Source: Rhodobacter sp. SGA-6-6
GTDB lineage: Bacteria > Pseudomonadota > Alphaproteobacteria > Rhodobacterales > Rhodobacteraceae
DNA: 64,000 nucleotides
Reading direction: 5' to 3'
NCBI RefSeq assembly: GCF_011043545.1
Contig: NZ_JAAKGP010000014.1
Span: 1-64,000, forward strand
The notes beneath the pieces are model-generated. The model did no database searches. It saw only the letters and a list, made by a program, of their open reading frames with translations, and was not told where the DNA came from. This document shows positions 1 through 64,000 of the stretch, piece after piece. Each line of letters begins with the position of its first letter. Position 1 is the first letter of the stretch. A program made the translations under genes and the position numbers.

Positions 1-17
1 CCCCCTCGCGGCTGGCG

Positions 18-371
18 TCACTTCAGCCGGAAGTCGAAGTGCTTGCGCACGTTCTCCTCGATCTTCCAGGTGCCCTTGAAGGTCGGCTCCACCACGAAGG
101 CATCGCCCGCCTTCACCGTGACCGGCGTGCCGCCGTCCGGGGTGATGGTGATCCGGCCCTCGATCAGCACCACATATTCATAGGCGGTATAGGTGGCGTG
201 GTAGCTGCCCACGGTGCATTCCCAGATGCCCGAGGCCATGTCGCCCGCGGCCGAGGTGTGCAGCACCCAAGTCTTCATCTTCGGGCTGCCCTCGGTGACG
301 ACCCAGCCGTCGAGGTCGGCGGTGGAGGGCTCGAGGCCGGCGGTCGGCGGCAGCTTGATCACGGTCTGCAT
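18..371 (-). CDS. Cupin-domain protein
   Basis: A 117-residue single-domain protein that looks like a small RmlC-type cupin. The middle and C-terminal part carries the cupin pattern: a Tyr/Glu-containing strand (YEYVVLIEGRITITPDGG, about residues 65-82), then GDAFVVEP and a closing strand ending in HFDFRLK. The start was chosen at the ATG giving MQTVIKLP because AAGGACA precedes it at good spacing; upstream in-frame ATGs lie in repeat DNA. Such cupins often bind a metal or small ligand, but the usual double-His metal motif is not clear here, so no substrate is proposed. It stands alone, followed upstream by a repeat element. Confidence 0.8.
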   Translation of the reverse strand: MQTVIKLPPTAGLEPSTADLDGWVVTEGSPKMKTWVLHTSAAGDMASGIWECTVGSYHATYTAYEYVVLIEGRITITPDGGTPVTVKAGDAFVVEPTFKGTWKIEENVRKHFDFRLK

Positions 372-762
372 CGGTCTGTCCTTGTCCTTGGAGTTGCGGG
401 CCGCAGTCTCGGCCGCGGGGCAGGGCCCGTCGCCGCCGTCCGCGACCTCCGGCTGGGCCGGCAGCGACATGGGGAGGGGGAAACTGGCGCGCGTCATCTG
501 GCGAAGGCGCGTGCCTTCGCCACAGCGCAACGCTTCCCCTTGTCCCGGCCGGGACCATAAGTCCCGGCCAGCGCCCGCCCCGCCCTCGGCGGGCGCTTCT
601 CGCCCGCCGGGTCGGGCGCTGGCCTCTCGGGGTTCAGGACTGCCACCGTCTCCGGGTGAACCGTCGCGCACGGGCGGGGGCGAGGCAGTGCCTCGCCTGT
701 TCCCGCCCGGCCATATCGGTGAGCGTCGTGCACAGGAGGCTAGCCGCCACTACGCGCCCCCC
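372..762. other. Gene-free gap holding repeat copy A1
   Basis: The gap lies between the cupin gene and chpT. Bases 499-710 are the first copy of the 210-bp repeat family A, described separately. The flanks (372-498 and 711-762) show no convincing coding or RNA signal; open frames crossing the gap run through the repeat and are not genes. Confidence 0.6.
499..710 (+). repeat. Repeat family A, copy 1 (about 210 bp)
   Basis: First of seven near-complete copies of one intergenic element. It begins TGGCGAAGGC, contains a 9-bp hairpin (GGCGAAGGC / GCCTTCGCC), a CCGGCC-GGCCGG hairpin around a variable loop, a large hairpin built on GGCGGGCGCTTCTCGCCCGC, and ends with nested arms GGGCGGG...CCCGCCC around GGCGAGGCAGTGCCTCGCC. 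Other copies start at 9918, 20503, 26196, 34733, 37192 and 51902, with a fragment at 51754. All read in the same direction. Confidence 0.9.
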
Positions 763-1359
763 TCAGAACCCCAGCCGGATCGCGTTCTCCTTCAACTCCG
801 CCACCAGCCGCCGGCCCTGCGCCCGCAGTTCCTCGGGCACCAGGGCGAAATGCACCTGGCCGGCGCCGATCTCGGCGGGGGCATGGCGTTCGGTCAGCAC
901 CTCCCACAGCGCCGGGTCGATCTTCAGCCGCGGCGCCTCGGCCTGCATCACCCAGCCGCCTTCGCCCTTCTCGATCCGCACCCGGCCGCCATAGGCCATC
1001 GCCGTCTCCAGGCATTGCAGCAAGAGGAAGGCCAGCTTCACCTCGCGCCGCGGCAGGTCGGCCTCGCTGACCCATTCCACCTGCAGCCGTCCGCCCCGGG
1101 TCATGTCGGCGATGATCCCGGCCACCTCGCCCCTTGCGATCCTCTGGCCGCCGCCCGCCGCGCCATAGGCCACCCGGAAGAAGCGGATGCGGGCATTGGC
1201 GCTGGCCACGCTTTCGGCGATCAGCGCCAGTTCCGGCGTCTTCGCCGCGCCGTCCATCATCAGCAACTCCACCCCGTTGCCGATGGCGCCGATCGGGCTG
1301 ATAAGGTCATGGCAGATCCGCGAACCGATGAGGGCGGCGAGATCGGGCTTGTCTTGCAT
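763..1359 (-). CDS. chpT: Histidine phosphotransferase ChpT
   Basis: A 198-residue protein of the ChpT family, the phosphotransfer protein that passes phosphate from the hybrid kinase CckA to CtrA (and CpdR) in alphaproteobacteria. The phospho-acceptor motif is visible near the N-terminus as SRICHDLISPIGAIGNG, with His17. The rest resembles a degenerate histidine-kinase fold (dimerisation helices, then a non-ATP-binding Bergerat-like domain). The start at MQDKPDLAAL puts the His box at the family's usual position; longer frames extend into the neighbouring gene. It is divergent from the DUF3553 gene, with 30 bp between start codons. In Rhodobacteraceae this relay is known to affect motility and gene-transfer-agent genes; nothing here shows which outputs apply. 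Confidence 0.9.
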   Translation of the reverse strand: MQDKPDLAALIGSRICHDLISPIGAIGNGVELLMMDGAAKTPELALIAESVASANARIRFFRVAYGAAGGGQRIARGEVAGIIADMTRGGRLQVEWVSEADLPRREVKLAFLLLQCLETAMAYGGRVRIEKGEGGWVMQAEAPRLKIDPALWEVLTERHAPAEIGAGQVHFALVPEELRAQGRRLVAELKENAIRLGF

Positions 1360-1389
1360 GTCTTGGGGCCTCGTGCCGAAGGGGGTAGG

Positions 1390-1563
1390 GTGAATTCGCT
1401 GCTGGAGCCGGGCATGATGGTGCGCCACCCCGAGCGGCCGGACTTGGGCCTGGGGCAGGTGCAGTCGGTCATCGGCGCGCGCGCCACGGTGAACTTCGAA
1501 CATGCCGGAAAGGTAGTGATCGACCTGCGCCATGCGACCCTTCTGCCCGACTTCCAGAGCTGA
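1390..1563 (+). CDS. DUF3553 small protein
   Basis: A 57-residue protein starting at GTG (VNSLLEPGMMVRHPERP). The pattern of MVRHPERPDLGLGQVQS followed by RATVNFEHAGKVVID and ending in LLPDF is that of DUF3553, a compact beta-barrel-like domain seen in alphaproteobacteria and at the end of UvrD-type helicases. The GTG is preceded by AAGGGGGT; an internal ATG (MMVRHP) would cut the domain. It is divergent from chpT. Its function is unknown. Confidence 0.75.
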   Translation: MNSLLEPGMMVRHPERPDLGLGQVQSVIGARATVNFEHAGKVVIDLRHATLLPDFQS

Positions 1564-1724
1564 CACGCATAGTGGGTAAAGCTGTTGCGAATGCAACCGT
1601 GGATGGTGGAGCGGATGCAACACCCGCTGCCGCTTCGGTTGCATTGCATGGGGGGCGCGGCTAAGTCAGACTGGAACAAGGGACCCGCCGCGGACGGACC
1701 GGCAGGCAAAGGCGGGCAGACGGG

Positions 1725-2507
1725 ATGCGGGCGGAAGACACACCCTATACCTTGCGGCTGGCAAGCGACGCCTGCGACCTGCGCGCCGCGCAGCGCCTGC
1801 GATACCGCGTCTTCGTGCAGGAGCTGGGGGCGGATGGCCCGATGGTCGACCACGCCGCCGGCATCGAGGCCGATGCCTTCGACGCGCTGACCGACCACCT
1901 GATCCTGATCGACAACCGGGTGGACCCGGCCTCGGGCGACCATGTCGTCGGCGCCTACCGGCTGCTGCCCGGCGACCGGCTGGGGCCGGAGGGACGGTTC
2001 TATTCCGAGACCGAATACGACCTGACGCCGCTGCGCCGCTCGGGCCGGCGCCTGCTGGAACTGGGCCGCTCCTGCGTCGATGCCAATCACCGCGGCGGCA
2101 CCTCGATGTTCCATCTCTGGAACGGGCTGGCCGAATACGTGCTGGACCGCGGCATCGAGGTGCTGTTCGGCGTCGCCTCCTTCCACGGCACCGATGTCGA
2201 GGCGCTGGCCGAGCCGCTGTCCTGGCTGGGCCACCACCATCTTGCGCCGCCCGACATGCGGGTCCGCGCCCTGCCGCCCGGGCGGGCCGAGATGATCCGC
2301 ATCCCCGCCGACAGGCTGGACCGCGGCAGCGCGATGGCGGCGATGCCGGCGCTGATCAAGGCCTACCTCCGGCTGGGCGGCTTCGTCGGCGACGGCGCCT
2401 GGATCGACCATGAGTTCAACACCACCGATGTCTGCCTGGTGATGGACACCGGCCGGATGTCGGCCCGCCACCGCGACTTCTACATCCGCAAGCAGGGCCA
2501 GGCGTGA
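1725..2507 (+). CDS. olsB: L-ornithine N-alpha-acyltransferase OlsB
   Basis: A 260-residue GNAT-fold enzyme that transfers a 3-hydroxyacyl group from acyl carrier protein to the alpha-amino group of ornithine, the first step of ornithine-lipid synthesis. Family hallmarks visible are LRYRVFVQELGAD near residue 30, VVGAYRLLPGDR near 75, and the ELGRSCVDANHRGG block near 110, which matches OlsB/hemolysin-like acyltransferases. It overlaps olsA by four bases (GTGA), so the two are translationally coupled. Ornithine lipids are phosphorus-free membrane lipids often made under phosphate limitation; no Pho box was identified upstream. Confidence 0.92.
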   Translation: MRAEDTPYTLRLASDACDLRAAQRLRYRVFVQELGADGPMVDHAAGIEADAFDALTDHLILIDNRVDPASGDHVVGAYRLLPGDRLGPEGRFYSETEYDLTPLRRSGRRLLELGRSCVDANHRGGTSMFHLWNGLAEYVLDRGIEVLFGVASFHGTDVEALAEPLSWLGHHHLAPPDMRVRALPPGRAEMIRIPADRLDRGSAMAAMPALIKAYLRLGGFVGDGAWIDHEFNTTDVCLVMDTGRMSARHRDFYIRKQGQA

Positions 2508-3322
2508 GCTGGCAGGACGCCCCGCTGCCGCAGGTCCGCGCCGGCCCCTTCGGCTGGCTGCGGGTGCTCTGGCGCGGCGCGGCGATGTCGGTGGTGACCT
2601 ATGGCTGCCTTATCCTGCTGCTGCTGGCCCGGCTGGTGGAACGTCCGCTCTGCGGCCCCGCCCGGCCGGTAACGCCGCATATCACCCAGTTCGTCTGCCG
2701 CGCCAATTGCGCCATCCTCGGGCTGGCCCGGGTGGTCCATGGCCGGCCGATGGCGCAGAAGGGGGCGGTGGTGGCCAACCATTCCTCCTGGCTGGACATC
2801 TTCACCCTGAACGCCTGCGACCGGGTGTATTTCGTGGCGAAGGCCGAGGTCTCGGGCTGGCCCGGCATCGGCTGGCTGGCCCGCGCCACCGGCACCGTCT
2901 TCATCCGCCGCCGGGGGGTGGAGGCGAAGGTGCAGCAGGACATCTTCGAGGCGCGGCTGCGGCAGGGCCACCGCCTGCTGTTCTTCCCCGAGGGCACCAG
3001 CACCGACGCGATCCGGGTGCTGCCGTTCAAGTCCTCGCTGTTCCAGGCTTTCTTCACCCATGGCCTCGACCGGGTGCTGTTCATCCAGCCGGTGACGGTG
3101 GTCTACCACGCGCCCGAGGGCGAGGACCCGCGCTTCTACGGCTGGTGGGGCGAGATGGATTTCGCCGGCCACCTGTGGAAGATGCTGGCCGCGCCCCGCC
3201 ACGGCCGGGTCGAGATCACCTTCCACCCCGAGGTGCCGGTGGACGGGTTCGAGGACCGCAAGGCCCTGGCCGCGCATTGCGAGCGGGTGATCCGCACCAG
3301 CCACCCGCTGGCGGTGGAGTGA
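2504..3322 (+). CDS. olsA: Lyso-ornithine lipid O-acyltransferase OlsA
   Basis: A 272-residue PlsC-type acyltransferase that completes ornithine-lipid synthesis by acylating the 3-hydroxy group of lyso-ornithine lipid. The catalytic HX4D box appears as NHSSWLD (about residue 90) and the second acyltransferase motif as FPEGTS (about 163). A hydrophobic segment near residues 27-45 fits membrane attachment. The GTG start overlaps the olsB stop codon in a GTGA junction. By sequence alone it could be a PlsC paralogue making phosphatidic acid; the coupling to olsB favours OlsA. Confidence 0.88.
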
Positions 3323-3395
3323 TCCGGCCGGAGGAGCCCCTTGCGGCCTTCCCCGGCCTCCCCTATCCCTTGCCGCACATTCAGGGGGGAACAGC

Positions 3396-4796
3396 ATGAT
3401 CCCGGTCACCGGCTACAGGGGCGCGAAGGTCGCCGTGCTCGGCCTCGGCCGCTCGGGCCTCGCCACCGCGGCGGCGCTGCGGGCCGGGGGGGCGGAGCCG
3501 CTGCTCTGGGACGACAGCCCCGAGGCGCGGGCGAAGGCGGAAGCCGAGGGCCATGTGCTGACCGACCTGACCCGCAACGCCGCCTTCGAGGGCGTCGCGG
3601 CGCTGATCGCCAGCCCCGGCATCCCGCATCTCTATCCCGCGCCGCATCCGGTGATCGCCCGCGCGCTGGAGGCGGGGGTGCCGGTGGACAACGACATCGG
3701 CCTCTTTTTCCAGAGCTGGGCCACCGCCGGCTGGGAGTCCTTCGACACCGCCCCGCGCGCCGTCGCCGTCACCGGCTCGAACGGCAAGTCCACCACCACG
3801 GCGCTGATCCACCACATCCTGCAGGTGGCCGGCCGCCCGACCCAGATGGCCGGCAACATCGGCAAGGGCGTCCTTTCCATCGACCCGGCCCAGGACGGCG
3901 AGGTGGTGGTGCTGGAGCTGTCCAGCTACCAGACCGAGCTGGCGCGGGCGCTGACCCCCGACGTGGCGGTCTTCACCAACCTCTCGCCCGACCACCTCGA
4001 CCGCCACGACGGCCCCGGCGGCTATTTCGCCGCCAAGCGCCGGCTCTTCGCCGAGGGCGGGCCGGACCGCGCGGTGATCGGCGTGGACGAGGTGGAGGGG
4101 CGGTTCCTGGCGAACCAGCTGGGGCAGGGGCCGGGCGACGACCGGGTGATCCGCATCTCCTCGGGGCAGAAGCTGGAGGGTTTCGGCTGGTCGGTCTTCG
4201 CCCGCAAGGGGTTCCTGGCGGAATGGCGCAAGGGCCGGCAGCTGGCCTCGATCGACCTGCGCGGGGTCAGGGGCCTGCCCGGCGCCCACAACCACCAGAA
4301 CGCCTGCGCCGCCTATGCCGCCGCCCGCGCCCTCGGCCTGGCGCCGAAGCTGATCGAGGGGGCGCTGCACAGCTTCGCCGGCCTCCCCCACCGCAGCCAG
4401 CTGGTGGCCGAGAAGGACGGGGTGCGCTTCGTCAACGACAGCAAGGCCACCAATGTCGACAGTGCCGCCAAGGCCCTGCAGGCCTTCCCGAAGATCCGCT
4501 GGATCGCCGGCGGCATGGGCAAGGAGGGCGGCATCGCCGCCTTGCACCCCTTCCTCGGCTCGGTGGTGAAGGCCTATCTGATCGGCCATTCCGCCCGCGA
4601 CTTCGCCCTGCAGATCGGCGCCACCCCGCACGAGATCTGCGAGACGATGGACCGCGCCGTCGCCCGCGCGGCGGCAGAGGCGCAGCCGGGCGAGGTGGTG
4701 CTGCTGGCCCCGGCGGCGGCGAGCTTCGATCAATACCCGAACTTCGAGAAACGCGGCGAGGATTTCACCGCGAGGGTGAAGGCCCTGGCCGGGTAA
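3396..4796 (+). CDS. murD: UDP-N-acetylmuramoylalanine--D-glutamate ligase MurD
   Basis: A 466-residue Mur ligase that adds D-glutamate to UDP-MurNAc-L-Ala in the cytoplasm. The N-terminal Rossmann domain starts with [15 protein letters not shown], the ATP-binding loop GSNGKST is at residues 127-133, and the C-terminal ligase domain has [13 protein letters not shown] and the GGMGKEGG segment. The length is normal for the family. It opens the mur/fts run on this strand, after olsA with a 73-bp gap. The usual upstream partners (mraY, murE, murF) are not in the window directly before it, so the cluster is split here. Confidence 0.97.
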
Positions 4797-4798
4797 TA

Positions 4799-4966
4799 TA
4801 TTGCGCGGCTTCGCCGCAAGCCTTTCGTCTCGCCTCTGCGCGCAAGCGCGCAACCGGCTCGGGCGTGCCTCCGGCGGGGATATTTGTCTCCAGAAAGAGG
4901 AGAGGGTCTTCTCCTCTTTCTGGACGATAAATATCCTCAGGGGGTTTGGGGGCAGAATGCCCCCAA
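4799..4966 (+). repeat. Repeat family B, copy 1
   Basis: Intergenic repeat between murD and ogt. Its parts are a GCGCGGCTTCGCCGC hairpin, CTCTGCGCGCAAGCGCGCA, CCTCCGGCGGGGATATTT, a hairpin built on CCAGAAAGAGGAG / CTCCTCTTTCTGG, then GATAAATATCCTC and GGGGGCAGAATGCCCCC. Related copies lie at 30869-31107 and 54740-54905 (both inverted), with a shorter relative at 58359-58460. Confidence 0.85.
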
Positions 4967-4987
4967 GGGCGAGGGAGGGGGACTTCG

Positions 4988-5497
4988 GTGAAAGAAAGCT
5001 GGATCGATACGCCCTTGGGGCCGATGCTGGCGGTGGCCGGGGAGGCGGCGCTGCATTTCCTCGACTGGGACGAGGGCCGGCGGTTGGCGATGGGGCGGAA
5101 GCGGCTGGCCGCATGGGGAGAGATCGCGGCCGGAGAGACGGCGGTGCATCGCGCGCTGCGCCGCCGGCTGGCGGCCTATTTCGCCGGGACCAGCGCCGCC
5201 TTCGACCTGCCGCTTTCGCAGCCCGGCCCGGCCTTCCGGCAATCGGTCTGGCAGGCGCTGCGGACCATTCCCGCCGGCCGGACCGAGACCTATGCCGGCC
5301 TCGCCCGCCGCCTCGGCCGGCCCGAGGCGGCGCGGGCGGTCGGCGCCGCCAACGGGGCCAACCTGATCTCGATCCTCGTCCCCTGCCACCGGCTGACCGG
5401 CAGCGGCGGCAGCCTGACCGGCTACGGCGGCGGGCTGCACCGCAAGGACTGGCTCCTGCGGCACGAGGCGGAAGCCTTCGGCCAGCATTCGCCCTAG
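4988..5497 (+). CDS. ogt: Methylated-DNA--protein-cysteine methyltransferase
   Basis: A 169-residue suicide repair enzyme that moves the methyl group from O6-methylguanine to its own cysteine. The acceptor site is ISILVPCHRL, with Cys133. The segment QSVWQALRTIPAGRTETYAGLARRLG is the typical DNA-binding wing region. The GTG start (VKESWIDTPLGP) follows a strong GGAGGGGG site and gives the usual Ogt length; an upstream ATG at 4946 would add residues read out of the repeat. The usual Asn-Pro before the active-site strand is Asn-Leu here. Its place between murD and ftsW is unusual. Confidence 0.92.
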   Translation: MKESWIDTPLGPMLAVAGEAALHFLDWDEGRRLAMGRKRLAAWGEIAAGETAVHRALRRRLAAYFAGTSAAFDLPLSQPGPAFRQSVWQALRTIPAGRTETYAGLARRLGRPEAARAVGAANGANLISILVPCHRLTGSGGSLTGYGGGLHRKDWLLRHEAEAFGQHSP

Positions 5498-5585
5498 CCA
5501 GACGGCCCGATTGCCGCTAGACTTCCGCCCCAGAGCCCGGGGGGAACATCCGGGCCAGAGGCAGTAAAATCGAGGCGGCATCCCC

Positions 5586-6752
5586 ATGACTGAGATGGTC
5601 TATGGCTCCAGTCCTGTTCCGGTCACGGAGCCGGTGCTTCCGCGCTGGTGGCGCACTATCGACAAATGGACGCTGTCGTCGATCTTCATGCTGTTCGGCA
5701 TCGGCCTCTTGCTCGGCCTCGCCGCCTCGGTGCCGCTGGCCAGCCGGAACGGGCTGGAACCCTTCTACTACGTCCAGAAACAGGCGCTGTTCGGCGGCAT
5801 GGGGCTCGCCACCATGATCGCCGTCTCGATGATGTCGCCCGAGACCGTCCGCCGCCTCGGCGTGATCGGCTTCCTCTTCGCCATGGTGCTGATCGTGGCG
5901 CTGCCCTTCGTAGGCGAGGACCACGGCAAGGGCGCCATCCGCTGGCTGTCGATCGGCGGCTTCTCGCTGCAACCCTCCGAGTTCCTGAAGCCCGCCTTCG
6001 TCGTCGTCACCGCCTGGCTGATGGCCGCCAGCCAGCAGGTCGGCGGGCCTCCGGGCAAGCTCCTGTCCTTCGGCATCCTCTGCACCGTGGTCGGTTTCCT
6101 CGCCATGCAGCCGGACTTCGGCCAGTCGGCGCTGATCCTTTTCGCCTGGGGGGTGATCTATTTCGTCGCCGGGGCGCCGATGGTGCTGATCCTTTTCATC
6201 GCCGGGCTGGTCGCCGGCGGCGGCGTCCTCGCCTATGGCGCATCGGAACACTTCGCCCGCCGGATCGACGGTTTCCTCGCCCCCGACGTCGATCCGCGCA
6301 CCCAGCTCGGCTATGCCACCAACGCCATCCAGGAGGGCGGCTTCTTCGGCGTCGGCGTCGGCGAGGGGCAGGTGAAATGGTCGCTGCCCGATGCCCATAC
6401 CGATTTCATCATCGCGGTGGCGGCCGAGGAATACGGGCTGATCCTCGTCCTCCTCATCCTCGCGCTGTTCGGCGTCATCGTCGTCCGCTCGCTGATCCGG
6501 CTGATGGCGGAGCGCGATCCCTTCACCCGGCTGGCCGGCGCCGGCCTTGCCTGCGTCTTCGGGGTGCAGGCGATGATCAACATGGGCGTGGCGGTGCGGC
6601 TGCTGCCGGCCAAGGGCATGACCTTGCCCTTCATCTCCTACGGCGGGTCCTCGCTGATCGCCGCCGGCATCACCGTGGGCGCCCTGCTGGCGATGACCCG
6701 GACCCGGCCGCGCGATCGCATGTCCGACGTGTTCCGGCGGAGCGGGCGGTAG
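5586..6752 (+). CDS. ftsW: Septal peptidoglycan glycosyltransferase FtsW
   Basis: A 388-residue SEDS-family membrane protein, the glycan polymerase of the divisome, working with FtsI. About ten hydrophobic segments are visible. Family signatures include LQPSEFLKPAFV (about residue 130), the extracellular loop GVGVGEGQVKWSLPDAHTDF and AVAAEEYGL (about 260-285), and LPFISYGGSSL near the C-terminus. It is directly followed by murG, with no bases between the stop and the next ATG. Confidence 0.95.
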   Translation: MTEMVYGSSPVPVTEPVLPRWWRTIDKWTLSSIFMLFGIGLLLGLAASVPLASRNGLEPFYYVQKQALFGGMGLATMIAVSMMSPETVRRLGVIGFLFAMVLIVALPFVGEDHGKGAIRWLSIGGFSLQPSEFLKPAFVVVTAWLMAASQQVGGPPGKLLSFGILCTVVGFLAMQPDFGQSALILFAWGVIYFVAGAPMVLILFIAGLVAGGGVLAYGASEHFARRIDGFLAPDVDPRTQLGYATNAIQEGGFFGVGVGEGQVKWSLPDAHTDFIIAVAAEEYGLILVLLILALFGVIVVRSLIRLMAERDPFTRLAGAGLACVFGVQAMINMGVAVRLLPAKGMTLPFISYGGSSLIAAGITVGALLAMTRTRPRDRMSDVFRRSGR

Positions 6753-7847
6753 ATGGCGGCAAAGCTTCTCCTCATCGCGGCGGGCGGCACCGGCGGGCAC
6801 ATGTTCCCGGCGCAGGCGCTGGCCGAGTCGATGCTGGCCCGCGGCTGGAGGGTGAAGCTGTCCACCGACGAGCGCGGCGCGCGCTATGCCGGCGGCTTCC
6901 CCGAGGCGGTGAGGATCGAGAAGACCGCCTCCGCCACCTTCGCCCGCGGCGGGGTCGCGGCGAAGCTGGCGGTGCCGTTCCGCATCGCCGGCGGGGTGCT
7001 GAAGGCGATCTGGTCGCAAGTCGCCGACCGCCCGGCGGTGGTGGTGGGTTTCGGCGGCTACCCGTCGATCCCGGCGCTGACCGCCGCCTGGGTGCTGCGG
7101 CGGCCGCGGATGATCCATGAGCAGAACGGCGTCCTCGGCCGGGTGAACCAGATCTTCGCGCCGCGCGTCGACCGGGTGGCCTGCGGCACCTGGCCCGCCG
7201 CCCTTCCGCAGGGGGTGGAGGGCGCGCCGACCGGCAACCCGGTCCGCGCCGCCGTGCTGGAACGCGCCGCGGCACCCTATATTCCGCCGGGCGACTATCC
7301 GATGTCGATGGTGGTGATCGGCGGCTCGCAGGGCGCCCGCATCCTGTCCGATGTGGTCCCCGCCGCCGTGGCGCAGTTGCCCGAGCCCTTGCTCGCGAAC
7401 CTCCGCATCGCCCATCAGGCCCGCGACGAGGATGCCGCCCGCGCCGCCGCCGCCTACGAGGCCGCGGGCGTCCGCGTCGAGATCGCCCCCTTCTTCCCCG
7501 ACATTCCCCGCAGGCTCTCCGAGGCGCAACTGGTGATCTCCCGCTCCGGCGCCTCCTCGGTCGCCGACATCTCCGTCATCGGCCGCCCGTCGATCCTGAT
7601 CCCCTATGCCGCCGCTACCGGCGACCACCAGGCAGCCAACGCCCGCGGGCTGGCCGAGGCGCAGGCCGCGGTGGTGATCCCGGAAAAGCTGCTTGACGCC
7701 GCCACGCTGGCAGGCCACATCGCCGCGATCCTCGGCAATCCCGACGCCGCCGAGACCATGGCGCGCAACGCCCTTTCCGAGGGCAAGCCCGACGCCACCG
7801 CCCGCCTCGTCGCCCTCGTTGAAGAGTTGGCAGGAGACCCGACATGA
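6753..7847 (+). CDS. murG: Lipid II synthase MurG
   Basis: A 364-residue GT-B glycosyltransferase that attaches GlcNAc from UDP-GlcNAc to lipid I at the inner face of the membrane. The first glycine-rich loop is [17 protein letters not shown] (about residues 9-25), the acceptor-side loop [11 protein letters not shown] is near residue 107, and the donor-side loop [13 protein letters not shown] is near residue 189. [11 protein letters not shown] near 270 is the nucleotide-sugar site. It abuts ftsW and overlaps murC by four bases (ATGA), indicating coupled translation. Confidence 0.96.
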
Positions 7848-9268
7848 ACGCCGCCACCAAACTGCCGCTGGAGCTGGGGCCCATCCATTTCGTCGGCATC
7901 GGCGGCATCGGCATGTCGGGCATCGCCGAGGTGCTGATCACCTTGGGCTACCGGGTGCAGGGGTCGGATGCCAAGGCGTCGAAGATCACCGACCGGCTGG
8001 TGCGCTTAGGGGCGCAGTTCTTCGAGGGTCAAAGGGCCGAGAACATCGGCGAGGCGGCCGTGGTCGTCATCTCCTCGGCGATCAAGAAGGGCAACCCGGA
8101 GCTGGAGGAAGCCCGCCGCCGCAAGCTGCCGGTGGTGCGCCGCGCCGAGATGCTGGCGGAGCTGATGCGGCTGCGGTCGAACATCGCCGTGGCCGGCACC
8201 CATGGCAAGACCACCACCACCACCATGGTGGCGACGCTCTTGGACAAGGGCGGCTTCGACCCGACGGTGATCAACGGCGGCGTGATCCATGCCTATGGAT
8301 CGAACGCCCGGGCCGGGGCAGGGGAGTGGATGGTGGTCGAGGCCGATGAATCGGACGGCAGCTTCAACCGCCTGCCCGCCACCATCGCCATCGTGACCAA
8401 CATCGACCCCGAGCACATGGAGCACTGGGGCAATATCGACGCCTTGCGCAAGGGCTTCTACGATTTCGTCTCCAACATCCCCTTCTACGGTCTCGCGGTC
8501 TGCTGCACCGACCACCCCGAGGTGCAGGCCCTGGTCGGCCGCGTCACCGACCGCCGGGTCGTCACCTTCGGCTTCAACGCCCAGGCCGATGTGCGGGCGG
8601 TGAACCTGACCTTCGACGGCGCCACCTCGCGCTTCGACATCCTTCTCCAGAATGAGGGCGAGGACTCGAAGATCGAGGGCTGCACCCTGCCGATGCCGGG
8701 CAACCACAACGTCTCCAACGCGCTGTCCGCCGTCGCCGTCGCCCGCCACCTGGGCATGAAGAAGGAGGAGATCCGCGAGGCCCTGGCCGGCTTCGCCGGG
8801 GTCAACCGCCGCTTCACCAAGGTGGCCGAGGTCAACGGCACCACCATCATCGACGATTACGGCCACCACCCGGTGGAAATCGCCGCGGTGCTGAAGGCTG
8901 CCCGGCAGGCGATCTCCAACACCCCCGGCGCGCGGGTGATCGCGGTCCACCAGCCGCACCGCTTCAGCCGGCTGTCGAACCTGTTCGACGACTTCTGCAC
9001 CTGCTTCAACGAGGCCGATGTCGTCGCCATCGCCGATGTCTACGCCGCCGGCGAGGAGCCGATTCCCGGCGCCACCCGCGACGATCTTGTGGCGGGCCTG
9101 ATCGCCCACGGCCACCGCCACGCCCGCGCCTGCCTGGACGAGGCCGACCTCGCGCGGCTCTTCCGCGAACAGGCCCGCCCGGGCGACATCTTCGTCTGCC
9201 TCGGCGCCGGCACCATCAGCGCCTGGGCCAATGCGCTGCCGGGCAAGCTGATCGGCCGGGCCGCCTGA
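7844..9268 (+). CDS. murC: UDP-N-acetylmuramate--L-alanine ligase MurC
   Basis: A 474-residue Mur ligase that starts the stem peptide by adding L-alanine to UDP-MurNAc. The N-terminal domain has the [15 protein letters not shown] loop and the ATP site is GTHGKTT at residues 118-124. The C-terminal domain carries [11 protein letters not shown] and HQPHRFSR, both typical of MurC. It overlaps the end of murG by four bases. Confidence 0.97.
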
Positions 9269-9272
9269 GCGG

Positions 9273-9608
9273 ATGGAGCTGATCGGCATTCTCCTTGGCC
9301 TGCTGGTCGCGGGCGCGTTTTGCGGCTGGGTCACCCATGCGGCCTGGGTCCGGGGGCGGAAGCTGCCGGCCATAGCGCTGCCGGTGGCGATCGCCGCCGC
9401 GGCGGGCTGGTTCTGGCATCTCGCCACGATCGCCACCGGCTCCTATCTGGCCGGACTGGGCGAGATGCTGGTCGCGCTGGCGCTGGTCTTCGGGCCGGGC
9501 GCGGGGGCGCTGCTCGGCATCCTGACCGCGCTGGACCGGCGCGTCGGGCTGGTGCTGTCGGGCCTCTACGCGGCCAGCCTTTCCGCCTTCTGCCTGGCGG
9601 AACTGTAG
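9273..9608 (+). CDS. Small membrane protein between murC and murB
   Basis: A 111-residue hydrophobic protein starting four bases after the murC stop. Three to four membrane segments are likely: about residues 3-20, 33-52, 62-82 and 90-108. No catalytic motif is seen and I do not recognise a named family. Its codon use matches the neighbouring mur genes, and its tight spacing suggests it is read in the same operon. It could serve cell-envelope assembly, but that rests only on position. Confidence 0.7.
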   Translation: MELIGILLGLLVAGAFCGWVTHAAWVRGRKLPAIALPVAIAAAAGWFWHLATIATGSYLAGLGEMLVALALVFGPGAGALLGILTALDRRVGLVLSGLYAASLSAFCLAEL

Positions 9609-9663
9609 CCATGGCGACCGGCCCGATCCTTCGCCCGAAGGCCCCCGGCGAAAGGGGCGCGCG

Positions 9664-9906
9664 ATGATGCTGGCCATGGGTGCCGCCTGCCTCTGGCTGA
9701 TCGCCGCCAACCTGATCGCCATGCTGCCCTCGCGCGACCAGCACTGGCGCGCGGCCTACGGGCTGATCGCCGTGGGCATCCCGGTGCTCGGCTGGCTGAC
9801 CTGGGTCGCCGGGCCGTTCCTGGGCATGGCCTTCCTCGCCGCCGGGGCGAGCCTCTTGCGCTGGCCGCTGGTGCATCTGTGGCGGCGGATCAGGAGCAAT
9901 ACGTAG
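9664..9906 (+). CDS. DUF2484 family membrane protein
   Basis: An 80-residue protein matching the pattern of DUF2484, a short family found in Rhodobacteraceae at this position between murC and murB. Features are [21 protein letters not shown] at the N-terminus (written here as the family's hallmark region), a central hydrophobic segment, and [15 protein letters not shown] at the end. Three membrane segments are likely. It starts at ATGATG; either ATG could serve. Function unknown. Confidence 0.78.
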
Positions 9907-9917
9907 GACACCTGCAC

Positions 9918-10128
9918 TGGCGAAGGCCATCGCCTTCGCCACAGCGCACCGCTTCCCCTTGTCAGGCCGGGCCCTCAAGGCCCGGCCAGCGCCCGCCCGC
10001 CCCTCGGCGGGCGCTTCTCGCCCGCCCGGTCGGGCGCTGGCCTCTCGTGGTCTCGTGCCGTCACCGTCTTCGGTTGATCCGCCACGCACGGGCGGGGGCG
10101 AGGCAGTGCCTCGCCTGTTCCCGCCCGG
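9918..10128 (+). repeat. Repeat family A, copy 2
   Basis: Near-complete copy between the DUF2484 gene and murB, inside the mur/fts run. The structure and orientation match copy 1. It interrupts an otherwise tightly packed operon, so it is likely transcribed as RNA between the two genes. Confidence 0.88.
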
Positions 10129-10178
10129 CCCTTCCGCTGACCATTGCCAGAGTCTGGCTGCCCGGCTACCAACCGGGC

Positions 10179-11105
10179 ATGACCATGCTCCCCACCCCCC
10201 GCGGCACCCTGACCCCGAACCGGCCGCTCTCCGACCTGACCTGGCTGCGCGTCGGCGGGCCGGCTGACTGGCTGTTCCAGCCGGCGGACGAGGACGATCT
10301 GGCGGCGTTCCTTGCCGCGCTCGACCCCGCCATTCCGGTCTTTCCGATGGGCGTCGGCTCCAACCTGATCGTGCGCGACGGCGGCATCCGGGCGGTGGTG
10401 ATCCGGCTGGGCCGCGGCTTCAACGGCATCGCGGTGGCGGGCGGGACCGTCACCGCCGGCGCCGCCGCGCTGGACGCCCATGTCGCCCGCAAGGCGGCTG
10501 AGGCCGGGCGCGACCTGACCTTCCTGCGCACCATCCCCGGCTCCATCGGCGGGGCGGTGCGGATGAACGCCGGCTGCTACGGCCATTACGTCGCCGATTT
10601 TCTCCACGAGGTCCGCATCGTCACCCGGCAGGGCACCGTCGAGACCCTGCCCGCGCAGGCGCTGGCCTTGCGCTACCGCCAGTCCGACCTGCCGGAGGGC
10701 GCGGTGGTGGTCTCGGCCAGCTTCCGCGCGCCCGAAGGCGACCCCGCCGAACTGGCGGCGCGGATGGAGGAGCAGCTGGCCAAGCGCGACGCCAGCCAGC
10801 CGACCAGGGACCGCTCCGCCGGCTCCACCTTCCGCAACCCGCTCGGCCGCAGCAGCACCGGCCGGGCCGACGACACCCACGAGCTGAAGGCCTGGAAGGT
10901 GATCGACGAGGCCGGGATGCGCGGCGCCAGAAGGGGCGGGGCGCAGATGTCGCCGATGCATTCCAACTTCCTGATCAACGCCGATGGGGCGAGCGCCGCC
11001 GATCTGGAGGATCTGGGCGAGGAGGTGAGAAAAAAGGTTTTCCAAAACAGTGGGATCACGTTAGAGTGGGAAATCATGCGCGTCGGAGAACGCGCTGACA
11101 AATAA
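10179..11105 (+). CDS. murB: UDP-N-acetylenolpyruvoylglucosamine reductase MurB
   Basis: A 308-residue FAD-dependent enzyme that reduces UDP-GlcNAc-enolpyruvate to UDP-MurNAc with NADPH. The FAD-binding segment is [12 protein letters not shown] (about 60-71), followed by [17 protein letters not shown] and the catalytic-serine region AGSTFRNP. The C-terminal part has [12 protein letters not shown]. The start was set at the ATG giving MTMLPTPRG, since the open frame before it lies within the repeat; an ATG two codons on is possible. It carries the short type I/II-like loop region normal for alphaproteobacteria. Confidence 0.95.
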
Positions 11106-11132
11106 AGGGGCAAAAGCCCCGTGAGGCAGTAA

Positions 11133-12053
11133 ATGGCGGCGGGATCGGGCAGATTTCCCCGCGTGGCGGTTCTGAAAGGCGGCATGTCCGCGGAGCGTGA
11201 GGTATCCCTCTCCTCCGGGCTGGAATGCGCAAAGGCCCTGCGCGAGGCTGGATATACGGAGGTGGTCGAGGTCGATGCCGGCCGCGACCTCGTCTCACGG
11301 CTTGTTGAACTGAAACCCGACGTCGTCTTCAACGCGCTGCACGGCCGCTGGGGCGAGGATGGCTGCGTGCAGGGCATCCTGGAATGGCTGGGCATCCCCT
11401 ACACCCATTCCGGCGTGCTGGCCTCGGCGCTGGCCATGGACAAGAGCCGGGCCAAGGAAGCCTATCGCGCCGCCGGCCTGCCGGTGGTGGAGGGCGTGAT
11501 CGCCGCGCGGGAAGTGGTGGAGCAGGGCCACGTCCTGCCGCCGCCCTATGTGGTGAAGCCGAACAACGAGGGCTCCTCGGTCGGGGTCTACATCGTCCGC
11601 CCCGGCTCGAACGCGCCGCGGCTGGCCGAGACCATGCCGGCCGAGGTGCTGGTCGAGACCTATGCCCCGGGGCGCGAGCTTTCCATCGCCGTGATGGGCG
11701 ACCGGGCGCTGGCGGTGACCGACATCATCACCGACGGCTGGTATGATTACGATGCGAAATACAAGCCGGGGGGCAGCCGGCATCAACTGCCCGCGAACAT
11801 GCCCGAGGAGGTGACGGCGGCCTGCCTCGACTATGCGCTGCGCGCGCACCGGGCGCTCGGCTGCCGGGGGCTTTCGCGCACCGACATGCGGTGGGACGAC
11901 AGCCGCGGCGTCGCCGGGATCGTGCTTCTGGAGACCAACACCCAGCCCGGGATGACGCCGACCTCGCTGGCGCCGGAACAGGCGGCGCACCACGGCATCT
12001 CCTTCGCGCACCTCTGCGACTGGCTGGTGAGGGACGCCTCATGCAACCGCTGA
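11133..12053 (+). CDS. ddl: D-alanine--D-alanine ligase
   Basis: A 306-residue ATP-grasp ligase that makes the D-Ala-D-Ala dipeptide for the stem pentapeptide. The N-terminal loop is [19 protein letters not shown], the substrate region is [10 protein letters not shown], and [16 protein letters not shown] is the ATP-grasp loop. The C-terminal metal-binding part has [14 protein letters not shown]. It is 27 bp after murB and its end overlaps the ftsQ start by 13 bases. The length and motifs fit the DdlB type. Confidence 0.96.
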
Positions 12054-12946
12054 CCGCCCCCCGACGGTCCGGCCACGAGCCGGTCTTGCGCCGCGACCCG
12101 GCGCCCAGCCGGTGGGCCTACCGGATGCAGCGGGTGATGCTGACGCCCTACCTGCGGGCGCTGCTGCGCGTCGGCCTGCCGACCTTCGCCCTGCTGGCGG
12201 TGACCGGGCTCTACCTCGCCGACGAGGGCCGCCGCGCCGGGGTGGTCGGTATCTTCACCGACATCCGCGAGAAATTCGAGAACCGCCCGGAATTCCGCGT
12301 CTCGCTGGCCTCGATCGAGGGCTGCTCGGACGACCTGGCCGAAGCCGTCCGCGCCCGGCTGGACCTGAACCTGCCGCAATCCAGCTTCGACCTGGACCTG
12401 GAAGCCGCCCGCGCCCGCGTCGAGGGGCTGGACGCGGTGAAATCGGCGGAACTGCGGGTGCGCTCGGGCGGGGTGCTTCAGGTGCTGGTCACGGAACGCA
12501 CCCCGGTCGCGGTCTGGCGCACCGAGGACGGGCTGACGCTGATCGACGACACCGGCCACCGTGTCGCCGGCCTGCACGCCCGCACCGACCGGCCCGACCT
12601 GCCGCTGCTGGCGGGCGAGGGCGCCGACCTCGCCGCCGCCGAGGCGCTGGAGCTGATCGCCGCCGCCGGGCCGCTGGTGCCGCGCATCCGCGGCCTCGTC
12701 CGCATGGGCGACCGCCGCTGGGACATCGTGCTGGACCGCGACCAGCGCATCCTCCTGCCGGCCGAGGACCCGGTCCGCGCGCTGGAGCGCCTGCTGGCGC
12801 TGGACCACGCGCAGGAGATCCTCGCCCGTGACCTGCTTGCCATAGACCTGCGCAACGATGCGCGCCCGACCCTTCGCCTGACCCCCTTCGCCATGAACGC
12901 CCTGCGCCGCACGCAGGGCCTCGACCCCATGGAGACCGAGCTGTGA
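12041..12946 (+). CDS. ftsQ: Cell division protein FtsQ
   Basis: A 301-residue bitopic division protein. It has a short cytoplasmic N-terminus, one membrane segment at about residues 46-66 ([16 protein letters not shown]), a POTRA domain starting near [14 protein letters not shown], and a beta domain with the FtsQ pattern [15 protein letters not shown]. The ATG at 12041 lies inside the end of ddl. It ends in a GTGA overlap with ftsA. In the divisome it links FtsW/FtsI to the ring through FtsB and FtsL. Confidence 0.93.
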
Positions 12947-14277
12947 CCGACCTCTACCAATCGCAACGCGCCATGCGGAACATGCGCCGGGCCGCCATGC
13001 AGCGCGGCGTCATCGCCATCCTGGACGTGGGCTCGTCCAAGATCGCCTGCCTGATCCTGCGCTTCGACGGCGACAGCCGCCTGAACGAGGCCGACGGCGT
13101 CGGCCCGATGGCCGGCCAGTCGCAGTTCCGCATCATCGGCGCGGCCACCACCCGAAGCCGCGGCGTCCGCTTCGGCGAGATCGCGGTGATGAACGAGACC
13201 GAGCGCGCGATCCGCACCGCGGTGCAGGCGGCGCAGAAGATGGCGAATGTCCGGGTCGACCATGTCATCGCCTGCTTCTCGGGGGCGGAGCCGCGCAGCT
13301 ATGGCCTGGCCGGCGAATGGGACCTGGCCGACCGGGTGGTGACCGAACAGGACGTGGCCCGGGTGCTGGCCGCTTGCGACGTGCCCGACCTCGGCCCGGG
13401 GCGCGAGGTGCTGCACGCCCAGCCGGTCAACTTCGCGCTGGACCACCGCACCGGCCTTGGCGATCCGCGCGGCCAGATCGGCAACAAGCTGGCCTGCGAC
13501 ATGCACCTGCTGTCGGTCGAGGGCGCGTCAATCCAGAACCTGCTTTACTGCATCAAGCGCTGCGACCTGGAACTGGCCGGCATCGCCTCCTCGGCCTATG
13601 TCTCCGGCATCTCCTCGCTGGTCGAGGACGAACAGGAACTCGGCGCCGCCTGCATCGACATGGGCGGCGGCACCACCGGGATTTCCGTCTTCATGAAGAA
13701 GCACATGATCTATGCCGATGCGGTGCGCATGGGCGGCGATCACGTCACCTCCGACATCTCCAAGGGCCTGCAGATTCCCTTCTCCACCGCCGAGCGGATC
13801 AAGACCCGCCACGGCGGGCTGCACGCCACCGGCATGGACGACCGCGAGATGATCGAGATCGGCGGCGACTCCGGCGACTGGGAGAAGGACCGGCGTCAGA
13901 TCAGCCGCACCGAGCTGATCGGCATCATGCGCCCGCGGGTCGAGGAAATCCTGGAGGAAACCCGCGCCGTGCTGGACGCGGCGGGCTTCGACCACCTGCC
14001 CAGCCAGCAGATCGTGCTGACCGGCGGGGCGAGCCAGATTCCGGGGCTGGACGGGCTGGCCAGCCGCATCCTCGGCCAGCGGGTGCGCCTCGGCCGCCCG
14101 CTGCGGGTGCAGGGCCTGCCCCATGCGGCCACCGGCCCGGCCTTCAGCTCGGGCGTGGGCCTTTGCCTCTTCGCGGCGCATCCGCAGGACGAATGGTGGG
14201 ATTTCGAGATTCCCGCCGAACGCTATCCCGCCCGTTCTCTGAAAAGGGCCCTGAAATGGTTCAAGGACAACTGGTAA
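12943..14277 (+). CDS. ftsA: Cell division protein FtsA
   Basis: A 444-residue actin-fold protein that tethers FtsZ to the membrane. Signatures are VIAILDVGSSKIACLIL (first phosphate loop), CIDMGGGTTGISVFMKKHM (second phosphate loop) and LTGGASQIPGLDGLA near the C-terminus. The C-terminal tail SLKRALKWFKDNW is a clear amphipathic membrane helix. The GTG start overlaps the ftsQ stop. Confidence 0.96.
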   Translation: MTDLYQSQRAMRNMRRAAMQRGVIAILDVGSSKIACLILRFDGDSRLNEADGVGPMAGQSQFRIIGAATTRSRGVRFGEIAVMNETERAIRTAVQAAQKMANVRVDHVIACFSGAEPRSYGLAGEWDLADRVVTEQDVARVLAACDVPDLGPGREVLHAQPVNFALDHRTGLGDPRGQIGNKLACDMHLLSVEGASIQNLLYCIKRCDLELAGIASSAYVSGISSLVEDEQELGAACIDMGGGTTGISVFMKKHMIYADAVRMGGDHVTSDISKGLQIPFSTAERIKTRHGGLHATGMDDREMIEIGGDSGDWEKDRRQISRTELIGIMRPRVEEILEETRAVLDAAGFDHLPSQQIVLTGGASQIPGLDGLASRILGQRVRLGRPLRVQGLPHAATGPAFSSGVGLCLFAAHPQDEWWDFEIPAERYPARSLKRALKWFKDNW

Positions 14278-14325
14278 CCCCTACATCCTGCGGCAGGCGC
14301 GAAATCCCGCCTATCGAGGCCCGTG

Positions 14326-14360
14326 TTCCCCCATATTTTGTGGGGAATGCGTGTTTTTTT
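14326..14360 (+). terminator. Weak hairpin with T-run between ftsA and ftsZ
   Basis: A short stem (TTCCCC / GGGGAA) around an AT-rich loop is followed a few bases later by seven Ts. It could be a weak attenuator or part of the AT-rich ftsZ promoter region. The stem is short and the T-run is not directly adjacent. Confidence 0.35.
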
Positions 14361-14471
14361 CGTGACGTTCAGGCCCGGACTGGCTAGAGTCGCGGGCAAT
14401 TGGCGCATTCCGGGGCAGGGACAGGCCCCCGGAATGGTGGATGCGGCATAAGAAACGGACAGGCGGACCCA

Positions 14472-16151
14472 ATGGCACTCAATCTGACGATGACCAACCA
14501 GCGCGAAGAGCTGAAGCCGCGCATCACCGTCTTCGGCGTGGGCGGCGCGGGCGGCAACGCCGTCAACAACATGATCGACCAGCAGCTTGAGGGCGTGGAG
14601 TTCGTGGTGGCGAACACTGACGCGCAGGCGCTGCAGCAGTCGAAGGCCAGCGCGCGCATCCAGATGGGCGTCAAGGTGACCGAGGGCCTGGGGGCAGGGG
14701 CCCGCCCGACCGTCGGCGCCGCCGCCGCCGAGGAGACCATCGAGGAGATCGTCGACCACCTGGCCGGGGCGCATATGTGCTTCATCACCGCCGGCATGGG
14801 CGGCGGCACCGGCACCGGCGCCGCGCCCATCATCGCGCAGGCCGCGCGCGAGCTGGGGGTGCTGACCGTCGGCGTGGTGACCAAGCCCTTCCAGTTCGAG
14901 GGCGGCAAGCGGATGCGCCAGGCCGAGGAGGGCGTCGAAGCCCTCCAGAAGGTCGTGGACACGCTGATCATCATCCCGAACCAGAACCTGTTCCGGCTGG
15001 CCAACGAGAAGACCACCTTCACCGAAGCCTTCGCCATGGCCGACGACGTGCTCTACCAGGGCGTCAAGGGCGTGACCGACCTGATGGTGCGGCCGGGCCT
15101 GATCAACCTCGACTTCGCCGATGTCCGCGCGGTGATGGACGAGATGGGCAAGGCGATGATGGGCACCGGCGAATCCGACGGCGACAACCGCGCCGTGGAA
15201 GCCGCCGAGAAGGCCATCGCCAACCCGCTGCTGGACGAGATCAGCCTGAACGGCGCCAAGGGAGTGCTGATCAACATCACCGGCGGCTACGACCTGACCC
15301 TGTTCGAGTTGGACGAGGCCGCCAACATCATCCGCGAGAAGGTGGACCCCGAGGCCAACATCATCGTCGGCTCCACGCTGGACACCACGATGGAAGGCCG
15401 CATCCGGGTATCCGTGGTGGCGACCGGCATCGACGCCTCGGCCCAGCTGAAGCCCGAGGTGCCGGTGGCCCGCCGCTCGATGGCCTCGCCGCTGACGCTG
15501 AACACCGCGCCGGAACCGCGCCGCGAGCCGGCTCCGGTGGCCGCCGCCCCGGCGCCGCGCCCGGCTTATGTGCCGCCGCCCGCCGCCGTGGCCCCCGCGC
15601 CGCAGCCGGAGCCGGTGATGCAGGCCGAGGAGCCCGACCTGTTCGAGGCCCCTGCCTTCCAGCCGCAGCCCGAGCCGGAAGAGGTGCTGGAGCACGACCT
15701 GCCGCCGCCGGTCTACCGGCCGCAGCCCGCCGCGCAGGCCCCCGCCGCCATGGCCCGGCCGACGCCGCAGGCGATCGAGGCCGATGCCGGCGATTTCGTC
15801 GCCCCGCGTCCGCGCGGCCTCGCCGGCCAGCCCTCGCCCGAGGCCCTGGCCCGGCTGCAGGCGGCGGTGTCGAAGAACCCGGCGATGACCGCGCAGCGCC
15901 CGGCGGCGCAACGTGCCGCGGCCCCGCAGCCGGCCTCGCCGCAGCCTTCCGCCGCGGGCGCCAAGCCCCGCTTCGGCATCGGCTCGCTGATCAACCGCAT
16001 GGCCGGCCATCTGGAATCCGCGGGCGACCGCGTCCAGCCGCAGGCCGGCCGGGTGCAGCCGCCGGTCGCCGCCTACGACGAAGAGCCCGACCCGTCCGGG
16101 GACGACAACCGGATCGAGATTCCGGCCTTCCTGCGCCGTCAGGCGAACTGA
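14472..16151 (+). CDS. ftsZ: Cell division protein FtsZ
   Basis: A 559-residue tubulin-like GTPase that forms the division ring. The GTP-binding loop [12 protein letters not shown] covers residues 109-120, and NVDFADV-like and [13 protein letters not shown] segments follow in the core. The core ends near residue 325. A Pro/Ala/Gln-rich linker of about 200 residues comes next, longer than in E. coli but normal for alphaproteobacteria. The tail [12 protein letters not shown] is the conserved peptide that binds FtsA. The start follows AAACGGACAGGCGGACCCA. Transcription probably ends at the hairpin 25 bp downstream. Confidence 0.97.
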
Positions 16152-16173
16152 AGAAGCCGTCGCAAGACATGCC

Positions 16174-16205
16174 GAAAGGGCCCGGGAAACCGGGCCTTTT
16201 TCTTT
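16174..16205 (+). terminator. Intrinsic terminator after ftsZ
   Basis: A perfect stem GGCCCGG / CCGGGCC with a four-base GAAA loop is followed by TTTTTCTTT. It sits just past the ftsZ stop and closes the mur/fts transcription unit before lpxC. Confidence 0.88.
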
Positions 16206-16224
16206 ACGGATCAAGGAATTGCAA

Positions 16225-16245
16225 TTGTGACGCCTGCTGTCACAA
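16225..16245. promoter_or_regulatory. Perfect 7-7-7 inverted repeat upstream of lpxC
   Basis: TTGTGAC and GTCACAA are separated by seven bases, 114 bp before the lpxC start. It resembles an operator for a dimeric regulator. The spacing between TGTGA and TCACA is nine bases, not the six of CRP/FNR sites, so the factor is unknown. Confidence 0.4.
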
Positions 16246-16358
16246 ACCGTTGCAAAAGGTGAGTTGAGCATTCCGCCCCGGTTGATTACCTAACCCTTAA
16301 CCTGATCGGGGGGCCTGCGGGTCTTTTCCGGTCGGAGAGGCAACAGAGGTCTGGAAAC

Positions 16359-17303
16359 GTGCAGAACACGTTGAAATCCGCGGTCAGCTTCACCGGCGTG
16401 GGTCTTCACACCGGAAAGCCCGTGCGCATGACCCTGCGCCCGGCTTCGGCCGATTACGGCATCTGGTTCCGCCGCAGCGATGTGGACGGCGACGAGTCGG
16501 GCCGCGACCCGATGGTGCGGGCGATCTGGTCCGCCGTCACCCCCTCGCGGCTGTGCACCGTGGTCGAGAATGCCGACGGCGTCTCGGTCTCCACCATCGA
16601 GCATCTGATGGCCGCCCTGGCCGGCAGCGCCATCCACAACGCGCTGATCGAGATCGACGGCCCCGAGGTCCCGATCCTCGACGGTTCGGCCGAGCCCTTC
16701 GTCGCCGCCTTCATCGCCCGGGGTCTGGTGCAGCAGGATGCCCCCGTCCGCGCCATCCGGGTGCTGAAGCCGGTCGAGGTGCGCGAGGGCGAGGCGGTTG
16801 CGCGGCTGGAGCCGTCGGACATGCTGGAGATCGACTTCCGCATCGACTTCGCCGAGGGCGCCATCGGCCGGCAGGAGCGCCGGCTGAACATGTCCAACGG
16901 CGCCTTCGTGCGCGAGCTGTCGGACAGCCGCACCTTCTGCCGCCAGTCGGACGTGGATGCGATGCGGGCGAACGGGCTGGCGCTCGGCGGCACGCTGGAC
17001 AATGCGGTGGTCTTCGACGGCGACCGCGTGGTCAGCCCCGGCGGCCTGCGCCACCGCGACGAACCCGTGCGGCACAAGATGCTGGACGCGCTCGGCGACC
17101 TGGCGCTGGCGGGCGGGCCGATCCTCGGCCGCTACACCGGCATCCGCGCCGGCCATGCGATGACCAACCGGCTGCTGCGGGCGCTGTTCGCCGACCCGAC
17201 GGCCTTCCGGCTGGTGTCGGTCGGCGACAACGTCGGCGGCAAGCTGCCCGGCGTCGGCGTCCACCGCGGCGACCTGCCGTCGCGCCGCCGCGTCGCGGCC
17301 TGA
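16359..17303 (+). CDS. lpxC: UDP-3-O-acyl-N-acetylglucosamine deacetylase LpxC
   Basis: A 314-residue zinc enzyme that commits lipid A synthesis by removing the acetyl group. Zinc ligands are His82 (in STIEHLMAAL), His239 and Asp243 (in RHKMLDALGD); His266 in GHAMTN is the conserved general acid. The GTG start gives VQNTLKSAVSFTGVGLHTGK, the usual LpxC beginning. It follows the ftsZ terminator and has its own 150-bp upstream region. This ftsZ-lpxC order is common in proteobacteria. Confidence 0.96.
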   Translation: MQNTLKSAVSFTGVGLHTGKPVRMTLRPASADYGIWFRRSDVDGDESGRDPMVRAIWSAVTPSRLCTVVENADGVSVSTIEHLMAALAGSAIHNALIEIDGPEVPILDGSAEPFVAAFIARGLVQQDAPVRAIRVLKPVEVREGEAVARLEPSDMLEIDFRIDFAEGAIGRQERRLNMSNGAFVRELSDSRTFCRQSDVDAMRANGLALGGTLDNAVVFDGDRVVSPGGLRHRDEPVRHKMLDALGDLALAGGPILGRYTGIRAGHAMTNRLLRALFADPTAFRLVSVGDNVGGKLPGVGVHRGDLPSRRRVAA

Positions 17304-17320
17304 TTCCCCTTTCTCCCGAA

Positions 17321-17397
17321 GCCTCCTCGTCGGTCTTCGACCGCTCGTCGGACCATCGCGACGGGCGGTCGAAGACCGATGAGGAGCGGAGGTTTTC
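17321..17397 (+). terminator. Long hairpin after lpxC
   Basis: Two arms of about 30 bases (left GGTCTTCGACCGCTCGTCG, right CGGTCGAAGACCGATGAGG) pair with few mismatches and are followed by GGTTTT. It could end lpxC transcription. The stem is much longer than a normal terminator, so it may also be a repeat or processing site. Confidence 0.55.
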
Positions 17398-17546
17398 CCC
17401 ACCTGCCACGGAAGCCCGTCCTGCGACAAAGGCGTTTTGCGCAGCCGGATTTTCTGTGCTAGGACGGGGCCAAACACGGCGCCGATGACGGTCGGCGGCG
17501 GGGCGTTCCCCCGCGGCGGCCGGGCAGCCGGACAAGGAAGACAGGT

Positions 17547-18419
17547 TTGGAATTGCGCAAGACGGCAGGCGGGCAAACGGGCGAAGGGCGCGGCGGGCGG
17601 ACGATTGCCCCTTCCCTTGCGCTGGTTCTGCTGCTTTCGGCCTGCGGCGGCGGCGGCAACAAGGACGTGCCGCTGGAGAACTACACCGCCGAGGAAATCT
17701 ATCGCCAGGGCGAGCTGGCGCTGGAATCGGGCCGCAAGCCCGACGAGGCGCTGCGCTACTTCCAGGAGGTGGAGCGGCTTTATCCCTACACCCAGTTCGC
17801 CAAGCGCGCCCTGATCATGCAGACCTTCGCGCTGCACAAGTCGAAGAAATACGAAGAGGCGCGGATGGCCGCGCAGCGCTATCTCGACCTCTACCCGGGC
17901 GACGAGGATGCGGCCTATGCGCAATACCTCATGGCGCTCAGCTACTACGACCAGATCGAGGATGTCGGCCGCGACCAGGGCCTGACCTTCCAGGCGCTGA
18001 AATCGCTGCGCGACGTGATCGAGAAATACCCCGACAGCGAATATGCCCAGTCGGCGATCCTGAAATTCGACCTGGCCTTCGACCATCTGGCGGCCAAGGA
18101 GATGGAGATCGGCCGCTACTACCTGAAGCGCAAGCATTATACCGCGGCGATCAACCGCTTCCGCACCGTGGTGCAGGACTTCCAGACCACCACCCACACC
18201 GCCGAGGCGCTGATGCGGCTGGTGGAATGCTACCTCGCGCTCGGCTTCGAGGCCGAGGCGCAGACGGCGGCGGCGATCCTGGGCTACAATTACCAGTCCT
18301 CGCCCTTCTACGACGATGCCTTCCGGCTGCTGAAGGGCAAGGGCCTTCAGCCCGAGGCCAAGGGCGACAACTGGCTGTCGGCGATCTACCGCCAGATGAT
18401 CCGCGGCGAATGGTTGTAA
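17547..18419 (+). CDS. bamD: Outer membrane assembly lipoprotein BamD
   Basis: A 290-residue lipoprotein of the BAM complex, which inserts beta-barrels into the outer membrane. A signal peptide ends in the lipobox LLSAC (Cys33). Five TPR-like helical repeats follow, for example EEIYRQGELALESGRKPDEA, ERLYPYTQFAKRALIM and YYLKRKHYTAAINRFRTVV. The start is taken as TTG at 17547, preceded by GGAAGACAGG; the first residues are therefore less certain. This lpxC-bamD-recN order is usual in alphaproteobacteria. Confidence 0.93.
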   Translation: MELRKTAGGQTGEGRGGRTIAPSLALVLLLSACGGGGNKDVPLENYTAEEIYRQGELALESGRKPDEALRYFQEVERLYPYTQFAKRALIMQTFALHKSKKYEEARMAAQRYLDLYPGDEDAAYAQYLMALSYYDQIEDVGRDQGLTFQALKSLRDVIEKYPDSEYAQSAILKFDLAFDHLAAKEMEIGRYYLKRKHYTAAINRFRTVVQDFQTTTHTAEALMRLVECYLALGFEAEAQTAAAILGYNYQSSPFYDDAFRLLKGKGLQPEAKGDNWLSAIYRQMIRGEWL

Positions 18420-18452
18420 GGGGGATGGGCAGCCTGCCCGTCCGGCGCTCCG

Positions 18453-20096
18453 ATGCTGCTTTCGCTTGAGATCCGCGACCTGCTGATCATCGACCGGCTG
18501 GCGCTGGAGTTGGGGCCGGGCCTCAACGTGCTGACCGGCGAGACCGGGGCGGGCAAGTCGATCCTGCTGGATTCGCTGGGCTTCGTGCTGGGATGGCGGG
18601 GAAGGGCCGACATCGTGCGCCAGGGCGCCGAGAAGGGCGAGGTGACGGCGGTTTTCGCGCTGACGCCGGGGCATCCGGCCCGCTCCGTGCTGGAGGAGGC
18701 CGGGATCGCGGCGGAGGAGGAGCTGATCCTGCGCCGCGTCACCACCGCCGACGGACGCAAGACCGCCTTCGTCAACGACCGAAGGGTGGGGGGCGAGGTG
18801 CTGCGCGACCTCTCCGACCTGCTGGTGGAGTTGCACGGCCAGCACGACGACCACGGCTTGCTGAACCCGCGCGGCCATCGGCAGCTGCTGGATGCCTTCG
18901 CCGGGCTGGACCTTGCGCCGGTCCGCGCCGCCTGGGCCGCGCAGCGCGCCGCCCGCGATGCGCTTTTCGCCGCCGAGGCGGCGATCGCCCGGGCGAAGAC
19001 GGAAGAAGATTTCCTGCGCCATGCGGTGGCCGAGCTGGACAAGCTGGCCCCGAAGCCGGGCGAGGAGGGCGAGTTGGACGCGAGGCGCCGGCTGATGCAG
19101 GGCGCCGCCCGCATCCGCGAGGACATCGCCCGCGCCGCCGCCGCGCTGTCGGAGGAGGGCGCCGAGGGCCGGATGCGCGACGCCGCCCGCTGGCTGGAGG
19201 GCGCCGCCGACCGGGCGGAGGGGCGGCTGGACGAGCCCTTGGCGGCGCTGTCGCGGGCGGTCATCGAACTGGCCGAGGCGCAAGCCGGGGTGGAGGCGGC
19301 GCTGGAGGCGCTGGACTTCAACCCGCACGATCTGGAGGCGGCGGAGGAACGGCTCTTCGCCATCCGCGCGCTGGCCCGCAAGCATTCCGTCGCCGCCGAC
19401 GATCTGGCCGGGCTGGCCGAGGACCTGCGGACGCGGCTCATGGCGCTGGACGCCGGCGAGGCCGGGCTAGCGAAGCTGTCCCGCGCGGTGGCCGAGGCCG
19501 AGGCCGGCTACGCCGCCGCCGCCCGCGCCTTGCGCGACAGCCGGCAGAAGGCGGCGCGGCGGCTGGACCAGGCGATGGCGAAGGAACTGGCGCCGCTGAA
19601 GATGGAACGCGCCGCCTTCGTCACCGAACTCGCCGAGGGCGAGCCGGGGCCGGAGGGGATGGATGCCGTCACCTTCACCGTCGCCACCAACCCCGGCGCG
19701 CCGGCGGGCCCGCTGAACCGCATCGCCTCGGGCGGGGAACTGTCGCGCTTCCTGCTGGCGCTGAAGGTCTGCCTGACCGGGCAGGCCAGCGGCCTGACGC
19801 TGATCTTCGACGAGATCGACCGCGGGGTAGGGGGGGCGACCGCCGATGCGGTCGGCCGCCGGCTGAAGGCGCTGGCGACCGGCGCGCAGGTGCTGGTCGT
19901 CACCCATTCGCCGCAGGTCGCCGCCCTGGGCGCGCATCACTGGCGGGTCGAGAAGCGGGTGGCGAAGGGGCAGACGCTGACCACGGTGGTGTCCCTGGGC
20001 GAGGAGGAGCGGGTCGAGGAACTGGCGCGGATGCTGGCCGGCGACACCGTGACCGAGGCGGCCCGGGCCGCCGCAAGGGCGCTGCTGGCGGCGTGA
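18453..20096 (+). CDS. recN: DNA repair protein RecN
   Basis: A 547-residue SMC-like ATPase for double-strand break repair. The Walker A loop GETGAGKS is at residues 29-36, long coiled-coil arms fill about 160-340, and the C-terminal half has SGGELSRFLLALKVCL (signature), LIFDEIDRGVGGATADAVG (Walker B) and VLVVTHSPQVAALG. It starts 33 bp after bamD. RecN is often SOS-controlled, but no GAAC-N7-GAAC box is seen in the short gap, so it may be read with bamD. Confidence 0.95.
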   Translation: MLLSLEIRDLLIIDRLALELGPGLNVLTGETGAGKSILLDSLGFVLGWRGRADIVRQGAEKGEVTAVFALTPGHPARSVLEEAGIAAEEELILRRVTTADGRKTAFVNDRRVGGEVLRDLSDLLVELHGQHDDHGLLNPRGHRQLLDAFAGLDLAPVRAAWAAQRAARDALFAAEAAIARAKTEEDFLRHAVAELDKLAPKPGEEGELDARRRLMQGAARIREDIARAAAALSEEGAEGRMRDAARWLEGAADRAEGRLDEPLAALSRAVIELAEAQAGVEAALEALDFNPHDLEAAEERLFAIRALARKHSVAADDLAGLAEDLRTRLMALDAGEAGLAKLSRAVAEAEAGYAAAARALRDSRQKAARRLDQAMAKELAPLKMERAAFVTELAEGEPGPEGMDAVTFTVATNPGAPAGPLNRIASGGELSRFLLALKVCLTGQASGLTLIFDEIDRGVGGATADAVGRRLKALATGAQVLVVTHSPQVAALGAHHWRVEKRVAKGQTLTTVVSLGEEERVEELARMLAGDTVTEAARAAARALLAA

Positions 20097-20099
20097 GGC

Positions 20100-20197
20100 G
20101 GCGGGGTGAACCCCGCCCTACATCCACCCTGCCGGCGGGGCGAGTGAGTCCGCCCGTAGGAGCCATGGAATACCGTAGGGCGGGGTTTCACCCCGCC
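20100..20197. repeat. Family C palindromes (two copies)
   Basis: Short hairpins of the type GGCGGGGTGAACCCCGCC (20100-20117) and GGCGGGGTTTCACCCCGCC (20178-20197), flanked by CCCTAC or GTAGGG. They sit between recN and a small gene. Similar units recur at 20726-20776, 26392-26447, 30537-30592, near 34962 and near 51825. Confidence 0.8.
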
Positions 20198-20302
20198 GTG
20201 CCGGAGCCATGCGTCGGGCGCAGGACGGCTTTCCCTCTGCCGGGGCTTCCGATGCTGCGCCGCAGCATCCATATCGGACGGGCAAGAGAAAGAGAAAAGA
20301 CC

Positions 20303-20464
20303 ATGTTCGACCGACTGAAATCCGCCCTCCGCAACCTCCGCATGCCCTCCGCCGCCGATCTGGAAGAGCGCTATCTGGCCGAATCCACCTCGCTGGTGGA
20401 CCTGGAGCGCCGTCAGCGACAGCTGGACCTCGCCCGCATCGGCAAGGCGCCGCAGCCCTGGTAA
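20303..20464 (+). CDS. DUF3563-like small protein
   Basis: A 53-residue protein starting MFDRLKSALRNL and containing LEERYLAESTSLVDLERRQR, which resembles the short DUF3563 family (an amphipathic head followed by YLAE...DLERR). The purine-rich stretch AAGAGAAAGAGAAAAGA before the ATG is a plausible ribosome site. Function unknown. It lies between repeat-rich segments, so a coding call depends on the family resemblance. Confidence 0.65.
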   Translation: MFDRLKSALRNLRMPSAADLEERYLAESTSLVDLERRQRQLDLARIGKAPQPW

Positions 20465-20786
20465 AGGCGGCGGCGGTTCCCGCAGCCGCTCTGTATTTTC
20501 CATGGCGAAGGCCATTGCCTTCGCCACTACGCAACGCTTCCCCTTGTCCCGGCCGGGCCTCCAAGGCCCGGCCAGCGCCCGCCCCGCCCTCGGCGGGCGC
20601 TTCTCGCCCGCCGGGTCGGGCGCTGGCCTCTCGGGGTCTTGGGCTGCCAGCGTTTCCGGGTGATATGCCGCGCACGAGCGGGGGCGAGGCAGTGCCTCGC
20701 CTGATCCCGCCCGAGGCAAGGGGATGGCGGGGAGATCCCCGCCCTACGGCGCCTGTAGGGCGGGGTTCACCCCGCCACACCTGACC
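20465..20786. other. Gap with repeat A3 and C palindromes
   Basis: The stretch between the small gene and the convergent oxidase gene contains repeat A copy 3 (20503-20713) followed by two C palindromes (20726-20742 and 20758-20776). No gene or RNA is recognised in the remaining bases. Confidence 0.6.
20503..20713 (+). repeat. Repeat family A, copy 3
   Basis: Near-complete copy starting TGGCGAAGGCC and ending CTGATCCCGCCCG, with the same hairpin order and orientation as copy 1. It lies between convergent genes and is followed at once by family C palindromes. Confidence 0.88.
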
Positions 20787-22157
20787 TCAATCCGGCACCA
20801 CTTTCCCCGGGTTCATCCGCCCCTCCGGGTCCAGCGCCCGCTTGACCGCGGCCATCACCTGCCAGCCGGCGCCGTGTTCCGCCGCCATCAGCCCGCGCTT
20901 GCCGAAGCCGACGCCATGCTCGCCGGTGATGGTGCCGCCCATCCGCAGCGCCCGCTCCGCCATCCGCTGCGCCAGCGCCTTGGCCGCCGCCGCCTCGGCC
21001 GCGTCGCCCTCGCGGATCAGCAGGATGGCGTGGAAATTGCCGTCGCCGACATGGCCGAGGATCGGCCCGGGGATGCCGCTGGCGGCGATGTCGGCGCGGG
21101 TCTCCTCCACCGCCGCGGCCAGGGCCGAGATCGGCACGCAGACATCGGTGACGATGGCCCGGCAACCGGGGCGCGAGGCCAGGATCGCCCGATAGGCGCC
21201 GTGCCGCATCGCCCAGAGGCGCGTCCGCTCCTCCTGCGCCCGCGCCCACTGGAAGCCGACCGCGCCGAAGCCGGACGCGATCTCGCCGAAGCGCTCGGCC
21301 TGTTCGGCCACCCCGGCGGGGGAGCCGTGGAATTCCACCAGCAGCTGCGGCCGCAGCGCCAGATCGGTGCCGGAAAAGGCGTTGCAGGCGGCGACCGTGG
21401 CTTCGTCCAGGAACTCGATCCGCGCCATCGGCAGGCCGGCCTGGATGGTGGCGATCACGCACTCCACCGCCTCCGCCATCCGCGCGAAGCCGCAGGCGGC
21501 GGCCGAGACCGCCTCGGGCTGGCCGTGCAGCCGCAGGGTCAGCTCGGTGATCAGGCCCAAGGTCCCCTCCGATCCCACCATCAGCGCGGTCAGGTCGTAG
21601 CCGGCCGAGCTTTTCGGCGCCGAGGAGCCGGTGCGGATCACCGCGCCGTCGGCCAGCACCACCTCCAGCCCCAGCACGTTGTCGCGCATGGTGCCGTAGC
21701 GCACGGCGGTGGTGCCGCTGGCGCGGGTGGAGGCCATGCCGCCCAGCGTGGCATTGGCGCCGGGATCGACCGGGAAGAACAGGCCGGTCGCCCGCAGCTC
21801 CTGGTTCAGCCGCTCGCGGGTGATGCCGGGCTGGACCACGGCGATCATGTCCTCGGGGCGGACCTCCAGCAGCCGGTCCATCCGGGTGAAATCCACCGTC
21901 ACCCCGCCCTGCGGCGCCAGTGCATGGCCCTCCAGCGAGGTGCCGGCGCCCCAGCCGATCAAAGGGAAGCCGTGGCGGGCGGACAGGACGGCCAGCTGCG
22001 AGACCTCGGCGGTCTTCTCCGGCCAGACCACCGCCCAGGGCGGCGGCGCGGCGGCGTGGCTTTCGCTTTGGGCATGGGCCTGCAGCACCGCGGCGGCGGT
22101 GGAGAATCGCGCGCCGAAGAGCGCGCGCAGGTCGGCAAGAGCGGCGTCGCTGAGCAT
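20787..22157 (-). CDS. FAD-linked oxidase, D-lactate dehydrogenase/glycolate oxidase GlcD type
   Basis: A 456-residue flavoprotein. The N-terminal half is an FAD-binding type 4 domain with [17 protein letters not shown] (about 75-91), the [19 protein letters not shown] block and [17 protein letters not shown]. The C-terminal cap includes [13 protein letters not shown] and [13 protein letters not shown], which are typical of D-lactate dehydrogenase (cytochrome) and GlcD proteins. It probably oxidises a D-2-hydroxyacid and passes electrons to quinone or cytochrome c. The substrate cannot be told from motifs; no glcE or glcF partner lies next to it, which favours a stand-alone D-lactate dehydrogenase. 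Confidence 0.85.
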
Positions 22158-22214
22158 GGCGGAAGGCTAGGGCAGAAGCCGGGGGCGGGGAAGCCCCGGC
22201 GAAACCGCCGCGCC

Positions 22215-22260
22215 GCAATTTTCTTGGAAGAAAATTGCCAAATTCCTTTGAAGGAATTTG
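22215..22260. repeat. Two adjacent perfect AT-rich hairpins
   Basis: The first (22215-22238) has 11-bp arms starting GCAATTTTCTT with a GG centre. The second (22239-22260) has 10-bp arms CAAATTCCTT / AAGGAATTTG with a TG centre. They stand out in a GC-rich background and lie between the divergent oxidase gene and purQ. Similar hairpins with different but matching arms occur at 43098-43164. Confidence 0.85.
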
Positions 22261-22340
22261 CGTTCTCTCGCCGCCGCATCTGGCAGAACCCGCGGCCTTG
22301 CGCTATGCCCCGGCCATCCCAGCCGACAGGAGCGTCGCCG

Positions 22341-23009
22341 ATGAAAGCCGCCGTCATCACCTTCCCCGGCTCGAACTGCGACCGCGACCTTGCCGTCGCC
22401 TTCGAGCGCGCGGGCTTCCGGGTCGCCCGGGTCTGGCACAAGGACAGCGACCTGCCCGAAGGCACCGATGTGGTCGGCATCCCCGGCGGCTTTTCCTACG
22501 GCGATTACCTGCGCTGCGGCGCCATCGCCGCGCAATCGCCGATCTCCGCCGCGGTGAAGGCCCATGCGCAGAAGGGCGGCCATGTCCTCGGCATCTGCAA
22601 CGGCTTTCAGGTGCTGACCGAGATGGGCCTGCTGCCCGGGGCGCTGATGCGCAACGCCAGCCTGAAGTTCCTGTGCAAGACCGTCACCCTGCGGGTCGCC
22701 ACCGCGGCGTCGGCCTTCACCTCCGGCTACGCGAAGGGGCAGGAGATCCGCATCCCGATCGCCCATCACGACGGCAATTATACCATCGACGCGGACGGGC
22801 TGAAACGCTTGCAGGACCAGGACCGGGTGGCCTTCGCCTATGCGCAGAACCCCAACGGCTCGATGGGCGACATCGCCGGGGTGCTGTCGGAAAACCGCCG
22901 CGTCCTCGGCATGATGCCGCATCCCGAACGTGCGGCCGAGGCGCTGCACGGATCGACCGACGGGGCGGCGATCTTCGCCGCATTGATGGGCGGGATGGCG
23001 CTGGCCTGA
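22341..23009 (+). CDS. purQ: Phosphoribosylformylglycinamidine synthase subunit PurQ
   Basis: A 222-residue class I glutamine amidotransferase that supplies ammonia to PurL in purine synthesis. The nucleophile is Cys86 in [12 protein letters not shown], and the His/Glu of the triad lie in [11 protein letters not shown] near residue 200. The N-terminus [14 protein letters not shown] is typical. It starts after AGGAGCGTCGCCG. PurS and PurC are about 13 kb away on the other strand, so the usual purC-purS-purQ block is split. Confidence 0.96.
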
Positions 23010-23056
23010 GGGGGCCTGCCTTGAGGCAGCACGGGCGCGGGCCTAATCTCGGCGCC

Positions 23057-24817
23057 ATGACCCACAGCCCCGACCAGCCGCTGGACGACACCCATCAGGG
23101 CCTGCCCTGGCGGGTCAAGCTGGCCGTGGGGCTGCTGATCCTTCTGGCCGTCGGCGTCGTGCTGACCACCAACCGCTGGCTGTCCGACCGCTTCACCGAC
23201 ACCACCCGCAATCGGGCCGAGGTGCGGCTGGCGCTCTACACCGGCAACCTGGTGTCTGAACTGCAACGGACCTCGGTTGTTCCCCTGCTGCTGGCCCGCG
23301 ACCCCGACCTGCTGTCGGCGCTGAAGGACGGGCAGTATTCCCGCACCTCGGCCAAGCTGATCGCGCTGCAATCGGAAATCGCCGTGGCCTCGATCCAGCT
23401 GCTGGACGGCGACGGCCGGGTGGTGGGCGCCACCAACCGCAACCTGCTTGGCACCTCGCACCGCAACGACGCCGCCTTCGTCGATGCGCAGCGGGCCAAG
23501 GACACCATCTTCACCGCTTCGCGGCGCGAGGCGGGCGGCTACGACTTCAGCTATTCCCGGGCGCTGCGCGCCGACGGCAAGGTGCTGGGGGTGATCGTGG
23601 TCTCGGTCGACCTGATGAAATACGAACGGGCCTGGGCCGGGTTGCAGGACGCGGTTCTGGTCACCGACAGCGAGGGCACGGTGATCCTGGCGACCGAGCC
23701 GGTCTGGCGCGGCCAGCCGATGGCGCAGGCGCTGGAGGCGCGCGACCCGCCCTCGGCGATCCAGCGGGCGCTGTCGGCCACCACCGACTGGGCGCAATCG
23801 CCGCCCGACGCCTATGTCCACGGCGAGGCGGTGATGCGGACCGAGGCCCGCGTTCCCTTCCGCGGCTGGCGCATCTTCACCTTCACCGCCTACGATTCCG
23901 TGCGCGAGAAGGTGAACGGCATCCTGGCGCTGGAGATCATGGGCTTCGCCATCCTGATGGCCATCACCTTCTACGTCCTCAGCCGCCGCGCCTGGTCGCG
24001 CTCCGTCGGGTTCCAGCGGGAATCGGCGGAACTGCGGATGCTGAACGCCCGGCTGCAACGCGAGATCGCCGAGCGCGAGAAGGTGCAGAAGGACCTGGAG
24101 GTCGCCGAGCAGACGCTGGCGCAATCCTCCAAGCTGGCCGCGCTCGGCGAGATGTCGGCCGCCGTCAGCCACGAGCTGAACCAGCCGCTGGCGGCGATGA
24201 AGACCTATCTGGCCGGGGCGCGGCTGCTGCTGCAACGCCGCCGGCCCGAGGAGGCGCTGTCCAGCTTCCAGCGCATCGACGACCTGATCGAGCGGATGGG
24301 CGCGATCACCCGGCAATTGAAGTCCTACGCAAGGAAGGGCGGCGAAGCCTTTGAGCCGGTTGACCTTCGCGCCTGCATCTCCTCGGCGCTGGCGATGATG
24401 GAACCGCAACTCAAGGCCCGCGTTGTCAAGATCTCGCGCGCCCTGCCGCGCCAGCCGGTGATGGTGATGGCCGACCGCATAAGGCTCGAACAGGTGATCA
24501 TCAACCTCCTGCGCAATGCGCTGGACGCCACCAAGGACACGCCCTCGCCGCAGATCGACCTGCTCTTGGCGGCGGGCGAGACCGCCACGCTGTCGGTGCG
24601 CGACAACGGCCATGGCATCAACGACCTGGGCAATATCTTCGAGCCTTTCTACACCACCAAGAAACCCGGCGAGGGCGTCGGGCTGGGGTTGGCGATCTCG
24701 TCCGGGATCGTCGCCGATCTGGGCGGTCGCCTGACCGCCCGCAACGTCGAGGAAGGGGGGGCGGTGTTCGAGATGCAGCTTCCCATCCTCGGACGCGAAC
24801 AGGAAGCAGCGGAATAA
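23057..24817 (+). CDS. dctB: Sensor histidine kinase, DctB type
   Basis: A 586-residue membrane kinase. Two membrane segments (about 21-37 and 288-308) flank a periplasmic double-PAS-like sensor, as in C4-dicarboxylate sensors. A coiled coil (about 325-360) leads to the His box SAAVSHELNQPLAAMKTYL with His372. The N, G1 and G2 boxes are visible as IINLLRNALDATKD, VRDNGHGI and GEGVGLGLAIS. It is followed 12 bp later by a DctD-type regulator. The dctPQM transport genes are not in the window, so the ligand is inferred from architecture only. Confidence 0.8.
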   Translation: MTHSPDQPLDDTHQGLPWRVKLAVGLLILLAVGVVLTTNRWLSDRFTDTTRNRAEVRLALYTGNLVSELQRTSVVPLLLARDPDLLSALKDGQYSRTSAKLIALQSEIAVASIQLLDGDGRVVGATNRNLLGTSHRNDAAFVDAQRAKDTIFTASRREAGGYDFSYSRALRADGKVLGVIVVSVDLMKYERAWAGLQDAVLVTDSEGTVILATEPVWRGQPMAQALEARDPPSAIQRALSATTDWAQSPPDAYVHGEAVMRTEARVPFRGWRIFTFTAYDSVREKVNGILALEIMGFAILMAITFYVLSRRAWSRSVGFQRESAELRMLNARLQREIAEREKVQKDLEVAEQTLAQSSKLAALGEMSAAVSHELNQPLAAMKTYLAGARLLLQRRRPEEALSSFQRIDDLIERMGAITRQLKSYARKGGEAFEPVDLRACISSALAMMEPQLKARVVKISRALPRQPVMVMADRIRLEQVIINLLRNALDATKDTPSPQIDLLLAAGETATLSVRDNGHGINDLGNIFEPFYTTKKPGEGVGLGLAISSGIVADLGGRLTARNVEEGGAVFEMQLPILGREQEAAE

Positions 24818-24829
24818 GGAAGACCACGC

Positions 24830-26158
24830 ATGGCGCGGGCAATGAAAGTGGCGATCGTCGACGACGAGGCGGACATGCGGGCCTCGATCAGCCAATGGCT
24901 GGCGCTCTCGGGGTTCGACACCGAGACCTATGCCAGCGCCGAGGAGGCGCTGAAGGCGATCGGGCCGGAGTTCCAGGGCGTCGTCGTCTCGGACATCAAG
25001 ATGCCGGGGATGGACGGCATGGCCTTCCTGAAGCGGCTGATGAGCCAGGACAGCGGCCTGCCGGTGATCATGATCACCGGCCACGGCGATGTGCCGATGG
25101 CGGTGGAGGCGATGCGGGTCGGCGCCTTCGACTTCCTGGAAAAGCCGTTCAACCCCGACCGGATGACGGAACTCGCCAAGAAGGCGACCCAGACCCGGCG
25201 GATGACGCTGGACAACCGCGCCCTGCGGCGGGAACTGTCGGACGGGTCCTCGATCATGAAGAAGCTGGTCGGGTCCTCGCCGGCGATGGAGCGGCTGCGC
25301 GAGGACATCCTCGACCTCGGCCAGGCGGACAGCCATGTGCTGATCGACGGCGAGACCGGCACCGGCAAGACGCTGGTGGCGCACGCGCTGCACGCGGTGG
25401 GGCCGCGGGCGTCGAAGAAATTCGTGACGATCTCCTGCGCCGCCTGGTCCGAGGACCAGCTGGCGGCCAAGCTGTTCGGCCCGGCCGAGGACGGCACCAT
25501 CCCGCTGGTCGAGGAGGCCCGCGGCGGCACGCTGTGCCTCGAGGACATCGAGGCGCTGCCGAACGCGCTTCAGGCCCGGCTGCTGACCTTCATCAACGAC
25601 CAGGGCACCCCGCCGGAGACGCGGATCATCGCCATCTGCAACCAGCACGCCCCCGACATGACGCTGGAACAGACCCTGCGGCAGGACCTGTTCTACCGCC
25701 TCGGCGCGATGACCATCGTGCTGCCGCCCTTGCGGTCGCGCGGCGAGGACATCCTGCAGCTGTTCACCCGGCTCAGCGAGCAGTTCGCCGAGGAATACGG
25801 CTGCGACGCCCCGCAGGTGACGGCGCAGGAGGCGGCGCAGCTGTTGCAGGCGCCCTGGCCGGGCAATGTGCGGCAGCTGGTCAACATCGCCGAACGGGCG
25901 GTGCTGCAGAACCGGCGCGGGTCGGGCTCCATCGCCTCGCTGCTGATGGCCGACAACGAGGCCTCGGGTCCGGCGCTGACCACCGAGGGCAAGCCGCTGA
26001 AGGACTATGTGGAGGCCTTCGAGCGGATGCTGATCGACAACACCATGCGCCGCCACAAGGGCAGCATCGTCGCGGTGATGGAGGAACTCTGCCTGCCGCG
26101 GCGGACGCTGAACGAGAAGATGGCGAAATACGGGTTGCAGCGGGCGGATTACGTCTGA
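24830..26158 (+). CDS. dctD: Response regulator, DctD/NtrC type, without GAFTGA
   Basis: A 442-residue regulator with a receiver domain (acid pocket Asp11-Asp12, phospho-acceptor Asp55, Lys105), an AAA+ domain and a Fis-type helix-turn-helix near the end (RRHKGSIVAVMEELCLPRRTL). Walker A is intact (GETGTGKT, 174-181). The sigma54-contact loop that should read GAFTGA after LFG is replaced by PAEDGTI at 218-224. Walker B reads LCLED (235-239), where the usual motif ends in Asp-Glu. This suggests it does not remodel sigma54 polymerase, as is known for Rhodobacter capsulatus NtrC, which works with the housekeeping sigma factor. Confidence 0.82.
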   Translation: MARAMKVAIVDDEADMRASISQWLALSGFDTETYASAEEALKAIGPEFQGVVVSDIKMPGMDGMAFLKRLMSQDSGLPVIMITGHGDVPMAVEAMRVGAFDFLEKPFNPDRMTELAKKATQTRRMTLDNRALRRELSDGSSIMKKLVGSSPAMERLREDILDLGQADSHVLIDGETGTGKTLVAHALHAVGPRASKKFVTISCAAWSEDQLAAKLFGPAEDGTIPLVEEARGGTLCLEDIEALPNALQARLLTFINDQGTPPETRIIAICNQHAPDMTLEQTLRQDLFYRLGAMTIVLPPLRSRGEDILQLFTRLSEQFAEEYGCDAPQVTAQEAAQLLQAPWPGNVRQLVNIAERAVLQNRRGSGSIASLLMADNEASGPALTTEGKPLKDYVEAFERMLIDNTMRRHKGSIVAVMEELCLPRRTLNEKMAKYGLQRADYV

Positions 26159-26195
26159 CGGGGGAGGGGGCTGCTTCAACCCTTGCCCTTTGCCT

Positions 26196-26375
26196 TGGCG
26201 AAGGCCATCGCCTTCGCCACAGCGCGCCATTTCAATCAGGACCGGCCGGGCCTCGGCGGGCGCTTCTCGCCCGCCCGGGCGGGCGCTGGCCTCTCACAGT
26301 CTCGGGCTGCCAGGTTTCCGGTTGATGCGGCACGCACGGGCGGGGCGAGGCAGTGCCTCGCCTTTTCCCGCCCGG
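26196..26375 (+). repeat. Repeat family A, copy 4 (shortened)
   Basis: About 180 bp; the inner segment between the CCGGCC hairpin and the GGCGGGCGCTTCTCGCC hairpin is missing roughly 30 bases relative to copy 1. Both ends and the orientation are kept. Confidence 0.85.
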
Positions 26376-26391
26376 GGAAGCCGAAGGAGTG

Positions 26392-26447
26392 GCGGGGTGA
26401 ACCCCGCCCTACGTGTTGCGCCTCCGTAGGGCGGGGCACCCCGCCGC
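26392..26447. repeat. Family C palindromes (two copies)
   Basis: GGCGGGGTGAACCCCGCC at 26392-26409, and a related GTAGGGCGGGGCACCCCGCC in the second unit, lie directly after repeat A4 and before ppk2. Confidence 0.78.
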
Positions 26448-26513
26448 TCTGCCCCCCGTCATCCCCCTGTCACACTCCCCGGCCAAGAAGCCCGGGAACC
26501 ACAGGAGACCGCG

Positions 26514-27428
26514 ATGACTGCCGATTCCACCCCCGCGCAGGACTGGCTGGAGGCCGAACTCGCCGATGCGCTGGACGAGGATTACGAACTGGAGCTGGAC
26601 GATGCCGTGCTCAGCCAGGAGATTGCCCGCATCTACAAGCAGCACCATCCCGACGGTATCGACCGGCTGGAGTATTTCCGCAGCCTGATCCGCCTGCAAT
26701 CCGAGCTGATCAAGCTGCAGGACTGGGTGCAATACCACCGCAAGAAGGTGGTCGTCCTGTTCGAGGGCCGCGATTCGGCCGGCAAGGGCGGGGTGATCAA
26801 GCGGATCAGCCAGCGGCTCAACCCCCGCGTCGTCCGCGTGGTGGCGCTGCCGGCGCCCTCGGACCGCGAGAAGACGCAATGGTATTTCCAGCGCTACGTC
26901 CCCCACCTGCCGGCGGGGGGCGAAATCGTGCTCTTCGACCGCAGCTGGTATAACCGCGCCGGGGTGGAGCGGGTGATGGGCTTCGCCGCCGAGGAGCAGG
27001 TCGAGGACTTCTTCCGCGACGTGCCGGAGTTCGAGCGGATGCTGGTCCGGTCCGGCATTATCCTGGTGAAATACTGGTTCTCGATCACCGACGAGGAACA
27101 GCAGATGCGCTTCCTGATGCGCATCCACGACCCGATGAAGCAGTGGAAGCTGTCGCCGATGGACCTGCAGAGCCGGGTGCGGTGGGAAGCCTATACCAAG
27201 GCCAAGGAAGAGATGTTCGCCCGCACCAACATCGCCGAGGCGCCCTGGTATATCGTCGAGGGCAACGACAAGAAGCGGGCGCGGCTGAACTGCATCGACC
27301 ACCTGCTGGGCCTGATCCCCTACGAGCCCGTCCCGCATGAGGAAATCACCCTGCCGGACCGGGTGTTCAACCCGAACTACGAACGCGCCGTGCTGCCGAA
27401 AGAGCTTTACGTTCCGGCAAAATATTGA
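26514..27428 (+). CDS. ppk2: Polyphosphate kinase 2
   Basis: A 304-residue PPK2-family enzyme that moves phosphate between polyphosphate and nucleotides. The Walker A loop is FEGRDSAGKGG (about 83-93), the lid module has PSDREKTQWYFQRY, and the Walker B/YNR motif FDRSWYNRAGVERVMGF is near residue 143. The size and single catalytic domain fit class I PPK2, which phosphorylates nucleoside diphosphates. It is a free-standing gene with AGGAGACCGCG just before the ATG and a hairpin after the stop. Confidence 0.93.
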   Translation: MTADSTPAQDWLEAELADALDEDYELELDDAVLSQEIARIYKQHHPDGIDRLEYFRSLIRLQSELIKLQDWVQYHRKKVVVLFEGRDSAGKGGVIKRISQRLNPRVVRVVALPAPSDREKTQWYFQRYVPHLPAGGEIVLFDRSWYNRAGVERVMGFAAEEQVEDFFRDVPEFERMLVRSGIILVKYWFSITDEEQQMRFLMRIHDPMKQWKLSPMDLQSRVRWEAYTKAKEEMFARTNIAEAPWYIVEGNDKKRARLNCIDHLLGLIPYEPVPHEEITLPDRVFNPNYERAVLPKELYVPAKY

Positions 27429-27455
27429 GAGCAAATCCATTTCATCCTTGGATTG

Positions 27456-27480
27456 TCCCCCGCCTTTCCCAGGCGGGGGA
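27456..27480 (+). terminator. Hairpin after ppk2
   Basis: Arms TCCCCCGCCT and AGGCGGGGGA form a strong stem 28 bp past the ppk2 stop. The following bases are ATTTCCCTG rather than a long T-run, so its strength as an intrinsic terminator is uncertain. Confidence 0.55.
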
Positions 27481-27875
27481 ATTTCCCTGTTGTCATTTCC
27501 CGGCTTATCCCCCTATGTTCGGGCCAAGGTGCCACGGCACCCGACGAATTCTCCGCCCCGGGTCCGGCATCGCTGTCTGTCGCCGCGGGTGGTCGGATCG
27601 GCCCCTATTTTGGGACTGGAAGGATTGCCCGCCTCCGCCAGCGACGGAGCGGGCCATGTGAACAGGCCCCGCTTCGCGCGGGGCCATGGTGTGAACGCGA
27701 TGGACCGCGCGCGGCAATCGGTGGAGGACGGGGGGATGCCTTCGGGCGTTGCCCCCCTTTCCGCTTGGCTTGCCGCCTCCGCCGGTTCCGCACAGACAAG
27801 CCGCCCCCTGTCCATTCCCTCCGGCCCCGCCTTGCGGGTCCGAACGGGTTCGGACCCGGGACGCAATGGAAATCA
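27481..27875 (+). promoter_or_regulatory. Long upstream region or leader of rne
   Basis: About 395 bases without a supported gene precede rne. It contains a GGCCCCGCTTCGCGCGGGGCC hairpin near 27665 (21 bases, given here as arms GGCCCCGC and GCGGGGCC) and other stems. In E. coli a structured rne leader lets RNase E regulate its own mRNA; a similar role is inferred here from length and position only. Confidence 0.4.
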
Positions 27876-30470
27876 ATGTCCAGAAAGATGCTCATCGACG
27901 CCACCCATGCGGAAGAAACCCGCGTGGTCGTGGTCGACGGAAACAAGGTCGAAGAATTCGACTTCGAGACGATAAACAAACGCCAGCTGGCCGGGAACAT
28001 CTACCTCGCCAAGGTCACCCGGGTCGAACCCTCGCTGCAGGCGGCCTTCGTCGATTACGGCGGCAATCGCCACGGCTTCCTCGCCTTCGCGGAAATCCAC
28101 CCGGATTACTACCAGATCCCGGTCGCCGACCGTAAGGCGCTGCTGGAGGAAGAACGCCAGGCCGCCCGCGAGGAAGAAGAGGAAGAGAACCGCCGCCACC
28201 GCCGCAAGCCGCGCGGCCGCGGCCCGAAACCCGCCGCGGTGGCCGATGCCGATCCGGTGGTTTCGTCCGACGTCGCCGGCATGGAAGTGGTGGACCTGGA
28301 CGAGGACGCCGCCGAGGCGCCCGAGGCTGTCGCCGAGACCCCCGCCGCCGAGAACGGCAACGGCGACTACCACGCCATCGACCATGCCTCCGACACCGAT
28401 GACGAGATCGAATCGGTGGCCGAGGAGGACGTGGCCGAGGAAATCTCCGCCCCCCGCCGCACCCCGCGCGCCCGCCGCTACAAGATCCAGGAAGTGGTCA
28501 AGGTCCGCCAGATCATGCTGGTGCAGGTGGTGAAGGAGGAACGCGGCAACAAGGGCGCCGCGCTGACCACCTACCTGTCGCTGGCCGGCCGCTACTGCGT
28601 CCTGATGCCCAACACCGCCCGCGGCGGCGGCATCAGCCGCAAGATCACCCAGGCCGCCGACCGCAAGAAGCTGAAGGAGATCGCCGGAGAGATGGAGGTG
28701 CCGGAAGGCGCCGGCCTGATCATCCGCACCGCCGGCGCCAAGCGCACCAAGGCCGAGATCCGGCGCGACTACGAATACCTGATGCGGCTGTGGGAACAGA
28801 TCCGCGAACTGACGCTGAAGTCGATCGCCCCGGCGAAGATCTACGAGGAAGGCGACCTGATCAAGCGCACGATCCGCGACCTCTACTCGCGCGAGATCGA
28901 GGAGGTGCTGGTCGAGGGCGAGGGCGGCTACCGCACCGCCAAGGACTTCATGCGGATGATCATGCCCAGCCACGCCAAGCAGGTGAAGCGCTACGACGAG
29001 CCGATGCCGCTTTTCGCCCGCTACCAGGTGGAAAGCTACCTCGCCGGCATGTTCAACCCGGTGGTGCAGCTGAAATCCGGCGGCTACATCGTCATCGGCG
29101 TGACCGAGGCGCTGGTCGCCATCGACGTGAACTCGGGCCGGGCGACCAAAGAGGGCTCCATCGAGGAGACCGCGCTGAAGACCAACCTGGAGGCGGCGGA
29201 AGAGATCGCCCGCCAGCTGCGTCTGCGCGACTTGGCCGGCCTGATCGTCATCGACTTCATCGACATGGAAGAGCGCAAGAACAACGCCGCCGTCGAGAAG
29301 CGCCTGAAGGACAAGCTGAAGACCGACCGCGCCCGCATCCAGGTCGGCCGCATCTCGGGCTTCGGCCTGATGGAGATGAGCCGCCAGCGCCTGCGGCCGG
29401 GGATGCTGGAATCCACCACCCAGGCCTGCCCGCATTGCCACGGCACCGGGCTGATCCGGTCGGACGATTCGATGGCGCTGCAGATCCTGCGGGCGCTGGA
29501 GGAAGAGGGGACGCGGAAGCGCTCGAAAGAGGTGCTGCTGAAGGCCCCCATCGGCATCGTCAACTTCCTGATCAACCAGAAGCGCGAGCATATCGCCCTG
29601 ATCGAGGCCCGCTACGGCATGTCGGTTCGGATCGAGGCCGACCCGACGCTGGTCTCGCCCGACTATGCCATCGACAAGTTCAAGACCGCGACCCGCGTGG
29701 TGCCGGAGACGCCGGTGATCTCGGGCCATGCCGGGCTGATGGGCGCGCCGGTGGACGAGGAAGAGGATCTGGTCGACGACCTGGTCGAGGAGGAGGATGA
29801 GTCCGAGGACGAGTCTGCCGATGCGACCGAGGGCGCGGAAGGCGCCAAGGGCGACGGCAACGGCAAGAAGAAGCGCCGCCGCCGCCGTCGCCGTCGGGGC
29901 GGCAGCCGCGACGGCAACGGGGCCGAGGGTGCGGGCGAGGAGGCCGGGGAAGAGGCGGAAGCCGCTTCTGCCGAGGCCGAAGAGCCCGTCGCCGGGGAGC
30001 CGGCGACCGAAGCCGCGCCCGAGCCGGTAGCCGAGGCGGCCCCCGCGCCGAAGAAGCGCGTGACCCGCAGCCGCAAGCCCAAGGCCGAGGCGGCGGAAGC
30101 CCCCGCCGCGCCGGTCGAGGCGGAGCCGGTGGCCGAAGCGGAACCGGCGGCCGAGCCCGTTGCCGAGGAAGCGCCGAAGAAGCGGGTGACCCGCAGCCGC
30201 AAGCCGAAGGCCGAGGCCGCGGAAACCCCGGTCGCCGCGCCGCGGTCCCGGGCGAAGAAGGCCCCGGCCGCGGAAGCGGCTCCGGCGCCCGCGCCGGTGG
30301 CCGAAGCTGCCCCCGCGCCGGAACCCGTTGCCGAGCCGGTCGAGGAGGTCCTGCCGGAACTGCAGGTCGCCCCGGAACCCGAGCCCGCCGCGGCCGCCGC
30401 GCTGCTGCCCGATCCGGGCGAAGCCGGCCCGCCGAAGCCCCGCCGCTCCGGCTGGTGGTCGAAGAAGTGA
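27876..30470 (+). CDS. rne: Ribonuclease E
   Basis: An 864-residue RNase E, the endonuclease that organises the RNA degradosome. The N-terminus MSRKMLIDATHAEETRVVVV is the alphaproteobacterial form. The S1 domain is split by a long acidic and basic insert (about 95-205). The catalytic DNase I-like part has VAIDVNSGRATKE and GLIVIDFIDMEERKN, and the Zn-link is CPHCHGTG near residue 520. The C-terminal 250 residues are low-complexity, with Arg-rich blocks and two nearly identical units KKRVTRSRKPKAEAAE. Such tails usually bind RNA and partner proteins. A clear terminator follows. Confidence 0.95.
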   Translation: MSRKMLIDATHAEETRVVVVDGNKVEEFDFETINKRQLAGNIYLAKVTRVEPSLQAAFVDYGGNRHGFLAFAEIHPDYYQIPVADRKALLEEERQAAREEEEEENRRHRRKPRGRGPKPAAVADADPVVSSDVAGMEVVDLDEDAAEAPEAVAETPAAENGNGDYHAIDHASDTDDEIESVAEEDVAEEISAPRRTPRARRYKIQEVVKVRQIMLVQVVKEERGNKGAALTTYLSLAGRYCVLMPNTARGGGISRKITQAADRKKLKEIAGEMEVPEGAGLIIRTAGAKRTKAEIRRDYEYLMRLWEQIRELTLKSIAPAKIYEEGDLIKRTIRDLYSREIEEVLVEGEGGYRTAKDFMRMIMPSHAKQVKRYDEPMPLFARYQVESYLAGMFNPVVQLKSGGYIVIGVTEALVAIDVNSGRATKEGSIEETALKTNLEAAEEIARQLRLRDLAGLIVIDFIDMEERKNNAAVEKRLKDKLKTDRARIQVGRISGFGLMEMSRQRLRPGMLESTTQACPHCHGTGLIRSDDSMALQILRALEEEGTRKRSKEVLLKAPIGIVNFLINQKREHIALIEARYGMSVRIEADPTLVSPDYAIDKFKTATRVVPETPVISGHAGLMGAPVDEEEDLVDDLVEEEDESEDESADATEGAEGAKGDGNGKKKRRRRRRRRGGSRDGNGAEGAGEEAGEEAEAASAEAEEPVAGEPATEAAPEPVAEAAPAPKKRVTRSRKPKAEAAEAPAAPVEAEPVAEAEPAAEPVAEEAPKKRVTRSRKPKAEAAETPVAAPRSRAKKAPAAEAAPAPAPVAEAAPAPEPVAEPVEEVLPELQVAPEPEPAAAAALLPDPGEAGPPKPRRSGWWSKK

Positions 30471-30474
30471 CAGG

Positions 30475-30505
30475 AAGGGGGCAGGGCGACCTGCCCCTTT
30501 TTCTT
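30475..30505 (+). terminator. Intrinsic terminator after rne
   Basis: The stem AAGGGGGCAGG / CCTGCCCCTTT has a GCGA loop and runs into TTTTTCTTT. It lies five bases past the rne stop. Confidence 0.9.
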
Positions 30506-30536
30506 TCCGACCGCTTGGCGAGAGGAGGGGTATGGC

Positions 30537-30592
30537 GGGGTGACCCCGCCCTGCGGGTTGCGCCTGCGCAGGGCGGGGTTCACCCCGCCGCG
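30537..30592. repeat. Family C palindromes (two copies)
   Basis: GGCGGGGTGACCCCGCC and GGGCGGGGTTCACCCCGCC lie between the rne terminator and the end of the convergent TusA-like gene; the second overlaps the last codons of that gene. Confidence 0.78.
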
Positions 30593-30819
30593 CCGGCCCG
30601 GATCAGGTGCAGCACCACCGCGCCATCCCCGCGCGCGCCCAGGTAGATATGCCCGGCCTGGCCGCAGAAATGCGGCAGGTCCACCGCCGCCATCGCATCC
30701 GTCGCCCTTACGCACAGCACCTGGCCTGCCGCCATCCCCGCCAGCCGCTTGCGCGCCCGCAGGACGGGCAGGGGGCACAGAAGCCCCTCGCAGTCCAGCA
30801 CCTGATCCCAATCCGTCAT
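30580..30819 (-). CDS. TusA-like sulfurtransferase
   Basis: A 79-residue protein of the TusA/SirA fold. The family motif CPLP is present with Cys15 (DCEGLLCPLPVLRARKRL), and the second half DLPHFCGQAGHIYLG matches the beta-alpha-beta-alpha-beta end of the fold. TusA carries persulfide sulfur for tRNA thiolation and cofactor assembly. The start at MTDWDQVLDC is chosen because the upstream frame has no family match. Its C-terminus overlaps a family C palindrome. Which sulfur pathway it serves cannot be told. Confidence 0.85.
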   Translation of the reverse strand: MTDWDQVLDCEGLLCPLPVLRARKRLAGMAAGQVLCVRATDAMAAVDLPHFCGQAGHIYLGARGDGAVVLHLIRAGAAG

Positions 30820-31217
30820 GCCGCTCCTTAACGCCCGCCGCGCGCCTGGGCAACTCGGGCGACCGAAGGCGCGGCTGCCGCCGCAAGCCATTATCGTTGT
30901 GGCCGGCGGAGTCTCCTGCGGCTGCTGTCGGCCGATGGGGGCATTCTGCCCCCAAACCCCCTGAGGATATTTATTGTCCAGAAAGAGGAGCGGGCCTTTC
31001 TCCTCTTTCTGGACTCAAATATCCCCGCCGGAGGCAAAACCCCGAGCCGGTTGCGCGCTTGCGCGCAGAGGCGAGACGAAAGGCTTGCGGCGAAGCCGCG
31101 CGATCTGCTTCGCCCCCGACTCGCGGCGATGTGACCTCCCGCCGCGGCCCCTGCATGGCCTTCGCGCGTGACGCCGCCGCCGTGCCGCGCTATGACGCCG
31201 GGCGGAAAGGACGCGCG
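30820..31217. other. Gap with repeat B2 between divergent genes
   Basis: The region between the TusA-like gene and ccdA holds an inverted copy of repeat B (30869-31107). The last 110 bases lead into ccdA (GGCGGAAAGGACGCGCG before the ATG). No additional gene is supported. Confidence 0.6.
30869..31107 (-). repeat. Repeat family B, copy 2 (inverted)
   Basis: The longest copy. It starts with CGGCTGCCGCCGCAAGCC, then GGGGGCATTCTGCCCCC, CCCTGAGGATATTTATTG, the CCAGAAAGAGGAG hairpin, AAATATCCCCGCCGGAGG and TTGCGCGCTTGCGCGCAGAGG, and ends in the GCGGCGAAGCCGCGCG hairpin. Confidence 0.85.
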
Positions 31218-31976
31218 ATGCCGGATATCTCCATCCTCGATGCAGGGCTGGCCCTTGCCATGGTGCTGGCGCTGGCCGGCGGCCTCTTGTCCTTCCTGTC
31301 GCCCTGCGTCCTGCCGGTGGTGCCGCCCTATCTGGCCTATATCTCCGGCGTCTCCGTCTCCGAGATGACCGCCGGCCCCGAGGCCCGCCGCCGCATCCTG
31401 GTGCCGGCGCTGTTCTTCGTGCTCGGCCTGTCGACGATCTTCCTGATCCTCGGCTTCGCCGCCTCGAAGCTGGGCATCTTCTTCCTGACGAACCAGGAAT
31501 GGTTCAACCGCATTGCCGGGCTGATCGTCATCACCTTCGGCCTGCACTTCCTGGGCGTCTTCCGCATCCCCTTCCTGATGCGCGAGGCGCGGATCGACGC
31601 CGGCGACCAGGGCGGCAGCGCGCTCGGCGCCTTCATCCTGGGCCTTGCCTTCGCGGCGGGCTGGACCCCCTGCAACGGGCCGATCCTCTCGGGCATCCTG
31701 ACCATGGTCGCGCGCGAGGCCGATGTGTCGCGCGGGCTGTTCCTGATGGCGATCTATTCCATCGGCCTCGGCCTGCCCTTCCTGCTCTGCGCGGTCTTCA
31801 TCACCCGCGCCATGGGCCTGATGAAGCGGCTGCGCCCGCATATGCGCAAGATCGAGATCGCCATGGGGGCGCTGCTGGTGCTGGTCGGGCTGCTCCTGTT
31901 CACCTCCTCGCTGTCGATCCTGTCGGGCTGGATGCTGGACGCGATGGACCGCCTCGGCATCCCGCTTCTGGGCTGA
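31218..31976 (+). CDS. ccdA: Cytochrome c biogenesis protein CcdA
   Basis: A 252-residue membrane protein with six hydrophobic segments that carries reducing power from cytoplasmic thioredoxin to the periplasm for cytochrome c maturation. The two redox cysteines sit in LSFLSPCVLPVVPPYL (first segment) and AAGWTPCNGPIL (fourth segment), the standard CcdA arrangement. It lacks the extra DsbD domains. The start at MPDISILDAG follows GGCGGAAAGGACG. It stands alone; no ccm genes are next to it. Confidence 0.93.
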   Translation: MPDISILDAGLALAMVLALAGGLLSFLSPCVLPVVPPYLAYISGVSVSEMTAGPEARRRILVPALFFVLGLSTIFLILGFAASKLGIFFLTNQEWFNRIAGLIVITFGLHFLGVFRIPFLMREARIDAGDQGGSALGAFILGLAFAAGWTPCNGPILSGILTMVAREADVSRGLFLMAIYSIGLGLPFLLCAVFITRAMGLMKRLRPHMRKIEIAMGALLVLVGLLLFTSSLSILSGWMLDAMDRLGIPLLG

Positions 31977-31981
31977 GCCTG

Positions 31982-32002
31982 CTGATTTTCGCCGAAAATC
32001 AG
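31982..32002. repeat. AT-rich perfect hairpin after ccdA
   Basis: Arms CTGATTTTCG and CGAAAATCAG with a one-base centre, six bases past the ccdA stop. It belongs to the scattered AT-rich hairpins in this window and may help end ccdA transcription, but lacks a T-run. Confidence 0.75.
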
Positions 32003-32050
32003 GTGCTTCCCCCTTATTTCCGCCCGATTTTCCGGCCATGATCGGCGGCG

Positions 32051-33310
32051 ATGAGGATCGACCCTGCACCCCGGCGGACCGAAGAGGCCGCGGCGAAGCC
32101 CTTTCGCCGCCGGGTGTTCTACATCCCCGGCTACGATCCCTTCCACCCCCGCCGCTACCGCGAGCTTTACCGGAAAGAGGGCGCCGACCAGGCGCGGCTC
32201 TCCGGCTACGGGCTGGAGCTGAAGCCGAAATCCACCAAGGGGCCTTACGGCTGGCACGCCACCGGCCTGATCGGCGGGCGGAAGGCCGAGGCCGACATCG
32301 AGGTGCTGGTCTGGTCCGACATCGTGAAGCGCTCGATGTCCGAGACCATCCCCGCCACCTACCTGCAACTGCTCCGCACCGCCTGGGCCTATATCGGCTC
32401 GGGTGCCCTCTTCCGGCTGATGCGGCTGCGCAAGGGGCCGATGATCGCGGCGCTGTATCCGATCCTGTTCCTGATCCTGCAACTGCTGCTGGTGGCCGGC
32501 CTCGGCTGGGGCCTCGGGGCGCTGGTCGCGCATGTCACCCATTGGACCGCCGGCATGGCGGTCTTCGCCGCCGTGGTCTGGCTGGGGCTGCGCTGGTTCC
32601 GGGCCAAGGACAACAAGGTCTTCGCCTGGTATCTGATGCACGACTACGCCTATTCGGCGCAAGAACACGGCGCCAACCCGCCCGAGCTGGAGGCGCGGAT
32701 GGCCGAGTTCCGCGCCAGCATCCGCGCCGCGCTGGACGGGCCTTATGACGAGGTGCTGGTGGTCGGCCATTCCTCCGGCGCCCATCTCGGCGTGTCGATC
32801 CTGGCCGACCTGATCCGCGCCGAAGACATGAACGGGGGATTACCCGCCCAAGGGCCGAAGCTGGCCTTCCTGTCGCTCGGCCATGTCGTCCCCATGGTGT
32901 CCTTCCTGCCGAAGGCGCAGCGGCTGCGGGCCGACCTGCATTACCTTTCCGCCCGGGAGGAGCTGACCTGGGTCGATGTCACCGCCCCCGGCGACGGCTG
33001 CGCCTTCGCGCTTTGCGATCCCGTGGCGGTGACTGGCGTCGCACCAGAGGGCAAGCGCTGGCCGCTGGTGATCTCCGCCGCCTTCTCGCAGACTCTCTCG
33101 CCCGAGAAACAGGCCGAGTTGAAGCGCCGCTACTTCCGGCTGCACTTCCAGTATCTCTGCGCCTTCGACGCGCTGAGCGGGGGGCCGAACGACTACGACT
33201 ACTTCCAGATCACCGCCGGCCCGCTGACCCTGGCCGAGCGCTACCGCCACCGTGCCCCGTCAAAAAGCCGCATTGAGCGGCCGGTCAACCGCTATACAAC
33301 CACGGCATGA
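32051..33310 (+). CDS. Alpha/beta-hydrolase-like membrane protein
   Basis: A 419-residue protein I do not assign to a named family. The N-terminal part starts VFYIPGYDPFHPRRYRELYR, then two membrane segments (about 131-161 and 165-184). The second half has a nucleophile elbow VVGHSSGAHLG with Ser241 in G-x-S-x-G, an alpha/beta-hydrolase or lipase signature. A hydrolase acting on a lipid-like substrate is plausible. It overlaps the P450 gene by four bases (ATGA), so the two are probably coupled in one pathway. Confidence 0.75.
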   Translation: MRIDPAPRRTEEAAAKPFRRRVFYIPGYDPFHPRRYRELYRKEGADQARLSGYGLELKPKSTKGPYGWHATGLIGGRKAEADIEVLVWSDIVKRSMSETIPATYLQLLRTAWAYIGSGALFRLMRLRKGPMIAALYPILFLILQLLLVAGLGWGLGALVAHVTHWTAGMAVFAAVVWLGLRWFRAKDNKVFAWYLMHDYAYSAQEHGANPPELEARMAEFRASIRAALDGPYDEVLVVGHSSGAHLGVSILADLIRAEDMNGGLPAQGPKLAFLSLGHVVPMVSFLPKAQRLRADLHYLSAREELTWVDVTAPGDGCAFALCDPVAVTGVAPEGKRWPLVISAAFSQTLSPEKQAELKRRYFRLHFQYLCAFDALSGGPNDYDYFQITAGPLTLAERYRHRAPSKSRIERPVNRYTTTA

Positions 33311-34677
33311 CCGGCTGTCCCTTCCACCCGACGCCTCCGAAACCGCAGCCGCGCGCCGACCGGGTGTCGCTGCTGACCTACCTGCGGCTCTTCCGCCGCG
33401 ACATCCTCTCGGCGCAGCCCGCCCGGCTTTACCGCGCCTGGATGGCCGAATTCCGCACCCCGTTCTTCCGCAGCTACATGGTGAACGATCCGGCGCTGGT
33501 CGACCGCGTGCTGACCGAGCGGCCCGACGATTTTCCCAAATCCAACCGCATCCGCGAGGGTCTGCTGCCTCTCCTGGGCAATTCGGTCTTCGTCACCAAT
33601 GGCGAGGTCTGGAAGCGCCAGCGCCGCATCATCGACCCGGCCTTCGAGGGCGGGCGGCTGAAGGACACCTTCCCCGCCATGCTGGCCGCCGGGCAGGCGG
33701 CGGTCGCGCGGATGGGCCGCGCGGGCGGCGAGGTCGAGGTCGAGGAGGAGATGTCCCACGCCGCGGCCGACGTGATCTTCCGCACCCTGTTCTCGATTCC
33801 GATCGAGCATGAGGTGGCGGCAAGGGTCTTCCGCGAGTTCCGCGCCTACCAGCGCACCCAGCCGATCCTGAACCTGGCCGCCTTCCTTCCCCTGCCGCGC
33901 TGGTTCCCGCGGCTGCATCGCCGGGCGACCACGGCCTCCGCCGCCGTGATCCGCGGGCTGATCACCCAGCTGACCGAGGCCCGCGCGGCGGAGATCGCCG
34001 CCGGCACCGCGCCCGACGATCTGGCGACCAAGATCATGACCACCGCCGATCCGCTGACCGGCGCGCGTTTCGCCGCCGGAGAGATGGTCGACCAGGTGGC
34101 GATCTTCTTCCTCGCCGGGCACGAGACCTCGGCCTCGGCGCTGGCCTGGGCGCTCTACCTGCTGGCCCTGTGCCCCGAGGTGCAGGACCGGGTGGCGGCC
34201 GAGGCCGATGCGCTGCCCGAGGTCCCCGGCTTCTCCGACATCGCCCGGCTGAAATACACCCGCGACATGTTCCGCGAGACCCTGCGGCTTTACCCCCCCG
34301 TGCCGATGATGGTGCGCGAGAACCGCTGCCGCGAGGAGTTCCGCGGCCGCGAGGTCGCCCCCGGGGCGCAGGTGGTGCTGTCGCCCTGGCACCAGCACCG
34401 GCATGAACGCCTCTGGGAGCGGCCCGACGAGTTCGACCCGGGCAGGTGGCAGACCGAGGCCGGCCGCGCCTCCTCCCGCGCGGCCTTCATGCCGTTCTCG
34501 GCGGGACCGAGGGTCTGCACCGGGGCGGGCTTCGCCATGGTGGAGGGGCCGCTGCTGCTGGCGCTCTTGACCCGCGCCTTCCGGTTCGAGCGGGTGGAGG
34601 GCCGGGAGCCGGTGCCGGTGGCGCATCTGACCGTGCGGGCGAAGGACGGGATACACCTGCGGGTGGTGCCGCGGTAG
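33307..34677 (+). CDS. Cytochrome P450
   Basis: A 456-residue soluble-type P450 monooxygenase. The heme-thiolate loop is FSAGPRVCTG with Cys404, the I-helix oxygen-binding motif is AGHETSAS (about residue 265), and the K-helix ExxR is ETLR near 324. VTNGEVWKRQRRIIDPAF is the C-helix region with the heme-propionate contacts. The sequence resembles fatty-acid-type bacterial P450s. No ferredoxin or reductase gene adjoins it. The overlap with the upstream hydrolase suggests they share a substrate, which is not identified. Confidence 0.9.
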   Translation: MTGCPFHPTPPKPQPRADRVSLLTYLRLFRRDILSAQPARLYRAWMAEFRTPFFRSYMVNDPALVDRVLTERPDDFPKSNRIREGLLPLLGNSVFVTNGEVWKRQRRIIDPAFEGGRLKDTFPAMLAAGQAAVARMGRAGGEVEVEEEMSHAAADVIFRTLFSIPIEHEVAARVFREFRAYQRTQPILNLAAFLPLPRWFPRLHRRATTASAAVIRGLITQLTEARAAEIAAGTAPDDLATKIMTTADPLTGARFAAGEMVDQVAIFFLAGHETSASALAWALYLLALCPEVQDRVAAEADALPEVPGFSDIARLKYTRDMFRETLRLYPPVPMMVRENRCREEFRGREVAPGAQVVLSPWHQHRHERLWERPDEFDPGRWQTEAGRASSRAAFMPFSAGPRVCTGAGFAMVEGPLLLALLTRAFRFERVEGREPVPVAHLTVRAKDGIHLRVVPR

Positions 34678-35045
34678 GGCGGGTACGGCGGGGCGAGGGG
34701 CCTCAGGGGGGCACTCCGCCGTCCGCTTGTCTTGGCGAAGGCGGGTGCCTTCGCCACGGCGCGCCATTTCAACCGGGACCGGCCGGGCCCCAAAGGCCCG
34801 GCCAGCGCCCGCCCGCCCCTCGGCGGGCGCTTCTCGCCCGCCCGGGCGGGCGCTGGCCTCTCCGGGTTTAGTGTGACTGCCGTCTCCGGCCGAACCCATT
34901 CGCACGGGCGGGGCGAGGCAGTGCCTCGCCTGTTTCCGCCCGCGGCGAGCGGAGTGCGGCGGGGAGACCCCCGCCCTACGGGGACGACCTTGCGTGAGGG
35001 AGTTTCCCCGCCTTTCCTGTCCGAAAAATATCCGCCTGACCGGCC
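34678..35045. other. Gap with repeat A5 and a C palindrome
   Basis: Between the P450 gene and the convergent purS lie repeat A copy 5 (34733-34943) and one C palindrome near 34962-34978. Nothing coding is supported. Confidence 0.6.
34733..34943 (+). repeat. Repeat family A, copy 5
   Basis: Near-complete copy starting TGGCGAAGGCGGGTGCCTTCGCC in outline and ending TGTTTCCGCCCG, with all hairpins present and the same orientation as the others. Confidence 0.88.
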
Positions 35046-35285
35046 TCAGCCGATCTCGACCCGGTAGCTTTCGATCACCGTATTGGCCAAGAGCTTCTCG
35101 CACATCGCCCTGACCTCGGCCTCGGCCGCCGCGGCGTCGGTCGCCGCCAGGTCCAGCTCGATCACCTTGCCCTGCCGCACCCCGTTCACCCCCTGGAACC
35201 CCAGCGAGCCGAGGGCGTGGCGGATCGCCTCGCCCTGCGGGTCGAGGACCCCGGTCTTCAGCATGACGGTGACGCGGGCTTTCAT
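35046..35285 (-). CDS. purS: Phosphoribosylformylglycinamidine synthase subunit PurS
   Basis: A 79-residue PurS, which bridges PurL and PurQ in the FGAM synthase complex. Typical marks are KARVTVMLKTGVLDPQGEAI at the N-terminus, VRQGKVIELDL in the middle and CEKLLANTVIESYRVEI at the end. It is downstream of purC, separated by a DUF3592 gene. Confidence 0.95.
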   Translation of the reverse strand: MKARVTVMLKTGVLDPQGEAIRHALGSLGFQGVNGVRQGKVIELDLAATDAAAAEAEVRAMCEKLLANTVIESYRVEIG

Positions 35286-35349
35286 CGGGGCCTCCGGGAT
35301 GCAGTGGTCAGCGTTCGCTTATCGCCCCGGACCGGAAGGGGCAAGGGGC

Positions 35350-35790
35350 CTAAAGCCCCGGCAGCCATCGCCGCATCCTCCGGCGGGCCCAGATGATCGC
35401 CGCCATCATCGCCAGCCCCGGCAGCGCGGTCATGGCGGCGGGAAGGTAGAGCCAGAACGGACTCGCCACCGCCACCCGGTCGGGGTCGTCGGCGGACCAG
35501 CAGACCGGCACCGGATCGCCCGCCTTGTAGCCCCAGAGGTTGGACGACCCCGAGGTCCGGGCCGCGCGCGGGCTGCCGTCCGCGGGATCGGCGAAGGCGA
35601 CGTGCATCCACCAGGTGGCGGCGATGTCCCGGGTGGTGGTGGCGGGCGCGGCCTCGAAGCCCGTCACCACCGCCTCCAGCCGGTGCGCCCGGCCGGTCCA
35701 CCAGAGCGTATGGCCCGCCAGTCCCGCCCCCGCCAGAACCGGCAGGGCGGCGGCCAGCAGGAAGAGGCGCAGGACCCCATCGATGGTCAT
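35350..35790 (-). CDS. DUF3592-like membrane protein
   Basis: A 146-residue protein with a membrane segment near each end (about 6-27 and 113-135) and a small beta-rich domain between them. The middle has HRLEAVVTGFEAAP and VPVCWSADDPDRVAVAS, which fit the DUF3592 pattern (V-x-Y/C-x-P-x-N/D-P). It lies between purC and purS on the same strand and shows no link to purine synthesis. The start was placed at MTIDGVLRLF, as an upstream in-frame ATG adds a non-hydrophobic lead. Function unknown. Confidence 0.68.
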   Translation of the reverse strand: MTIDGVLRLFLLAAALPVLAGAGLAGHTLWWTGRAHRLEAVVTGFEAAPATTTRDIAATWWMHVAFADPADGSPRAARTSGSSNLWGYKAGDPVPVCWSADDPDRVAVASPFWLYLPAAMTALPGLAMMAAIIWARRRMRRWLPGL

Positions 35791-35854
35791 CGCTCGCGCT
35801 CCGGGACCGAAGGCCCCGATGAGGCCGCAACCGGCCCTCCGGGTCAAGCCGGGA

Positions 35855-36610
35855 TCAGTTGATCAGGCTCGGCTTCGTCGCATGGGTGACGTTCGAGGGC
35901 ATCACTCCCAGCCGCCGCGCCAGCTCGGTATAGACATCGGCCAGCGGCCCGGGCTCCGGCAGGGTGCCGTCCGGCCCCTCGGTCACCCGCATGTCCCAGA
36001 GCCGGCAGCTGTCGGGGCTGATCTCGTCGGCGACGATCAGCCGCATGAAGTCGCCCTCCCAGATCCGGCCCACTTCCAGCCGGAAGTCGGCAAGGCGGAT
36101 GCCGACGCCCATCATCACCCCGGACAGGAAGTCGTTCACCCGCAGCGCCAACGCCACCATGTCGTCGAGGTCCTGCTGGTTGGCCCAGTTGAAGGCGATG
36201 ATATGCTCTTCCGAGACCAGCGGCGTGCCCAGCTTGTCGTCCTTGAAGTAGTATTCCACGATCGGCCGCGGCAGCGGCGTGCCCTCCGGGATGCCCAGCC
36301 GGCGCGACAGGTCGCCGGCGGCGAAGTTGCGCACCACCACCTCCAGCGGGATGATCTCGACCATCCGCACCAACTGCTCGCGCATGTTCAGCCGGCGGAT
36401 GAAATGCGTCGGCACGCCGATGGCGTTCAGCCCGGACATGAAGAACTCGCTGAGCCGGTTGTTCAGCACGCCCTTGCCTTCCACCGCGGCCGGGGCCTCG
36501 GCGACGGGGCGGGCGCCGTCGTCCTTGAAATACTGGATCAGCGTGCCGGGTTCGGGGCCTTCGTAGAGGATCTTCGCCTTGCCCTCGTAGACCTTCTTGC
36601 GCCGTGCCAT
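35855..36610 (-). CDS. purC: Phosphoribosylaminoimidazole-succinocarboxamide synthase PurC
   Basis: A 251-residue SAICAR synthetase of purine synthesis. Signatures are [13 protein letters not shown] at the N-terminus, GIPTHF-like [27 protein letters not shown] and the metal-binding [26 protein letters not shown] region near residue 190-215. The start [10 protein letters not shown] is standard. It heads the purC, DUF3592, purS run and is divergent from the zeta-subunit gene. Confidence 0.96.
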
Positions 36611-36775
36611 GAATTCTCCGCTGCAATGGCCAACGGGGGCGGCGGCGCCACCCCTCTTCCGGCATCGGGCTATAGTCCAACCCCCGGGCCGCCGCAAGGC
36701 CGGCGGCCTTTGCTCTTGCGGCGCGGCCCGCCTGTGGGCATATGACTGCAAACCAACCGAACACCGGGGATCGCC

Positions 36776-37090
36776 ATGACCACCTTCGACGACCGCGAGA
36801 ATGCCTTCGAGGCCAAGTTCGCCCATGACGGCGAGATGCAGTTCAAGGCGGAAGCCCGCCGCAACAAGCTGCTCGGTCTCTGGGCGGCGGGGCTGATGGG
36901 TAAGTCGGGCGACGCGGCCACCGAATATGCGATGGAAGTGGTCTCGGCCGATTTCGAGGAGGCCGGCACCGAGGACGTGGTCCGCAAGGTCGCCGGGGAC
37001 CTGAAAGGCAAGGCCAGTGCCGAGGATATCCGCGCCAAGATGGCGGAACTGCTGCCGGTGGCCAAGGCCCAGCTGATGGACGAGATCTGA
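36776..37090 (+). CDS. F1-ATPase zeta subunit (DUF1476)
   Basis: A 104-residue all-helical protein matching DUF1476, shown in Paracoccus denitrificans to be the zeta subunit that inhibits ATP hydrolysis by the F1Fo enzyme. The inhibitory N-terminal segment [20 protein letters not shown] is present, followed by [20 protein letters not shown] and [13 protein letters not shown]. It has its own upstream region, divergent from purC, and a good terminator after it. Whether it binds ATP synthase strongly in this species is unknown. Confidence 0.9.
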
Positions 37091-37114
37091 GGTTCTGTCG
37101 CCGCGAGAGAAAGC

Positions 37115-37150
37115 AAGCCGCGTGTCCTTTGGTGATTGCGCGGCCTTTTT
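37115..37150 (+). terminator. Intrinsic terminator after the zeta-subunit gene
   Basis: Arms GCCGCG (37117-37122) and CGCGGC (37139-37144) are followed by CTTTTT, 27 bp past the stop. The loop of 16 bases is rather long. Confidence 0.7.
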
Positions 37151-37191
37151 CATTGGCGGGGACTATTGTGGACGCGATACCTCTGCTCGTC

Positions 37192-37405
37192 TGGCGAAGG
37201 CCATTGCCTTCGCCACGGCGCAACGGTTCTGCTTATCCCGGCCGGGTGCCCAAAGCACCCGGCCAGCGCCCGCCCGCCTCCTGGCGGGCGCTTCACGCCC
37301 GCCCGGACGGGCGCTGGCCTCTCGGGATCTCGTGCCAGCAGCGTTTCCGGGTGAACCCGTTCGCACGGGCGGGGGCGAGGCAGTGCCTCGCCTGTTCCCG
37401 CCCGG
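37192..37405 (+). repeat. Repeat family A, copy 6
   Basis: Near-complete copy in the 393-bp gap before the homocysteine methyltransferase gene (37091-37483). The hairpin loop between the CCGGCC arms differs (GTGCCCAAAGCAC in place of the short spacer), with both sides changed to keep pairing. The rest of the gap, 37406-37483, shows only the ribosome-site region of the next gene. Confidence 0.88.
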
Positions 37406-37483
37406 ACACGCGCCCAGAATGGATTTGCATCGCCCCGGGCCGCGTGGCAGGAAGCGGCATCGGTTCAACATGAGGGTCCCGCC

Positions 37484-38500
37484 ATGGCCAAGGACGCGCT
37501 TTCCAGCCTGCTCGCCAGCCGTGACTGGCTGATGGCCGACGGGGCCACCGGGACCAACCTGTTCAACATGGGCCTTTCCGCCGGCGAGCCGCCGGAACTG
37601 TGGAACGTCGACCGCCCCGACGACATCCGCACCCTCTACCGCAACGCGGTGGAGGCCGGGTCGGACATCTTCCTGACCAACACCTTCGGCGGCAACGCCG
37701 CCCGGCTGAAGCTGCACAACGCCCAGGGCCGGGTGCGCGAGCTGAACCGGGTGGGCGCAGCACTCGGCCGCGAGATCGCCGATGCCTCGGGGCGCAGGGT
37801 CGTCGTGGCGGGCTCGGTCGGCCCCACCGGCGAGATCTTCGAGCCGATGGGCAGCCTGACCCACGACCTCGCGGTGGAAATCTTCCACGAGCAGGCCGAG
37901 GGGCTGAAGGAAGGCGGCGCCGATGTCCTCTGGGTCGAGACCATCTCGGCCCCCGAGGAATACCGCGCCGCCGCCGAGGCCGCGGCCCGCGCCGGGATGC
38001 CCTGGTGCGGCACCATGAGCTTCGACACCGCCGGGCGGACGATGATGGGCGTCACCTCGGCGGCGATGGCGGCGATGGTGGAAAAGCTGCCGAACCCGCC
38101 GCTGGCCTTCGGAGCCAATTGCGGGGTGGGGGCCAGCGACCTGATGCGCACCGTGCTCGGCTTCGCCGCCACCGGCACGCAGCGCCCGATCATCGCCAAG
38201 GGCAATGCCGGCATCCCGAAATACCACGACGGCCACATCCATTACGACGGCACGCCCGAGCTGATGGCGGAATATGCCGTGCTGGCGCGCGATGCGGGCG
38301 TGCGGATCATCGGCGGCTGCTGCGGCACCATGCCCGAGCACCTGCGGTCGATGCGCGCGGCGCTGGAAAGCCGCCCGAAGGGGCCGGCGCCGGGGCTGGA
38401 GGAGATCCAGGCCAAGCTGGGCGCCTTCTCCTCGGCCTCGGACGGGACCGGCGACGACGCGGGCGGCGCGCGGCGGGAACGGCGCGGCCGGCGGGGATGA
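37484..38500 (+). CDS. bmt: Homocysteine S-methyltransferase (betaine-homocysteine type)
   Basis: A 338-residue zinc methyltransferase of the homocysteine-binding family. The zinc cysteines are Cys213 (FGANCGVG) and Cys279-Cys280 (IIGGCCGTMP). LMADGATGTNLFNMGL and DIFLTNTFGGN are standard. It may use betaine directly, but a free-standing corrinoid protein and DUF1638 gene lie within 3 kb. In some Rhodobacteraceae such proteins act as the homocysteine module of a split B12-dependent methionine synthase, so that is a serious alternative. The C-terminus is rich in Asp/Gly/Arg. It overlaps the next gene by ATGA. Confidence 0.87.
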   Translation: MAKDALSSLLASRDWLMADGATGTNLFNMGLSAGEPPELWNVDRPDDIRTLYRNAVEAGSDIFLTNTFGGNAARLKLHNAQGRVRELNRVGAALGREIADASGRRVVVAGSVGPTGEIFEPMGSLTHDLAVEIFHEQAEGLKEGGADVLWVETISAPEEYRAAAEAAARAGMPWCGTMSFDTAGRTMMGVTSAAMAAMVEKLPNPPLAFGANCGVGASDLMRTVLGFAATGTQRPIIAKGNAGIPKYHDGHIHYDGTPELMAEYAVLARDAGVRIIGGCCGTMPEHLRSMRAALESRPKGPAPGLEEIQAKLGAFSSASDGTGDDAGGARRERRGRRG

Positions 38501-38871
38501 CGGCAAGGCCCGCCCGCCTCTGGCAACAGGCCGAGGGGGCGCTGGTCCTGCTGGCGGCCCTGTCGCTGTTGTGGGTCCTTGGCCTGCCGTTCCCGGTCTG
38601 GCTGGCGGTGGCGGCCTTCTTCGCCCCGGACCTGAGCTTCGCCTTCTATGCCTTCGGCCCGAGGGTCGGCGCGGCGGTCTACAACACCGTGCATCTTTAT
38701 GGTTTCGGTGCGGTGGTCGCGCTGGTGGCCCATTTGAACGGGCTGCCGGTGCTGGCAGGGATCGGGATGCTCTGGATCGCCCATGCCGGTTTCGACCGGA
38801 TGCTGGGCTACGGGCTGAAGCTGCCTTCGGGCTTCCAGCATACCCATCTCGGGCGGATCGGCCGGGGATAA
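38497..38871 (+). CDS. DUF4260 family membrane protein
   Basis: A 124-residue protein with three to four membrane segments. The pattern FFAPDLSFAFYAFGPRVGA, YNTVHLYG and the closing HAGFDRMLGYGLKLPSGFQHTHLG is typical of DUF4260. It is translationally coupled to the methyltransferase gene by an ATGA overlap. Function unknown. Confidence 0.85.
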   Translation: MTARPARLWQQAEGALVLLAALSLLWVLGLPFPVWLAVAAFFAPDLSFAFYAFGPRVGAAVYNTVHLYGFGAVVALVAHLNGLPVLAGIGMLWIAHAGFDRMLGYGLKLPSGFQHTHLGRIGRG

Positions 38872-38875
38872 GGGC

Positions 38876-38898
38876 ACGATTTTTCGACGAAAAATCGT
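38876..38898. repeat. AT-rich perfect hairpin between convergent genes
   Basis: Arms ACGATTTTTCG and CGAAAAATCGT with a one-base centre, just past the DUF4260 stop and seven bases before the end of the convergent radical SAM gene. Confidence 0.78.
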
Positions 38899-38904
38899 AT
38901 CTCT

Positions 38905-40005
38905 CTAGAACAGCGACAGCTGGTCGCCCGAGGCCAGCGGCGGCTGGAACAGGTCGCAGCGCAGCGGCGGCAGGTCCTTCTTAAGCCCCAGCCGCGCCAC
39001 CGCCTTGTCGAAGCGCTGCGCGATCAGCCGCGACCACAGCCCCTCGCCGCGCATCCGCTTGCCCCAGGCGGGATCGTAGTCGCGGCCGCCATGGGTCTCG
39101 CGCACCCGGGCCATCACCTTGGCGGCGCGGCCCGGCTCCGCCTGCTCCAGCCAGTCGCGGAACAGGCCCGCCACCTCGCGCGGCAGGCGCAGCATGATCC
39201 AGCTGGCGCCCGACGCTCCGGCCTCGGCCGCCGCCGCCAGGATCGGCTCCAGCTCGTGGTCGGTCAGCCCGGGGATCACCGGCGCCAGCATCGCCCGCAC
39301 CGGGATGCCCGCCTCCGACAGCCGCCGCACCACCTCCAGCCGCCGTGCGGGCAGGGCGGCCCGCGGCTCCATCCGCCGCGACAGCCCGGCGTCCAGCGTG
39401 GTGATCGAGATGCCCACCCGGAGCAGCCCCTGCGCCGCCATCGGCGCCAGCAGGTCGAGGTCGCGCTCGATCAGCGTGCCCTTGGTGGTGATCGCCAGCG
39501 GGTGGCGGAAGGCGGCCAGAACCTCCACCACCTCGCGCATCACCCGCCATTTCGCCTCGATCGGCTGGTAGGGGTCGGTGTTGGTGCCGATGGCCAGCGG
39601 CCGGGGCAGGTAGGACTTCGCCCGCAGCTCCCGCTCCAGCACCTGCGCCAGCCCCGGCCGGGCGATCAGCCGGGTCTCGAAATCGAGGCCGGGCGAGAGG
39701 TTCAGATAGGCATGGGTCGGCCGGGCGAAGCAGTAGATGCAGCCGTGTTCGCAGCCGCGGTAGGGGTTGACCGAGCGGTCGAAGGGCAGGTCGGGCGAGC
39801 GGTTGAAGGTCAGCGCCGACCGCGCCCGTTCCTCGCGCACCTCGGTCTTCAGGAGCCGGTCGTCATGCGGCAGGTCCCAGCCGTCGTCCGCCGCCTCGCG
39901 CGCCGTGGCCTCGTAGCGGCCGGTGGCGTTGGAGGTGGCGCCGCGGGCACGGGTGCGGTCGCCCGGCAGCAGGCCGCGGGGCAGGGGGACAGGAGGCTTG
40001 GGCAT
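38905..40005 (-). CDS. Radical SAM protein, PA0069/SplB-like
   Basis: A 366-residue radical S-adenosylmethionine protein. The iron-sulfur motif CEHGCIYC (CX3CX2C) is near residue 85, preceded by SVNPYRG. LAIGTNTDPYQPIEAKWRVM and ITTKGTLIERDLDLL follow the barrel of the SplB/PA0069 group, which includes relatives of spore photoproduct lyase. A DNA-repair role is possible but not shown; the reaction is unknown. The family resemblance and a LexA-type direct repeat just upstream both point to a DNA-damage link. Confidence 0.88.
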   Translation of the reverse strand: MPKPPVPLPRGLLPGDRTRARGATSNATGRYEATAREAADDGWDLPHDDRLLKTEVREERARSALTFNRSPDLPFDRSVNPYRGCEHGCIYCFARPTHAYLNLSPGLDFETRLIARPGLAQVLERELRAKSYLPRPLAIGTNTDPYQPIEAKWRVMREVVEVLAAFRHPLAITTKGTLIERDLDLLAPMAAQGLLRVGISITTLDAGLSRRMEPRAALPARRLEVVRRLSEAGIPVRAMLAPVIPGLTDHELEPILAAAAEAGASGASWIMLRLPREVAGLFRDWLEQAEPGRAAKVMARVRETHGGRDYDPAWGKRMRGEGLWSRLIAQRFDKAVARLGLKKDLPPLRCDLFQPPLASGDQLSLF

Positions 40006-40017
40006 GGGGCAATTCTA

Positions 40018-40032
40018 GAACAAAGATAGAAC
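40018..40032 (-). promoter_or_regulatory. LexA-type SOS box of the radical SAM gene
   Basis: On the gene's strand the site reads GTTCTATCTTTGTTC, an exact GTTC-N7-GTTC direct repeat, the alphaproteobacterial LexA operator. It ends 13 bp before the start codon, so LexA binding would block the promoter. The factor is inferred from the consensus. Confidence 0.72.
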
Positions 40033-40162
40033 ATTTGCCAAGCCCACCCTTCACCTTTGTCCTTGCTGTCGGCTTTCAATCCGGGCATGTCGCAATAGAG
40101 TAAGTGGACGGGCCCGCGATGGCCCATGCACGCTACAGGTCCTTACCCCACGGAGCCCCGCG

Positions 40163-40861
40163 ATGGCCGACGAAGACGACATCATCCTTTCGGAACTTTC
40201 CGACGACGAGCTTGTCCTGCAGATGCACGACGACCTCTACGACGGTCTGAAGGAAGAGATCGAAGAGGGTGTCAACATCCTGATCGAGCGCGGCTGGGCG
40301 CCCTACGACGTGCTGACCAAGGCGCTGGTCGCCGGGATGACCATCGTCGGCGCCGACTTCCGCGACGGCATCCTCTTCGTGCCCGAAGTGCTGCTGGCCG
40401 CCAACGCGATGAAGGCGGGGATGCATATCCTCAAGCCGCTGCTGGCCGAGACCGGCGCGCCGCGGATGGGCAAGATGGTGATCGGCACGGTGAAGGGCGA
40501 CATCCACGACATCGGCAAGAACCTGGTCGCGATGATGATGGAAGGTGCCGGCTTCGAGGTGGTGGACCTCGGCATCAACAACGCGGTGGAGAAATACCTC
40601 GACGCGCTGGAAGCCGAACAGCCCGACATCCTGGGCATGTCGGCGCTGCTGACCACGACCATGCCCTACATGAAGGTCGTGATCGACACGATGAAGGAAA
40701 AGGGGATGCGCGAGGACTATATCGTCCTGGTCGGCGGCGCGCCCCTGAACGAGGAGTTCGGGCGTGCCATCGGCGCCGACGCCTATTGCCGCGATGCCGC
40801 GGTGGCGGTGGAGACGGCGAAAAGCTTCGTCGCCCGCAAGCACAACCAGATGGGGGCCTGA
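40163..40861 (+). CDS. Corrinoid (B12-binding) methyl-carrier protein
   Basis: A 232-residue protein with the two-part layout of MtbC/MetH corrinoid modules: a helical cap (about 1-95) and a Rossmann B12 domain. The lower cobalt ligand is His115 in GDIHDIGKN (D-x-H-x-x-G), with LGMSALLTTTMPYM and LVGGAPLNEEF completing the cobalamin pocket. It would carry methyl groups for a partner methyltransferase. The homocysteine methyltransferase 1.7 kb upstream is a natural partner, as in a split MetH. No MtrH-like or folate-binding module is in the window. A terminator follows. Confidence 0.9.
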   Translation: MADEDDIILSELSDDELVLQMHDDLYDGLKEEIEEGVNILIERGWAPYDVLTKALVAGMTIVGADFRDGILFVPEVLLAANAMKAGMHILKPLLAETGAPRMGKMVIGTVKGDIHDIGKNLVAMMMEGAGFEVVDLGINNAVEKYLDALEAEQPDILGMSALLTTTMPYMKVVIDTMKEKGMREDYIVLVGGAPLNEEFGRAIGADAYCRDAAVAVETAKSFVARKHNQMGA

Positions 40862-40895
40862 GGCCCCCGGGACCGTCGCTTGGCGTAACGCTTTC

Positions 40896-40927
40896 GAGGC
40901 CCCGGGGTTCCGCCCCCGGGGCCTCTT
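40896..40927 (+). terminator. Terminator after the corrinoid gene
   Basis: GAGGCCCCGGGG and CCCCGGGGCCTC arms form a very strong stem with a short loop, followed by TTGCA. The T-run is short. Confidence 0.65.
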
Positions 40928-40987
40928 GCATTCGTGACTTGGACTCCGCCGGATGCAGGCCCATCTTCGGGACAGGAGGGGAAGATC

Positions 40988-41143
40988 ATGCCGCTCACCC
41001 ATTTCCTCGGGCTTCTCGCCCTGGTCGTCGTCGCGGCCGGGGCCACACTGGCGCTGGCCTTCTGGGCCGGGGTGCCGGTCCTCGCGGTCAGCTTCGCCGC
41101 GCTGGCGGGCAGCCTGGTGCTGGGGCTGCGGCAATGGCGCTGA
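40988..41143 (+). CDS. Small two-helix membrane protein
   Basis: A 51-residue protein with two hydrophobic segments (about 5-26 and 28-45) and a basic C-terminus (LRQWR). The ATG follows a strong GGAGGGGAAG site. It overlaps the DUF1638 start by ten bases, so the two are coupled. I do not recognise the family. Its existence is supported by the ribosome site and coupling rather than by homology. Confidence 0.6.
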   Translation: MPLTHFLGLLALVVVAAGATLALAFWAGVPVLAVSFAALAGSLVLGLRQWR

Positions 41144-41781
41144 CCTCTCCCACCGATTCCCGGCTGACCGAAGAGGGGCTGGCGCCCGAGCGCGCGGGCC
41201 GGATCCTGCTGATCGCCTGCGGCGCGCTGGCGCATGAGATCCTGGCGCTGAAACAGGCCAACGGCTGGACCCATATGGACCTGCAATGCCTGCCGGCCAA
41301 GCTGCACCTCTGGCCCGACCGCATCGTCACCGCGGTGGAAGAGGCGGTGCGGGAGCGGCAGGCGGAATATGCCACCATCTTCGTGGTCTATGCCGATTGC
41401 GGCACCGGCGGGCAATTGCAGGAAAAGTGCAAGGATCTGGGCGTCGAGATGGTCGAGGGCCCGCATTGCTATTCGTTCTATGAAGGCAACGATGCCTTTG
41501 CCGAACATGCGGACACCGAGTTCACCTCGTTCTACCTGACCGATTTCCTGGTGCGCCAGTTCGACGCCTTCGTCTGGAAGCCGATGGGGCTGGACCGCCA
41601 CCCCGAGCTGCGTGACATGATCTTCGGCAATTACGAGAAGCTGGTCTACCAGGCCCAGAAGGACGACCCGGCGCTGGACGCCAAGGCCCGCGACTGCGCC
41701 GAGCGGCTGGGGCTGGACTACGAGCGGCGCTTCACCGGCTACGGCGACCTGGCCACCACGCTGCGCAAGGTGGCGGGGTAG
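41134..41781 (+). CDS. DUF1638 protein
   Basis: A 215-residue protein of the DUF1638 family, found near corrinoid and methyltransferase genes in bacteria and methanogens. Conserved pieces are ILLIACGALAHEILALK, DLQCLPAKLHLWPDRI, FVVYADCGTGGQL and HCYSFYEG. Several cysteines and histidines (Cys in the ACGAL, QCLP and ADCG segments) could bind metal. A role in corrinoid-dependent methyl transfer or cofactor handling is an inference from context. Confidence 0.87.
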   Translation: MALTSPTDSRLTEEGLAPERAGRILLIACGALAHEILALKQANGWTHMDLQCLPAKLHLWPDRIVTAVEEAVRERQAEYATIFVVYADCGTGGQLQEKCKDLGVEMVEGPHCYSFYEGNDAFAEHADTEFTSFYLTDFLVRQFDAFVWKPMGLDRHPELRDMIFGNYEKLVYQAQKDDPALDAKARDCAERLGLDYERRFTGYGDLATTLRKVAG

Positions 41782-41803
41782 CGGTTTCTGTGACGTCCCG
41801 GAC

Positions 41804-42841
41804 TTAGCCGGTGAAATCGGTGATCACCGCGACCCCCGGCGCCGTCGGCCCGTCGAAGGCGCGCAATTCCTCGGTCGCCTGCGACAGCGCCACCTGCCGG
41901 GCGACGATGGGCGAGACATCGACCCGCCCGGTCTCGATCAGCGACAGCAGGGTCGGATAGCGCCAGGCCGGCATTCCGCGGGTGCCGAAGACCGACAGCT
42001 GCCGCATGTAGATCGCATTCACGTCGATCTGCATGGTGGCGGTATGGCCGACCGGCAGGCCGACCTGCACATGGCGGCCCAAGGGGCGCAGGCAGCGCAG
42101 CGAGGCATTGGCGGTGGTCTCGATCCCGAGCGCCTCGACGCTGACGTGGGCGCCGCCGCCGGTGATCTCGACGATCTTCGCCGCCACGTCGCCGTCGCGG
42201 GCATCCAGCGCGGCTTCGGCGCCCAGGGTCCGGGCATGGGCCAGCTTTTCCGGCACCACGTCGACCACCACCACCCGCGCGCCGAGCGCCTTGCCGATCA
42301 GCAGGCAGGAGAGGCCGATGCCGCCGGTGCCATGCACCGCCAGCCATTCGCCGACCTGCAGGGCGGCGCGGCCGGTCAGGGCGTGGAAGGCGGTGGTGAC
42401 GCGGCAGCCGAGACCGGCGGCCAGCGCCGGCGTCAGGCTCTCGGGCAGGCGGGTCAGGTTGTGGGCATGGGGGACCGAGACATATTCGGCATAGGCGCCG
42501 CGGTCGCCGAAGCCCGGCACCCGCTGGCTGCGGCAGGTGGTGGTCTGGCCGGAGCGGCACTCCGGGCAGTCGCCGCAGGCCAGGATGAAGGGGGCGATGA
42601 CGCGGTCGCCCCGGTGCCATTTCGCCAGGGGGCCGGCCTCCACCACCTCGCCGCAATATTCGTGGCCGGGGATGTCGCCGGGCTTCACCTTCGGATGCTC
42701 GCCCACCCAGCCGTGCCAGTCGCTGCGGCAGATGCCGCAGGCGAGGGTCTTCAGGACGACGCCATCGGCCTCGCAGGCCGGGTCGGGCACGGTTTCCAGC
42801 GACAGCGGCGCGCGGTAGGTGCGAAGGACGGCGGCGCGCAT
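41804..42841 (-). CDS. Zinc-dependent alcohol dehydrogenase
   Basis: A 345-residue medium-chain dehydrogenase. Catalytic zinc ligands are visible in ACGICRSDWHGW and GHEYCGEV; the structural zinc cluster is CGDCPECRSGQTTTC. The NAD(P) loop is VHGTGGIGLSCLLIG (about residue 170). The substrate cannot be assigned. Its start lies two bases after the stop of an RHH-domain gene on the same strand, so they form an operon. Confidence 0.88.
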   Translation of the reverse strand: MRAAVLRTYRAPLSLETVPDPACEADGVVLKTLACGICRSDWHGWVGEHPKVKPGDIPGHEYCGEVVEAGPLAKWHRGDRVIAPFILACGDCPECRSGQTTTCRSQRVPGFGDRGAYAEYVSVPHAHNLTRLPESLTPALAAGLGCRVTTAFHALTGRAALQVGEWLAVHGTGGIGLSCLLIGKALGARVVVVDVVPEKLAHARTLGAEAALDARDGDVAAKIVEITGGGAHVSVEALGIETTANASLRCLRPLGRHVQVGLPVGHTATMQIDVNAIYMRQLSVFGTRGMPAWRYPTLLSLIETGRVDVSPIVARQVALSQATEELRAFDGPTAPGVAVITDFTG

Positions 42842-42843
42842 GG

Positions 42844-43065
42844 TCAACTCCTCTGGCGGTAGTGGTTCAGGCAGAAGACCCGGATCGCCGAGGCGAGGCC
42901 CTCCTCTCCGCGACGCGCGGCGTCGATTTCGGACGCAAGCTGGTTGAGGGGCCGGGAGCTTTCGGAGGCGATGGCGCGGAAGGCGGCCCAGAACTCCGGC
43001 TCCAGCGAGACGCTGGTGCGGTGGCCGCGGAGGGTGAGGGAGTGTTTTTCGGGGCCGGTGGTCAT
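42844..43065 (-). CDS. Ribbon-helix-helix domain protein
   Basis: A 73-residue protein with the RHH_4-type pattern: KHSLTLRGHRTSVSLEPEFW (beta strand and first helix), then ASESSRPLNQLASEIDAARR and GLASAIRVFCLNHYRQ. Such small proteins bind DNA as dimers, though many members are uncharacterised. It is directly upstream of the dehydrogenase gene. The start MTTGPEKHSL is preferred to an ATG 12 codons earlier. Confidence 0.8.
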   Translation of the reverse strand: MTTGPEKHSLTLRGHRTSVSLEPEFWAAFRAIASESSRPLNQLASEIDAARRGEEGLASAIRVFCLNHYRQRS

Positions 43066-43097
43066 GGCGGCAGGATAGCCGGTTTCCTGTGGGGGAC

Positions 43098-43164
43098 GCA
43101 AAATCCTTGGAAGGATTTTGCAAGTTTCCTCCAGTAAACTTGGAAGTTTCTTGGAAGAAACTTC
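43098..43164. repeat. Three adjacent AT-rich hairpins
   Basis: Unit one (43098-43121) has 11-bp arms beginning GCAAAATCCTT with a GG centre. Unit two (43121-43142) has arms CAAGTTT / AAACTTG. Unit three (43143-43164) has 10-bp arms GAAGTTTCTT / AAGAAACTTC. The last overlaps the end of the next gene by two bases. Confidence 0.85.
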
Positions 43165-43393
43165 AGACCACGATCTTCACCGGCTCGGCGTTGCAGAAGA
43201 CAATGAAATGGCCGCCGTTTTCGATCGCGCGATAGCCGCGGCGCTTCACCTCGCGCACGAAACGCTCGCGGCCGACCAGGCGTTCGACATCCGACACCCG
43301 GCGCCGGACGATCCCGCCCTCGGCCGCGGTGCGGGCCGAGAACATCTGGGTCATCCAGCGGTCGGGCGACATGTGGTTGGTCATGGGCTGCAT
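43163..43393 (-). CDS. Conserved small protein near fumC
   Basis: A 76-residue protein with the conserved core GGIVRRRVSDVERLVGRERFVREVKRRGYR followed by GGHFIVFCNAEPVKI (given here as separate segments: RRRVSDVERLVGRERF, VKRRGYRAIENGGHFIVFCN). I recognise it only as a short conserved protein of Rhodobacteraceae, sometimes misnamed as an anthranilate isomerase. The start is set by a perfect AGGAGG site six bases before the ATG. A CtrA-type box lies 38 bp upstream. Confidence 0.7.
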   Translation of the reverse strand: MQPMTNHMSPDRWMTQMFSARTAAEGGIVRRRVSDVERLVGRERFVREVKRRGYRAIENGGHFIVFCNAEPVKIVV

Positions 43394-43430
43394 GGCGCAC
43401 CTCCTGGGCGCCATCCTTCCCGCAGCCCGG

Positions 43431-43445
43431 TTAACCCCCGGTTAA
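43431..43445. promoter_or_regulatory. CtrA-type box
   Basis: TTAACCCCCGGTTAA is an exact TTAA-N7-TTAA, the full CtrA consensus, and is also a palindrome. It is 38-52 bp upstream of the small gene starting at 43393 and overlaps the stop codon of the DUF4169 gene. It was not seen with the same exactness elsewhere in the gaps. Confidence 0.5.
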
Positions 43446-43621
43446 TCCCGGTCCCGTTCGTGCCCGTCCAGGTCGCGGGCGGCCTTTTCCGCCCGCGCCT
43501 TCTCCAGCGCCTTCTCGGCCTTGGTCCGGCCGTGCTTCGCCGCATTGGCCTCCGCCCCGGCCCGCTTCTCGGCCCGGGCCTTCTCCTTGCGGAAGCGGTT
43601 GAGGTTGACGACCTCGGCCAT
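43442..43621 (-). CDS. DUF4169 protein
   Basis: A 59-residue, highly charged protein: [20 protein letters not shown], then HGRTKAEKALEKARAEK and the end DLDGHERDRD. This matches DUF4169, a helical family in Rhodobacteraceae found behind fumC. Its ATG shares one base with the fumC stop codon (TGATG), so translation is coupled. Function unknown. Confidence 0.85.
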   Translation of the reverse strand: MAEVVNLNRFRKEKARAEKRAGAEANAAKHGRTKAEKALEKARAEKAARDLDGHERDRD

Positions 43622-45015
43622 CAGCCCTTCGGGCCCACCATGTCCTCGGGCCGGACGATGCGGTCGAAGGTCTCGCCATCGACAAAGCCGAGGGCAATCG
43701 CCTCTTCCCGCAGCGTCGTGCCGTTTTTGTGCGCGGTCTTCGCCACCTTGGTGGCATTGTCGTAACCGATGGTCGGGGCCAGCGCCGTCACCAGCATCAG
43801 GCTTTCCTTCATCAGCTTCTCGATCCGCGCCACATTGGCCTGCGTCCCCGCCACCATGTTGTCGGTGAAGCTGGAGGCCGCGTCGCCGAGAAGCTGGATC
43901 GACTGCAGCACGTTGTAGCTCATCATCGGGTTGTAGACGTTCAGCTCGAAATGCCCCTGGCTGCCGGCGAAGCCCACGGCGGCATCGTTCCCCATCACAT
44001 GGGCGCAGACCATGGTCAGCGCCTCGGCCTGGGTCGGGTTGACCTTGCCGGGCATGATCGAGGACCCCGGCTCGTTTTCCGGCAGGATCAACTCGCCGAG
44101 GCCCGAGCGGGGGCCGGAGCCCAGGAGACGCAGGTCGTTGGCGATCTTGAACAGGCTGGCCGCCACCGTCTTCAAGGCGCCCGAGAACATCACCATGGCG
44201 TCATGCGCCGCCAGCGCCTCGAACTTGTTGGGCGCGGTGACGAAGGGCAGGCCGGTGATCGCCGCGATCTCCGCGGCCACCCGGGCGTCGAAGCCGACGC
44301 GGGTGTTCAGCCCGGTGCCGACGGCAGTGCCGCCCTGCGCCAGTTCGTAGATGTCGGGCAGGCAGGTCTTGACCCGGGCGATGCCCTTGTCGACCTGGGT
44401 CGCATAGCCGGAAAACTCCTGCCCCAGCGTCAGCGGCGTGGCGTCCTGGGTATGCGTCCGGCCGATCTTGATGATATCCTTGAATTCCTTCGACTTCGCC
44501 CACAGCGCCGCCGCCAGCTTCTCCAGCCCCGGGATCAGCACGTCGCGGGTGTGCATCCCGATGGCGACATGCATTGCGGTTGGGAAGGTGTCGTTGGAGG
44601 ACTGGCCCATGTTCACATGGTCGTTCGGATGCACCGGCTTCTTCGAGCCCTTGACGCCCCCCAGCATCTCGATGGCGCGGTTCGAGATCACCTCGTTGGC
44701 GTTCATGTTCGATTGCGTGCCCGATCCGGTCTGCCAGACCACCAGCGGGAAGTTGTCGTCGAAGCGGCCCTCGATCACCTCGCCCGCCGCCGCGGCGATG
44801 GCATCCGCCAGCTCCGGCGCCAGGTCGCCCTGCGCCTTGTTGACCAGGGCACAGGCCTTCTTGATCACGCCGAGGGCGCGGATGATCGGGACCGGCTGAC
44901 GCTCCCAGCCGATGGGGAAGTTGATGATCGACCGCTGGGTCTGCGCCCCCCAATACTTGTCGGCGGGAACCTCCAGCGGGCCGAAGCTGTCGGTTTCGGT
45001 TCTGGTCGCGGTCAT
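43621..45015 (-). CDS. fumC: Class II fumarate hydratase
   Basis: A 464-residue oxygen-stable fumarase of the TCA cycle. The family signature [13 protein letters not shown] is present near residue 317, with [12 protein letters not shown] (about 100) and [11 protein letters not shown] (about 187). The length is normal for FumC. It is followed by DUF4169 and two further small genes on the same strand, and is divergent from the DoxX gene. Confidence 0.97.
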
Positions 45016-45204
45016 GGTGCCCTCCTGCGGAATCTCGCAGCGGGTCTAGCGCCGGGGGGCGGTGAAATCAATCGGCATACCGTCGCATACTGAGCGTGAC
45101 GGCTGTGGCCGGAAGCCGGGCCCACACCGGAAAGTTGTGCTATAACAGCCCCGAACGCGCAGCACGTCCGCGCCCTGCGGCCTGGAACCCGAAAGGAGCC
45201 ACCA

Positions 45205-45786
45205 ATGACCGACATGCCCGAAATGACCGCCTCGCCGCGCGAAAGGCTGGTGCTGCCGGCCCTCGCGCCGCTCTACCATCGCTTCGCCCAGCCGGTGGGC
45301 TGGCTGGTGCTGCGCGTCGTGGTCGGCGGCTACCTGATGGTCGAGGGCTGGCCCAAGATCACCGCGCCGCTGGCGATGACCGGCTTCGTCGAAAGCCTCG
45401 GCTTCTATCCGGGCTGGCTGTTCTCGCCGCTGCTCGCGGTGGTGAACTTCATCGGCGGGGCGCTGATCGTGCTGGGGCTGTTCACCCGGCCGGTGGCGCT
45501 GGCCAATGCGGTGATGCTGATGGTGACATGGTGGTTCCACGTCAGCCATCCCTATGGCCCCGAATTCCTGACGCCGGAGGGGATCGAGTTCCTGAAGGCC
45601 AATCTGCAGTATCTGACCGCTGCCGGGCAGGAGAACCTGTTGCCGGACGGCGGGGCGGGTTTCCTGGCGCTGGTGCAGATGAAGGCCGAGACCAATTCGC
45701 TGTTCTGGGCCGGGGCGACGGCGCTGTTCGCGGCCTATGGCGGCGCGCATTATTCGCTGGACCGGCTGATGCGGAAGGAATTCTGA
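45205..45786 (+). CDS. DoxX family membrane protein
   Basis: A 193-residue protein with four membrane segments. The DoxX pattern is visible as LRVVVGGYLMVEGWPKI, FFS-like LFSPLLAVVNFIGGALIVLGLFTRP and ANAVMLMVTWWFH. DoxX proteins are linked to redox or thiol homeostasis in some bacteria; the role here is unknown. A strong AAAGGAGCCACC site precedes the ATG. Confidence 0.85.
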   Translation: MTDMPEMTASPRERLVLPALAPLYHRFAQPVGWLVLRVVVGGYLMVEGWPKITAPLAMTGFVESLGFYPGWLFSPLLAVVNFIGGALIVLGLFTRPVALANAVMLMVTWWFHVSHPYGPEFLTPEGIEFLKANLQYLTAAGQENLLPDGGAGFLALVQMKAETNSLFWAGATALFAAYGGAHYSLDRLMRKEF

Positions 45787-45793
45787 CCTCTCT

Positions 45794-45813
45794 GCCGGGG
45801 CCTCAGCCCCGGC
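45794..45813. terminator. Bidirectional hairpin between convergent genes
   Basis: GCCGGGGC and GCCCCGGC with a CTCA loop lie between the DoxX stop and the end of the convergent methyltransferase gene, overlapping the latter's last codons. It could serve both strands, but there is no T-run. Confidence 0.5.
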
Positions 45814-46357
45814 GGAAGCGGTAGACCCGGGCCGGCGGCAGGTTGGCCCAGACCTTGAAGCCCTTGTCCACCGTCAGCCCCAGGGCGGCGATCTGCTCGG
45901 GCGGCAGCGGCGGGCGGGGGCCGTAGGTGAACTGCACGAAGCGGCCGCGCGGGGCGAGGATGTCGAAGGCTGCGGCGACGATGCCCTCGCGCACCGCTTC
46001 CGGCATCGACAGCAGCGGCAGGCCGGAGATCACCGCGCCGGCCTTGCCCGCCACCAGCCGGGGCGCCTCCTGCGCCGGGGCCCGGTGGACGGTCACGCCG
46101 GGGAATTTCTGCCGCAGATGGTCGACGAATTCCTCGTCCAGCTCGAACAGCGTCAGGTTCCCGGGCGGCACCCCGCGGGCGAGGATCGCCTCGGTGAAGC
46201 GCCCGGTGCCGGGACCGAACTCCACCACCTGCCCGCTGTTCGGGCCGAGCCCCAGCGTCATCGCCCGGGCCAGGGTGCGCGAGGAGGGCGCAATGGCCGA
46301 GACCTGCCGGGGGTTCTTCAGGAGCCTCCGGCGGAAAAGGGCGAGGTCGCTGGTCAT
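45803..46357 (-). CDS. SAM-dependent methyltransferase, phospholipid methyltransferase-like
   Basis: A 184-residue class I methyltransferase. The SAM loop is VVEFGPGTGRFTEAILARG (about 45-63), with [15 protein letters not shown] as motif II and VISGLPLLSMP as the motif IV region. The opening FRRRLLKNPRQVSAIAPSS is like the membrane-associating start of rhizobial PmtA. It may methylate phosphatidylethanolamine, but an rRNA or small-molecule target is not excluded. It starts three bases after the end of the sspB gene. Confidence 0.72.
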   Translation of the reverse strand: MTSDLALFRRRLLKNPRQVSAIAPSSRTLARAMTLGLGPNSGQVVEFGPGTGRFTEAILARGVPPGNLTLFELDEEFVDHLRQKFPGVTVHRAPAQEAPRLVAGKAGAVISGLPLLSMPEAVREGIVAAAFDILAPRGRFVQFTYGPRPPLPPEQIAALGLTVDKGFKVWANLPPARVYRFRRG

Positions 46358-46360
46358 GGG

Positions 46361-46810
46361 CTACTGCTTGCGGAAGCGGTCCAGCCGGACGATCTCGGCG
46401 TCGTGCGGCGGCGGATCGTCGTCGCCGTCGTCCTCTTCCTCCTCGTCTTCCTCTTCCTCGCGGGTCTCGAAGCGCAGGCCGAATTCCACCGAAGGGTCGA
46501 CGAAGGTGCGCACGGCGTCGAAGGGGATCACCAGCGGCTCGGGCTGGTTGCCGAAGTTCAGGGTGACCGAGAAGCCCTCGTCGGTGACGTCGAGGTTCTC
46601 GAACCAGTGCTGGATCACCACCGTCATCTCGGTGGGGTAGCGTTCCTTCAGCCAGTCGGCGATGGCGACATCGGGGTGGTTGGTGTCGAAGGTGATGAAG
46701 AAGTGATGCGCCCCGGGCAGGCCGTTCTTCGCCACATCGGCAAGCACGCTCTGGATCAGCCCGCGCATCGCCCGGTGCATCAGGTTGCCGTAGTCGATGC
46801 TGCGCGTCAT
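46361..46810 (-). CDS. sspB: ClpXP adaptor SspB
   Basis: A 149-residue alphaproteobacterial SspB, which brings ssrA-tagged proteins to ClpXP. The substrate-binding core has GLPGAHHFFITFDTNHPDV, MTVVIQHWFENLDV and FNVTLNFG-like FSVTLNFGNQPEPLVIP. An acidic stretch (EEEEDEEEEDDGDDD) links it to a C-terminal peptide ending in VRLDRFRKQ, which would dock on ClpX. The tmRNA gene that makes its substrates is only 2.4 kb away. Confidence 0.92.
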   Translation of the reverse strand: MTRSIDYGNLMHRAMRGLIQSVLADVAKNGLPGAHHFFITFDTNHPDVAIADWLKERYPTEMTVVIQHWFENLDVTDEGFSVTLNFGNQPEPLVIPFDAVRTFVDPSVEFGLRFETREEEEDEEEEDDGDDDPPPHDAEIVRLDRFRKQ

Positions 46811-46904
46811 TCGTCCCCCTTTCGCGGTTGGGTGCAGCATAGGGGATTCGCCGCCCAAGGAAAGGGGTGGCTGCGGCGAAAATGGGGCGGCCCCCGCCGA
46901 TGCG

Positions 46905-46930
46905 GAAGGGGGGCCCGGAGGCCCCCCTCG
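46905..46930 (-). terminator. Hairpin after the TonB-dependent receptor gene
   Basis: GGGGGGCC and GGCCCCCC arms with a four-base loop, about 25 bp past the receptor stop. On the gene strand it is followed by TTCCG, so it is not a classical T-tailed terminator. Confidence 0.5.
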
Positions 46931-46953
46931 GTTTCGTGCAGGCTGTGGTCGGG

Positions 46954-48960
46954 TCAGAACTTCATCCCGACGCCGAGGGTGACGGTGCGGCCCGGGCCGT
47001 AGATCGAATCCGCCGTGGTCGAGGAAACATAGCTCGACCGCTCGACATAGGTCTCGACGAACAGGTTGTCGACGCCCAGCCGGACCGTGAGGTTGTCGTG
47101 GCCCTGCGGCGACCATTCGCCATAGGCGTTGACCACGGCATAGGACTTCAGCGCATGGTAGGTGGTGCTGCCGTCCACGATCTCGGGGGTGCTGCCCGCC
47201 CATTCCACGGTGGCGCCGAGCTTCAGGTTGTAGGCCGGAAGCGCGTGGTCGACATAAAGCGTGGCCATCTTGCCCACCGGCATGAAGTAATAGCCGTTGG
47301 CGGGGATCACCGTCTGGCCGTCCTGGGTGACATCGGCCTTGGTGTAGGTCGCCCCGACCGTGGTGTCTCCGAGGTCCAGGCTGGCGTTCAGGGTGAAGCC
47401 CTTGCTGCGGTATTCGACGTCCGTGTTGGTCAGGAAGGTCACGCCGCCGCCGTCGGTCCCGCTGTAGGTCAGGGCGTTTTCCAGCCGGGTATCGAAGAAG
47501 GTGATGCCGGCCTTCCAGCTGTCGCCGCCGAAGTTGGCGCCGATCTTGAGGTTCTGCGCCTCGCCCGGCTGCAGGTCGGGGTCGGTGTAGAACGAATTGG
47601 TGCGGGCGTGCAGATAGGCATAGTCGCCGATCATGTAGCCCAGCCAGGTGTGCGAGGCCCCGGCGAAGACCTCGACATTGTCGTTGAAGCGGTAGGACAG
47701 GGTGCCGTTGACGCTGGCGCCGCTGTCGGTGAAGCGGTTGCCGTCCCAGTCGGTGAAGCGATGGACGTCATACCGAACCCCGGTCGACAGCTTGAAACCG
47801 CTGTCGAACTCGAACCGGCCCTGGGCGAACAGGCCGATCTGGTCGGAGGAGAAGTCGCGGTAGCGGCGGTCGTTGTTGCCGTAGTTGTCGATGCTGTAGT
47901 CGTGCATCCCGAAGTCCAGGCCAGCCGTCACCTTGCCCGCCGGAAGGGTGAAGGTGTTCTGGAACTTGCCGCCGAACAGGTCCTCGTCCAGGATCATGTT
48001 GCCGTTGGTGCGGTAGGCACCGTTGGTGGTGTAGTTGTTCCGCCAGTATTCATACTGGTTCAGGTAGATCGAGAACTCCGGGTCCCACAGGTCGGTGGGA
48101 TTGGTCGAGGTGTAGGACAGCTTCACCGAGGTATCGGTCACCTTCAGCGGGTTCAGCCCGGGTTCGCGCGGCGGAGCGAGGTCCATGTTCGCTTTCACCA
48201 GCCGGTCGGCATCGTCCACGCTGTGCGAGAAGGACAGCTCGATCCGATGGTCCTCGAACTCGTATCCCACCTTCGCCAGGGCCGAGCGCACGGCGGGCGC
48301 GGTGCCCTTGGTCACCTCGCCGTCGCCGTTCTTGTAATCCTTGCCATCGGCGCCGTGCAGGATCACCAGCCAGTCGAACCCTTGGTGCTGGCCGTAACCC
48401 GCAAGGCTGGCAGAGACGCCCTGACCGTTGCTGCCCCAGGCCAGCGAGGCCCGCCCGCCGATGGTCTGGCCGTCCTCCAGCAGGTCCTTCGCGCCCACGG
48501 TTTCATAGCGCAGGGCGCCGGCGGCGGCGCCGAAGCCCGCATCGGCGGCAGCCGCGCCGGCCTCGACCTCGACCTGCTTCAGGAAGCTCGGGTCCACCGC
48601 ATGGGAGCCGGTGTGGTGCCAGCTGGTCGCGACCTGCGCCACGCCGTCGACGGTGACGGCCAGCAGCGACTGCTCCATGCCGAAGACGCTGACCCGTTTC
48701 GCCACGCCGCCGCCGGCCGAGACCGTCACCGCGGATTCGCGCGCGAACAGTTCCGAGAGGTTGGCCGGGGCCAGCTTCTCGATATCCTCCTCCGTCACCA
48801 CGGCGCCGCCGGTGGCCTCGATGTTCTCCTGGCCGCCGAAGATCAGGGTGATGGTGCCGAGAAAGGTGCCGAGCGGCGACTGGCTGTCCTGGGCCACGGC
48901 GGCGGACGACAAGGCGATGGCGGAAACGCCGCCCAAAAGGGCAAGTGCCCGGAGTCTCAT
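46954..48960 (-). CDS. TonB-dependent outer membrane receptor
   Basis: A 668-residue outer membrane receptor. A signal peptide (MRLRALALLGGVSAIALSSAAVAQ, cleaved after about residue 24) is followed by a plug domain (about 45-150) with VSVFGMEQSLLAVTVDGV, and a beta-barrel of many Tyr/Asp-rich strands ending in the C-terminal Phe (TVTLGVGMKF). The substrate is unknown: no siderophore, heme or cobalamin transport genes are adjacent. The barrel has many DYSID- and YRDF-type loops but no diagnostic motif. Confidence 0.9.
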   Translation of the reverse strand: MRLRALALLGGVSAIALSSAAVAQDSQSPLGTFLGTITLIFGGQENIEATGGAVVTEEDIEKLAPANLSELFARESAVTVSAGGGVAKRVSVFGMEQSLLAVTVDGVAQVATSWHHTGSHAVDPSFLKQVEVEAGAAAADAGFGAAAGALRYETVGAKDLLEDGQTIGGRASLAWGSNGQGVSASLAGYGQHQGFDWLVILHGADGKDYKNGDGEVTKGTAPAVRSALAKVGYEFEDHRIELSFSHSVDDADRLVKANMDLAPPREPGLNPLKVTDTSVKLSYTSTNPTDLWDPEFSIYLNQYEYWRNNYTTNGAYRTNGNMILDEDLFGGKFQNTFTLPAGKVTAGLDFGMHDYSIDNYGNNDRRYRDFSSDQIGLFAQGRFEFDSGFKLSTGVRYDVHRFTDWDGNRFTDSGASVNGTLSYRFNDNVEVFAGASHTWLGYMIGDYAYLHARTNSFYTDPDLQPGEAQNLKIGANFGGDSWKAGITFFDTRLENALTYSGTDGGGVTFLTNTDVEYRSKGFTLNASLDLGDTTVGATYTKADVTQDGQTVIPANGYYFMPVGKMATLYVDHALPAYNLKLGATVEWAGSTPEIVDGSTTYHALKSYAVVNAYGEWSPQGHDNLTVRLGVDNLFVETYVERSSYVSSTTADSIYGPGRTVTLGVGMKF

Positions 48961-49149
48961 GATTCTGTCCCTTCGTATCGGTATTGGCGGGGACCGGAGA
49001 ATCGGGGCCTGGCTGTTTGCTCCATCCTGCTAGCAACAGCGGCGAGGAGATTGAAGGGGCGGGGGAGGGGGCGTCTTGCCGCAGTTGCGGGGGAAGCACA
49101 GGCCGTCGTGCCGGGGAGGCCGGGTCGGGGACTGGTGCTTCGGGAGGAA
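48961..49149 (-). promoter_or_regulatory. Leader region of the TonB-dependent receptor gene
   Basis: This stretch lies between the tmRNA coding piece and the receptor start. It holds a CCGCAACTGCGG palindrome near 49085, an AAGCAC...GTGCTT stem around it, and a GCTGTT...AACAGC stem-loop near 49020-49045. No Fur, RirA or Mur box is clear. The CCCCCGCAACTG string recalls a cobalamin riboswitch, but the rest does not fit. Confidence 0.35.
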
Positions 49150-49463
49150 AGTGCAGGCTTCTGTTGCCAGGTGCCTGCGGACCCCGCCCTGCGCGGCTAA
49201 GCGCAGGGGCTTGTGTTTGGTATTGCGAGCCGCTTACGCAGCCAGCGCCACCGGAGCACGGTTGTCATTGGCAACTGTGATCTTGGACCGATAACGGTGG
49301 TACCTCACCGAGCGAAAGCTGGCCTCTTTGAACGTCCGTCGATCCTGTTTCGGCCCCGTCCTCCCGCAATGCCGGGGTGTTGGTGGAGCCGCCGGGTACC
49401 GCCCCCGGGTCCGAGCCGTCTATTACAGGTGCGTTTATCGCCATAGTCCGGGTCGCCCCGGGC
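49150..49463 (-). ncRNA. ssrA: Two-piece tmRNA (ssrA), circularly permuted
   Basis: On this strand the acceptor piece comes first and ends in GGCGGCTCCACCA (CCA at 49383-49381). After a 23-base spacer (49358-49380) the coding piece begins GGGGCCGAAACAGGATCGAC at 49357. GGGGCCG pairs with CGGCTCC over seven positions, with a G3-U70 wobble, the alanine tRNA identity element. The tag frame GCC AAT GAC AAC ... GCG TAA lies at 49272-49234 and encodes ANDNRAPVALAA. The T-arm has a non-standard loop (GGCGGTA). The 3' end near 49150 and the 5' end near 49463 are estimates. tmRNA rescues stalled ribosomes and tags the product for ClpXP. Confidence 0.95.
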
Positions 49464-49470
49464 AAGAGGG

Positions 49471-49499
49471 AATATAGGGGCCGCAGGGGCAGGGCGCAA
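49471..49499 (-). promoter_or_regulatory. Promoter of ssrA
   Basis: TTGCGC (-35, 49499-49494) and TATATT (-10, 49476-49471) are spaced by exactly 17 bp, placing a start site near 49463, just before the acceptor piece. Confidence 0.75.
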
Positions 49500-49631
49500 G
49501 GGGCGCGGCGCCGGCGGGTGGACGAAGGATTTCAAGGGGTTGGCGAGGGGCCACGCCGGAGCCCGCACCGCCGTCCCCGCGGGGCTTGACGCCGCGGCCC
49601 GTCCCCGGCCAGGATGGCGCATCGACCGAGT

Positions 49632-49738
49632 GGCAACTAGGGTTCCGGGCCGCCCGCAACGGCCGCCGCAGGACCGAGCGTTGCAGAGACCGGGGAGTTC
49701 CCGGCTGCACCCAAGGGGAAAAAGCCCAGGGGAGGAGA
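49632..49738 (+). ncRNA. ykkC-family riboswitch (guanidine-I or related class)
   Basis: Conserved blocks match the ykkC aptamer in order: ACTAGGGTTCCG (49636-49647), CAGGACCGAGCG (49669-49680), an inner hairpin (GCAG...CTGC, 49683-49708), and AAGGGGAAAAAGCCCAGGGG (49713-49732) as the 3' signature. It lies 41 bp before a drug/metabolite-type transporter gene. Most ykkC RNAs bind guanidine and control export or breakdown; others bind ppGpp, PRPP or nucleotides. The ligand class was not resolved. Confidence 0.8.
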
Positions 49739-49779
49739 CGTCGAGATCAACCGTGCCGATAGGCGCAAAGGGGATCTCC

Positions 49780-50612
49780 ATGACGCTTGCCTCGCTGTCT
49801 CTCGTCGTTCTTGCAGCCTTCATCCATGCCGGCTGGAACCTGCTGGCCAAGCGGGCCGCCCCGGTCGGGCCGGTCTTCGTCTTCGCCTACAACCTGATCG
49901 CCTGCCTCGCCTACGGGCCCTGGGTGATCTGGCTGCTGGCGCGGGGCGGCATCGCCTGGACGGCGGCGGGCGTCGGCTTCGTCCTGCTCAGCGGGCTGAT
50001 CCATCTGGGCTACAGCCTCTGCCTGCAGCGCGGCTATCAGGTCGCGGACCTGTCGGTGGTCTATCCGGTGGCACGCGGCACCGGGCCGATGCTGTCGACC
50101 CTGGGCGCCGTCCTGATCCTCGGCGAGGCGCCGACCGGCAGCCGGATCGCCGGGCTGGCGCTGGTGGTGGCGGGCATCCTCTTGATCGCCACGCAGGGCA
50201 GGCTGGCGGCCTTCGCCCGCCCGGGCGGGCAGGCCGGACTCGGCTGGGGCGCGGCGACCGGCGGGGGACGCTGGGCCTCGCGCCGGTGGTGCTGGACTGG
50301 TTCTCCAACCTGCTGCGGTTCTTCCTGCTGTTGCCGCTGGTCTTGGCCGATCCCCGCCGCGCGCGCGAGGCGATGCGGGGGCATTGGCGGACCGCCATCG
50401 GCGTCGGGCTGCTGTCGCCCTTGTCCTATATCCTGGTGCTGGCGGCGCTGCGCCAGGGCGCGCCGCTCAGCCTGGTGGCGCCGATGCGGGAGATGTCGAT
50501 GATGGTCGGCGCGCTGATGGGGATGCTGATCCTGCGCGAGCCGGTCGGGCCGGCACGGCTGGCGGGCTGCGGCGTGCTGGCCGCCGGGGTGATCCTGCTG
50601 TCGGCTTCCTGA
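49780..50612 (+). pseudogene. EamA-type DMT transporter, frameshifted
   Basis: The first part (49780 to about 50265) reads MTLASLSLVVLAAFIHAGWN, with hydrophobic segments and SVVYPVARGTGPMLSTLG. It then loses frame: after GLGWGAATGG the reading continues as nonsense, while the transporter pattern resumes in another frame from about 50270 (LGLAPVVLDWFSNLLRF... VAPMREMSMMVGALMGM) and ends at 50612. The two halves join to about 277 residues, whereas EamA proteins have about 290; roughly 14 residues around the sixth membrane segment (I-x-x-Y-T-x-x-D region) seem missing. This fits a deletion of length 3n+1, possibly an assembly error. It sits behind the ykkC-type RNA. Confidence 0.82.
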
Positions 50613-50617
50613 CGGTG

Positions 50618-51607
50618 CTACGCCCGCACGTCCACCACCACCCGCCCCTGCACCTGCCCCTTCAGGATCGCCGCGCCGAGCGCCGGGACCTCGGTCAGCG
50701 CGGCGGGGCGGACCATCGCCTTCAGCTTCGCCATCGGCATCTCGCGGGCGAGGCGGTCCCAAGCCTGCACCCGGCGGAGGTAGGGGACGGTGACGGAGTT
50801 GATGCCGAGCAGCTTCACCCCGCGCAGCAGGAAGGGGATGATGTTGGCCGGCACCTGCAGCCCGCCGGCATTGCCGACGGCGGCCACCGCGGCCTCGGCC
50901 TTCATCTGGCCGAGGACCCGGGCCAGCATCGCGCCGCCCACGGCGTCGATGCAGCCGGCCCAGGTTTCCGATTCCATCGGTTTCTTCACCGTCTCGGCAA
51001 GGTCCTCGCGCGGGACGATGCGGGCGGCGCCGAGGCCGGCCAGGTAGTCCGCCGTCTCCGGCCGCCCGGTCACCGCCGCCACCCGGTAGCCGCGCGCCGC
51101 CAAAAGCGCCACGGCGACCGAGCCGACGCCGCCGGCCGCCCCGGTCACCAGCACCTCGCCGGCATCGGGCGTCAGGCCGTGGGCTTCCAGGTCGATCAGC
51201 GCCAGCATGGCGGTGAAGCCGGCGGTGCCGATCGCCATCGCCTGCCGGGTGGTCAGGCCGGCGGGCAGGGGGACCAGCCAGTCGGCCCTGACCCGGGCCT
51301 TCTCGGCGAAGCCGCCCCAATGCGCCTCGCCCACCCGCCAGCCGGTCAGCACCACGGCGTCGCCGGGCCGGTAGCGCGGGTCCGAAGAAGATTCGACCCG
51401 GCCGGCGAAGTCGATGCCGGGGACATGCGGGTAATTGCGCACCAGCCCGCCGCCCGAGGGCGAGAGGCAGAGCCCGTCCTTGTAGTTCAGCGTCGAATAT
51501 TCCACCGCGACGGTGACCTCGCCTTCCGGCAGGGCGCCGTCCTCCAGCTCCGCCAGCCGCGCGGCGGCGGCGTCGCCGGCCTTCTCCATCAGTATCGCGC
51601 GAAACAT
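50618..51607 (-). CDS. acuI: Acryloyl-CoA reductase AcuI / YhdH family
   Basis: A 329-residue medium-chain NADPH-dependent reductase without zinc motifs. Family marks are VEYSTLNYKDGLCLS (about 36-50), the NADPH loop VTGAAGGVGSVAVALLA (about 150), and NIIPFLLRGVKLLGINSV. AcuI reduces acryloyl-CoA to propionyl-CoA and protects against acrylate in DMSP-using Rhodobacteraceae; YhdH homologues do the same in E. coli. No dmd or dddL gene is next to it, so DMSP use cannot be claimed. Confidence 0.88.
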   Translation of the reverse strand: MFRAILMEKAGDAAAARLAELEDGALPEGEVTVAVEYSTLNYKDGLCLSPSGGGLVRNYPHVPGIDFAGRVESSSDPRYRPGDAVVLTGWRVGEAHWGGFAEKARVRADWLVPLPAGLTTRQAMAIGTAGFTAMLALIDLEAHGLTPDAGEVLVTGAAGGVGSVAVALLAARGYRVAAVTGRPETADYLAGLGAARIVPREDLAETVKKPMESETWAGCIDAVGGAMLARVLGQMKAEAAVAAVGNAGGLQVPANIIPFLLRGVKLLGINSVTVPYLRRVQAWDRLAREMPMAKLKAMVRPAALTEVPALGAAILKGQVQGRVVVDVRA

Positions 51608-51753
51608 CCGATCCTCCGTTCCTGCCCGGGGCCGCAGGGGCCGCCCGAATCCCGTCGTCCGGGCACAAGACTGCCCCGCTTCGGGGCGGAGGAACAGGGC
51701 GGAGGGCGGGTTTTGCTGTTCGGGACGGTGTTTGCCATCCGATCCGCTGCCCG

Positions 51754-51800
51754 TGGCGAAGGCACGGGCCTTCGCCATAGCGCAACGGTTCAACCCGCCC
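51754..51800 (+). repeat. Repeat family A, fragment
   Basis: Only the first hairpin (TGGCGAAGGC...GCCTTCGCC) and the GCGCAACGGTT stretch remain, ending near CAACCCGCCCGG, which resembles the element's far end. It looks like a copy with its middle deleted. Confidence 0.75.
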
Positions 51801-51901
51801 GGAGAGACCGGGTGAGGCCCCGTAGGGCGGGGTTACCCCGCCAAGGCCCGGCTGCTGGGCGGCGAAGCAGGGGAGAATCCGCCTCCACGCCCCGTCCGTC
51901 T

Positions 51902-52110
51902 TGGCGAAGGCGCGTGCCTTCGCCACAGCGCACCGTTTCAATCGGGACCGGCCGGGCCTCAAAGGCCCGGCCAGCGCCCGCCCCCGGCGGGCGCTTCTCG
52001 CCCGCCGGGTCGGGCGCTGGCCTCTCGTGGTTTAAAGCCACCATCGTCTCCGGGTGATATGACGCGCACGGGCGGGGGCGAGGCAGTGCCTCGCCTTTTT
52101 CCCGCCCGGG
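51902..52110 (+). repeat. Repeat family A, copy 7
   Basis: Near-complete copy about 100 bp downstream of the fragment, same orientation, ending CCTTTTTCCCGCCCGGG. Confidence 0.88.
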
Positions 52111-52217
52111 TCGATGGCAGGCCTTCGTTTCAGGCTTGTGAGGAAGCCCGCACCTCGCATAGCCTCGCGCCACACCCAAAGGGGCGCGAGGCCCCGCCCG
52201 AAGACGAAGGAGCCACC

Positions 52218-53270
52218 ATGACCCGTTTCGCCACCCTTCTTTCCGGGGCCGCCACCGCGGTTGCCCTTGCCACCGCCGCGCAGGCCGCCGACCCCGAGCT
52301 GACCATCCTCGACTGGGCGGGCTGGGAGATCGACGGCGCCCTGACCCCCTATGTGGAAAAGCACGGCCAGAAGCCGACCTATTCCTTCTATGCCGATGAC
52401 GACGAGGCCTTCCAGAAGGTCTCCTCCGGCTTCAAGGCCGATGCGGTCCATCCCTGCCCGGGCGCGGTGCCGCGCTACCGCGCCGCCGGGCTGATCGAGC
52501 CCTGGGACACCTCGAAGGTGGAAGCCTTCGCCAACATCGACCCCAGCCTCTTCGAGTCGCACCACATCAAGGACGACCAGGGCGTGTGGTTCCTGCCGTT
52601 CGACTTCGCCTATACCGCCATCGCCTACAACACCACCGAGGTGCCGGAAGAGGACGTCCAGTCGCTGGAGGTGTTCAAGAACCCGAAATACGCCGGCCGC
52701 ATCTCGATCTCGGACAACTCGGACGACGTCTGGGCGCTGGCCTTCCTGGCGACCGGCGTGACCTCCTGGGAGAACGTGACCGACGAGCAGGTCGCCGCCG
52801 CCGCCGAATGGCTGCGCGAAGTGGCGCCGAACGTGCGCTCCTGGTGGTCCGACCCGTCGGAGCTGTCGCAGGCGATGGCCTCGGGCGAGATTCTGGTGGC
52901 CTGGTCCTGGAACGATCCCGTCGCGATCCTGCAGGCCGACAACTTCCCGGTCGGCTTCAACCGCGCGCCGAAGGAAGGCTCCACCACCTTCTTCTGCGGC
53001 TTCGTCAACATGAAGGACGGCCCGGGCAACGAGGACAAGGTCTACGACTGGGTGAACTCGATGTATGCCCCGTCCTCGGCGGCGCCGATCCTGGAAGCCA
53101 TCGGCTATGCCAATACCAACCCCGAGGCGATGGCCACCATCCCGGAAGCGGACCTGAAGGGCGCCTTCGTCGACAAGATCGACACCACCCTGTTCCTGCA
53201 GACCCCGATGGAGCCCGAGCTGCGCGACAAGCTGGTCGAGGAGTTCGAGCTGATCAAGTCGGGCTTCTGA
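52218..53270 (+). CDS. Polyamine-type ABC transporter solute-binding protein
   Basis: A 350-residue periplasmic binding protein of the spermidine/putrescine class. A signal peptide ends at ATAAQAAD (about residue 23). LTILDWAGWEIDGALTPYVEK, FLPFDFAYTAIAYNT and FCGFVNMKDGPGNEDKVYDW are typical. Binding residues cannot be named with certainty. No permease or ATPase gene follows: the next gene is an aminotransferase-like enzyme after a strong terminator, so its transporter lies elsewhere. Confidence 0.83.
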   Translation: MTRFATLLSGAATAVALATAAQAADPELTILDWAGWEIDGALTPYVEKHGQKPTYSFYADDDEAFQKVSSGFKADAVHPCPGAVPRYRAAGLIEPWDTSKVEAFANIDPSLFESHHIKDDQGVWFLPFDFAYTAIAYNTTEVPEEDVQSLEVFKNPKYAGRISISDNSDDVWALAFLATGVTSWENVTDEQVAAAAEWLREVAPNVRSWWSDPSELSQAMASGEILVAWSWNDPVAILQADNFPVGFNRAPKEGSTTFFCGFVNMKDGPGNEDKVYDWVNSMYAPSSAAPILEAIGYANTNPEAMATIPEADLKGAFVDKIDTTLFLQTPMEPELRDKLVEEFELIKSGF

Positions 53271-53288
53271 TCCCGGCCTTGCGGCCAA

Positions 53289-53324
53289 GGGCGCCCGGGG
53301 GAAACCCCGGGCGCCTTTTCTTTT
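53289..53324 (+). terminator. Intrinsic terminator after the solute-binding protein gene
   Basis: A perfect 11-bp stem GGCGCCCGGGG / CCCCGGGCGCC with a GAAA loop is followed by TTTTCTTTT. Confidence 0.93.
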
Positions 53325-53495
53325 GGGGGATTGCCGGGCGCGGGGGCGGGCGCTATGCCTGTTGCCGATGCCGGGACGCCCCGGCTCTGGCCCGCGGGGA
53401 GACAACCGCGGGTCTGGCTGGAAGACCCGGCCTGCGGACCGGGATTTCCCGCCTCGCGCGGGCGTCCGGCCGCGGCCCCAAGATGGAGCCGCCCG

Positions 53496-54722
53496 ATGGC
53501 GCTTGACCTGACCTTCGTCCGCTCGCAATTCCCGGCGTTTTCGTCGCCGGTACTGTCCTCGCACGCCTTCTTCGAGAACGCGGGCGGCAGCTATCCCTGC
53601 CGGCAGGTGGTGGAGCGGCTGACCCGCTTCTACACCGACCGCAAGGTGCAGCCCTACGGACCCTATCCGGGGGCGCAGGCCGGCGGGGCCGAGATGGACG
53701 AGGCGCGACAGCGGCTGGCGGCGATGATGGGCGTGGCGGGGGAGGAGGTCTCCTTCGGGCCCTCCACCAGCGCCAACACCTATGTGCTGGCCCAGGCGGT
53801 GCGGAAATGGCTGGCGGGGACCGATGGCGCGGTGGTGGTGACCGACCAGGACCACGAGGCCAATTCCGGCGTCTGGCGGCGCCTGGCCGAGGAGGGGATC
53901 GAGGTCCGCGACTGGAAGCTGGACCCCGCCACCGGCTCTTTGGACCCTGCCGACCTGGGCAGGCTCATGGCCGACGGCAAGGTGCGGCTGGTCTGCTTCC
54001 CGCATTGCTCCAACGTCATCGCCGAGGTGAACGATGTGGCGGCGATCTGCGCCATGGCAAAGGCGGCGGGGGCGCGGACGGTGGTGGACGGCGTCAGCTA
54101 CGCGCCGCACGGCTTCCCGGACATCCCGGCGCTGGGGCCCGATGTCTACCTGTTCTCGGCCTACAAGACATATGGACCCCATCAGGGCATCATGGTGATC
54201 GCCCGCGATTTCGGCATGGAGCTGCCGGGGCAGGGGCATTTCTTCAACCACGGCACGCTTTACAAGCGCCACACCCCCGCCGGCCCGGATCATGCCCAGG
54301 TGGCGGCCTGCGCCGGCATGGCGGATTACATCGACGCGCTGGCGGCGCATCATGGCGTGACCGGCGACCCGGCGGCGCGCAACCGCGGCGTGCACGACCT
54401 GATGCGGGCGCAGGAGGAAGCGGTGATCCAGCCGCTGCTCGACTACCTCTCCGCCCGCAACGACCTGCGGCTGATCGGCCCGCGCGAGGCGGCGCGGCGC
54501 GCGCCCACCGTGGCGGTGGAACTGGACCGCGCGGCGGAGCCGGTGTCCGAGGATCTGGGCCGCAACGGCATCGCCTGCTGGGCCGGCGATTTCTACGCCG
54601 TGCGCCCGCTGGCCGCGCTGGGGATCGACCGCGAGAAGGGCGTGCTGCGGATGTCTGCGGTGCATTACACCGGCGCCGAGGAGGTCGCGCGCCTGATCGC
54701 CGCACTGGACCGGGTGCTGTAG
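53496..54722 (+). CDS. Class V aminotransferase / cysteine desulfurase-like protein
   Basis: A 408-residue PLP enzyme. The cofactor lysine is Lys224 in LFSAYKTYGPHQG, with DQDHEANSGVWRRL (about 118-131) and VVDGVSYAPHG (about 196-206) as the PLP-binding pieces. SHAFFENAGGSYPCRQV is the usual start. The catalytic-loop cysteine of true cysteine desulfurases is not evident, so the reaction is unknown. The start MALDLTFVRS was chosen because longer frames run through non-coding DNA. Confidence 0.8.
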   Translation: MALDLTFVRSQFPAFSSPVLSSHAFFENAGGSYPCRQVVERLTRFYTDRKVQPYGPYPGAQAGGAEMDEARQRLAAMMGVAGEEVSFGPSTSANTYVLAQAVRKWLAGTDGAVVVTDQDHEANSGVWRRLAEEGIEVRDWKLDPATGSLDPADLGRLMADGKVRLVCFPHCSNVIAEVNDVAAICAMAKAAGARTVVDGVSYAPHGFPDIPALGPDVYLFSAYKTYGPHQGIMVIARDFGMELPGQGHFFNHGTLYKRHTPAGPDHAQVAACAGMADYIDALAAHHGVTGDPAARNRGVHDLMRAQEEAVIQPLLDYLSARNDLRLIGPREAARRAPTVAVELDRAAEPVSEDLGRNGIACWAGDFYAVRPLAALGIDREKGVLRMSAVHYTGAEEVARLIAALDRVL

Positions 54723-54739
54723 CTGTCGAAAGGAGCGGC

Positions 54740-54905
54740 TGCCGCCGCAAGCCTTATCGTGGCGGCTGACGGAGTCCCTTCGCGGCTGCTGTCGGACTGA
54801 TGGGGGCATTCTGCCCCCAAACCCCCTGAGGATATTTATCTCCAGAAAGAGGATGAGCCCTTCCTCCTCTTTCTGGAGATAAATATCCCCGCCGGAGGCT
54901 CCGGC
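54740..54905 (-). repeat. Repeat family B, copy 3 (inverted)
   Basis: In the 299-bp gap before cfa. It has GGCTGCCGCCGCAAGCC, GGGGGCATTCTGCCCCC, CCTGAGGATATTTATC, the CCAGAAAGAGGA hairpin and ATATCCCCGCCGGAGG, in the same order as copy 2. Confidence 0.85.
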
Positions 54906-55021
54906 GGCGGCAGCGGGCGGGGCTGTGCAGGTCCGGCGCCCCCGATCGCGCGAGGGGCTTGAGCCGCGGGCCGGTTTCGTGGAAGCTGCCCGCGCAAGTC
55001 TGGCATCCGCGGGGTGGAACG

Positions 55022-56239
55022 ATGGGTGTAGTGACGACCGTCCGGGGCGAGCCGAACCTGCCGCGCTATTTCGCCGCGGTGTTCGAGGTCGCATCGCAGC
55101 TGGCCGAGGGCCGGCTGGACTTCGTTTTCGCCGATGGCCGCCGGTTCCGCTGCGAGGGCAAGGCCCCGGGCGAGGCGGCCGAGATCGTGGTGAAGAACCC
55201 CGACCTCTTCGCCCGCATGGTGCGCGAGGGCGAACTCGGCTTCTGCGAGGCCTATCTGGACGGCTGGTGGGAGACCCCGGACCTGCAGGCCCTGCTCGAC
55301 CTGGTGCTGCGGCCGGCCAACCTGGTGGTGGGCGACGGCTATCCCGGGCAGGCGCTGGTGCGGGCCTGGGAACGCTTCCGCTTCTGGCTGCAGGGCAACA
55401 GCAAGCGGCAGGCGAAGAAGAACATCGCCGCGCATTACGACCTGGGCAACGGGTTCTACCGGCTCTGGCTGGACGACAGCATGACCTATTCCTCGGCGAT
55501 CTTCGCCTCGCCCCAGGACAGCCTGGAGGCGGCGCAGGAGCGCAAATACGCCTCGATGGTGGACCGAATGGGGGTCGGCCCCGGCGACCACGTGCTGGAG
55601 ATCGGCTGCGGCTGGGGCGGTTTCGCCGAATATGCCGCCGGCAAGCGCGGGCTGAAGGTGACGGCGCTGACGATCAGCCAGGCGCAGCACGATTTCGCGG
55701 TGGAGCGCATTGCCCGCGCCGGTCTGGCCGACCGGGTGGAGATCCGGCTGCAGGACTACCGCGACGAGACCGGGCGCTACGACGGCATCGCCTCTATCGA
55801 GATGTTCGAGGCGGTGGGCGAGAAATACTGGCCCGCCTATTTCCGCACCCTGCACGACCGGCTGGAGCCGGGCCGCCGTGCCGTGCTGCAGGTGATCACC
55901 CTGGCCGAGGAACGCTGGGAAAGCTATCGCCGCAACGTCGACTTCATCCAGAAATACATCTTCCCCGGCGGGATGCTGCCCACCCCCCTGCGCCTGCGGG
56001 AAGAGGGGCTGCGGGCGGGCCTTGCCGTCCGCGACGCGATCACCTTCGGCGAAAGCTACAGCCTGACGCTGCGGCGCTGGCGCGAGACCTTCACCGCCCG
56101 CTGGGACGAGATCCGCCGCCTGGGCTTCGACGACCGCTTCCGCCGGATGTGGGATTTCTACCTGACCTCTTGCGCGGGGGCCTTCCACGGCGGAAACTGC
56201 GACGTGACGCAGATCACCTTCAGCCGACCGGACCCCTGA
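55022..56239 (+). CDS. cfa: Cyclopropane-fatty-acyl-phospholipid synthase
   Basis: A 405-residue SAM-dependent enzyme that converts unsaturated acyl chains in phospholipids to cyclopropane rings. The N-terminal lipid-binding half (about 1-120) has LGFCEAYLDGWWETPDL. The SAM loop VLEIGCGWGGFAEYAA is near residue 188, followed by GLKVTALTISQAQHDFA and SIEMFEAVGEKYW. The start MGVVTTVRGE is the ATG nearest GGGGTGGAACG. It is followed by trgA with no gap. Such enzymes are induced in stress or stationary phase; no regulation is visible. Confidence 0.93.
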   Translation: MGVVTTVRGEPNLPRYFAAVFEVASQLAEGRLDFVFADGRRFRCEGKAPGEAAEIVVKNPDLFARMVREGELGFCEAYLDGWWETPDLQALLDLVLRPANLVVGDGYPGQALVRAWERFRFWLQGNSKRQAKKNIAAHYDLGNGFYRLWLDDSMTYSSAIFASPQDSLEAAQERKYASMVDRMGVGPGDHVLEIGCGWGGFAEYAAGKRGLKVTALTISQAQHDFAVERIARAGLADRVEIRLQDYRDETGRYDGIASIEMFEAVGEKYWPAYFRTLHDRLEPGRRAVLQVITLAEERWESYRRNVDFIQKYIFPGGMLPTPLRLREEGLRAGLAVRDAITFGESYSLTLRRWRETFTARWDEIRRLGFDDRFRRMWDFYLTSCAGAFHGGNCDVTQITFSRPDP

Positions 56240-56680
56240 ATGCCGACCACAGCCAAGCTCGTCGCCGCCGTCCTCTTCGCTCTGATCGGCTGGCTGGCGG
56301 CCAATGCCCATGTGCCGGCGCTGGGCGAGAATGCCGCCATCGGCTGGTTCCGCGAGATCACCGCGCTGATCGGGCTTCTGGTCGGCTGGCGCACCATGGG
56401 GTCGCTGGTCGGGCAGGGCTATGCCGATGCGGTGGGGGCCGGCCTGCGCAGCTCGGTCACGCTGGTGTTCTTCGCGCTGCTGCTGTTCTCGACCTGGCTG
56501 ATGTTTGGCCAGACCCAGAAGATGGCCTATGACGGGCCGATGGAGGCGGTGCTGGGCGTTTTCGACTTCATGCTGCAACAGGGCCGCAAGATGCTGGTGC
56601 CCGGCGTGCTGGGGGTGCTGGTGATCGGCGGCGCGCTGGCCGGCGTGCTGACGGAATGGGCCGCGCGGCGCTGGCGGTGA
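56240..56680 (+). CDS. trgA: Tellurite-resistance protein TrgA
   Basis: A 146-residue membrane protein with four hydrophobic segments (about 4-21, 37-52, 70-88 and 115-138). WFREITALIGLLVGWRTMG and SSVTLVFFALLLFSTWLMF match TrgA of Rhodobacter sphaeroides, where trgAB raises tellurite resistance. It begins directly after the cfa stop codon and runs into trgB. The mechanism is unknown. Confidence 0.9.
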   Translation: MPTTAKLVAAVLFALIGWLAANAHVPALGENAAIGWFREITALIGLLVGWRTMGSLVGQGYADAVGAGLRSSVTLVFFALLLFSTWLMFGQTQKMAYDGPMEAVLGVFDFMLQQGRKMLVPGVLGVLVIGGALAGVLTEWAARRWR

Positions 56681-56682
56681 GC

Positions 56683-57576
56683 ATGTCCCCCGAACTGGAA
56701 GCCCTGGTGCGGGGCGAGGCGCCCGCCGAGGCGGAGGCGCGGCTGGCCTTCTGGCGGGCGGCGACCGGCGGGCTGGCCGCCCCGGATGCCGCGGTGGAAC
56801 TGCGGCTCGCGGCCGACATCGTGGCGCTTTACGGCAAGGTCCCGGCCGAGCGGCTGCGGGCGCGGCGCGGGTCGATGCTGGTGCGCGCCGCCTCGGCGCT
56901 GCGGGCGGCGGAGAGCCCGGCACCGCAGGGGCTGCGCCGGGCGGCGGGGCCGGCGGATTTCTCCCGCAGCGGGCTGCAGGTGCCCTTCGCCGGCTTCTTC
57001 TCGACCGAGGTCTTCGACCTGCGCTTCCGCCGCTTCGACGGCACGCAAAGCCCGGTGCTGTCGCGCGAGGTCTTCATCGGCGCCGATGCGGTGACGGTGC
57101 TGCCCTGGGACCCGGTCCGCGACCGGGTGCTGGTGGTGGAGCAGATCCGCACTGGGCCGCTGGCGCGCGGCGAGGCCAATCCCTGGCAGCTGGAGCCGGT
57201 GGCCGGCCGCATCGACGCCGGCGAGACGCCGGAGCAGGCGGCGCGGCGCGAGGCGCTGGAGGAGGCGGGCCTCGTCCTCGGCCCGCTGGAGAAGGTGGCG
57301 GAATATTATCCAACCACCTCGGCCTTCTCGGAATACCTTTACTCCTACGTCGCGCCCTGCGACCTGCCGGACGGGGCGGCGGGGGTATTCGGCCTGGCCG
57401 AGGAGGCCGAGGACATCCGCGGCCATCTGGTGGATTTCGCCGACCTGGTGGCGCGGATGGATGCGGGCGAGTTGGGCAATGCGCCGATGATCCTGACGCT
57501 GCACTGGCTGATCCGCCACCGCGACCGGCTGCGGGCCGAAGCGGCGGCGACCGGCGGAGGCCGGTCGGCAATTTGA
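56683..57576 (+). CDS. trgB: Nudix hydrolase TrgB
   Basis: A 297-residue protein. The C-terminal Nudix domain has AGRIDAGETPEQAARREALE and then EAGLVLG, fitting the G-x5-E-x7-REUXEEXGU box, so an ADP-ribose pyrophosphatase activity is likely. The N-terminal 100 residues are Ala/Leu/Glu-rich and separate TrgB from plain Nudix enzymes. The start could be GTG at 56677 (overlapping the trgA stop as GTGA) or ATG at 56683; both give the same protein apart from two residues. The end lies 70 bp before the GntR gene. Confidence 0.88.
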   Translation: MSPELEALVRGEAPAEAEARLAFWRAATGGLAAPDAAVELRLAADIVALYGKVPAERLRARRGSMLVRAASALRAAESPAPQGLRRAAGPADFSRSGLQVPFAGFFSTEVFDLRFRRFDGTQSPVLSREVFIGADAVTVLPWDPVRDRVLVVEQIRTGPLARGEANPWQLEPVAGRIDAGETPEQAARREALEEAGLVLGPLEKVAEYYPTTSAFSEYLYSYVAPCDLPDGAAGVFGLAEEAEDIRGHLVDFADLVARMDAGELGNAPMILTLHWLIRHRDRLRAEAAATGGGRSAI

Positions 57577-57646
57577 TCACATCTTGATTGTGCCGCGCCG
57601 AGGGGCAAGACTGGCCGCCAGCCCGGAGGGCAGCTTGGGGGGCGCG

Positions 57647-58348
57647 ATGAACGCGGGCAGCGGAACCAGAGCCATGGCGGAGGGCGGCGCGGGCGGGCGC
57701 GACCGCAAGGTGCCCTCGCACGAGGTCACCTATGCCCGCCTGCGCGACATGATCCTTTACGGCCATCTCGCCCCCGGCCAGCCGGTGACGATCCAGGGCC
57801 TGATCCAGGACCTCGGCGCCGGCATGACCCCGGTGCGCGAGGCGATCCGCCGGCTGACCGCCGAGGGGGCGCTGCTGCCGCAGGGCAACCGCCGGGTGGC
57901 GGTGCCGCCGATGACGCTCGCCATGCTGGACCAGGTGGCCTTCGCCCGGCTGGCGATCGAGCCGAAGCTGGCCGAACTGGCCGCCGCCCATCTGACCCCG
58001 GCGCTGATCGACCGGCTGGAGGCGGCGGATGCCGAGGTCAACCGCGCCATCGGCACCGGCAATATCCCGGCCTATCTGGCCGCCAACCATGCCTTCCATT
58101 TCGCGCTTTACGAGGCCTCCGAGGCGCCGGTGCTGGTGGACATGGCGCGGTCGCTGTGGCTGCGGGCGGGGCCGAGCCTGCGGGCGGTGATCGGCCGCTA
58201 CGGCCGCGCGGCGATGCCCGACCGCCATTCCGAGGCGCTGGAGGCGATGCGCCGGGGCGATGCCGCCGCGGTGGCCCAGGCGGTGGAGCGCGACATCCAG
58301 CAGGGTGTGGACCATGTGCGCCAGGCCCTGGCGGAAGCGCCGGACTGA
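57647..58348 (+). CDS. GntR-family regulator (FadR type)
   Basis: A 233-residue regulator. The winged helix-turn-helix (about 20-85) has YARLRDMILYGHLAPGQPVT and GMTPVREAIRRLTAEGAL; the C-terminal all-helical FCD domain has FARLAIEPKLAELAA, NHAFHFALYEASEAPVL and DRHSEALEAMRRGD, with histidines that usually bind a metal. The start MNAGSGTRAM follows GGAGGGCAGC. The effector and target are unknown; the trg genes upstream are tandem on the same strand. Confidence 0.85.
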   Translation: MNAGSGTRAMAEGGAGGRDRKVPSHEVTYARLRDMILYGHLAPGQPVTIQGLIQDLGAGMTPVREAIRRLTAEGALLPQGNRRVAVPPMTLAMLDQVAFARLAIEPKLAELAAAHLTPALIDRLEAADAEVNRAIGTGNIPAYLAANHAFHFALYEASEAPVLVDMARSLWLRAGPSLRAVIGRYGRAAMPDRHSEALEAMRRGDAAAVAQAVERDIQQGVDHVRQALAEAPD

Positions 58349-58358
58349 ACCGCCGCCA

Positions 58359-58460
58359 TATTGCGCGGCTTGCGCCGCAAGCCTTTCCTCTCGTCGTCGC
58401 GCCTTCGCGCTCCTCCTCGGCGCCGGGGGTTCCACCCCCGGAGTATTTGGACCAAGGTGA
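58359..58460 (+). repeat. Repeat family B, shorter relative
   Basis: Begins TATTGCGCGGCTTGCGCCGC, as in copy 1, then diverges to CCTCCTCGGCGCCGGGGGTT, CCACCCCCGGAGTATTTGGA and CCAAGGTGAAATGG. It lies between the GntR gene and the convergent TetR gene. Confidence 0.7.
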
Positions 58461-58482
58461 AATGGCGGGGCCGCGAGGGCGG

Positions 58483-59127
58483 TCAGACGGGGGCGGGTGT
58501 CGTGGCCTGCGGCGCCGCAGGCCGATCCAGCGGGCCGAGGACGGAGTCGAAGAAGCTGTAGCAGGCGTCCCGCGCCGCCTCGCGCGACAGCATGGTCTTG
58601 TCGATCCCTTGTTCCAGCCAGAGCCCGTCCGACAGCGCCACGAACAGCACCGCCACCGCCCGGGCGTCCAGCTTGCGGCCGCGGGCTTCGGCCTCGGCTG
58701 CAACGGCGCGCTCGACGGTGGCCAGCAGGTCCAGGTAGCGTTGGCGGTGGACCTCGCGCAGTTCGGGGTTGTTGGCGATCTCGCCCCAGAGCGCCAGCCA
58801 GATCCGCAAGCTGTCGGGGTTGAACACCGCGGGGTCGAAGTTGGCGTCCACCAGCGTCGCCAGATCGGGCTCCGGCCGGCCCTCGGGCGCGACCACGGCG
58901 GTGAAGCGGTCATACATCGTGGCATAGACCGCGGCGAGAAGCCCGTTCTTCGAGCCGAAGTGATGGGTGATCAGCCCGCGCGAGGCATTGGCCTCGCGGC
59001 AGATGTTGTCCACGGTGAAGGCGGTGATGCCGCCGCGGGCCAGACAGGCGAGGCCGGCCTCGACCAGCATCGCGCCTCGGGTCTCGCTGGAGTAGCGGCG
59101 GTAGCGGGGGCCTTCGGGTTTGGTCAT
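58483..59127 (-). CDS. TetR-family regulator (BetI-like)
   Basis: A 214-residue repressor. The DNA-binding region is TVDNICREANASRGLITHHFGSKNGLL (given as segments: FTVDNICREANASRGL and THHFGSKNGLL) near residues 37-66. The C-terminal ligand domain resembles BetI (NPELREVHRQRYLDLL, FVALSDGLWLEQGID). It is 48 bp downstream of the solute-binding protein gene and may control the transporter operon. Confidence 0.85.
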   Translation of the reverse strand: MTKPEGPRYRRYSSETRGAMLVEAGLACLARGGITAFTVDNICREANASRGLITHHFGSKNGLLAAVYATMYDRFTAVVAPEGRPEPDLATLVDANFDPAVFNPDSLRIWLALWGEIANNPELREVHRQRYLDLLATVERAVAAEAEARGRKLDARAVAVLFVALSDGLWLEQGIDKTMLSREAARDACYSFFDSVLGPLDRPAAPQATTPAPV

Positions 59128-59175
59128 GCGGGGCCTTTGTCGGGGGGCGCGGGAGGTGTCCGCGCCCCGGTTGGG

Positions 59176-60726
59176 TCAGCTTGCGGTGAAGCGCGTCGGG
59201 TCGGGGTGGCCGTCGGGCAGGATCACCGGCTTCAGGTTGGCGTCGTGAATCGCAAGATAAGGCTCGAAGCAGATGAAGATGAAGCCCCCGGAGTCCTCCA
59301 TCAGGTCCTCCATGCGGTGGAACATCTCCGCCCGCGCGGTTTCGTCCTGTTCGGTCAGGGATTTCTGGTAGAGCTCCTCGTATTCCGCACTGTCGAAGAA
59401 GGACCAGTTGTAGATGCCGATCTGGTCGGGGCGGAACCAGACCAGGTTCTCGGTCGGGTCCACCCCGCCGGCGAAGTTCATCAGCACCAGCTCGATCGAC
59501 TTGTAGCCCTCGCCCTGGGTCTTGTCGCCGAGCGCCCAATAGGCGGCGTCCTCGGTCGGCTGGATCTCGATGGTGATCCCGGCCTCGGCCAGGCTGGCCT
59601 GGATGATCTGCGCGGTGGCGAGCGACACCGAATCCGGCGTGCAGTAGAGGTTCAGGGTCAGCCCCTCGGCCCCGGCCTCGGACAGCAGCGCCTGCGCCTT
59701 GGCGACATCGCGGGTGGCGATCTTGTTGGCGGGCCGGGAATAGGGGGTGCCGGGCTGGATCACCCCGGTGGACCGCTCGGTCAGCCCGCCATAGGCGCCC
59801 TGCAGCACCGCCTCGCCGTCATAGGCATACTGGATCGCCTGGCGGACGCGCAGGTCCTTCAGCGGCTCCGCGTTCATGTTGATGGTCAGCCAGACATAGC
59901 GGGTGGAGGCGGCCTCGATCAGGGCGGAGCCCTCGGGCGGGTTGGCCTTCAGGTCGGCGGCCGAGGCGACGGCGACGCGGGTGAAGTCGAAGGCATCGGC
60001 CTCGTAGGCCAGAAGCGCGGCCTGGTCGTCGGTGACGATGTAGATCTCCACCGTGTCGAACTGCGGCTTCTCCAGCGGCCAGTCGGGGTTGCGCTTCAGC
60101 GTGACCTTGGCGTTCTGCTCCCAGGCATCGAAGAGATAGGGCCCGCATTGCGCCGGCATCTCGGTGGTGAAGCTGCCGCCCGCGGCCTCGGTCGCCGCCT
60201 TGCAGACCAGATGGCCGCCGTAATAGGGCAGCGCGATCACCTCGAAGGGCTTGAAGGCCTCGGTCAGGTGCAGGATGCCGGACTTCTCGCCCGTCACCTC
60301 GACATGGTCGAGCTTCTCGAACTGGTAGGCCCAGGCGGAGTCCGACCCCTTGATCCGCTCGAAGGAATATTTCACGTCCTCGGCGGTGACCGGGCCGAAA
60401 TCGCCGGTCCATTTCAGCCCGTCGTGCAGGCTGAAGGCCAGCGTGGTGGGGCTGGTCCATTCGTATTCCTTCGCGGCGTAGGGGACGACCTGATGCCCCT
60501 CGCGCATGTCGGGGATGCGGCAGAGGGTGACGGTGCACATCCGCGGGATGATGTCGTCCAGCTCGCCGATCTCGCCGAAGGGGTCGAGGACCTGGAAGTC
60601 CGAGGTGACGCGGATGCGCAACGTGCTGCCATCCGCCGCCCAGGCGAGTTTCGGCGCGCTGGCCAGCGTGGCAAGGAAGGCGCCCCCGGCTGCAAGGAAG
60701 CCGCGGCGGTCGGTGCTCCAGTTCAT
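59176..60726 (-). CDS. ABC transporter solute-binding protein, family 5 (peptide/nickel type)
   Basis: A 516-residue periplasmic protein with a twin-arginine-type signal: TDRRGFLAAGGAFLATLAS, then cleavage near AWAAD. YEWTSPTTLAFSLHDGLKWTG (as segments), the family region VTAEDVKYSFERIK and IQYAYDGEAVLQG are typical of DppA/OppA proteins. The substrate could be a short peptide, an opine or another cation. It overlaps the upstream ATPase by four bases. Confidence 0.88.
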   Translation of the reverse strand: MNWSTDRRGFLAAGGAFLATLASAPKLAWAADGSTLRIRVTSDFQVLDPFGEIGELDDIIPRMCTVTLCRIPDMREGHQVVPYAAKEYEWTSPTTLAFSLHDGLKWTGDFGPVTAEDVKYSFERIKGSDSAWAYQFEKLDHVEVTGEKSGILHLTEAFKPFEVIALPYYGGHLVCKAATEAAGGSFTTEMPAQCGPYLFDAWEQNAKVTLKRNPDWPLEKPQFDTVEIYIVTDDQAALLAYEADAFDFTRVAVASAADLKANPPEGSALIEAASTRYVWLTINMNAEPLKDLRVRQAIQYAYDGEAVLQGAYGGLTERSTGVIQPGTPYSRPANKIATRDVAKAQALLSEAGAEGLTLNLYCTPDSVSLATAQIIQASLAEAGITIEIQPTEDAAYWALGDKTQGEGYKSIELVLMNFAGGVDPTENLVWFRPDQIGIYNWSFFDSAEYEELYQKSLTEQDETARAEMFHRMEDLMEDSGGFIFICFEPYLAIHDANLKPVILPDGHPDPTRFTAS

Positions 60727-61691
60727 GTCGGTGTCCTCTCCGTTGTGTCTTGCCCGGCAAGGTGGCAGCGCAGGGACCGGCCGGGGGCGATCTCGCGCAA
60801 GATGGGGGCTTCGCTGCGGCAACGGGCCACGGCCAGCGGGCAGCGGGTGTGGAAGACGCAGCCTGAGGGGCGGCGCAGCAGGCCCGGGATCTCGCCCCGG
60901 ATCGCCAGGTCGGCGCGGCGGCGGCGCGGGTCGGGGTCGGGCTCGGACGCGATCAGGCTGGCGGTGTAGGGGTGCAGCGGCCGGGCGAAGACCTCGGCCG
61001 CCGGTCCGGTCTCGACGAGCCGGCCGAGGTAGAGGACGGCGATGCGGTCGGCGGTGTGGCGCAGCACCGAAAGGTTGTGGGTGATGACCAGGAAGGCGAG
61101 GCCGCGGTCGCGCTTCAGGTCCGCCATCAGGTTCAGGATGTCGCCCTGGATCGAGACATCGAGGCCCGCGGTGGGTTCGTCGGCGATCACCAGCGCCGGG
61201 TTCAGCGCCAGCGCCCGGGCGGCGCAGACCCGCCGCGCCTGCCCGCCGGACAGTTCGTGCGGATAGCGCGCGGCCAGCGCCGGGGGCAGGCCGACGCGGG
61301 CCAGCAGGTCCGCGGCGCTGGCGCGCTCGGCCTTCGGGATGCGGTGGATCGCATAGGGCTCAATGATCGCCGCCCCCACCTGCATCCGCGGCGACAGCGA
61401 GGCCACCGGGTCCTGGAACATCATCGCCGTGCCCCGGCGCAGCCCGGCTTCGGTCAGGGCCGCGCCCCGGAACCGCAGCGTCCCAGTGGCGGGCACCAGC
61501 CCCAGCATGGCGCGGGCCAGCGTGGTCTTGCCCGAGCCGCTTTCGCCGACCAGTCCGAAGGTCTCGCCCGGGTTCAGCTCGAAGGAGATGCCTTCGAGGA
61601 TGTTGAGCCGCGGCGGCTTGCCGAAGGGGATCAGCCCGCCGGGCAGCTGCATGTCGACCCGCAGGTCCTCGACTTGATAAAGCGCGGTCAT
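60723..61691 (-). CDS. Dipeptide/oligopeptide ABC transporter ATPase (DppF/OppF type)
   Basis: A 322-residue ATPase. Walker A is GESGSGKTT (about 49-57), the ABC signature reads LSGGQARRV, and Walker B is LVIADEPTAGLD. The C-terminal extension has GCVFHTRCPLAVARC with conserved cysteines, as in OppF-type subunits that can bind an iron-sulfur cluster. It overlaps the second ATPase by four bases and the solute-binding protein gene by four. Confidence 0.92.
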   Translation of the reverse strand: MTALYQVEDLRVDMQLPGGLIPFGKPPRLNILEGISFELNPGETFGLVGESGSGKTTLARAMLGLVPATGTLRFRGAALTEAGLRRGTAMMFQDPVASLSPRMQVGAAIIEPYAIHRIPKAERASAADLLARVGLPPALAARYPHELSGGQARRVCAARALALNPALVIADEPTAGLDVSIQGDILNLMADLKRDRGLAFLVITHNLSVLRHTADRIAVLYLGRLVETGPAAEVFARPLHPYTASLIASEPDPDPRRRRADLAIRGEIPGLLRRPSGCVFHTRCPLAVARCRSEAPILREIAPGRSLRCHLAGQDTTERTPT

Positions 61692-62632
61692 GGCCGCACC
61701 CGGTGGCAGAGCGCGGCATGGGTCGGGCTGACCCGCACCCGCGGCGGCGGCACGGCGCAGTCCGGCCCGGCCTGCGGGCAGCGGGCGGCGAAGGCGCAGC
61801 CCGGCGGCGGGGCGGTCAGGTCGGGCAGGCGGCCGGGGATGGTGGGCAGCCGCTCCACCCGCCCGGCGATATGGGCCGGGTCGCAGGCGATCAGCGCCCG
61901 GGTATAGGGGTGGCGGGGATCGTGGTGGATCTCGTCGGTGGTGCCCTCTTCGACCACCTCGCCGGCATACATGACATAGACCCGGTCGCAGAGTTCCCCC
62001 ACCACGCCGAGGTGATGGGTGACGATGACGATGGCGCCATGGTGGTCCTGCCGTAGCTCGCGCAACAGATGGATGATCTGCGCCTCCATCGTCACGTCCA
62101 GCGCCGTGGTCGGTTCGTCGGCCACCAGCAGGGCAGGGCGCATCAGCAGAGCGGCGGCGATGGCGGCGCGCTGGCGCATCCCGCCCGAAAGCTCGTGCAT
62201 GTAGCGGCGGAGCGCCAGTTGGGGGTCCGGCAGGCCGACGCGGGCCAGCATGGCGGCGGCGCGGGCGCGCTTTTCGGCCTTGGGGGCGGGAAGGCGGTGC
62301 TGGAAATCGACCAGCTGCTCGCCCAAAGTCAGCACCGGGTTGAAGGCGGTCATCGGGTCCTGGAACACCATCGCCACCCGGTCGCCGCGGATCGCCCGCC
62401 GCGCGGTTTCGGGCAGGGCGACCAGATCGCGGCCCTCGACCTCCACCCTGCCGGAGACCCGGGCCTCCGGCGCGGGCAGGCCGATCAGCGCCGAGGCGAG
62501 GGTGGACTTGCCGCAGCCGGATTCGCCGACGATGCCGACCACCTCGCCCGCCGCCGCGGTCAGGCTGGCGCCGCGCAGGGCCTGGACCGGGCCGTAGGAG
62601 ATGCGCAGGTCGGTGACGTTGAGGACGGTCAT
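61688..62632 (-). CDS. Dipeptide/oligopeptide ABC transporter ATPase (DppD/OppD type)
   Basis: A 314-residue ATPase. Walker A is GESGCGKST (about 35-43), the signature is LSGGMRQRAAIA, and Walker B is LLVADEPTTALDVT. The end has GCAFAARCPQAGPDC, the cysteine-rich C-terminal motif. The start MTVLNVTDLRI lies in an ATGA overlap with the permease gene. Confidence 0.93.
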   Translation of the reverse strand: MTVLNVTDLRISYGPVQALRGASLTAAAGEVVGIVGESGCGKSTLASALIGLPAPEARVSGRVEVEGRDLVALPETARRAIRGDRVAMVFQDPMTAFNPVLTLGEQLVDFQHRLPAPKAEKRARAAAMLARVGLPDPQLALRRYMHELSGGMRQRAAIAAALLMRPALLVADEPTTALDVTMEAQIIHLLRELRQDHHGAIVIVTHHLGVVGELCDRVYVMYAGEVVEEGTTDEIHHDPRHPYTRALIACDPAHIAGRVERLPTIPGRLPDLTAPPPGCAFAARCPQAGPDCAVPPPRVRVSPTHAALCHRVRP

Positions 62633-63492
62633 CGCGGGCGCACCTTCAGCCGCGGGTCCAGCGCGTCGCGCAGGCCCTCGCCCAGGAAGGTGAAGCCGAT
62701 GGTGGACAGCACCAGCGGCACCCCCGCCGCGGCCACCAGCACCGGCTGCTGGCGCAGCGAGGTATAGCCGTCGTAAAGGATGTTGCCCCAACTCGGCGTC
62801 GGCGGCTTGACCCCGAGGTTCAGGTAGGAGAGCCCCGCCTCCAGCATGATCACCACCGGCACGTCCATCGACAGCACGATCACCAGCGGGCCGACCACGT
62901 TGGGCAGGAGGTGCCGCAGAAGGATGCGGGCGGGGCCGGCGCCCATCGTCCGCTCGGCCTGGATGAAGTCGGCGGCCTTCAGCGTCAGGGTCTGGGCGCG
63001 GATCAGCCTTGCGTAGCCGGGGATCGAGACCAGCACGATCACCAGGATCAGCGTCGCCGTGCCGGGGCCGAGCACGGTGATCACCGCCAGCGCGAACATG
63101 ATCATCGGCAGCGAGGAGAGCGAGTCGAAGACCAGCACCAAGAGCCCGTCCAGCCAGCGCGGCCCGTAGCCGGCGATCAGGCCGAGCACCAGCCCGATGG
63201 CGCCCGCGATCCCGGTCGAGGTCAGCGCGATGCCGAGCGCGGTGCGCGCGCCCCAGATCAGCCGCGAAAGCGTGTCGCGGCCAAGCTGGTCGGTCCCCGC
63301 CCAATGGGCCAGCGAGGGGTCCTGGAGCTTGTTCATCACATCCAGCTTCAGCGGATCGTAGGGCGAGATCCAGGGCGCGAAGAGGGCCATCAGCAGGAAG
63401 GCCGCCACCAGCACCGCGCCGGTGCTGCCCATCGGCCCCAGCCGGGGCAGCCGCATCGGGCGGCGGAGGGGGGCGTCAGCCGCGGAAGACAT
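62629..63492 (-). CDS. Dipeptide-type ABC transporter permease (DppC type)
   Basis: A 287-residue permease with six membrane segments. WAGTDQLGRDTLSRLIWGARTAL (as segments: GTDQLGRDTLSRLIWGAR) is the DppC hallmark near residue 67, and the EAA loop is near QAERTMGAGPARILLRHLLPN (about 178-198). Its start overlaps the upstream permease gene by 17 bases. Confidence 0.93.
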   Translation of the reverse strand: MSSAADAPLRRPMRLPRLGPMGSTGAVLVAAFLLMALFAPWISPYDPLKLDVMNKLQDPSLAHWAGTDQLGRDTLSRLIWGARTALGIALTSTGIAGAIGLVLGLIAGYGPRWLDGLLVLVFDSLSSLPMIMFALAVITVLGPGTATLILVIVLVSIPGYARLIRAQTLTLKAADFIQAERTMGAGPARILLRHLLPNVVGPLVIVLSMDVPVVIMLEAGLSYLNLGVKPPTPSWGNILYDGYTSLRQQPVLVAAAGVPLVLSTIGFTFLGEGLRDALDPRLKVRPR

Positions 63493-64000
63493 CGCGCACC
63501 CTCGGGTCCAGCCGGGCGATGATCAGATCGGCGGCGGTGACGACGAACAGGTAGAAGGCGGTCATGAACAAAGTGGTTCCCATCACTACCGGATAGTTCC
63601 GCTTCGCCACCGCCGAGGTGATCAGCGTGCCGATCCCCGGCCGCGAGAACACGGTTTCCACGAAGACCGCCGAGGACAGGATCGCGCCGAAGCCGACGGC
63701 CAGGATCGCCACCGTCGGGATGATCGCCAGCCGCAGCGCATAGCGGGTGACGATCCGCGCCTCGCTGAGGCCGAAGGCGCGGGCGGTGCGGATGTGGTTC
63801 GCCCCCATCACCTCCAGCATCGAGGCGCGGACGAGCCGGGCCAGATAGCCGACCCAGGTGATGCCGATGGCGAAGGCGGGCAGGATCACCGCGCGGGCCT
63901 GCGACCCCCAGTCGCCCGGCGTGCCCGCCCCCACCGCGGGCAACCAGTTCAGCCAGACGGCGAAGACCAGCAGGGAATAAAGCGCGATTACGAAGCTGGG
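63476..64000 (-). CDS. Dipeptide-type ABC transporter permease (DppB type), 5' end outside the window
   Basis: The visible 174 codons are the C-terminal part of a DppB-like permease; the frame stays open to the window edge. ILPAFAIGITWVGYLARLVR, NHIRTARAFGLSEARIVTRY (EAA loop) and FSRPGIGTLITSAVAKRNYPVV are typical. It continues beyond position 64000. It would head the transporter operon together with whatever lies to the right. Confidence 0.9.
   Translation of the reverse strand, partial: PSFVIALYSLLVFAVWLNWLPAVGAGTPGDWGSQARAVILPAFAIGITWVGYLARLVRASMLEVMGANHIRTARAFGLSEARIVTRYALRLAIIPTVAILAVGFGAILSSAVFVETVFSRPGIGTLITSAVAKRNYPVVMGTTLFMTAFYLFVVTAADLIIARLDPRVRDVFRG

Follow-up and report, generated by a model that had tools for sequence, protein, structure and literature searches.

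Within the 64,000-nucleotide stretch of Rhodobacter sp. SGA-6-6 DNA analysed here (the window), a multi-hairpin repeat recurs in a single orientation, raising the question of what the element is and why its copies should share a direction. The initial annotation had described seven near-complete copies and one fragment, all reading the same way and with the same order of hairpins, and both a multiple alignment and a covariance model bear this description out (Table 1). The seven copies have sharp ends and a common hairpin order, and all seven core matches in the window (7/7) lie on the forward strand. The covariance model, built from these seven copies, re-finds them by construction at 168.6-247.3 bits, and it locates the fragment at 51734-51833, also on the forward strand, with 32.4 bits. 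The stronger minus-strand matches of the model in the window are antisense readings or single hairpins at the same sites.

Table 1. Copies of the element in the window, and sub-parts of the first copy
Feature	Positions	Strand	Basis
Full copy 1, reference for the sub-parts	499..709	+	Alignment, covariance model, sequence
Full copy 2	9918..10128	+	Alignment, covariance model
Full copy 3	20503..20713	+	Alignment, covariance model
Copy 4, internal deletion in hairpins A/B	26196..26374	+	Alignment, covariance model
Full copy 5	34733..34943	+	Alignment, covariance model
Full copy 6, longer covarying hairpin A	37192..37405	+	Alignment, covariance model
Fragment, hairpin 1 at its start, no recognised core	51754..51800	+	Covariance model
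Full copy 7	51902..52110	+	Alignment, covariance model
Degenerate left arm, genome consensus ~CsCGGYYTCCT	487..498	+	Flank composition, 95 copies
Hairpin 1: 10-bp stem, 4-base loop, TGGCGAAGGC-GCGT-GCCTTCGCCA	499..522	+	Sequence; helix 1
Hairpin A: 9-bp stem	547..569	+	Sequence; helix 2
Hairpins B + C: outer AGCGCCCG/CGGGCGCT, inner GGCGGGCG/CGCCCGCC	570..620	+	Sequence; helices 3 and 4
Hairpin 4: bulged double helix CGGGCGGG..GGCGAGGC-AGT-GCCTCGCC..CCCGCCCG	671..709	+	Sequence; helices 5 and 6
Degenerate right arm, genome consensus ~GCCARRCCGnGG	710..721	+	Flank composition, 95 copies

The element measures 210-240 bp and the full unit about 235-240 bp; beyond each end originally assigned, copies have in common about 12 more degenerate bases that the initial annotation had not foreseen. 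In 96 copies the boundary reads TGGC..CCCG, inside the two degenerate arms, and neither a GTAG or CGTC tag at a hairpin end nor a 20-40 bp unit was found there. Across the same copies, hairpin segments are more conserved (means of 0.91-0.96) than linkers (0.75 and 0.81) or flank arms (left 0.55, right 0.49). The sequence of copy 1 also permits alternative pairings, of the right arm of hairpin A with a GGCC located after hairpin B, and of the arms of hairpins B and C in other combinations. A possible outer stem in which the left flank of a copy pairs with its right flank was rejected, own pairs being no better than permuted ones (p = 0.13 at 30 nt; p = 0.24 at 60 nt). Part of hairpins A and B is missing from the copy at 26196, which is about 179 bases long instead of about 211. 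Matches to hairpin 1 outside the elements, mostly chance palindromes by our reading, were excluded from the copy counts.

Paired positions change together. In the copy at 37192 a longer CCGGGTGC/GCACCCGG hairpin is altered on both sides, as had been proposed from the window alone, and the same form occurs in a further copy (L002). The compensatory changes anticipated for an alignment of copies were found in a cross-species set of 27 sequences, in which 16 pairs have changed on both sides (104 cells, compared with a mean of 37 after shuffling); helix 1 shows them in 6 of its 10 pairs, and helices 3 and 4 are almost invariant. The initial annotation had taken such changes as a sign of selection on structure. 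The covariation is strong, but G-U pairs are few, at 17 of 1277 paired cells, and hairpin arms differ as blocks between genomes, with the copies read within one genome mostly agreeing, so that selection on structure is not strictly implied. Palindrome correction at the DNA level could be an alternative source of the same pattern.

The search of the genome and its relatives that the initial annotation had called for reveals an abundant and widely distributed family. A 32-base core pattern, with at most three mismatches allowed, has 85 forward and 110 reverse matches in the SGA-6-6 genome, and none in either direction when read backwards as a control, giving about 195-198 copies genome-wide. Pairwise divergence among 96 copies has a minimum of 4.7% and a mean of 15.8%, and the absence of near-identical copies implies that movement has not been recent. 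Each of the 17 further Rhodobacter-group genomes that could be reached contains the core, at 1-167 copies, with high counts of 167, 86, 57, 53, 41 and 35 in other lineages; with no more than three mismatches allowed, it occurs 24 and 32 times in two R. capsulatus assemblies. A covariance-model search of 12 congeners, in which up to 39 candidates were scored for each genome, gave 0-3 matches per genome; the five matches, of which one is weak, fall in 3 of the 12. Hairpin arms are lineage-specific in the loci read from several high-count genomes, and some MAGs and related genomes carry head-to-tail arrays with a period of about 239 bp, which had likewise not been foreseen. Two presence/absence differences separate related genomes: F. 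blasticum (C11:61151) and Kandeliimicrobium each have a copy whose flanks, at their best matches in SGA-6-6, enclose a site without a recognisable copy, with intergenic flanks too diverged for an exact empty site or insertion junction to be defined. The exact core pattern identified no viral contig and blastn returned only two plasmid records, both from Leisingera and both matching part of the core; a phage or plasmid origin was hence rejected, and the earlier suggestion that polarity is linked to transfer gains no support.

Polarity was assessed in 1.65 Mb (the window plus 1.58 Mb) of the 67-contig assembly, comprising 88 copies and 38% of the genome. By our own gene calls, with overlaps of a few bases tolerated, the 86 copies that have two called neighbours are all intergenic, and they lie between convergent (36), tandem (42) or divergent (8) genes. 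With the leading strand inferred contig by contig from GC skew and GGGNAGGG, 72 of these 86 copies show leading-strand orientation. The local direction of GGGNAGGG within 9 kb agrees with that of the copy in 66 cases, disagrees in 13 and is tied in 9 (88 copies). A motif artefact was rejected, since the element was omitted from this local test and a GTAG-type REP, a distinct repeat also present in this sequence, shows no polarity (24 versus 30). Polarity as a by-product of gene orientation was rejected as well: replication direction predicts copy orientation with p = 5e-11, beside p = 0.09 for gene direction, and leading-strand orientation is seen in 30 of 36 convergent and 8 of 8 divergent settings. 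That copies mostly point along replication suggests that a process tied to the fork spreads or keeps the element.

The replication-linked polarity put forward in the initial annotation hence stands for this genome, with the exception of a 337-kb contig of mixed orientation (C44, 4 versus 5), but it does not extend to the relatives sampled. No polarity was detected in the samples from R. capsulatus DSM 1710 (16 versus 14) or Frigidibacter albus (8 versus 11), it was inconsistent in five amplified MAGs, and the F. albus and M090S1 samples even lean against the leading-strand direction. Replication polarity as a general property of the element across relatives is not supported.

The reading that we favour, with a probability of roughly 0.45, is that the element is an undescribed non-autonomous palindromic mobile repeat, of the kind of BIME, ERIC and BRE, inserted at replication forks by a putative enzyme acting in trans. 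A hairpin-built mobile repeat of the Rhodobacter group would have reached about 200 copies in the SGA-6-6 lineage, a single strand of it folding into several hairpin domains. The enzyme would recognise the folded strand, or the ends of the unit, while exposed at the fork. Its insertions would favour one orientation with respect to the moving fork and would mostly fall immediately downstream of genes, where harm would be small. What we infer from these patterns is that the element is mobile, that it passes through a single-strand or fork-coupled intermediate, and that such an enzyme exists.

Whatever its nature, such an enzyme is not a recognisable Y1 transposase. The Y1 family (PF01797; IS200/IS605/RAYT) has no match in the SGA-6-6 genome, in a search for which 5 of 14 control genomes were positive, and it is absent from 17 of 18 other element-bearing genomes, the remaining one giving a marginal match (G108, PARRP1). 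A RAYT/Y1 transposase as the driver was rejected on the absence of matches in the genome; an extinct or undetected enzyme is possible. A group II intron or retron reverse transcriptase was also rejected, the sole RVT_1 match in the genome being closest to Drt2 defence reverse transcriptases (PADLOC E = 3e-129), with 382 bits against the NCBIfam Drt2 model, just below its cut-off of 390, and 66 bits against a group II model with a cut-off of 300. Neither an autonomous version, with a gene flanked by both end hairpins, nor an autonomous partner sharing the degenerate inverted 12-base end arms was found in the 1.65 Mb searched (38% of the genome). Target-site duplications, which a MITE of a DDE transposon would be expected to have, show no clear excess at lengths of 2-6 and 8 bases (95 copies): taking the best of 289 offset pairs, the largest counts are 20 against 9.8 expected for 2 bases, 10 against 4.8 for 3 and 4 against 1.7 for 4, with at most two for longer ones.

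The main rival, which we consider doubtful, is that insertion is unbiased and selection then purges wrong-way copies, either through a folded lagging-strand template or a bound protein that would impede forks in one direction, or through a role of the unit as a strand-polar chromosome landmark, as KOPS and AIMS motifs are. The independence of polarity from gene direction fits this explanation, as does the higher conservation of hairpins over linkers and flank arms, as if each copy were constrained. Leading and lagging copies are, however, similarly diverged (0.109 versus 0.116, p = 0.41), and polarity is if anything weaker in the most diverged quarter, where 6 of 24 copies are lagging, versus 8 of 72 (p = 0.11). 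Purging is further at odds with the mixed orientation tolerated in C44 and with the sampled relatives, which are without such polarity.

It is unlikely that the element is instead a structured RNA, a transcribed 3'-UTR stabiliser or terminator spread by recombination and oriented by transcription. The upstream gene is co-directional for 63 of 86 copies, which start a median of 35 bp past the stop codon, convergent genes flank 36 of 86 copies, compared with 75 of the 565 gene junctions whose gap is at least 100 bp, and there is covariation across the 27 sequences. Nevertheless, gene direction is no significant predictor once replication is included, the upstream gene is antisense for 23 of 86 copies, G-U pairs are scarce, and no run of at least four T follows the hairpins in the sequence of copy 1. 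Rfam offers no counterpart either: a search of the window at gathering thresholds returned only tmRNA models, away from the copies, and none matched over the element in five loci at E up to 10, so that identity with an Rfam family was rejected. The impression recorded in the initial annotation that the element is not a described family agrees with these searches and with the literature searched.

About as improbable as an RNA function is maintenance of the arms by template-switch palindrome correction at forks and recombination between copies, in the absence of selection, with polarity the relic of a finished, ancient, replication-biased burst of duplication. Arms that vary in whole blocks from genome to genome and are mostly alike among the copies read from one, few G-U pairs, shortened derivatives in which hairpins 1 and 4 lie close together, and a lack of young copies are all in keeping with correction, which by itself nonetheless leaves both the roughly 200 dispersed copies and the non-homogenised linkers unexplained. 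Less likely still is a fork-coupled, protein-free palindromic replicator without transposase, whose folded single strand would spread via host replication and repair functions and which, if real, would have written fork direction into the chromosome some 200 times.

Composite palindromic repeats are common in bacteria, and a family of about 200 copies with several covarying domains provides a usable handle on the spread of those that have no transposase. With a strand bias in one lineage, unseen in sampled relatives, and genomes in which amplification has gone to many different degrees (from 1 to 167 core copies among 17 genomes), comparing biased with unbiased lineages could reveal the gene conferring it. 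ERIC, RIME, Correia and BOX elements, which belong to other taxa, are likewise structured and intergenic, measure about 100-200 bp and have no genes of their own; they are not known to show replication polarity. REP, BIME and REPIN sequences are described as mostly intergenic, 3' of genes, hairpin-based and often of high copy number, with some species-specific families and composite arrangements (PMC3733652, PMC2817692, PMC3116915). The element resembles REP/BIME and their RAYT-associated GTAG and CGTC super-families in being intergenic, 3' of genes, hairpin-built and of high copy number; those systems nevertheless consist of 20-40 bp units that carry a tetranucleotide tag and often lie in alternating or opposed directions, whereas the element is one directional multi-domain unit of about 240 bp, with no such tag and no RAYT found in the genome. 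The BRE of Bordetella are portrayed as GC-rich, usually intergenic repeats roughly 90 bp long, which form tandems at certain loci and vary in number between related genomes, with a maximum of 29 per genome and, in their authors' account, no co-orientation with the replication fork (PMC3110155). BRE are likewise GC-rich, tandem-capable and usually intergenic, and are set apart, by description only, in lacking fork co-orientation and in their lower maximum number per genome. Fork-coupled orientation bias is stated in a review for IS200/IS605, Tn7 (TnsE) and clamp-binding transposases (PMC5371812), and IS200/IS605 members such as IS608 and ISDra2 carry secondary structures near their ends and follow replication via the lagging-strand template (PMC5371812, PMC6006769). 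Those insertion sequences encode a Y1 transposase, for which the element is too short and of which none was found in its genome; like them, it follows host replication in its orientation, as 72 of 86 copies do in this genome, though not those sampled from R. capsulatus and F. albus.

All seven repeat copies and the single fragment that the initial annotation placed in the window (C6:1-64000) were recovered by alignment, covariance model (CM) and sequence, all on the plus strand. Across the 4.29 Mb (67 contigs) of the Rhodobacter sp. SGA-6-6 genome, the 32-base core pattern yields 85 + 110 occurrences at up to 3 mismatches, with 0 control matches, and a slightly shorter core 87 + 111. Orientation was analyzed in 80 stretches (1.58 Mb) plus the window, amounting to 1.65 Mb or 38% of the genome and containing 42 + 46 copies on the two strands. 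Most stretches form a regular grid across the eight largest contigs met in this genome; those of C3, C4, C5 and C11 and the last of C23, C33 and C55 were chosen to hold already listed copies, and the sample is therefore not fully blind to copy positions.

With the leading strand of each sampled contig inferred from GC skew and the direction of GGGNAGGG, which we take to be a putative KOPS proxy in the Rhodobacter group, 72 of the 86 copies with two called neighbours are in leading orientation (binomial p=1.4e-10), while called genes in the sample number 854 leading vs 726 lagging. Leading copies predominate between convergent (30 to 6) and divergent genes (8 to 0), and in co-directional (21 to 6) and antisense (13 to 2) tandem contexts; in a joint model, copy orientation follows replication direction (p=5e-11), with gene direction at p=0.09. 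Local GGGNAGGG direction, used without contig labels, agrees with 66 copies and disagrees with 13 over 9 kb (9 ties), and with 58 and 16, respectively, over 4 kb (14 ties). Contig C44 goes against a simple polarity rule, its copies being mixed (4 vs 5), and leaving it out gives leading orientation in 68 of 77 copies. On the sampled parts of C44, GGGNAGGG points one way (50 to 13) despite the mixed copies, and three stretches sampled within 10-110 kb contain none. Contig C1 also fits such a rule poorly, since its GGGNAGGG signal is weak (37 vs 60), yet its copies divide 15 vs 2.

The replication-linked polarity proposed from the window is supported in this genome, C44 apart, but was not seen in the sampled relatives. 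In Rhodobacter capsulatus DSM 1710, where windows around copies covered 31 of 32 listed copies, no polarity was seen (16 leading and 14 lagging by GGGNAGGG, 16 and 11 by GC skew), and in Frigidibacter albus, where the windows covered 19 of 31 listed copies, the tally leans the opposite way (8 leading and 11 lagging by GGGNAGGG, 5 and 14 by skew). Loci in metagenome-assembled genomes (MAGs) were scored as same, opposite or undecided by the sign of local GGGNAGGG, giving 6, 7 and 8 in M53BS1 (21 distinct places), 2, 6 and 3 in M051S1, 5, 1 and 2 in M113S1, 1, 3 and 0 in M090S1, and 4, 1 and 0 in MAG50. Pooled over the five MAGs, for loci among the exact-pattern matches listed, GGGNAGGG stands at 43 same vs 59 opposite (p=0.14). 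MAG50, whose hairpin arms resemble those of Rhodobacter sp. SGA-6-6, leans the same way as that genome, but five loci prove nothing.

Compensatory change, also claimed from the window, is borne out by an alignment of 27 rows, comprising 29 loci minus two without an extraction hit, L228 (a sequence duplicate of L196) and L192 (whose core is rearranged), plus two window copies. The named structure pairs in 94.1% of 1357 cells, and both sides are altered in 16 pairs and 104 cells, against a shuffle mean of 37 (0 of 500 as high) and at most 15 for slid structures. All 16 pairs lie within hairpins 1, A and 4, with almost no variation in B and C, and the arms of hairpin 1 vary blockwise by genome (GCGAAGG, GCAGGGG, GCCGAGG, GCACAGG) with matching complements. 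Of the 1277 paired cells only 17 are G-U, a scarcity that we read as pointing to a DNA palindrome rather than an RNA.

Anatomy of the repeat and positions of associated features
Feature	Length or position	Remark
Hairpin 1	24 bases	first part of full unit
Linker 1	~24 bases	between hairpin 1 and hairpin A
Hairpin A		after first linker, before nested B/C
Nested hairpins B/C	51 bases	arms able to pair in more than one way
Linker 2	~50 bases	between B/C and hairpin 4
Hairpin 4, bulged	39 bases	last part of full unit
Hairpins 1 and 4 close together	C1:50353-50548, C1:578577-578751, C12:464250-464386, C23:425996-426091	no core pattern match
GTAG-type REP (GTAGGGCGGGGTTCACCCCGCC)	window ~26390-26415 and 34958-34982	distinct from the element; also at flanks of other copies
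Permuted tmRNA	window 49150-49503, minus strand	alphaproteobacterial
Reverse transcriptase (L328)	C13:6694-7290	431 aa, nearest Drt2 antiviral RTs

In a set of 100 copies, both ends were recognised in 96, and 4 lacked one end. Mean column conservation over the 96 is 0.91-0.96 in hairpin segments, 0.75 and 0.81 in the two linkers, 0.55 and 0.49 in the flanking 12 bases on either side, and ~0.4 farther out; pairwise divergence averages 15.8% (minimum 4.7%). These 12-base outer arms are degenerate inverted sequences, and with them the unit reaches ~235 bp, near the ~239 bp period of head-to-tail arrays in related MAGs. The close-set pairs of hairpins 1 and 4 look like products of internal deletion between hairpins.

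The pattern search was positive in 4 of 100 genomes of the relatives set, Rhodobacter sp. SGA-6-6 included. With at most 39 candidates per genome scored, which caps the counts, the CM matched 12 of 60 genomes at E ≤1e-4, strongly and at full length in this genome, G010, G011 and G024, and weakly in the other eight (best E 8e-9 to 8e-5, many of these matches being core-only). Using a G011 copy as DNA query gave 11 places in G011 itself and another 9 in G024, mostly partial. Over GTDB species contigs the exact pattern matched at least 57 stretches, those listed being titled Rhodobacter, Pseudorhodobacter, Frigidibacter, Fuscovulum, Kandeliimicrobium or Rhodobacteraceae bacterium. Seventeen genomes reached through these loci carry, at up to 2 mismatches, 167, 86, 41, 57, 53, 2 (F. 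blasticum), 20, 1 and 35 (G100-G108) and 5, 2, 8, 22, 3, 6, 1 and 2 (G109-G116) core copies. A wider core relative, in which hairpin A precedes four arms complementary to one another, is present in further members of the family such as the single-contig G015, where this diverged cousin (L046, L056, L064, L068; 13 pattern hits, 5 forward and 8 reverse) has its inner loop opened by inserts tens of bases long.

Most loci compared for gain and loss gave no clean two-sided flank match, and the following comparisons are single cases, several matched on one flank only. F. blasticum and Kandeliimicrobium have a copy between flanks that in Rhodobacter sp. SGA-6-6 enclose no recognisable copy; at C23:174432, the shared upstream stretch is followed in F. 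blasticum, too, by a copy, oriented alike; and next to the downstream genes shared with the C12:136202 site, the copies of two MAGs are oriented the other way.

Taken together, intergenic spread, amplification within a lineage, ends built of hairpins, the lack of a clear target duplication among the copies checked and fork-dependent orientation resemble single-strand transposition. A review (PMC5371812) states that elements transposing as single strands, and likewise several clamp-binding transposases, take their orientation from replication; a potentially relevant paper cited there reportedly treats the beta clamp and how transposable elements are oriented. The main rival holds that selection on orientation after insertion produces the polarity; against it there is weak evidence, in that leading and lagging copies do not differ in divergence and the most diverged quarter is slightly, not significantly, less polar. 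A single-strand transposition-like process would require a Y1 enzyme, for which searches of this genome gave no match, and the only reverse transcriptase found is Drt2-like. A frame near that reverse transcriptase looks like a single-strand-binding protein.

The GTAG-type REP is enriched next to the element on both sides. Its 54 copies in the 1.65 Mb (up to 3 mismatches) have no replication polarity (24 leading, 30 lagging), and no RAYT was found in the genome.

The initial annotation recognised no described family, and searches of the open-access literature likewise yielded no description of the element and no replication-polar multi-hairpin repeat in the Rhodobacter group; passages of a structured-RNA survey with Rhodobacterales motifs (PMC8632094) contain nothing of its kind. 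Among the closest in print, as far as excerpts of the sources go, are the GTAG/CGTC REP super-families and the BRE of Bordetella, the latter described as not following the direction of replication.
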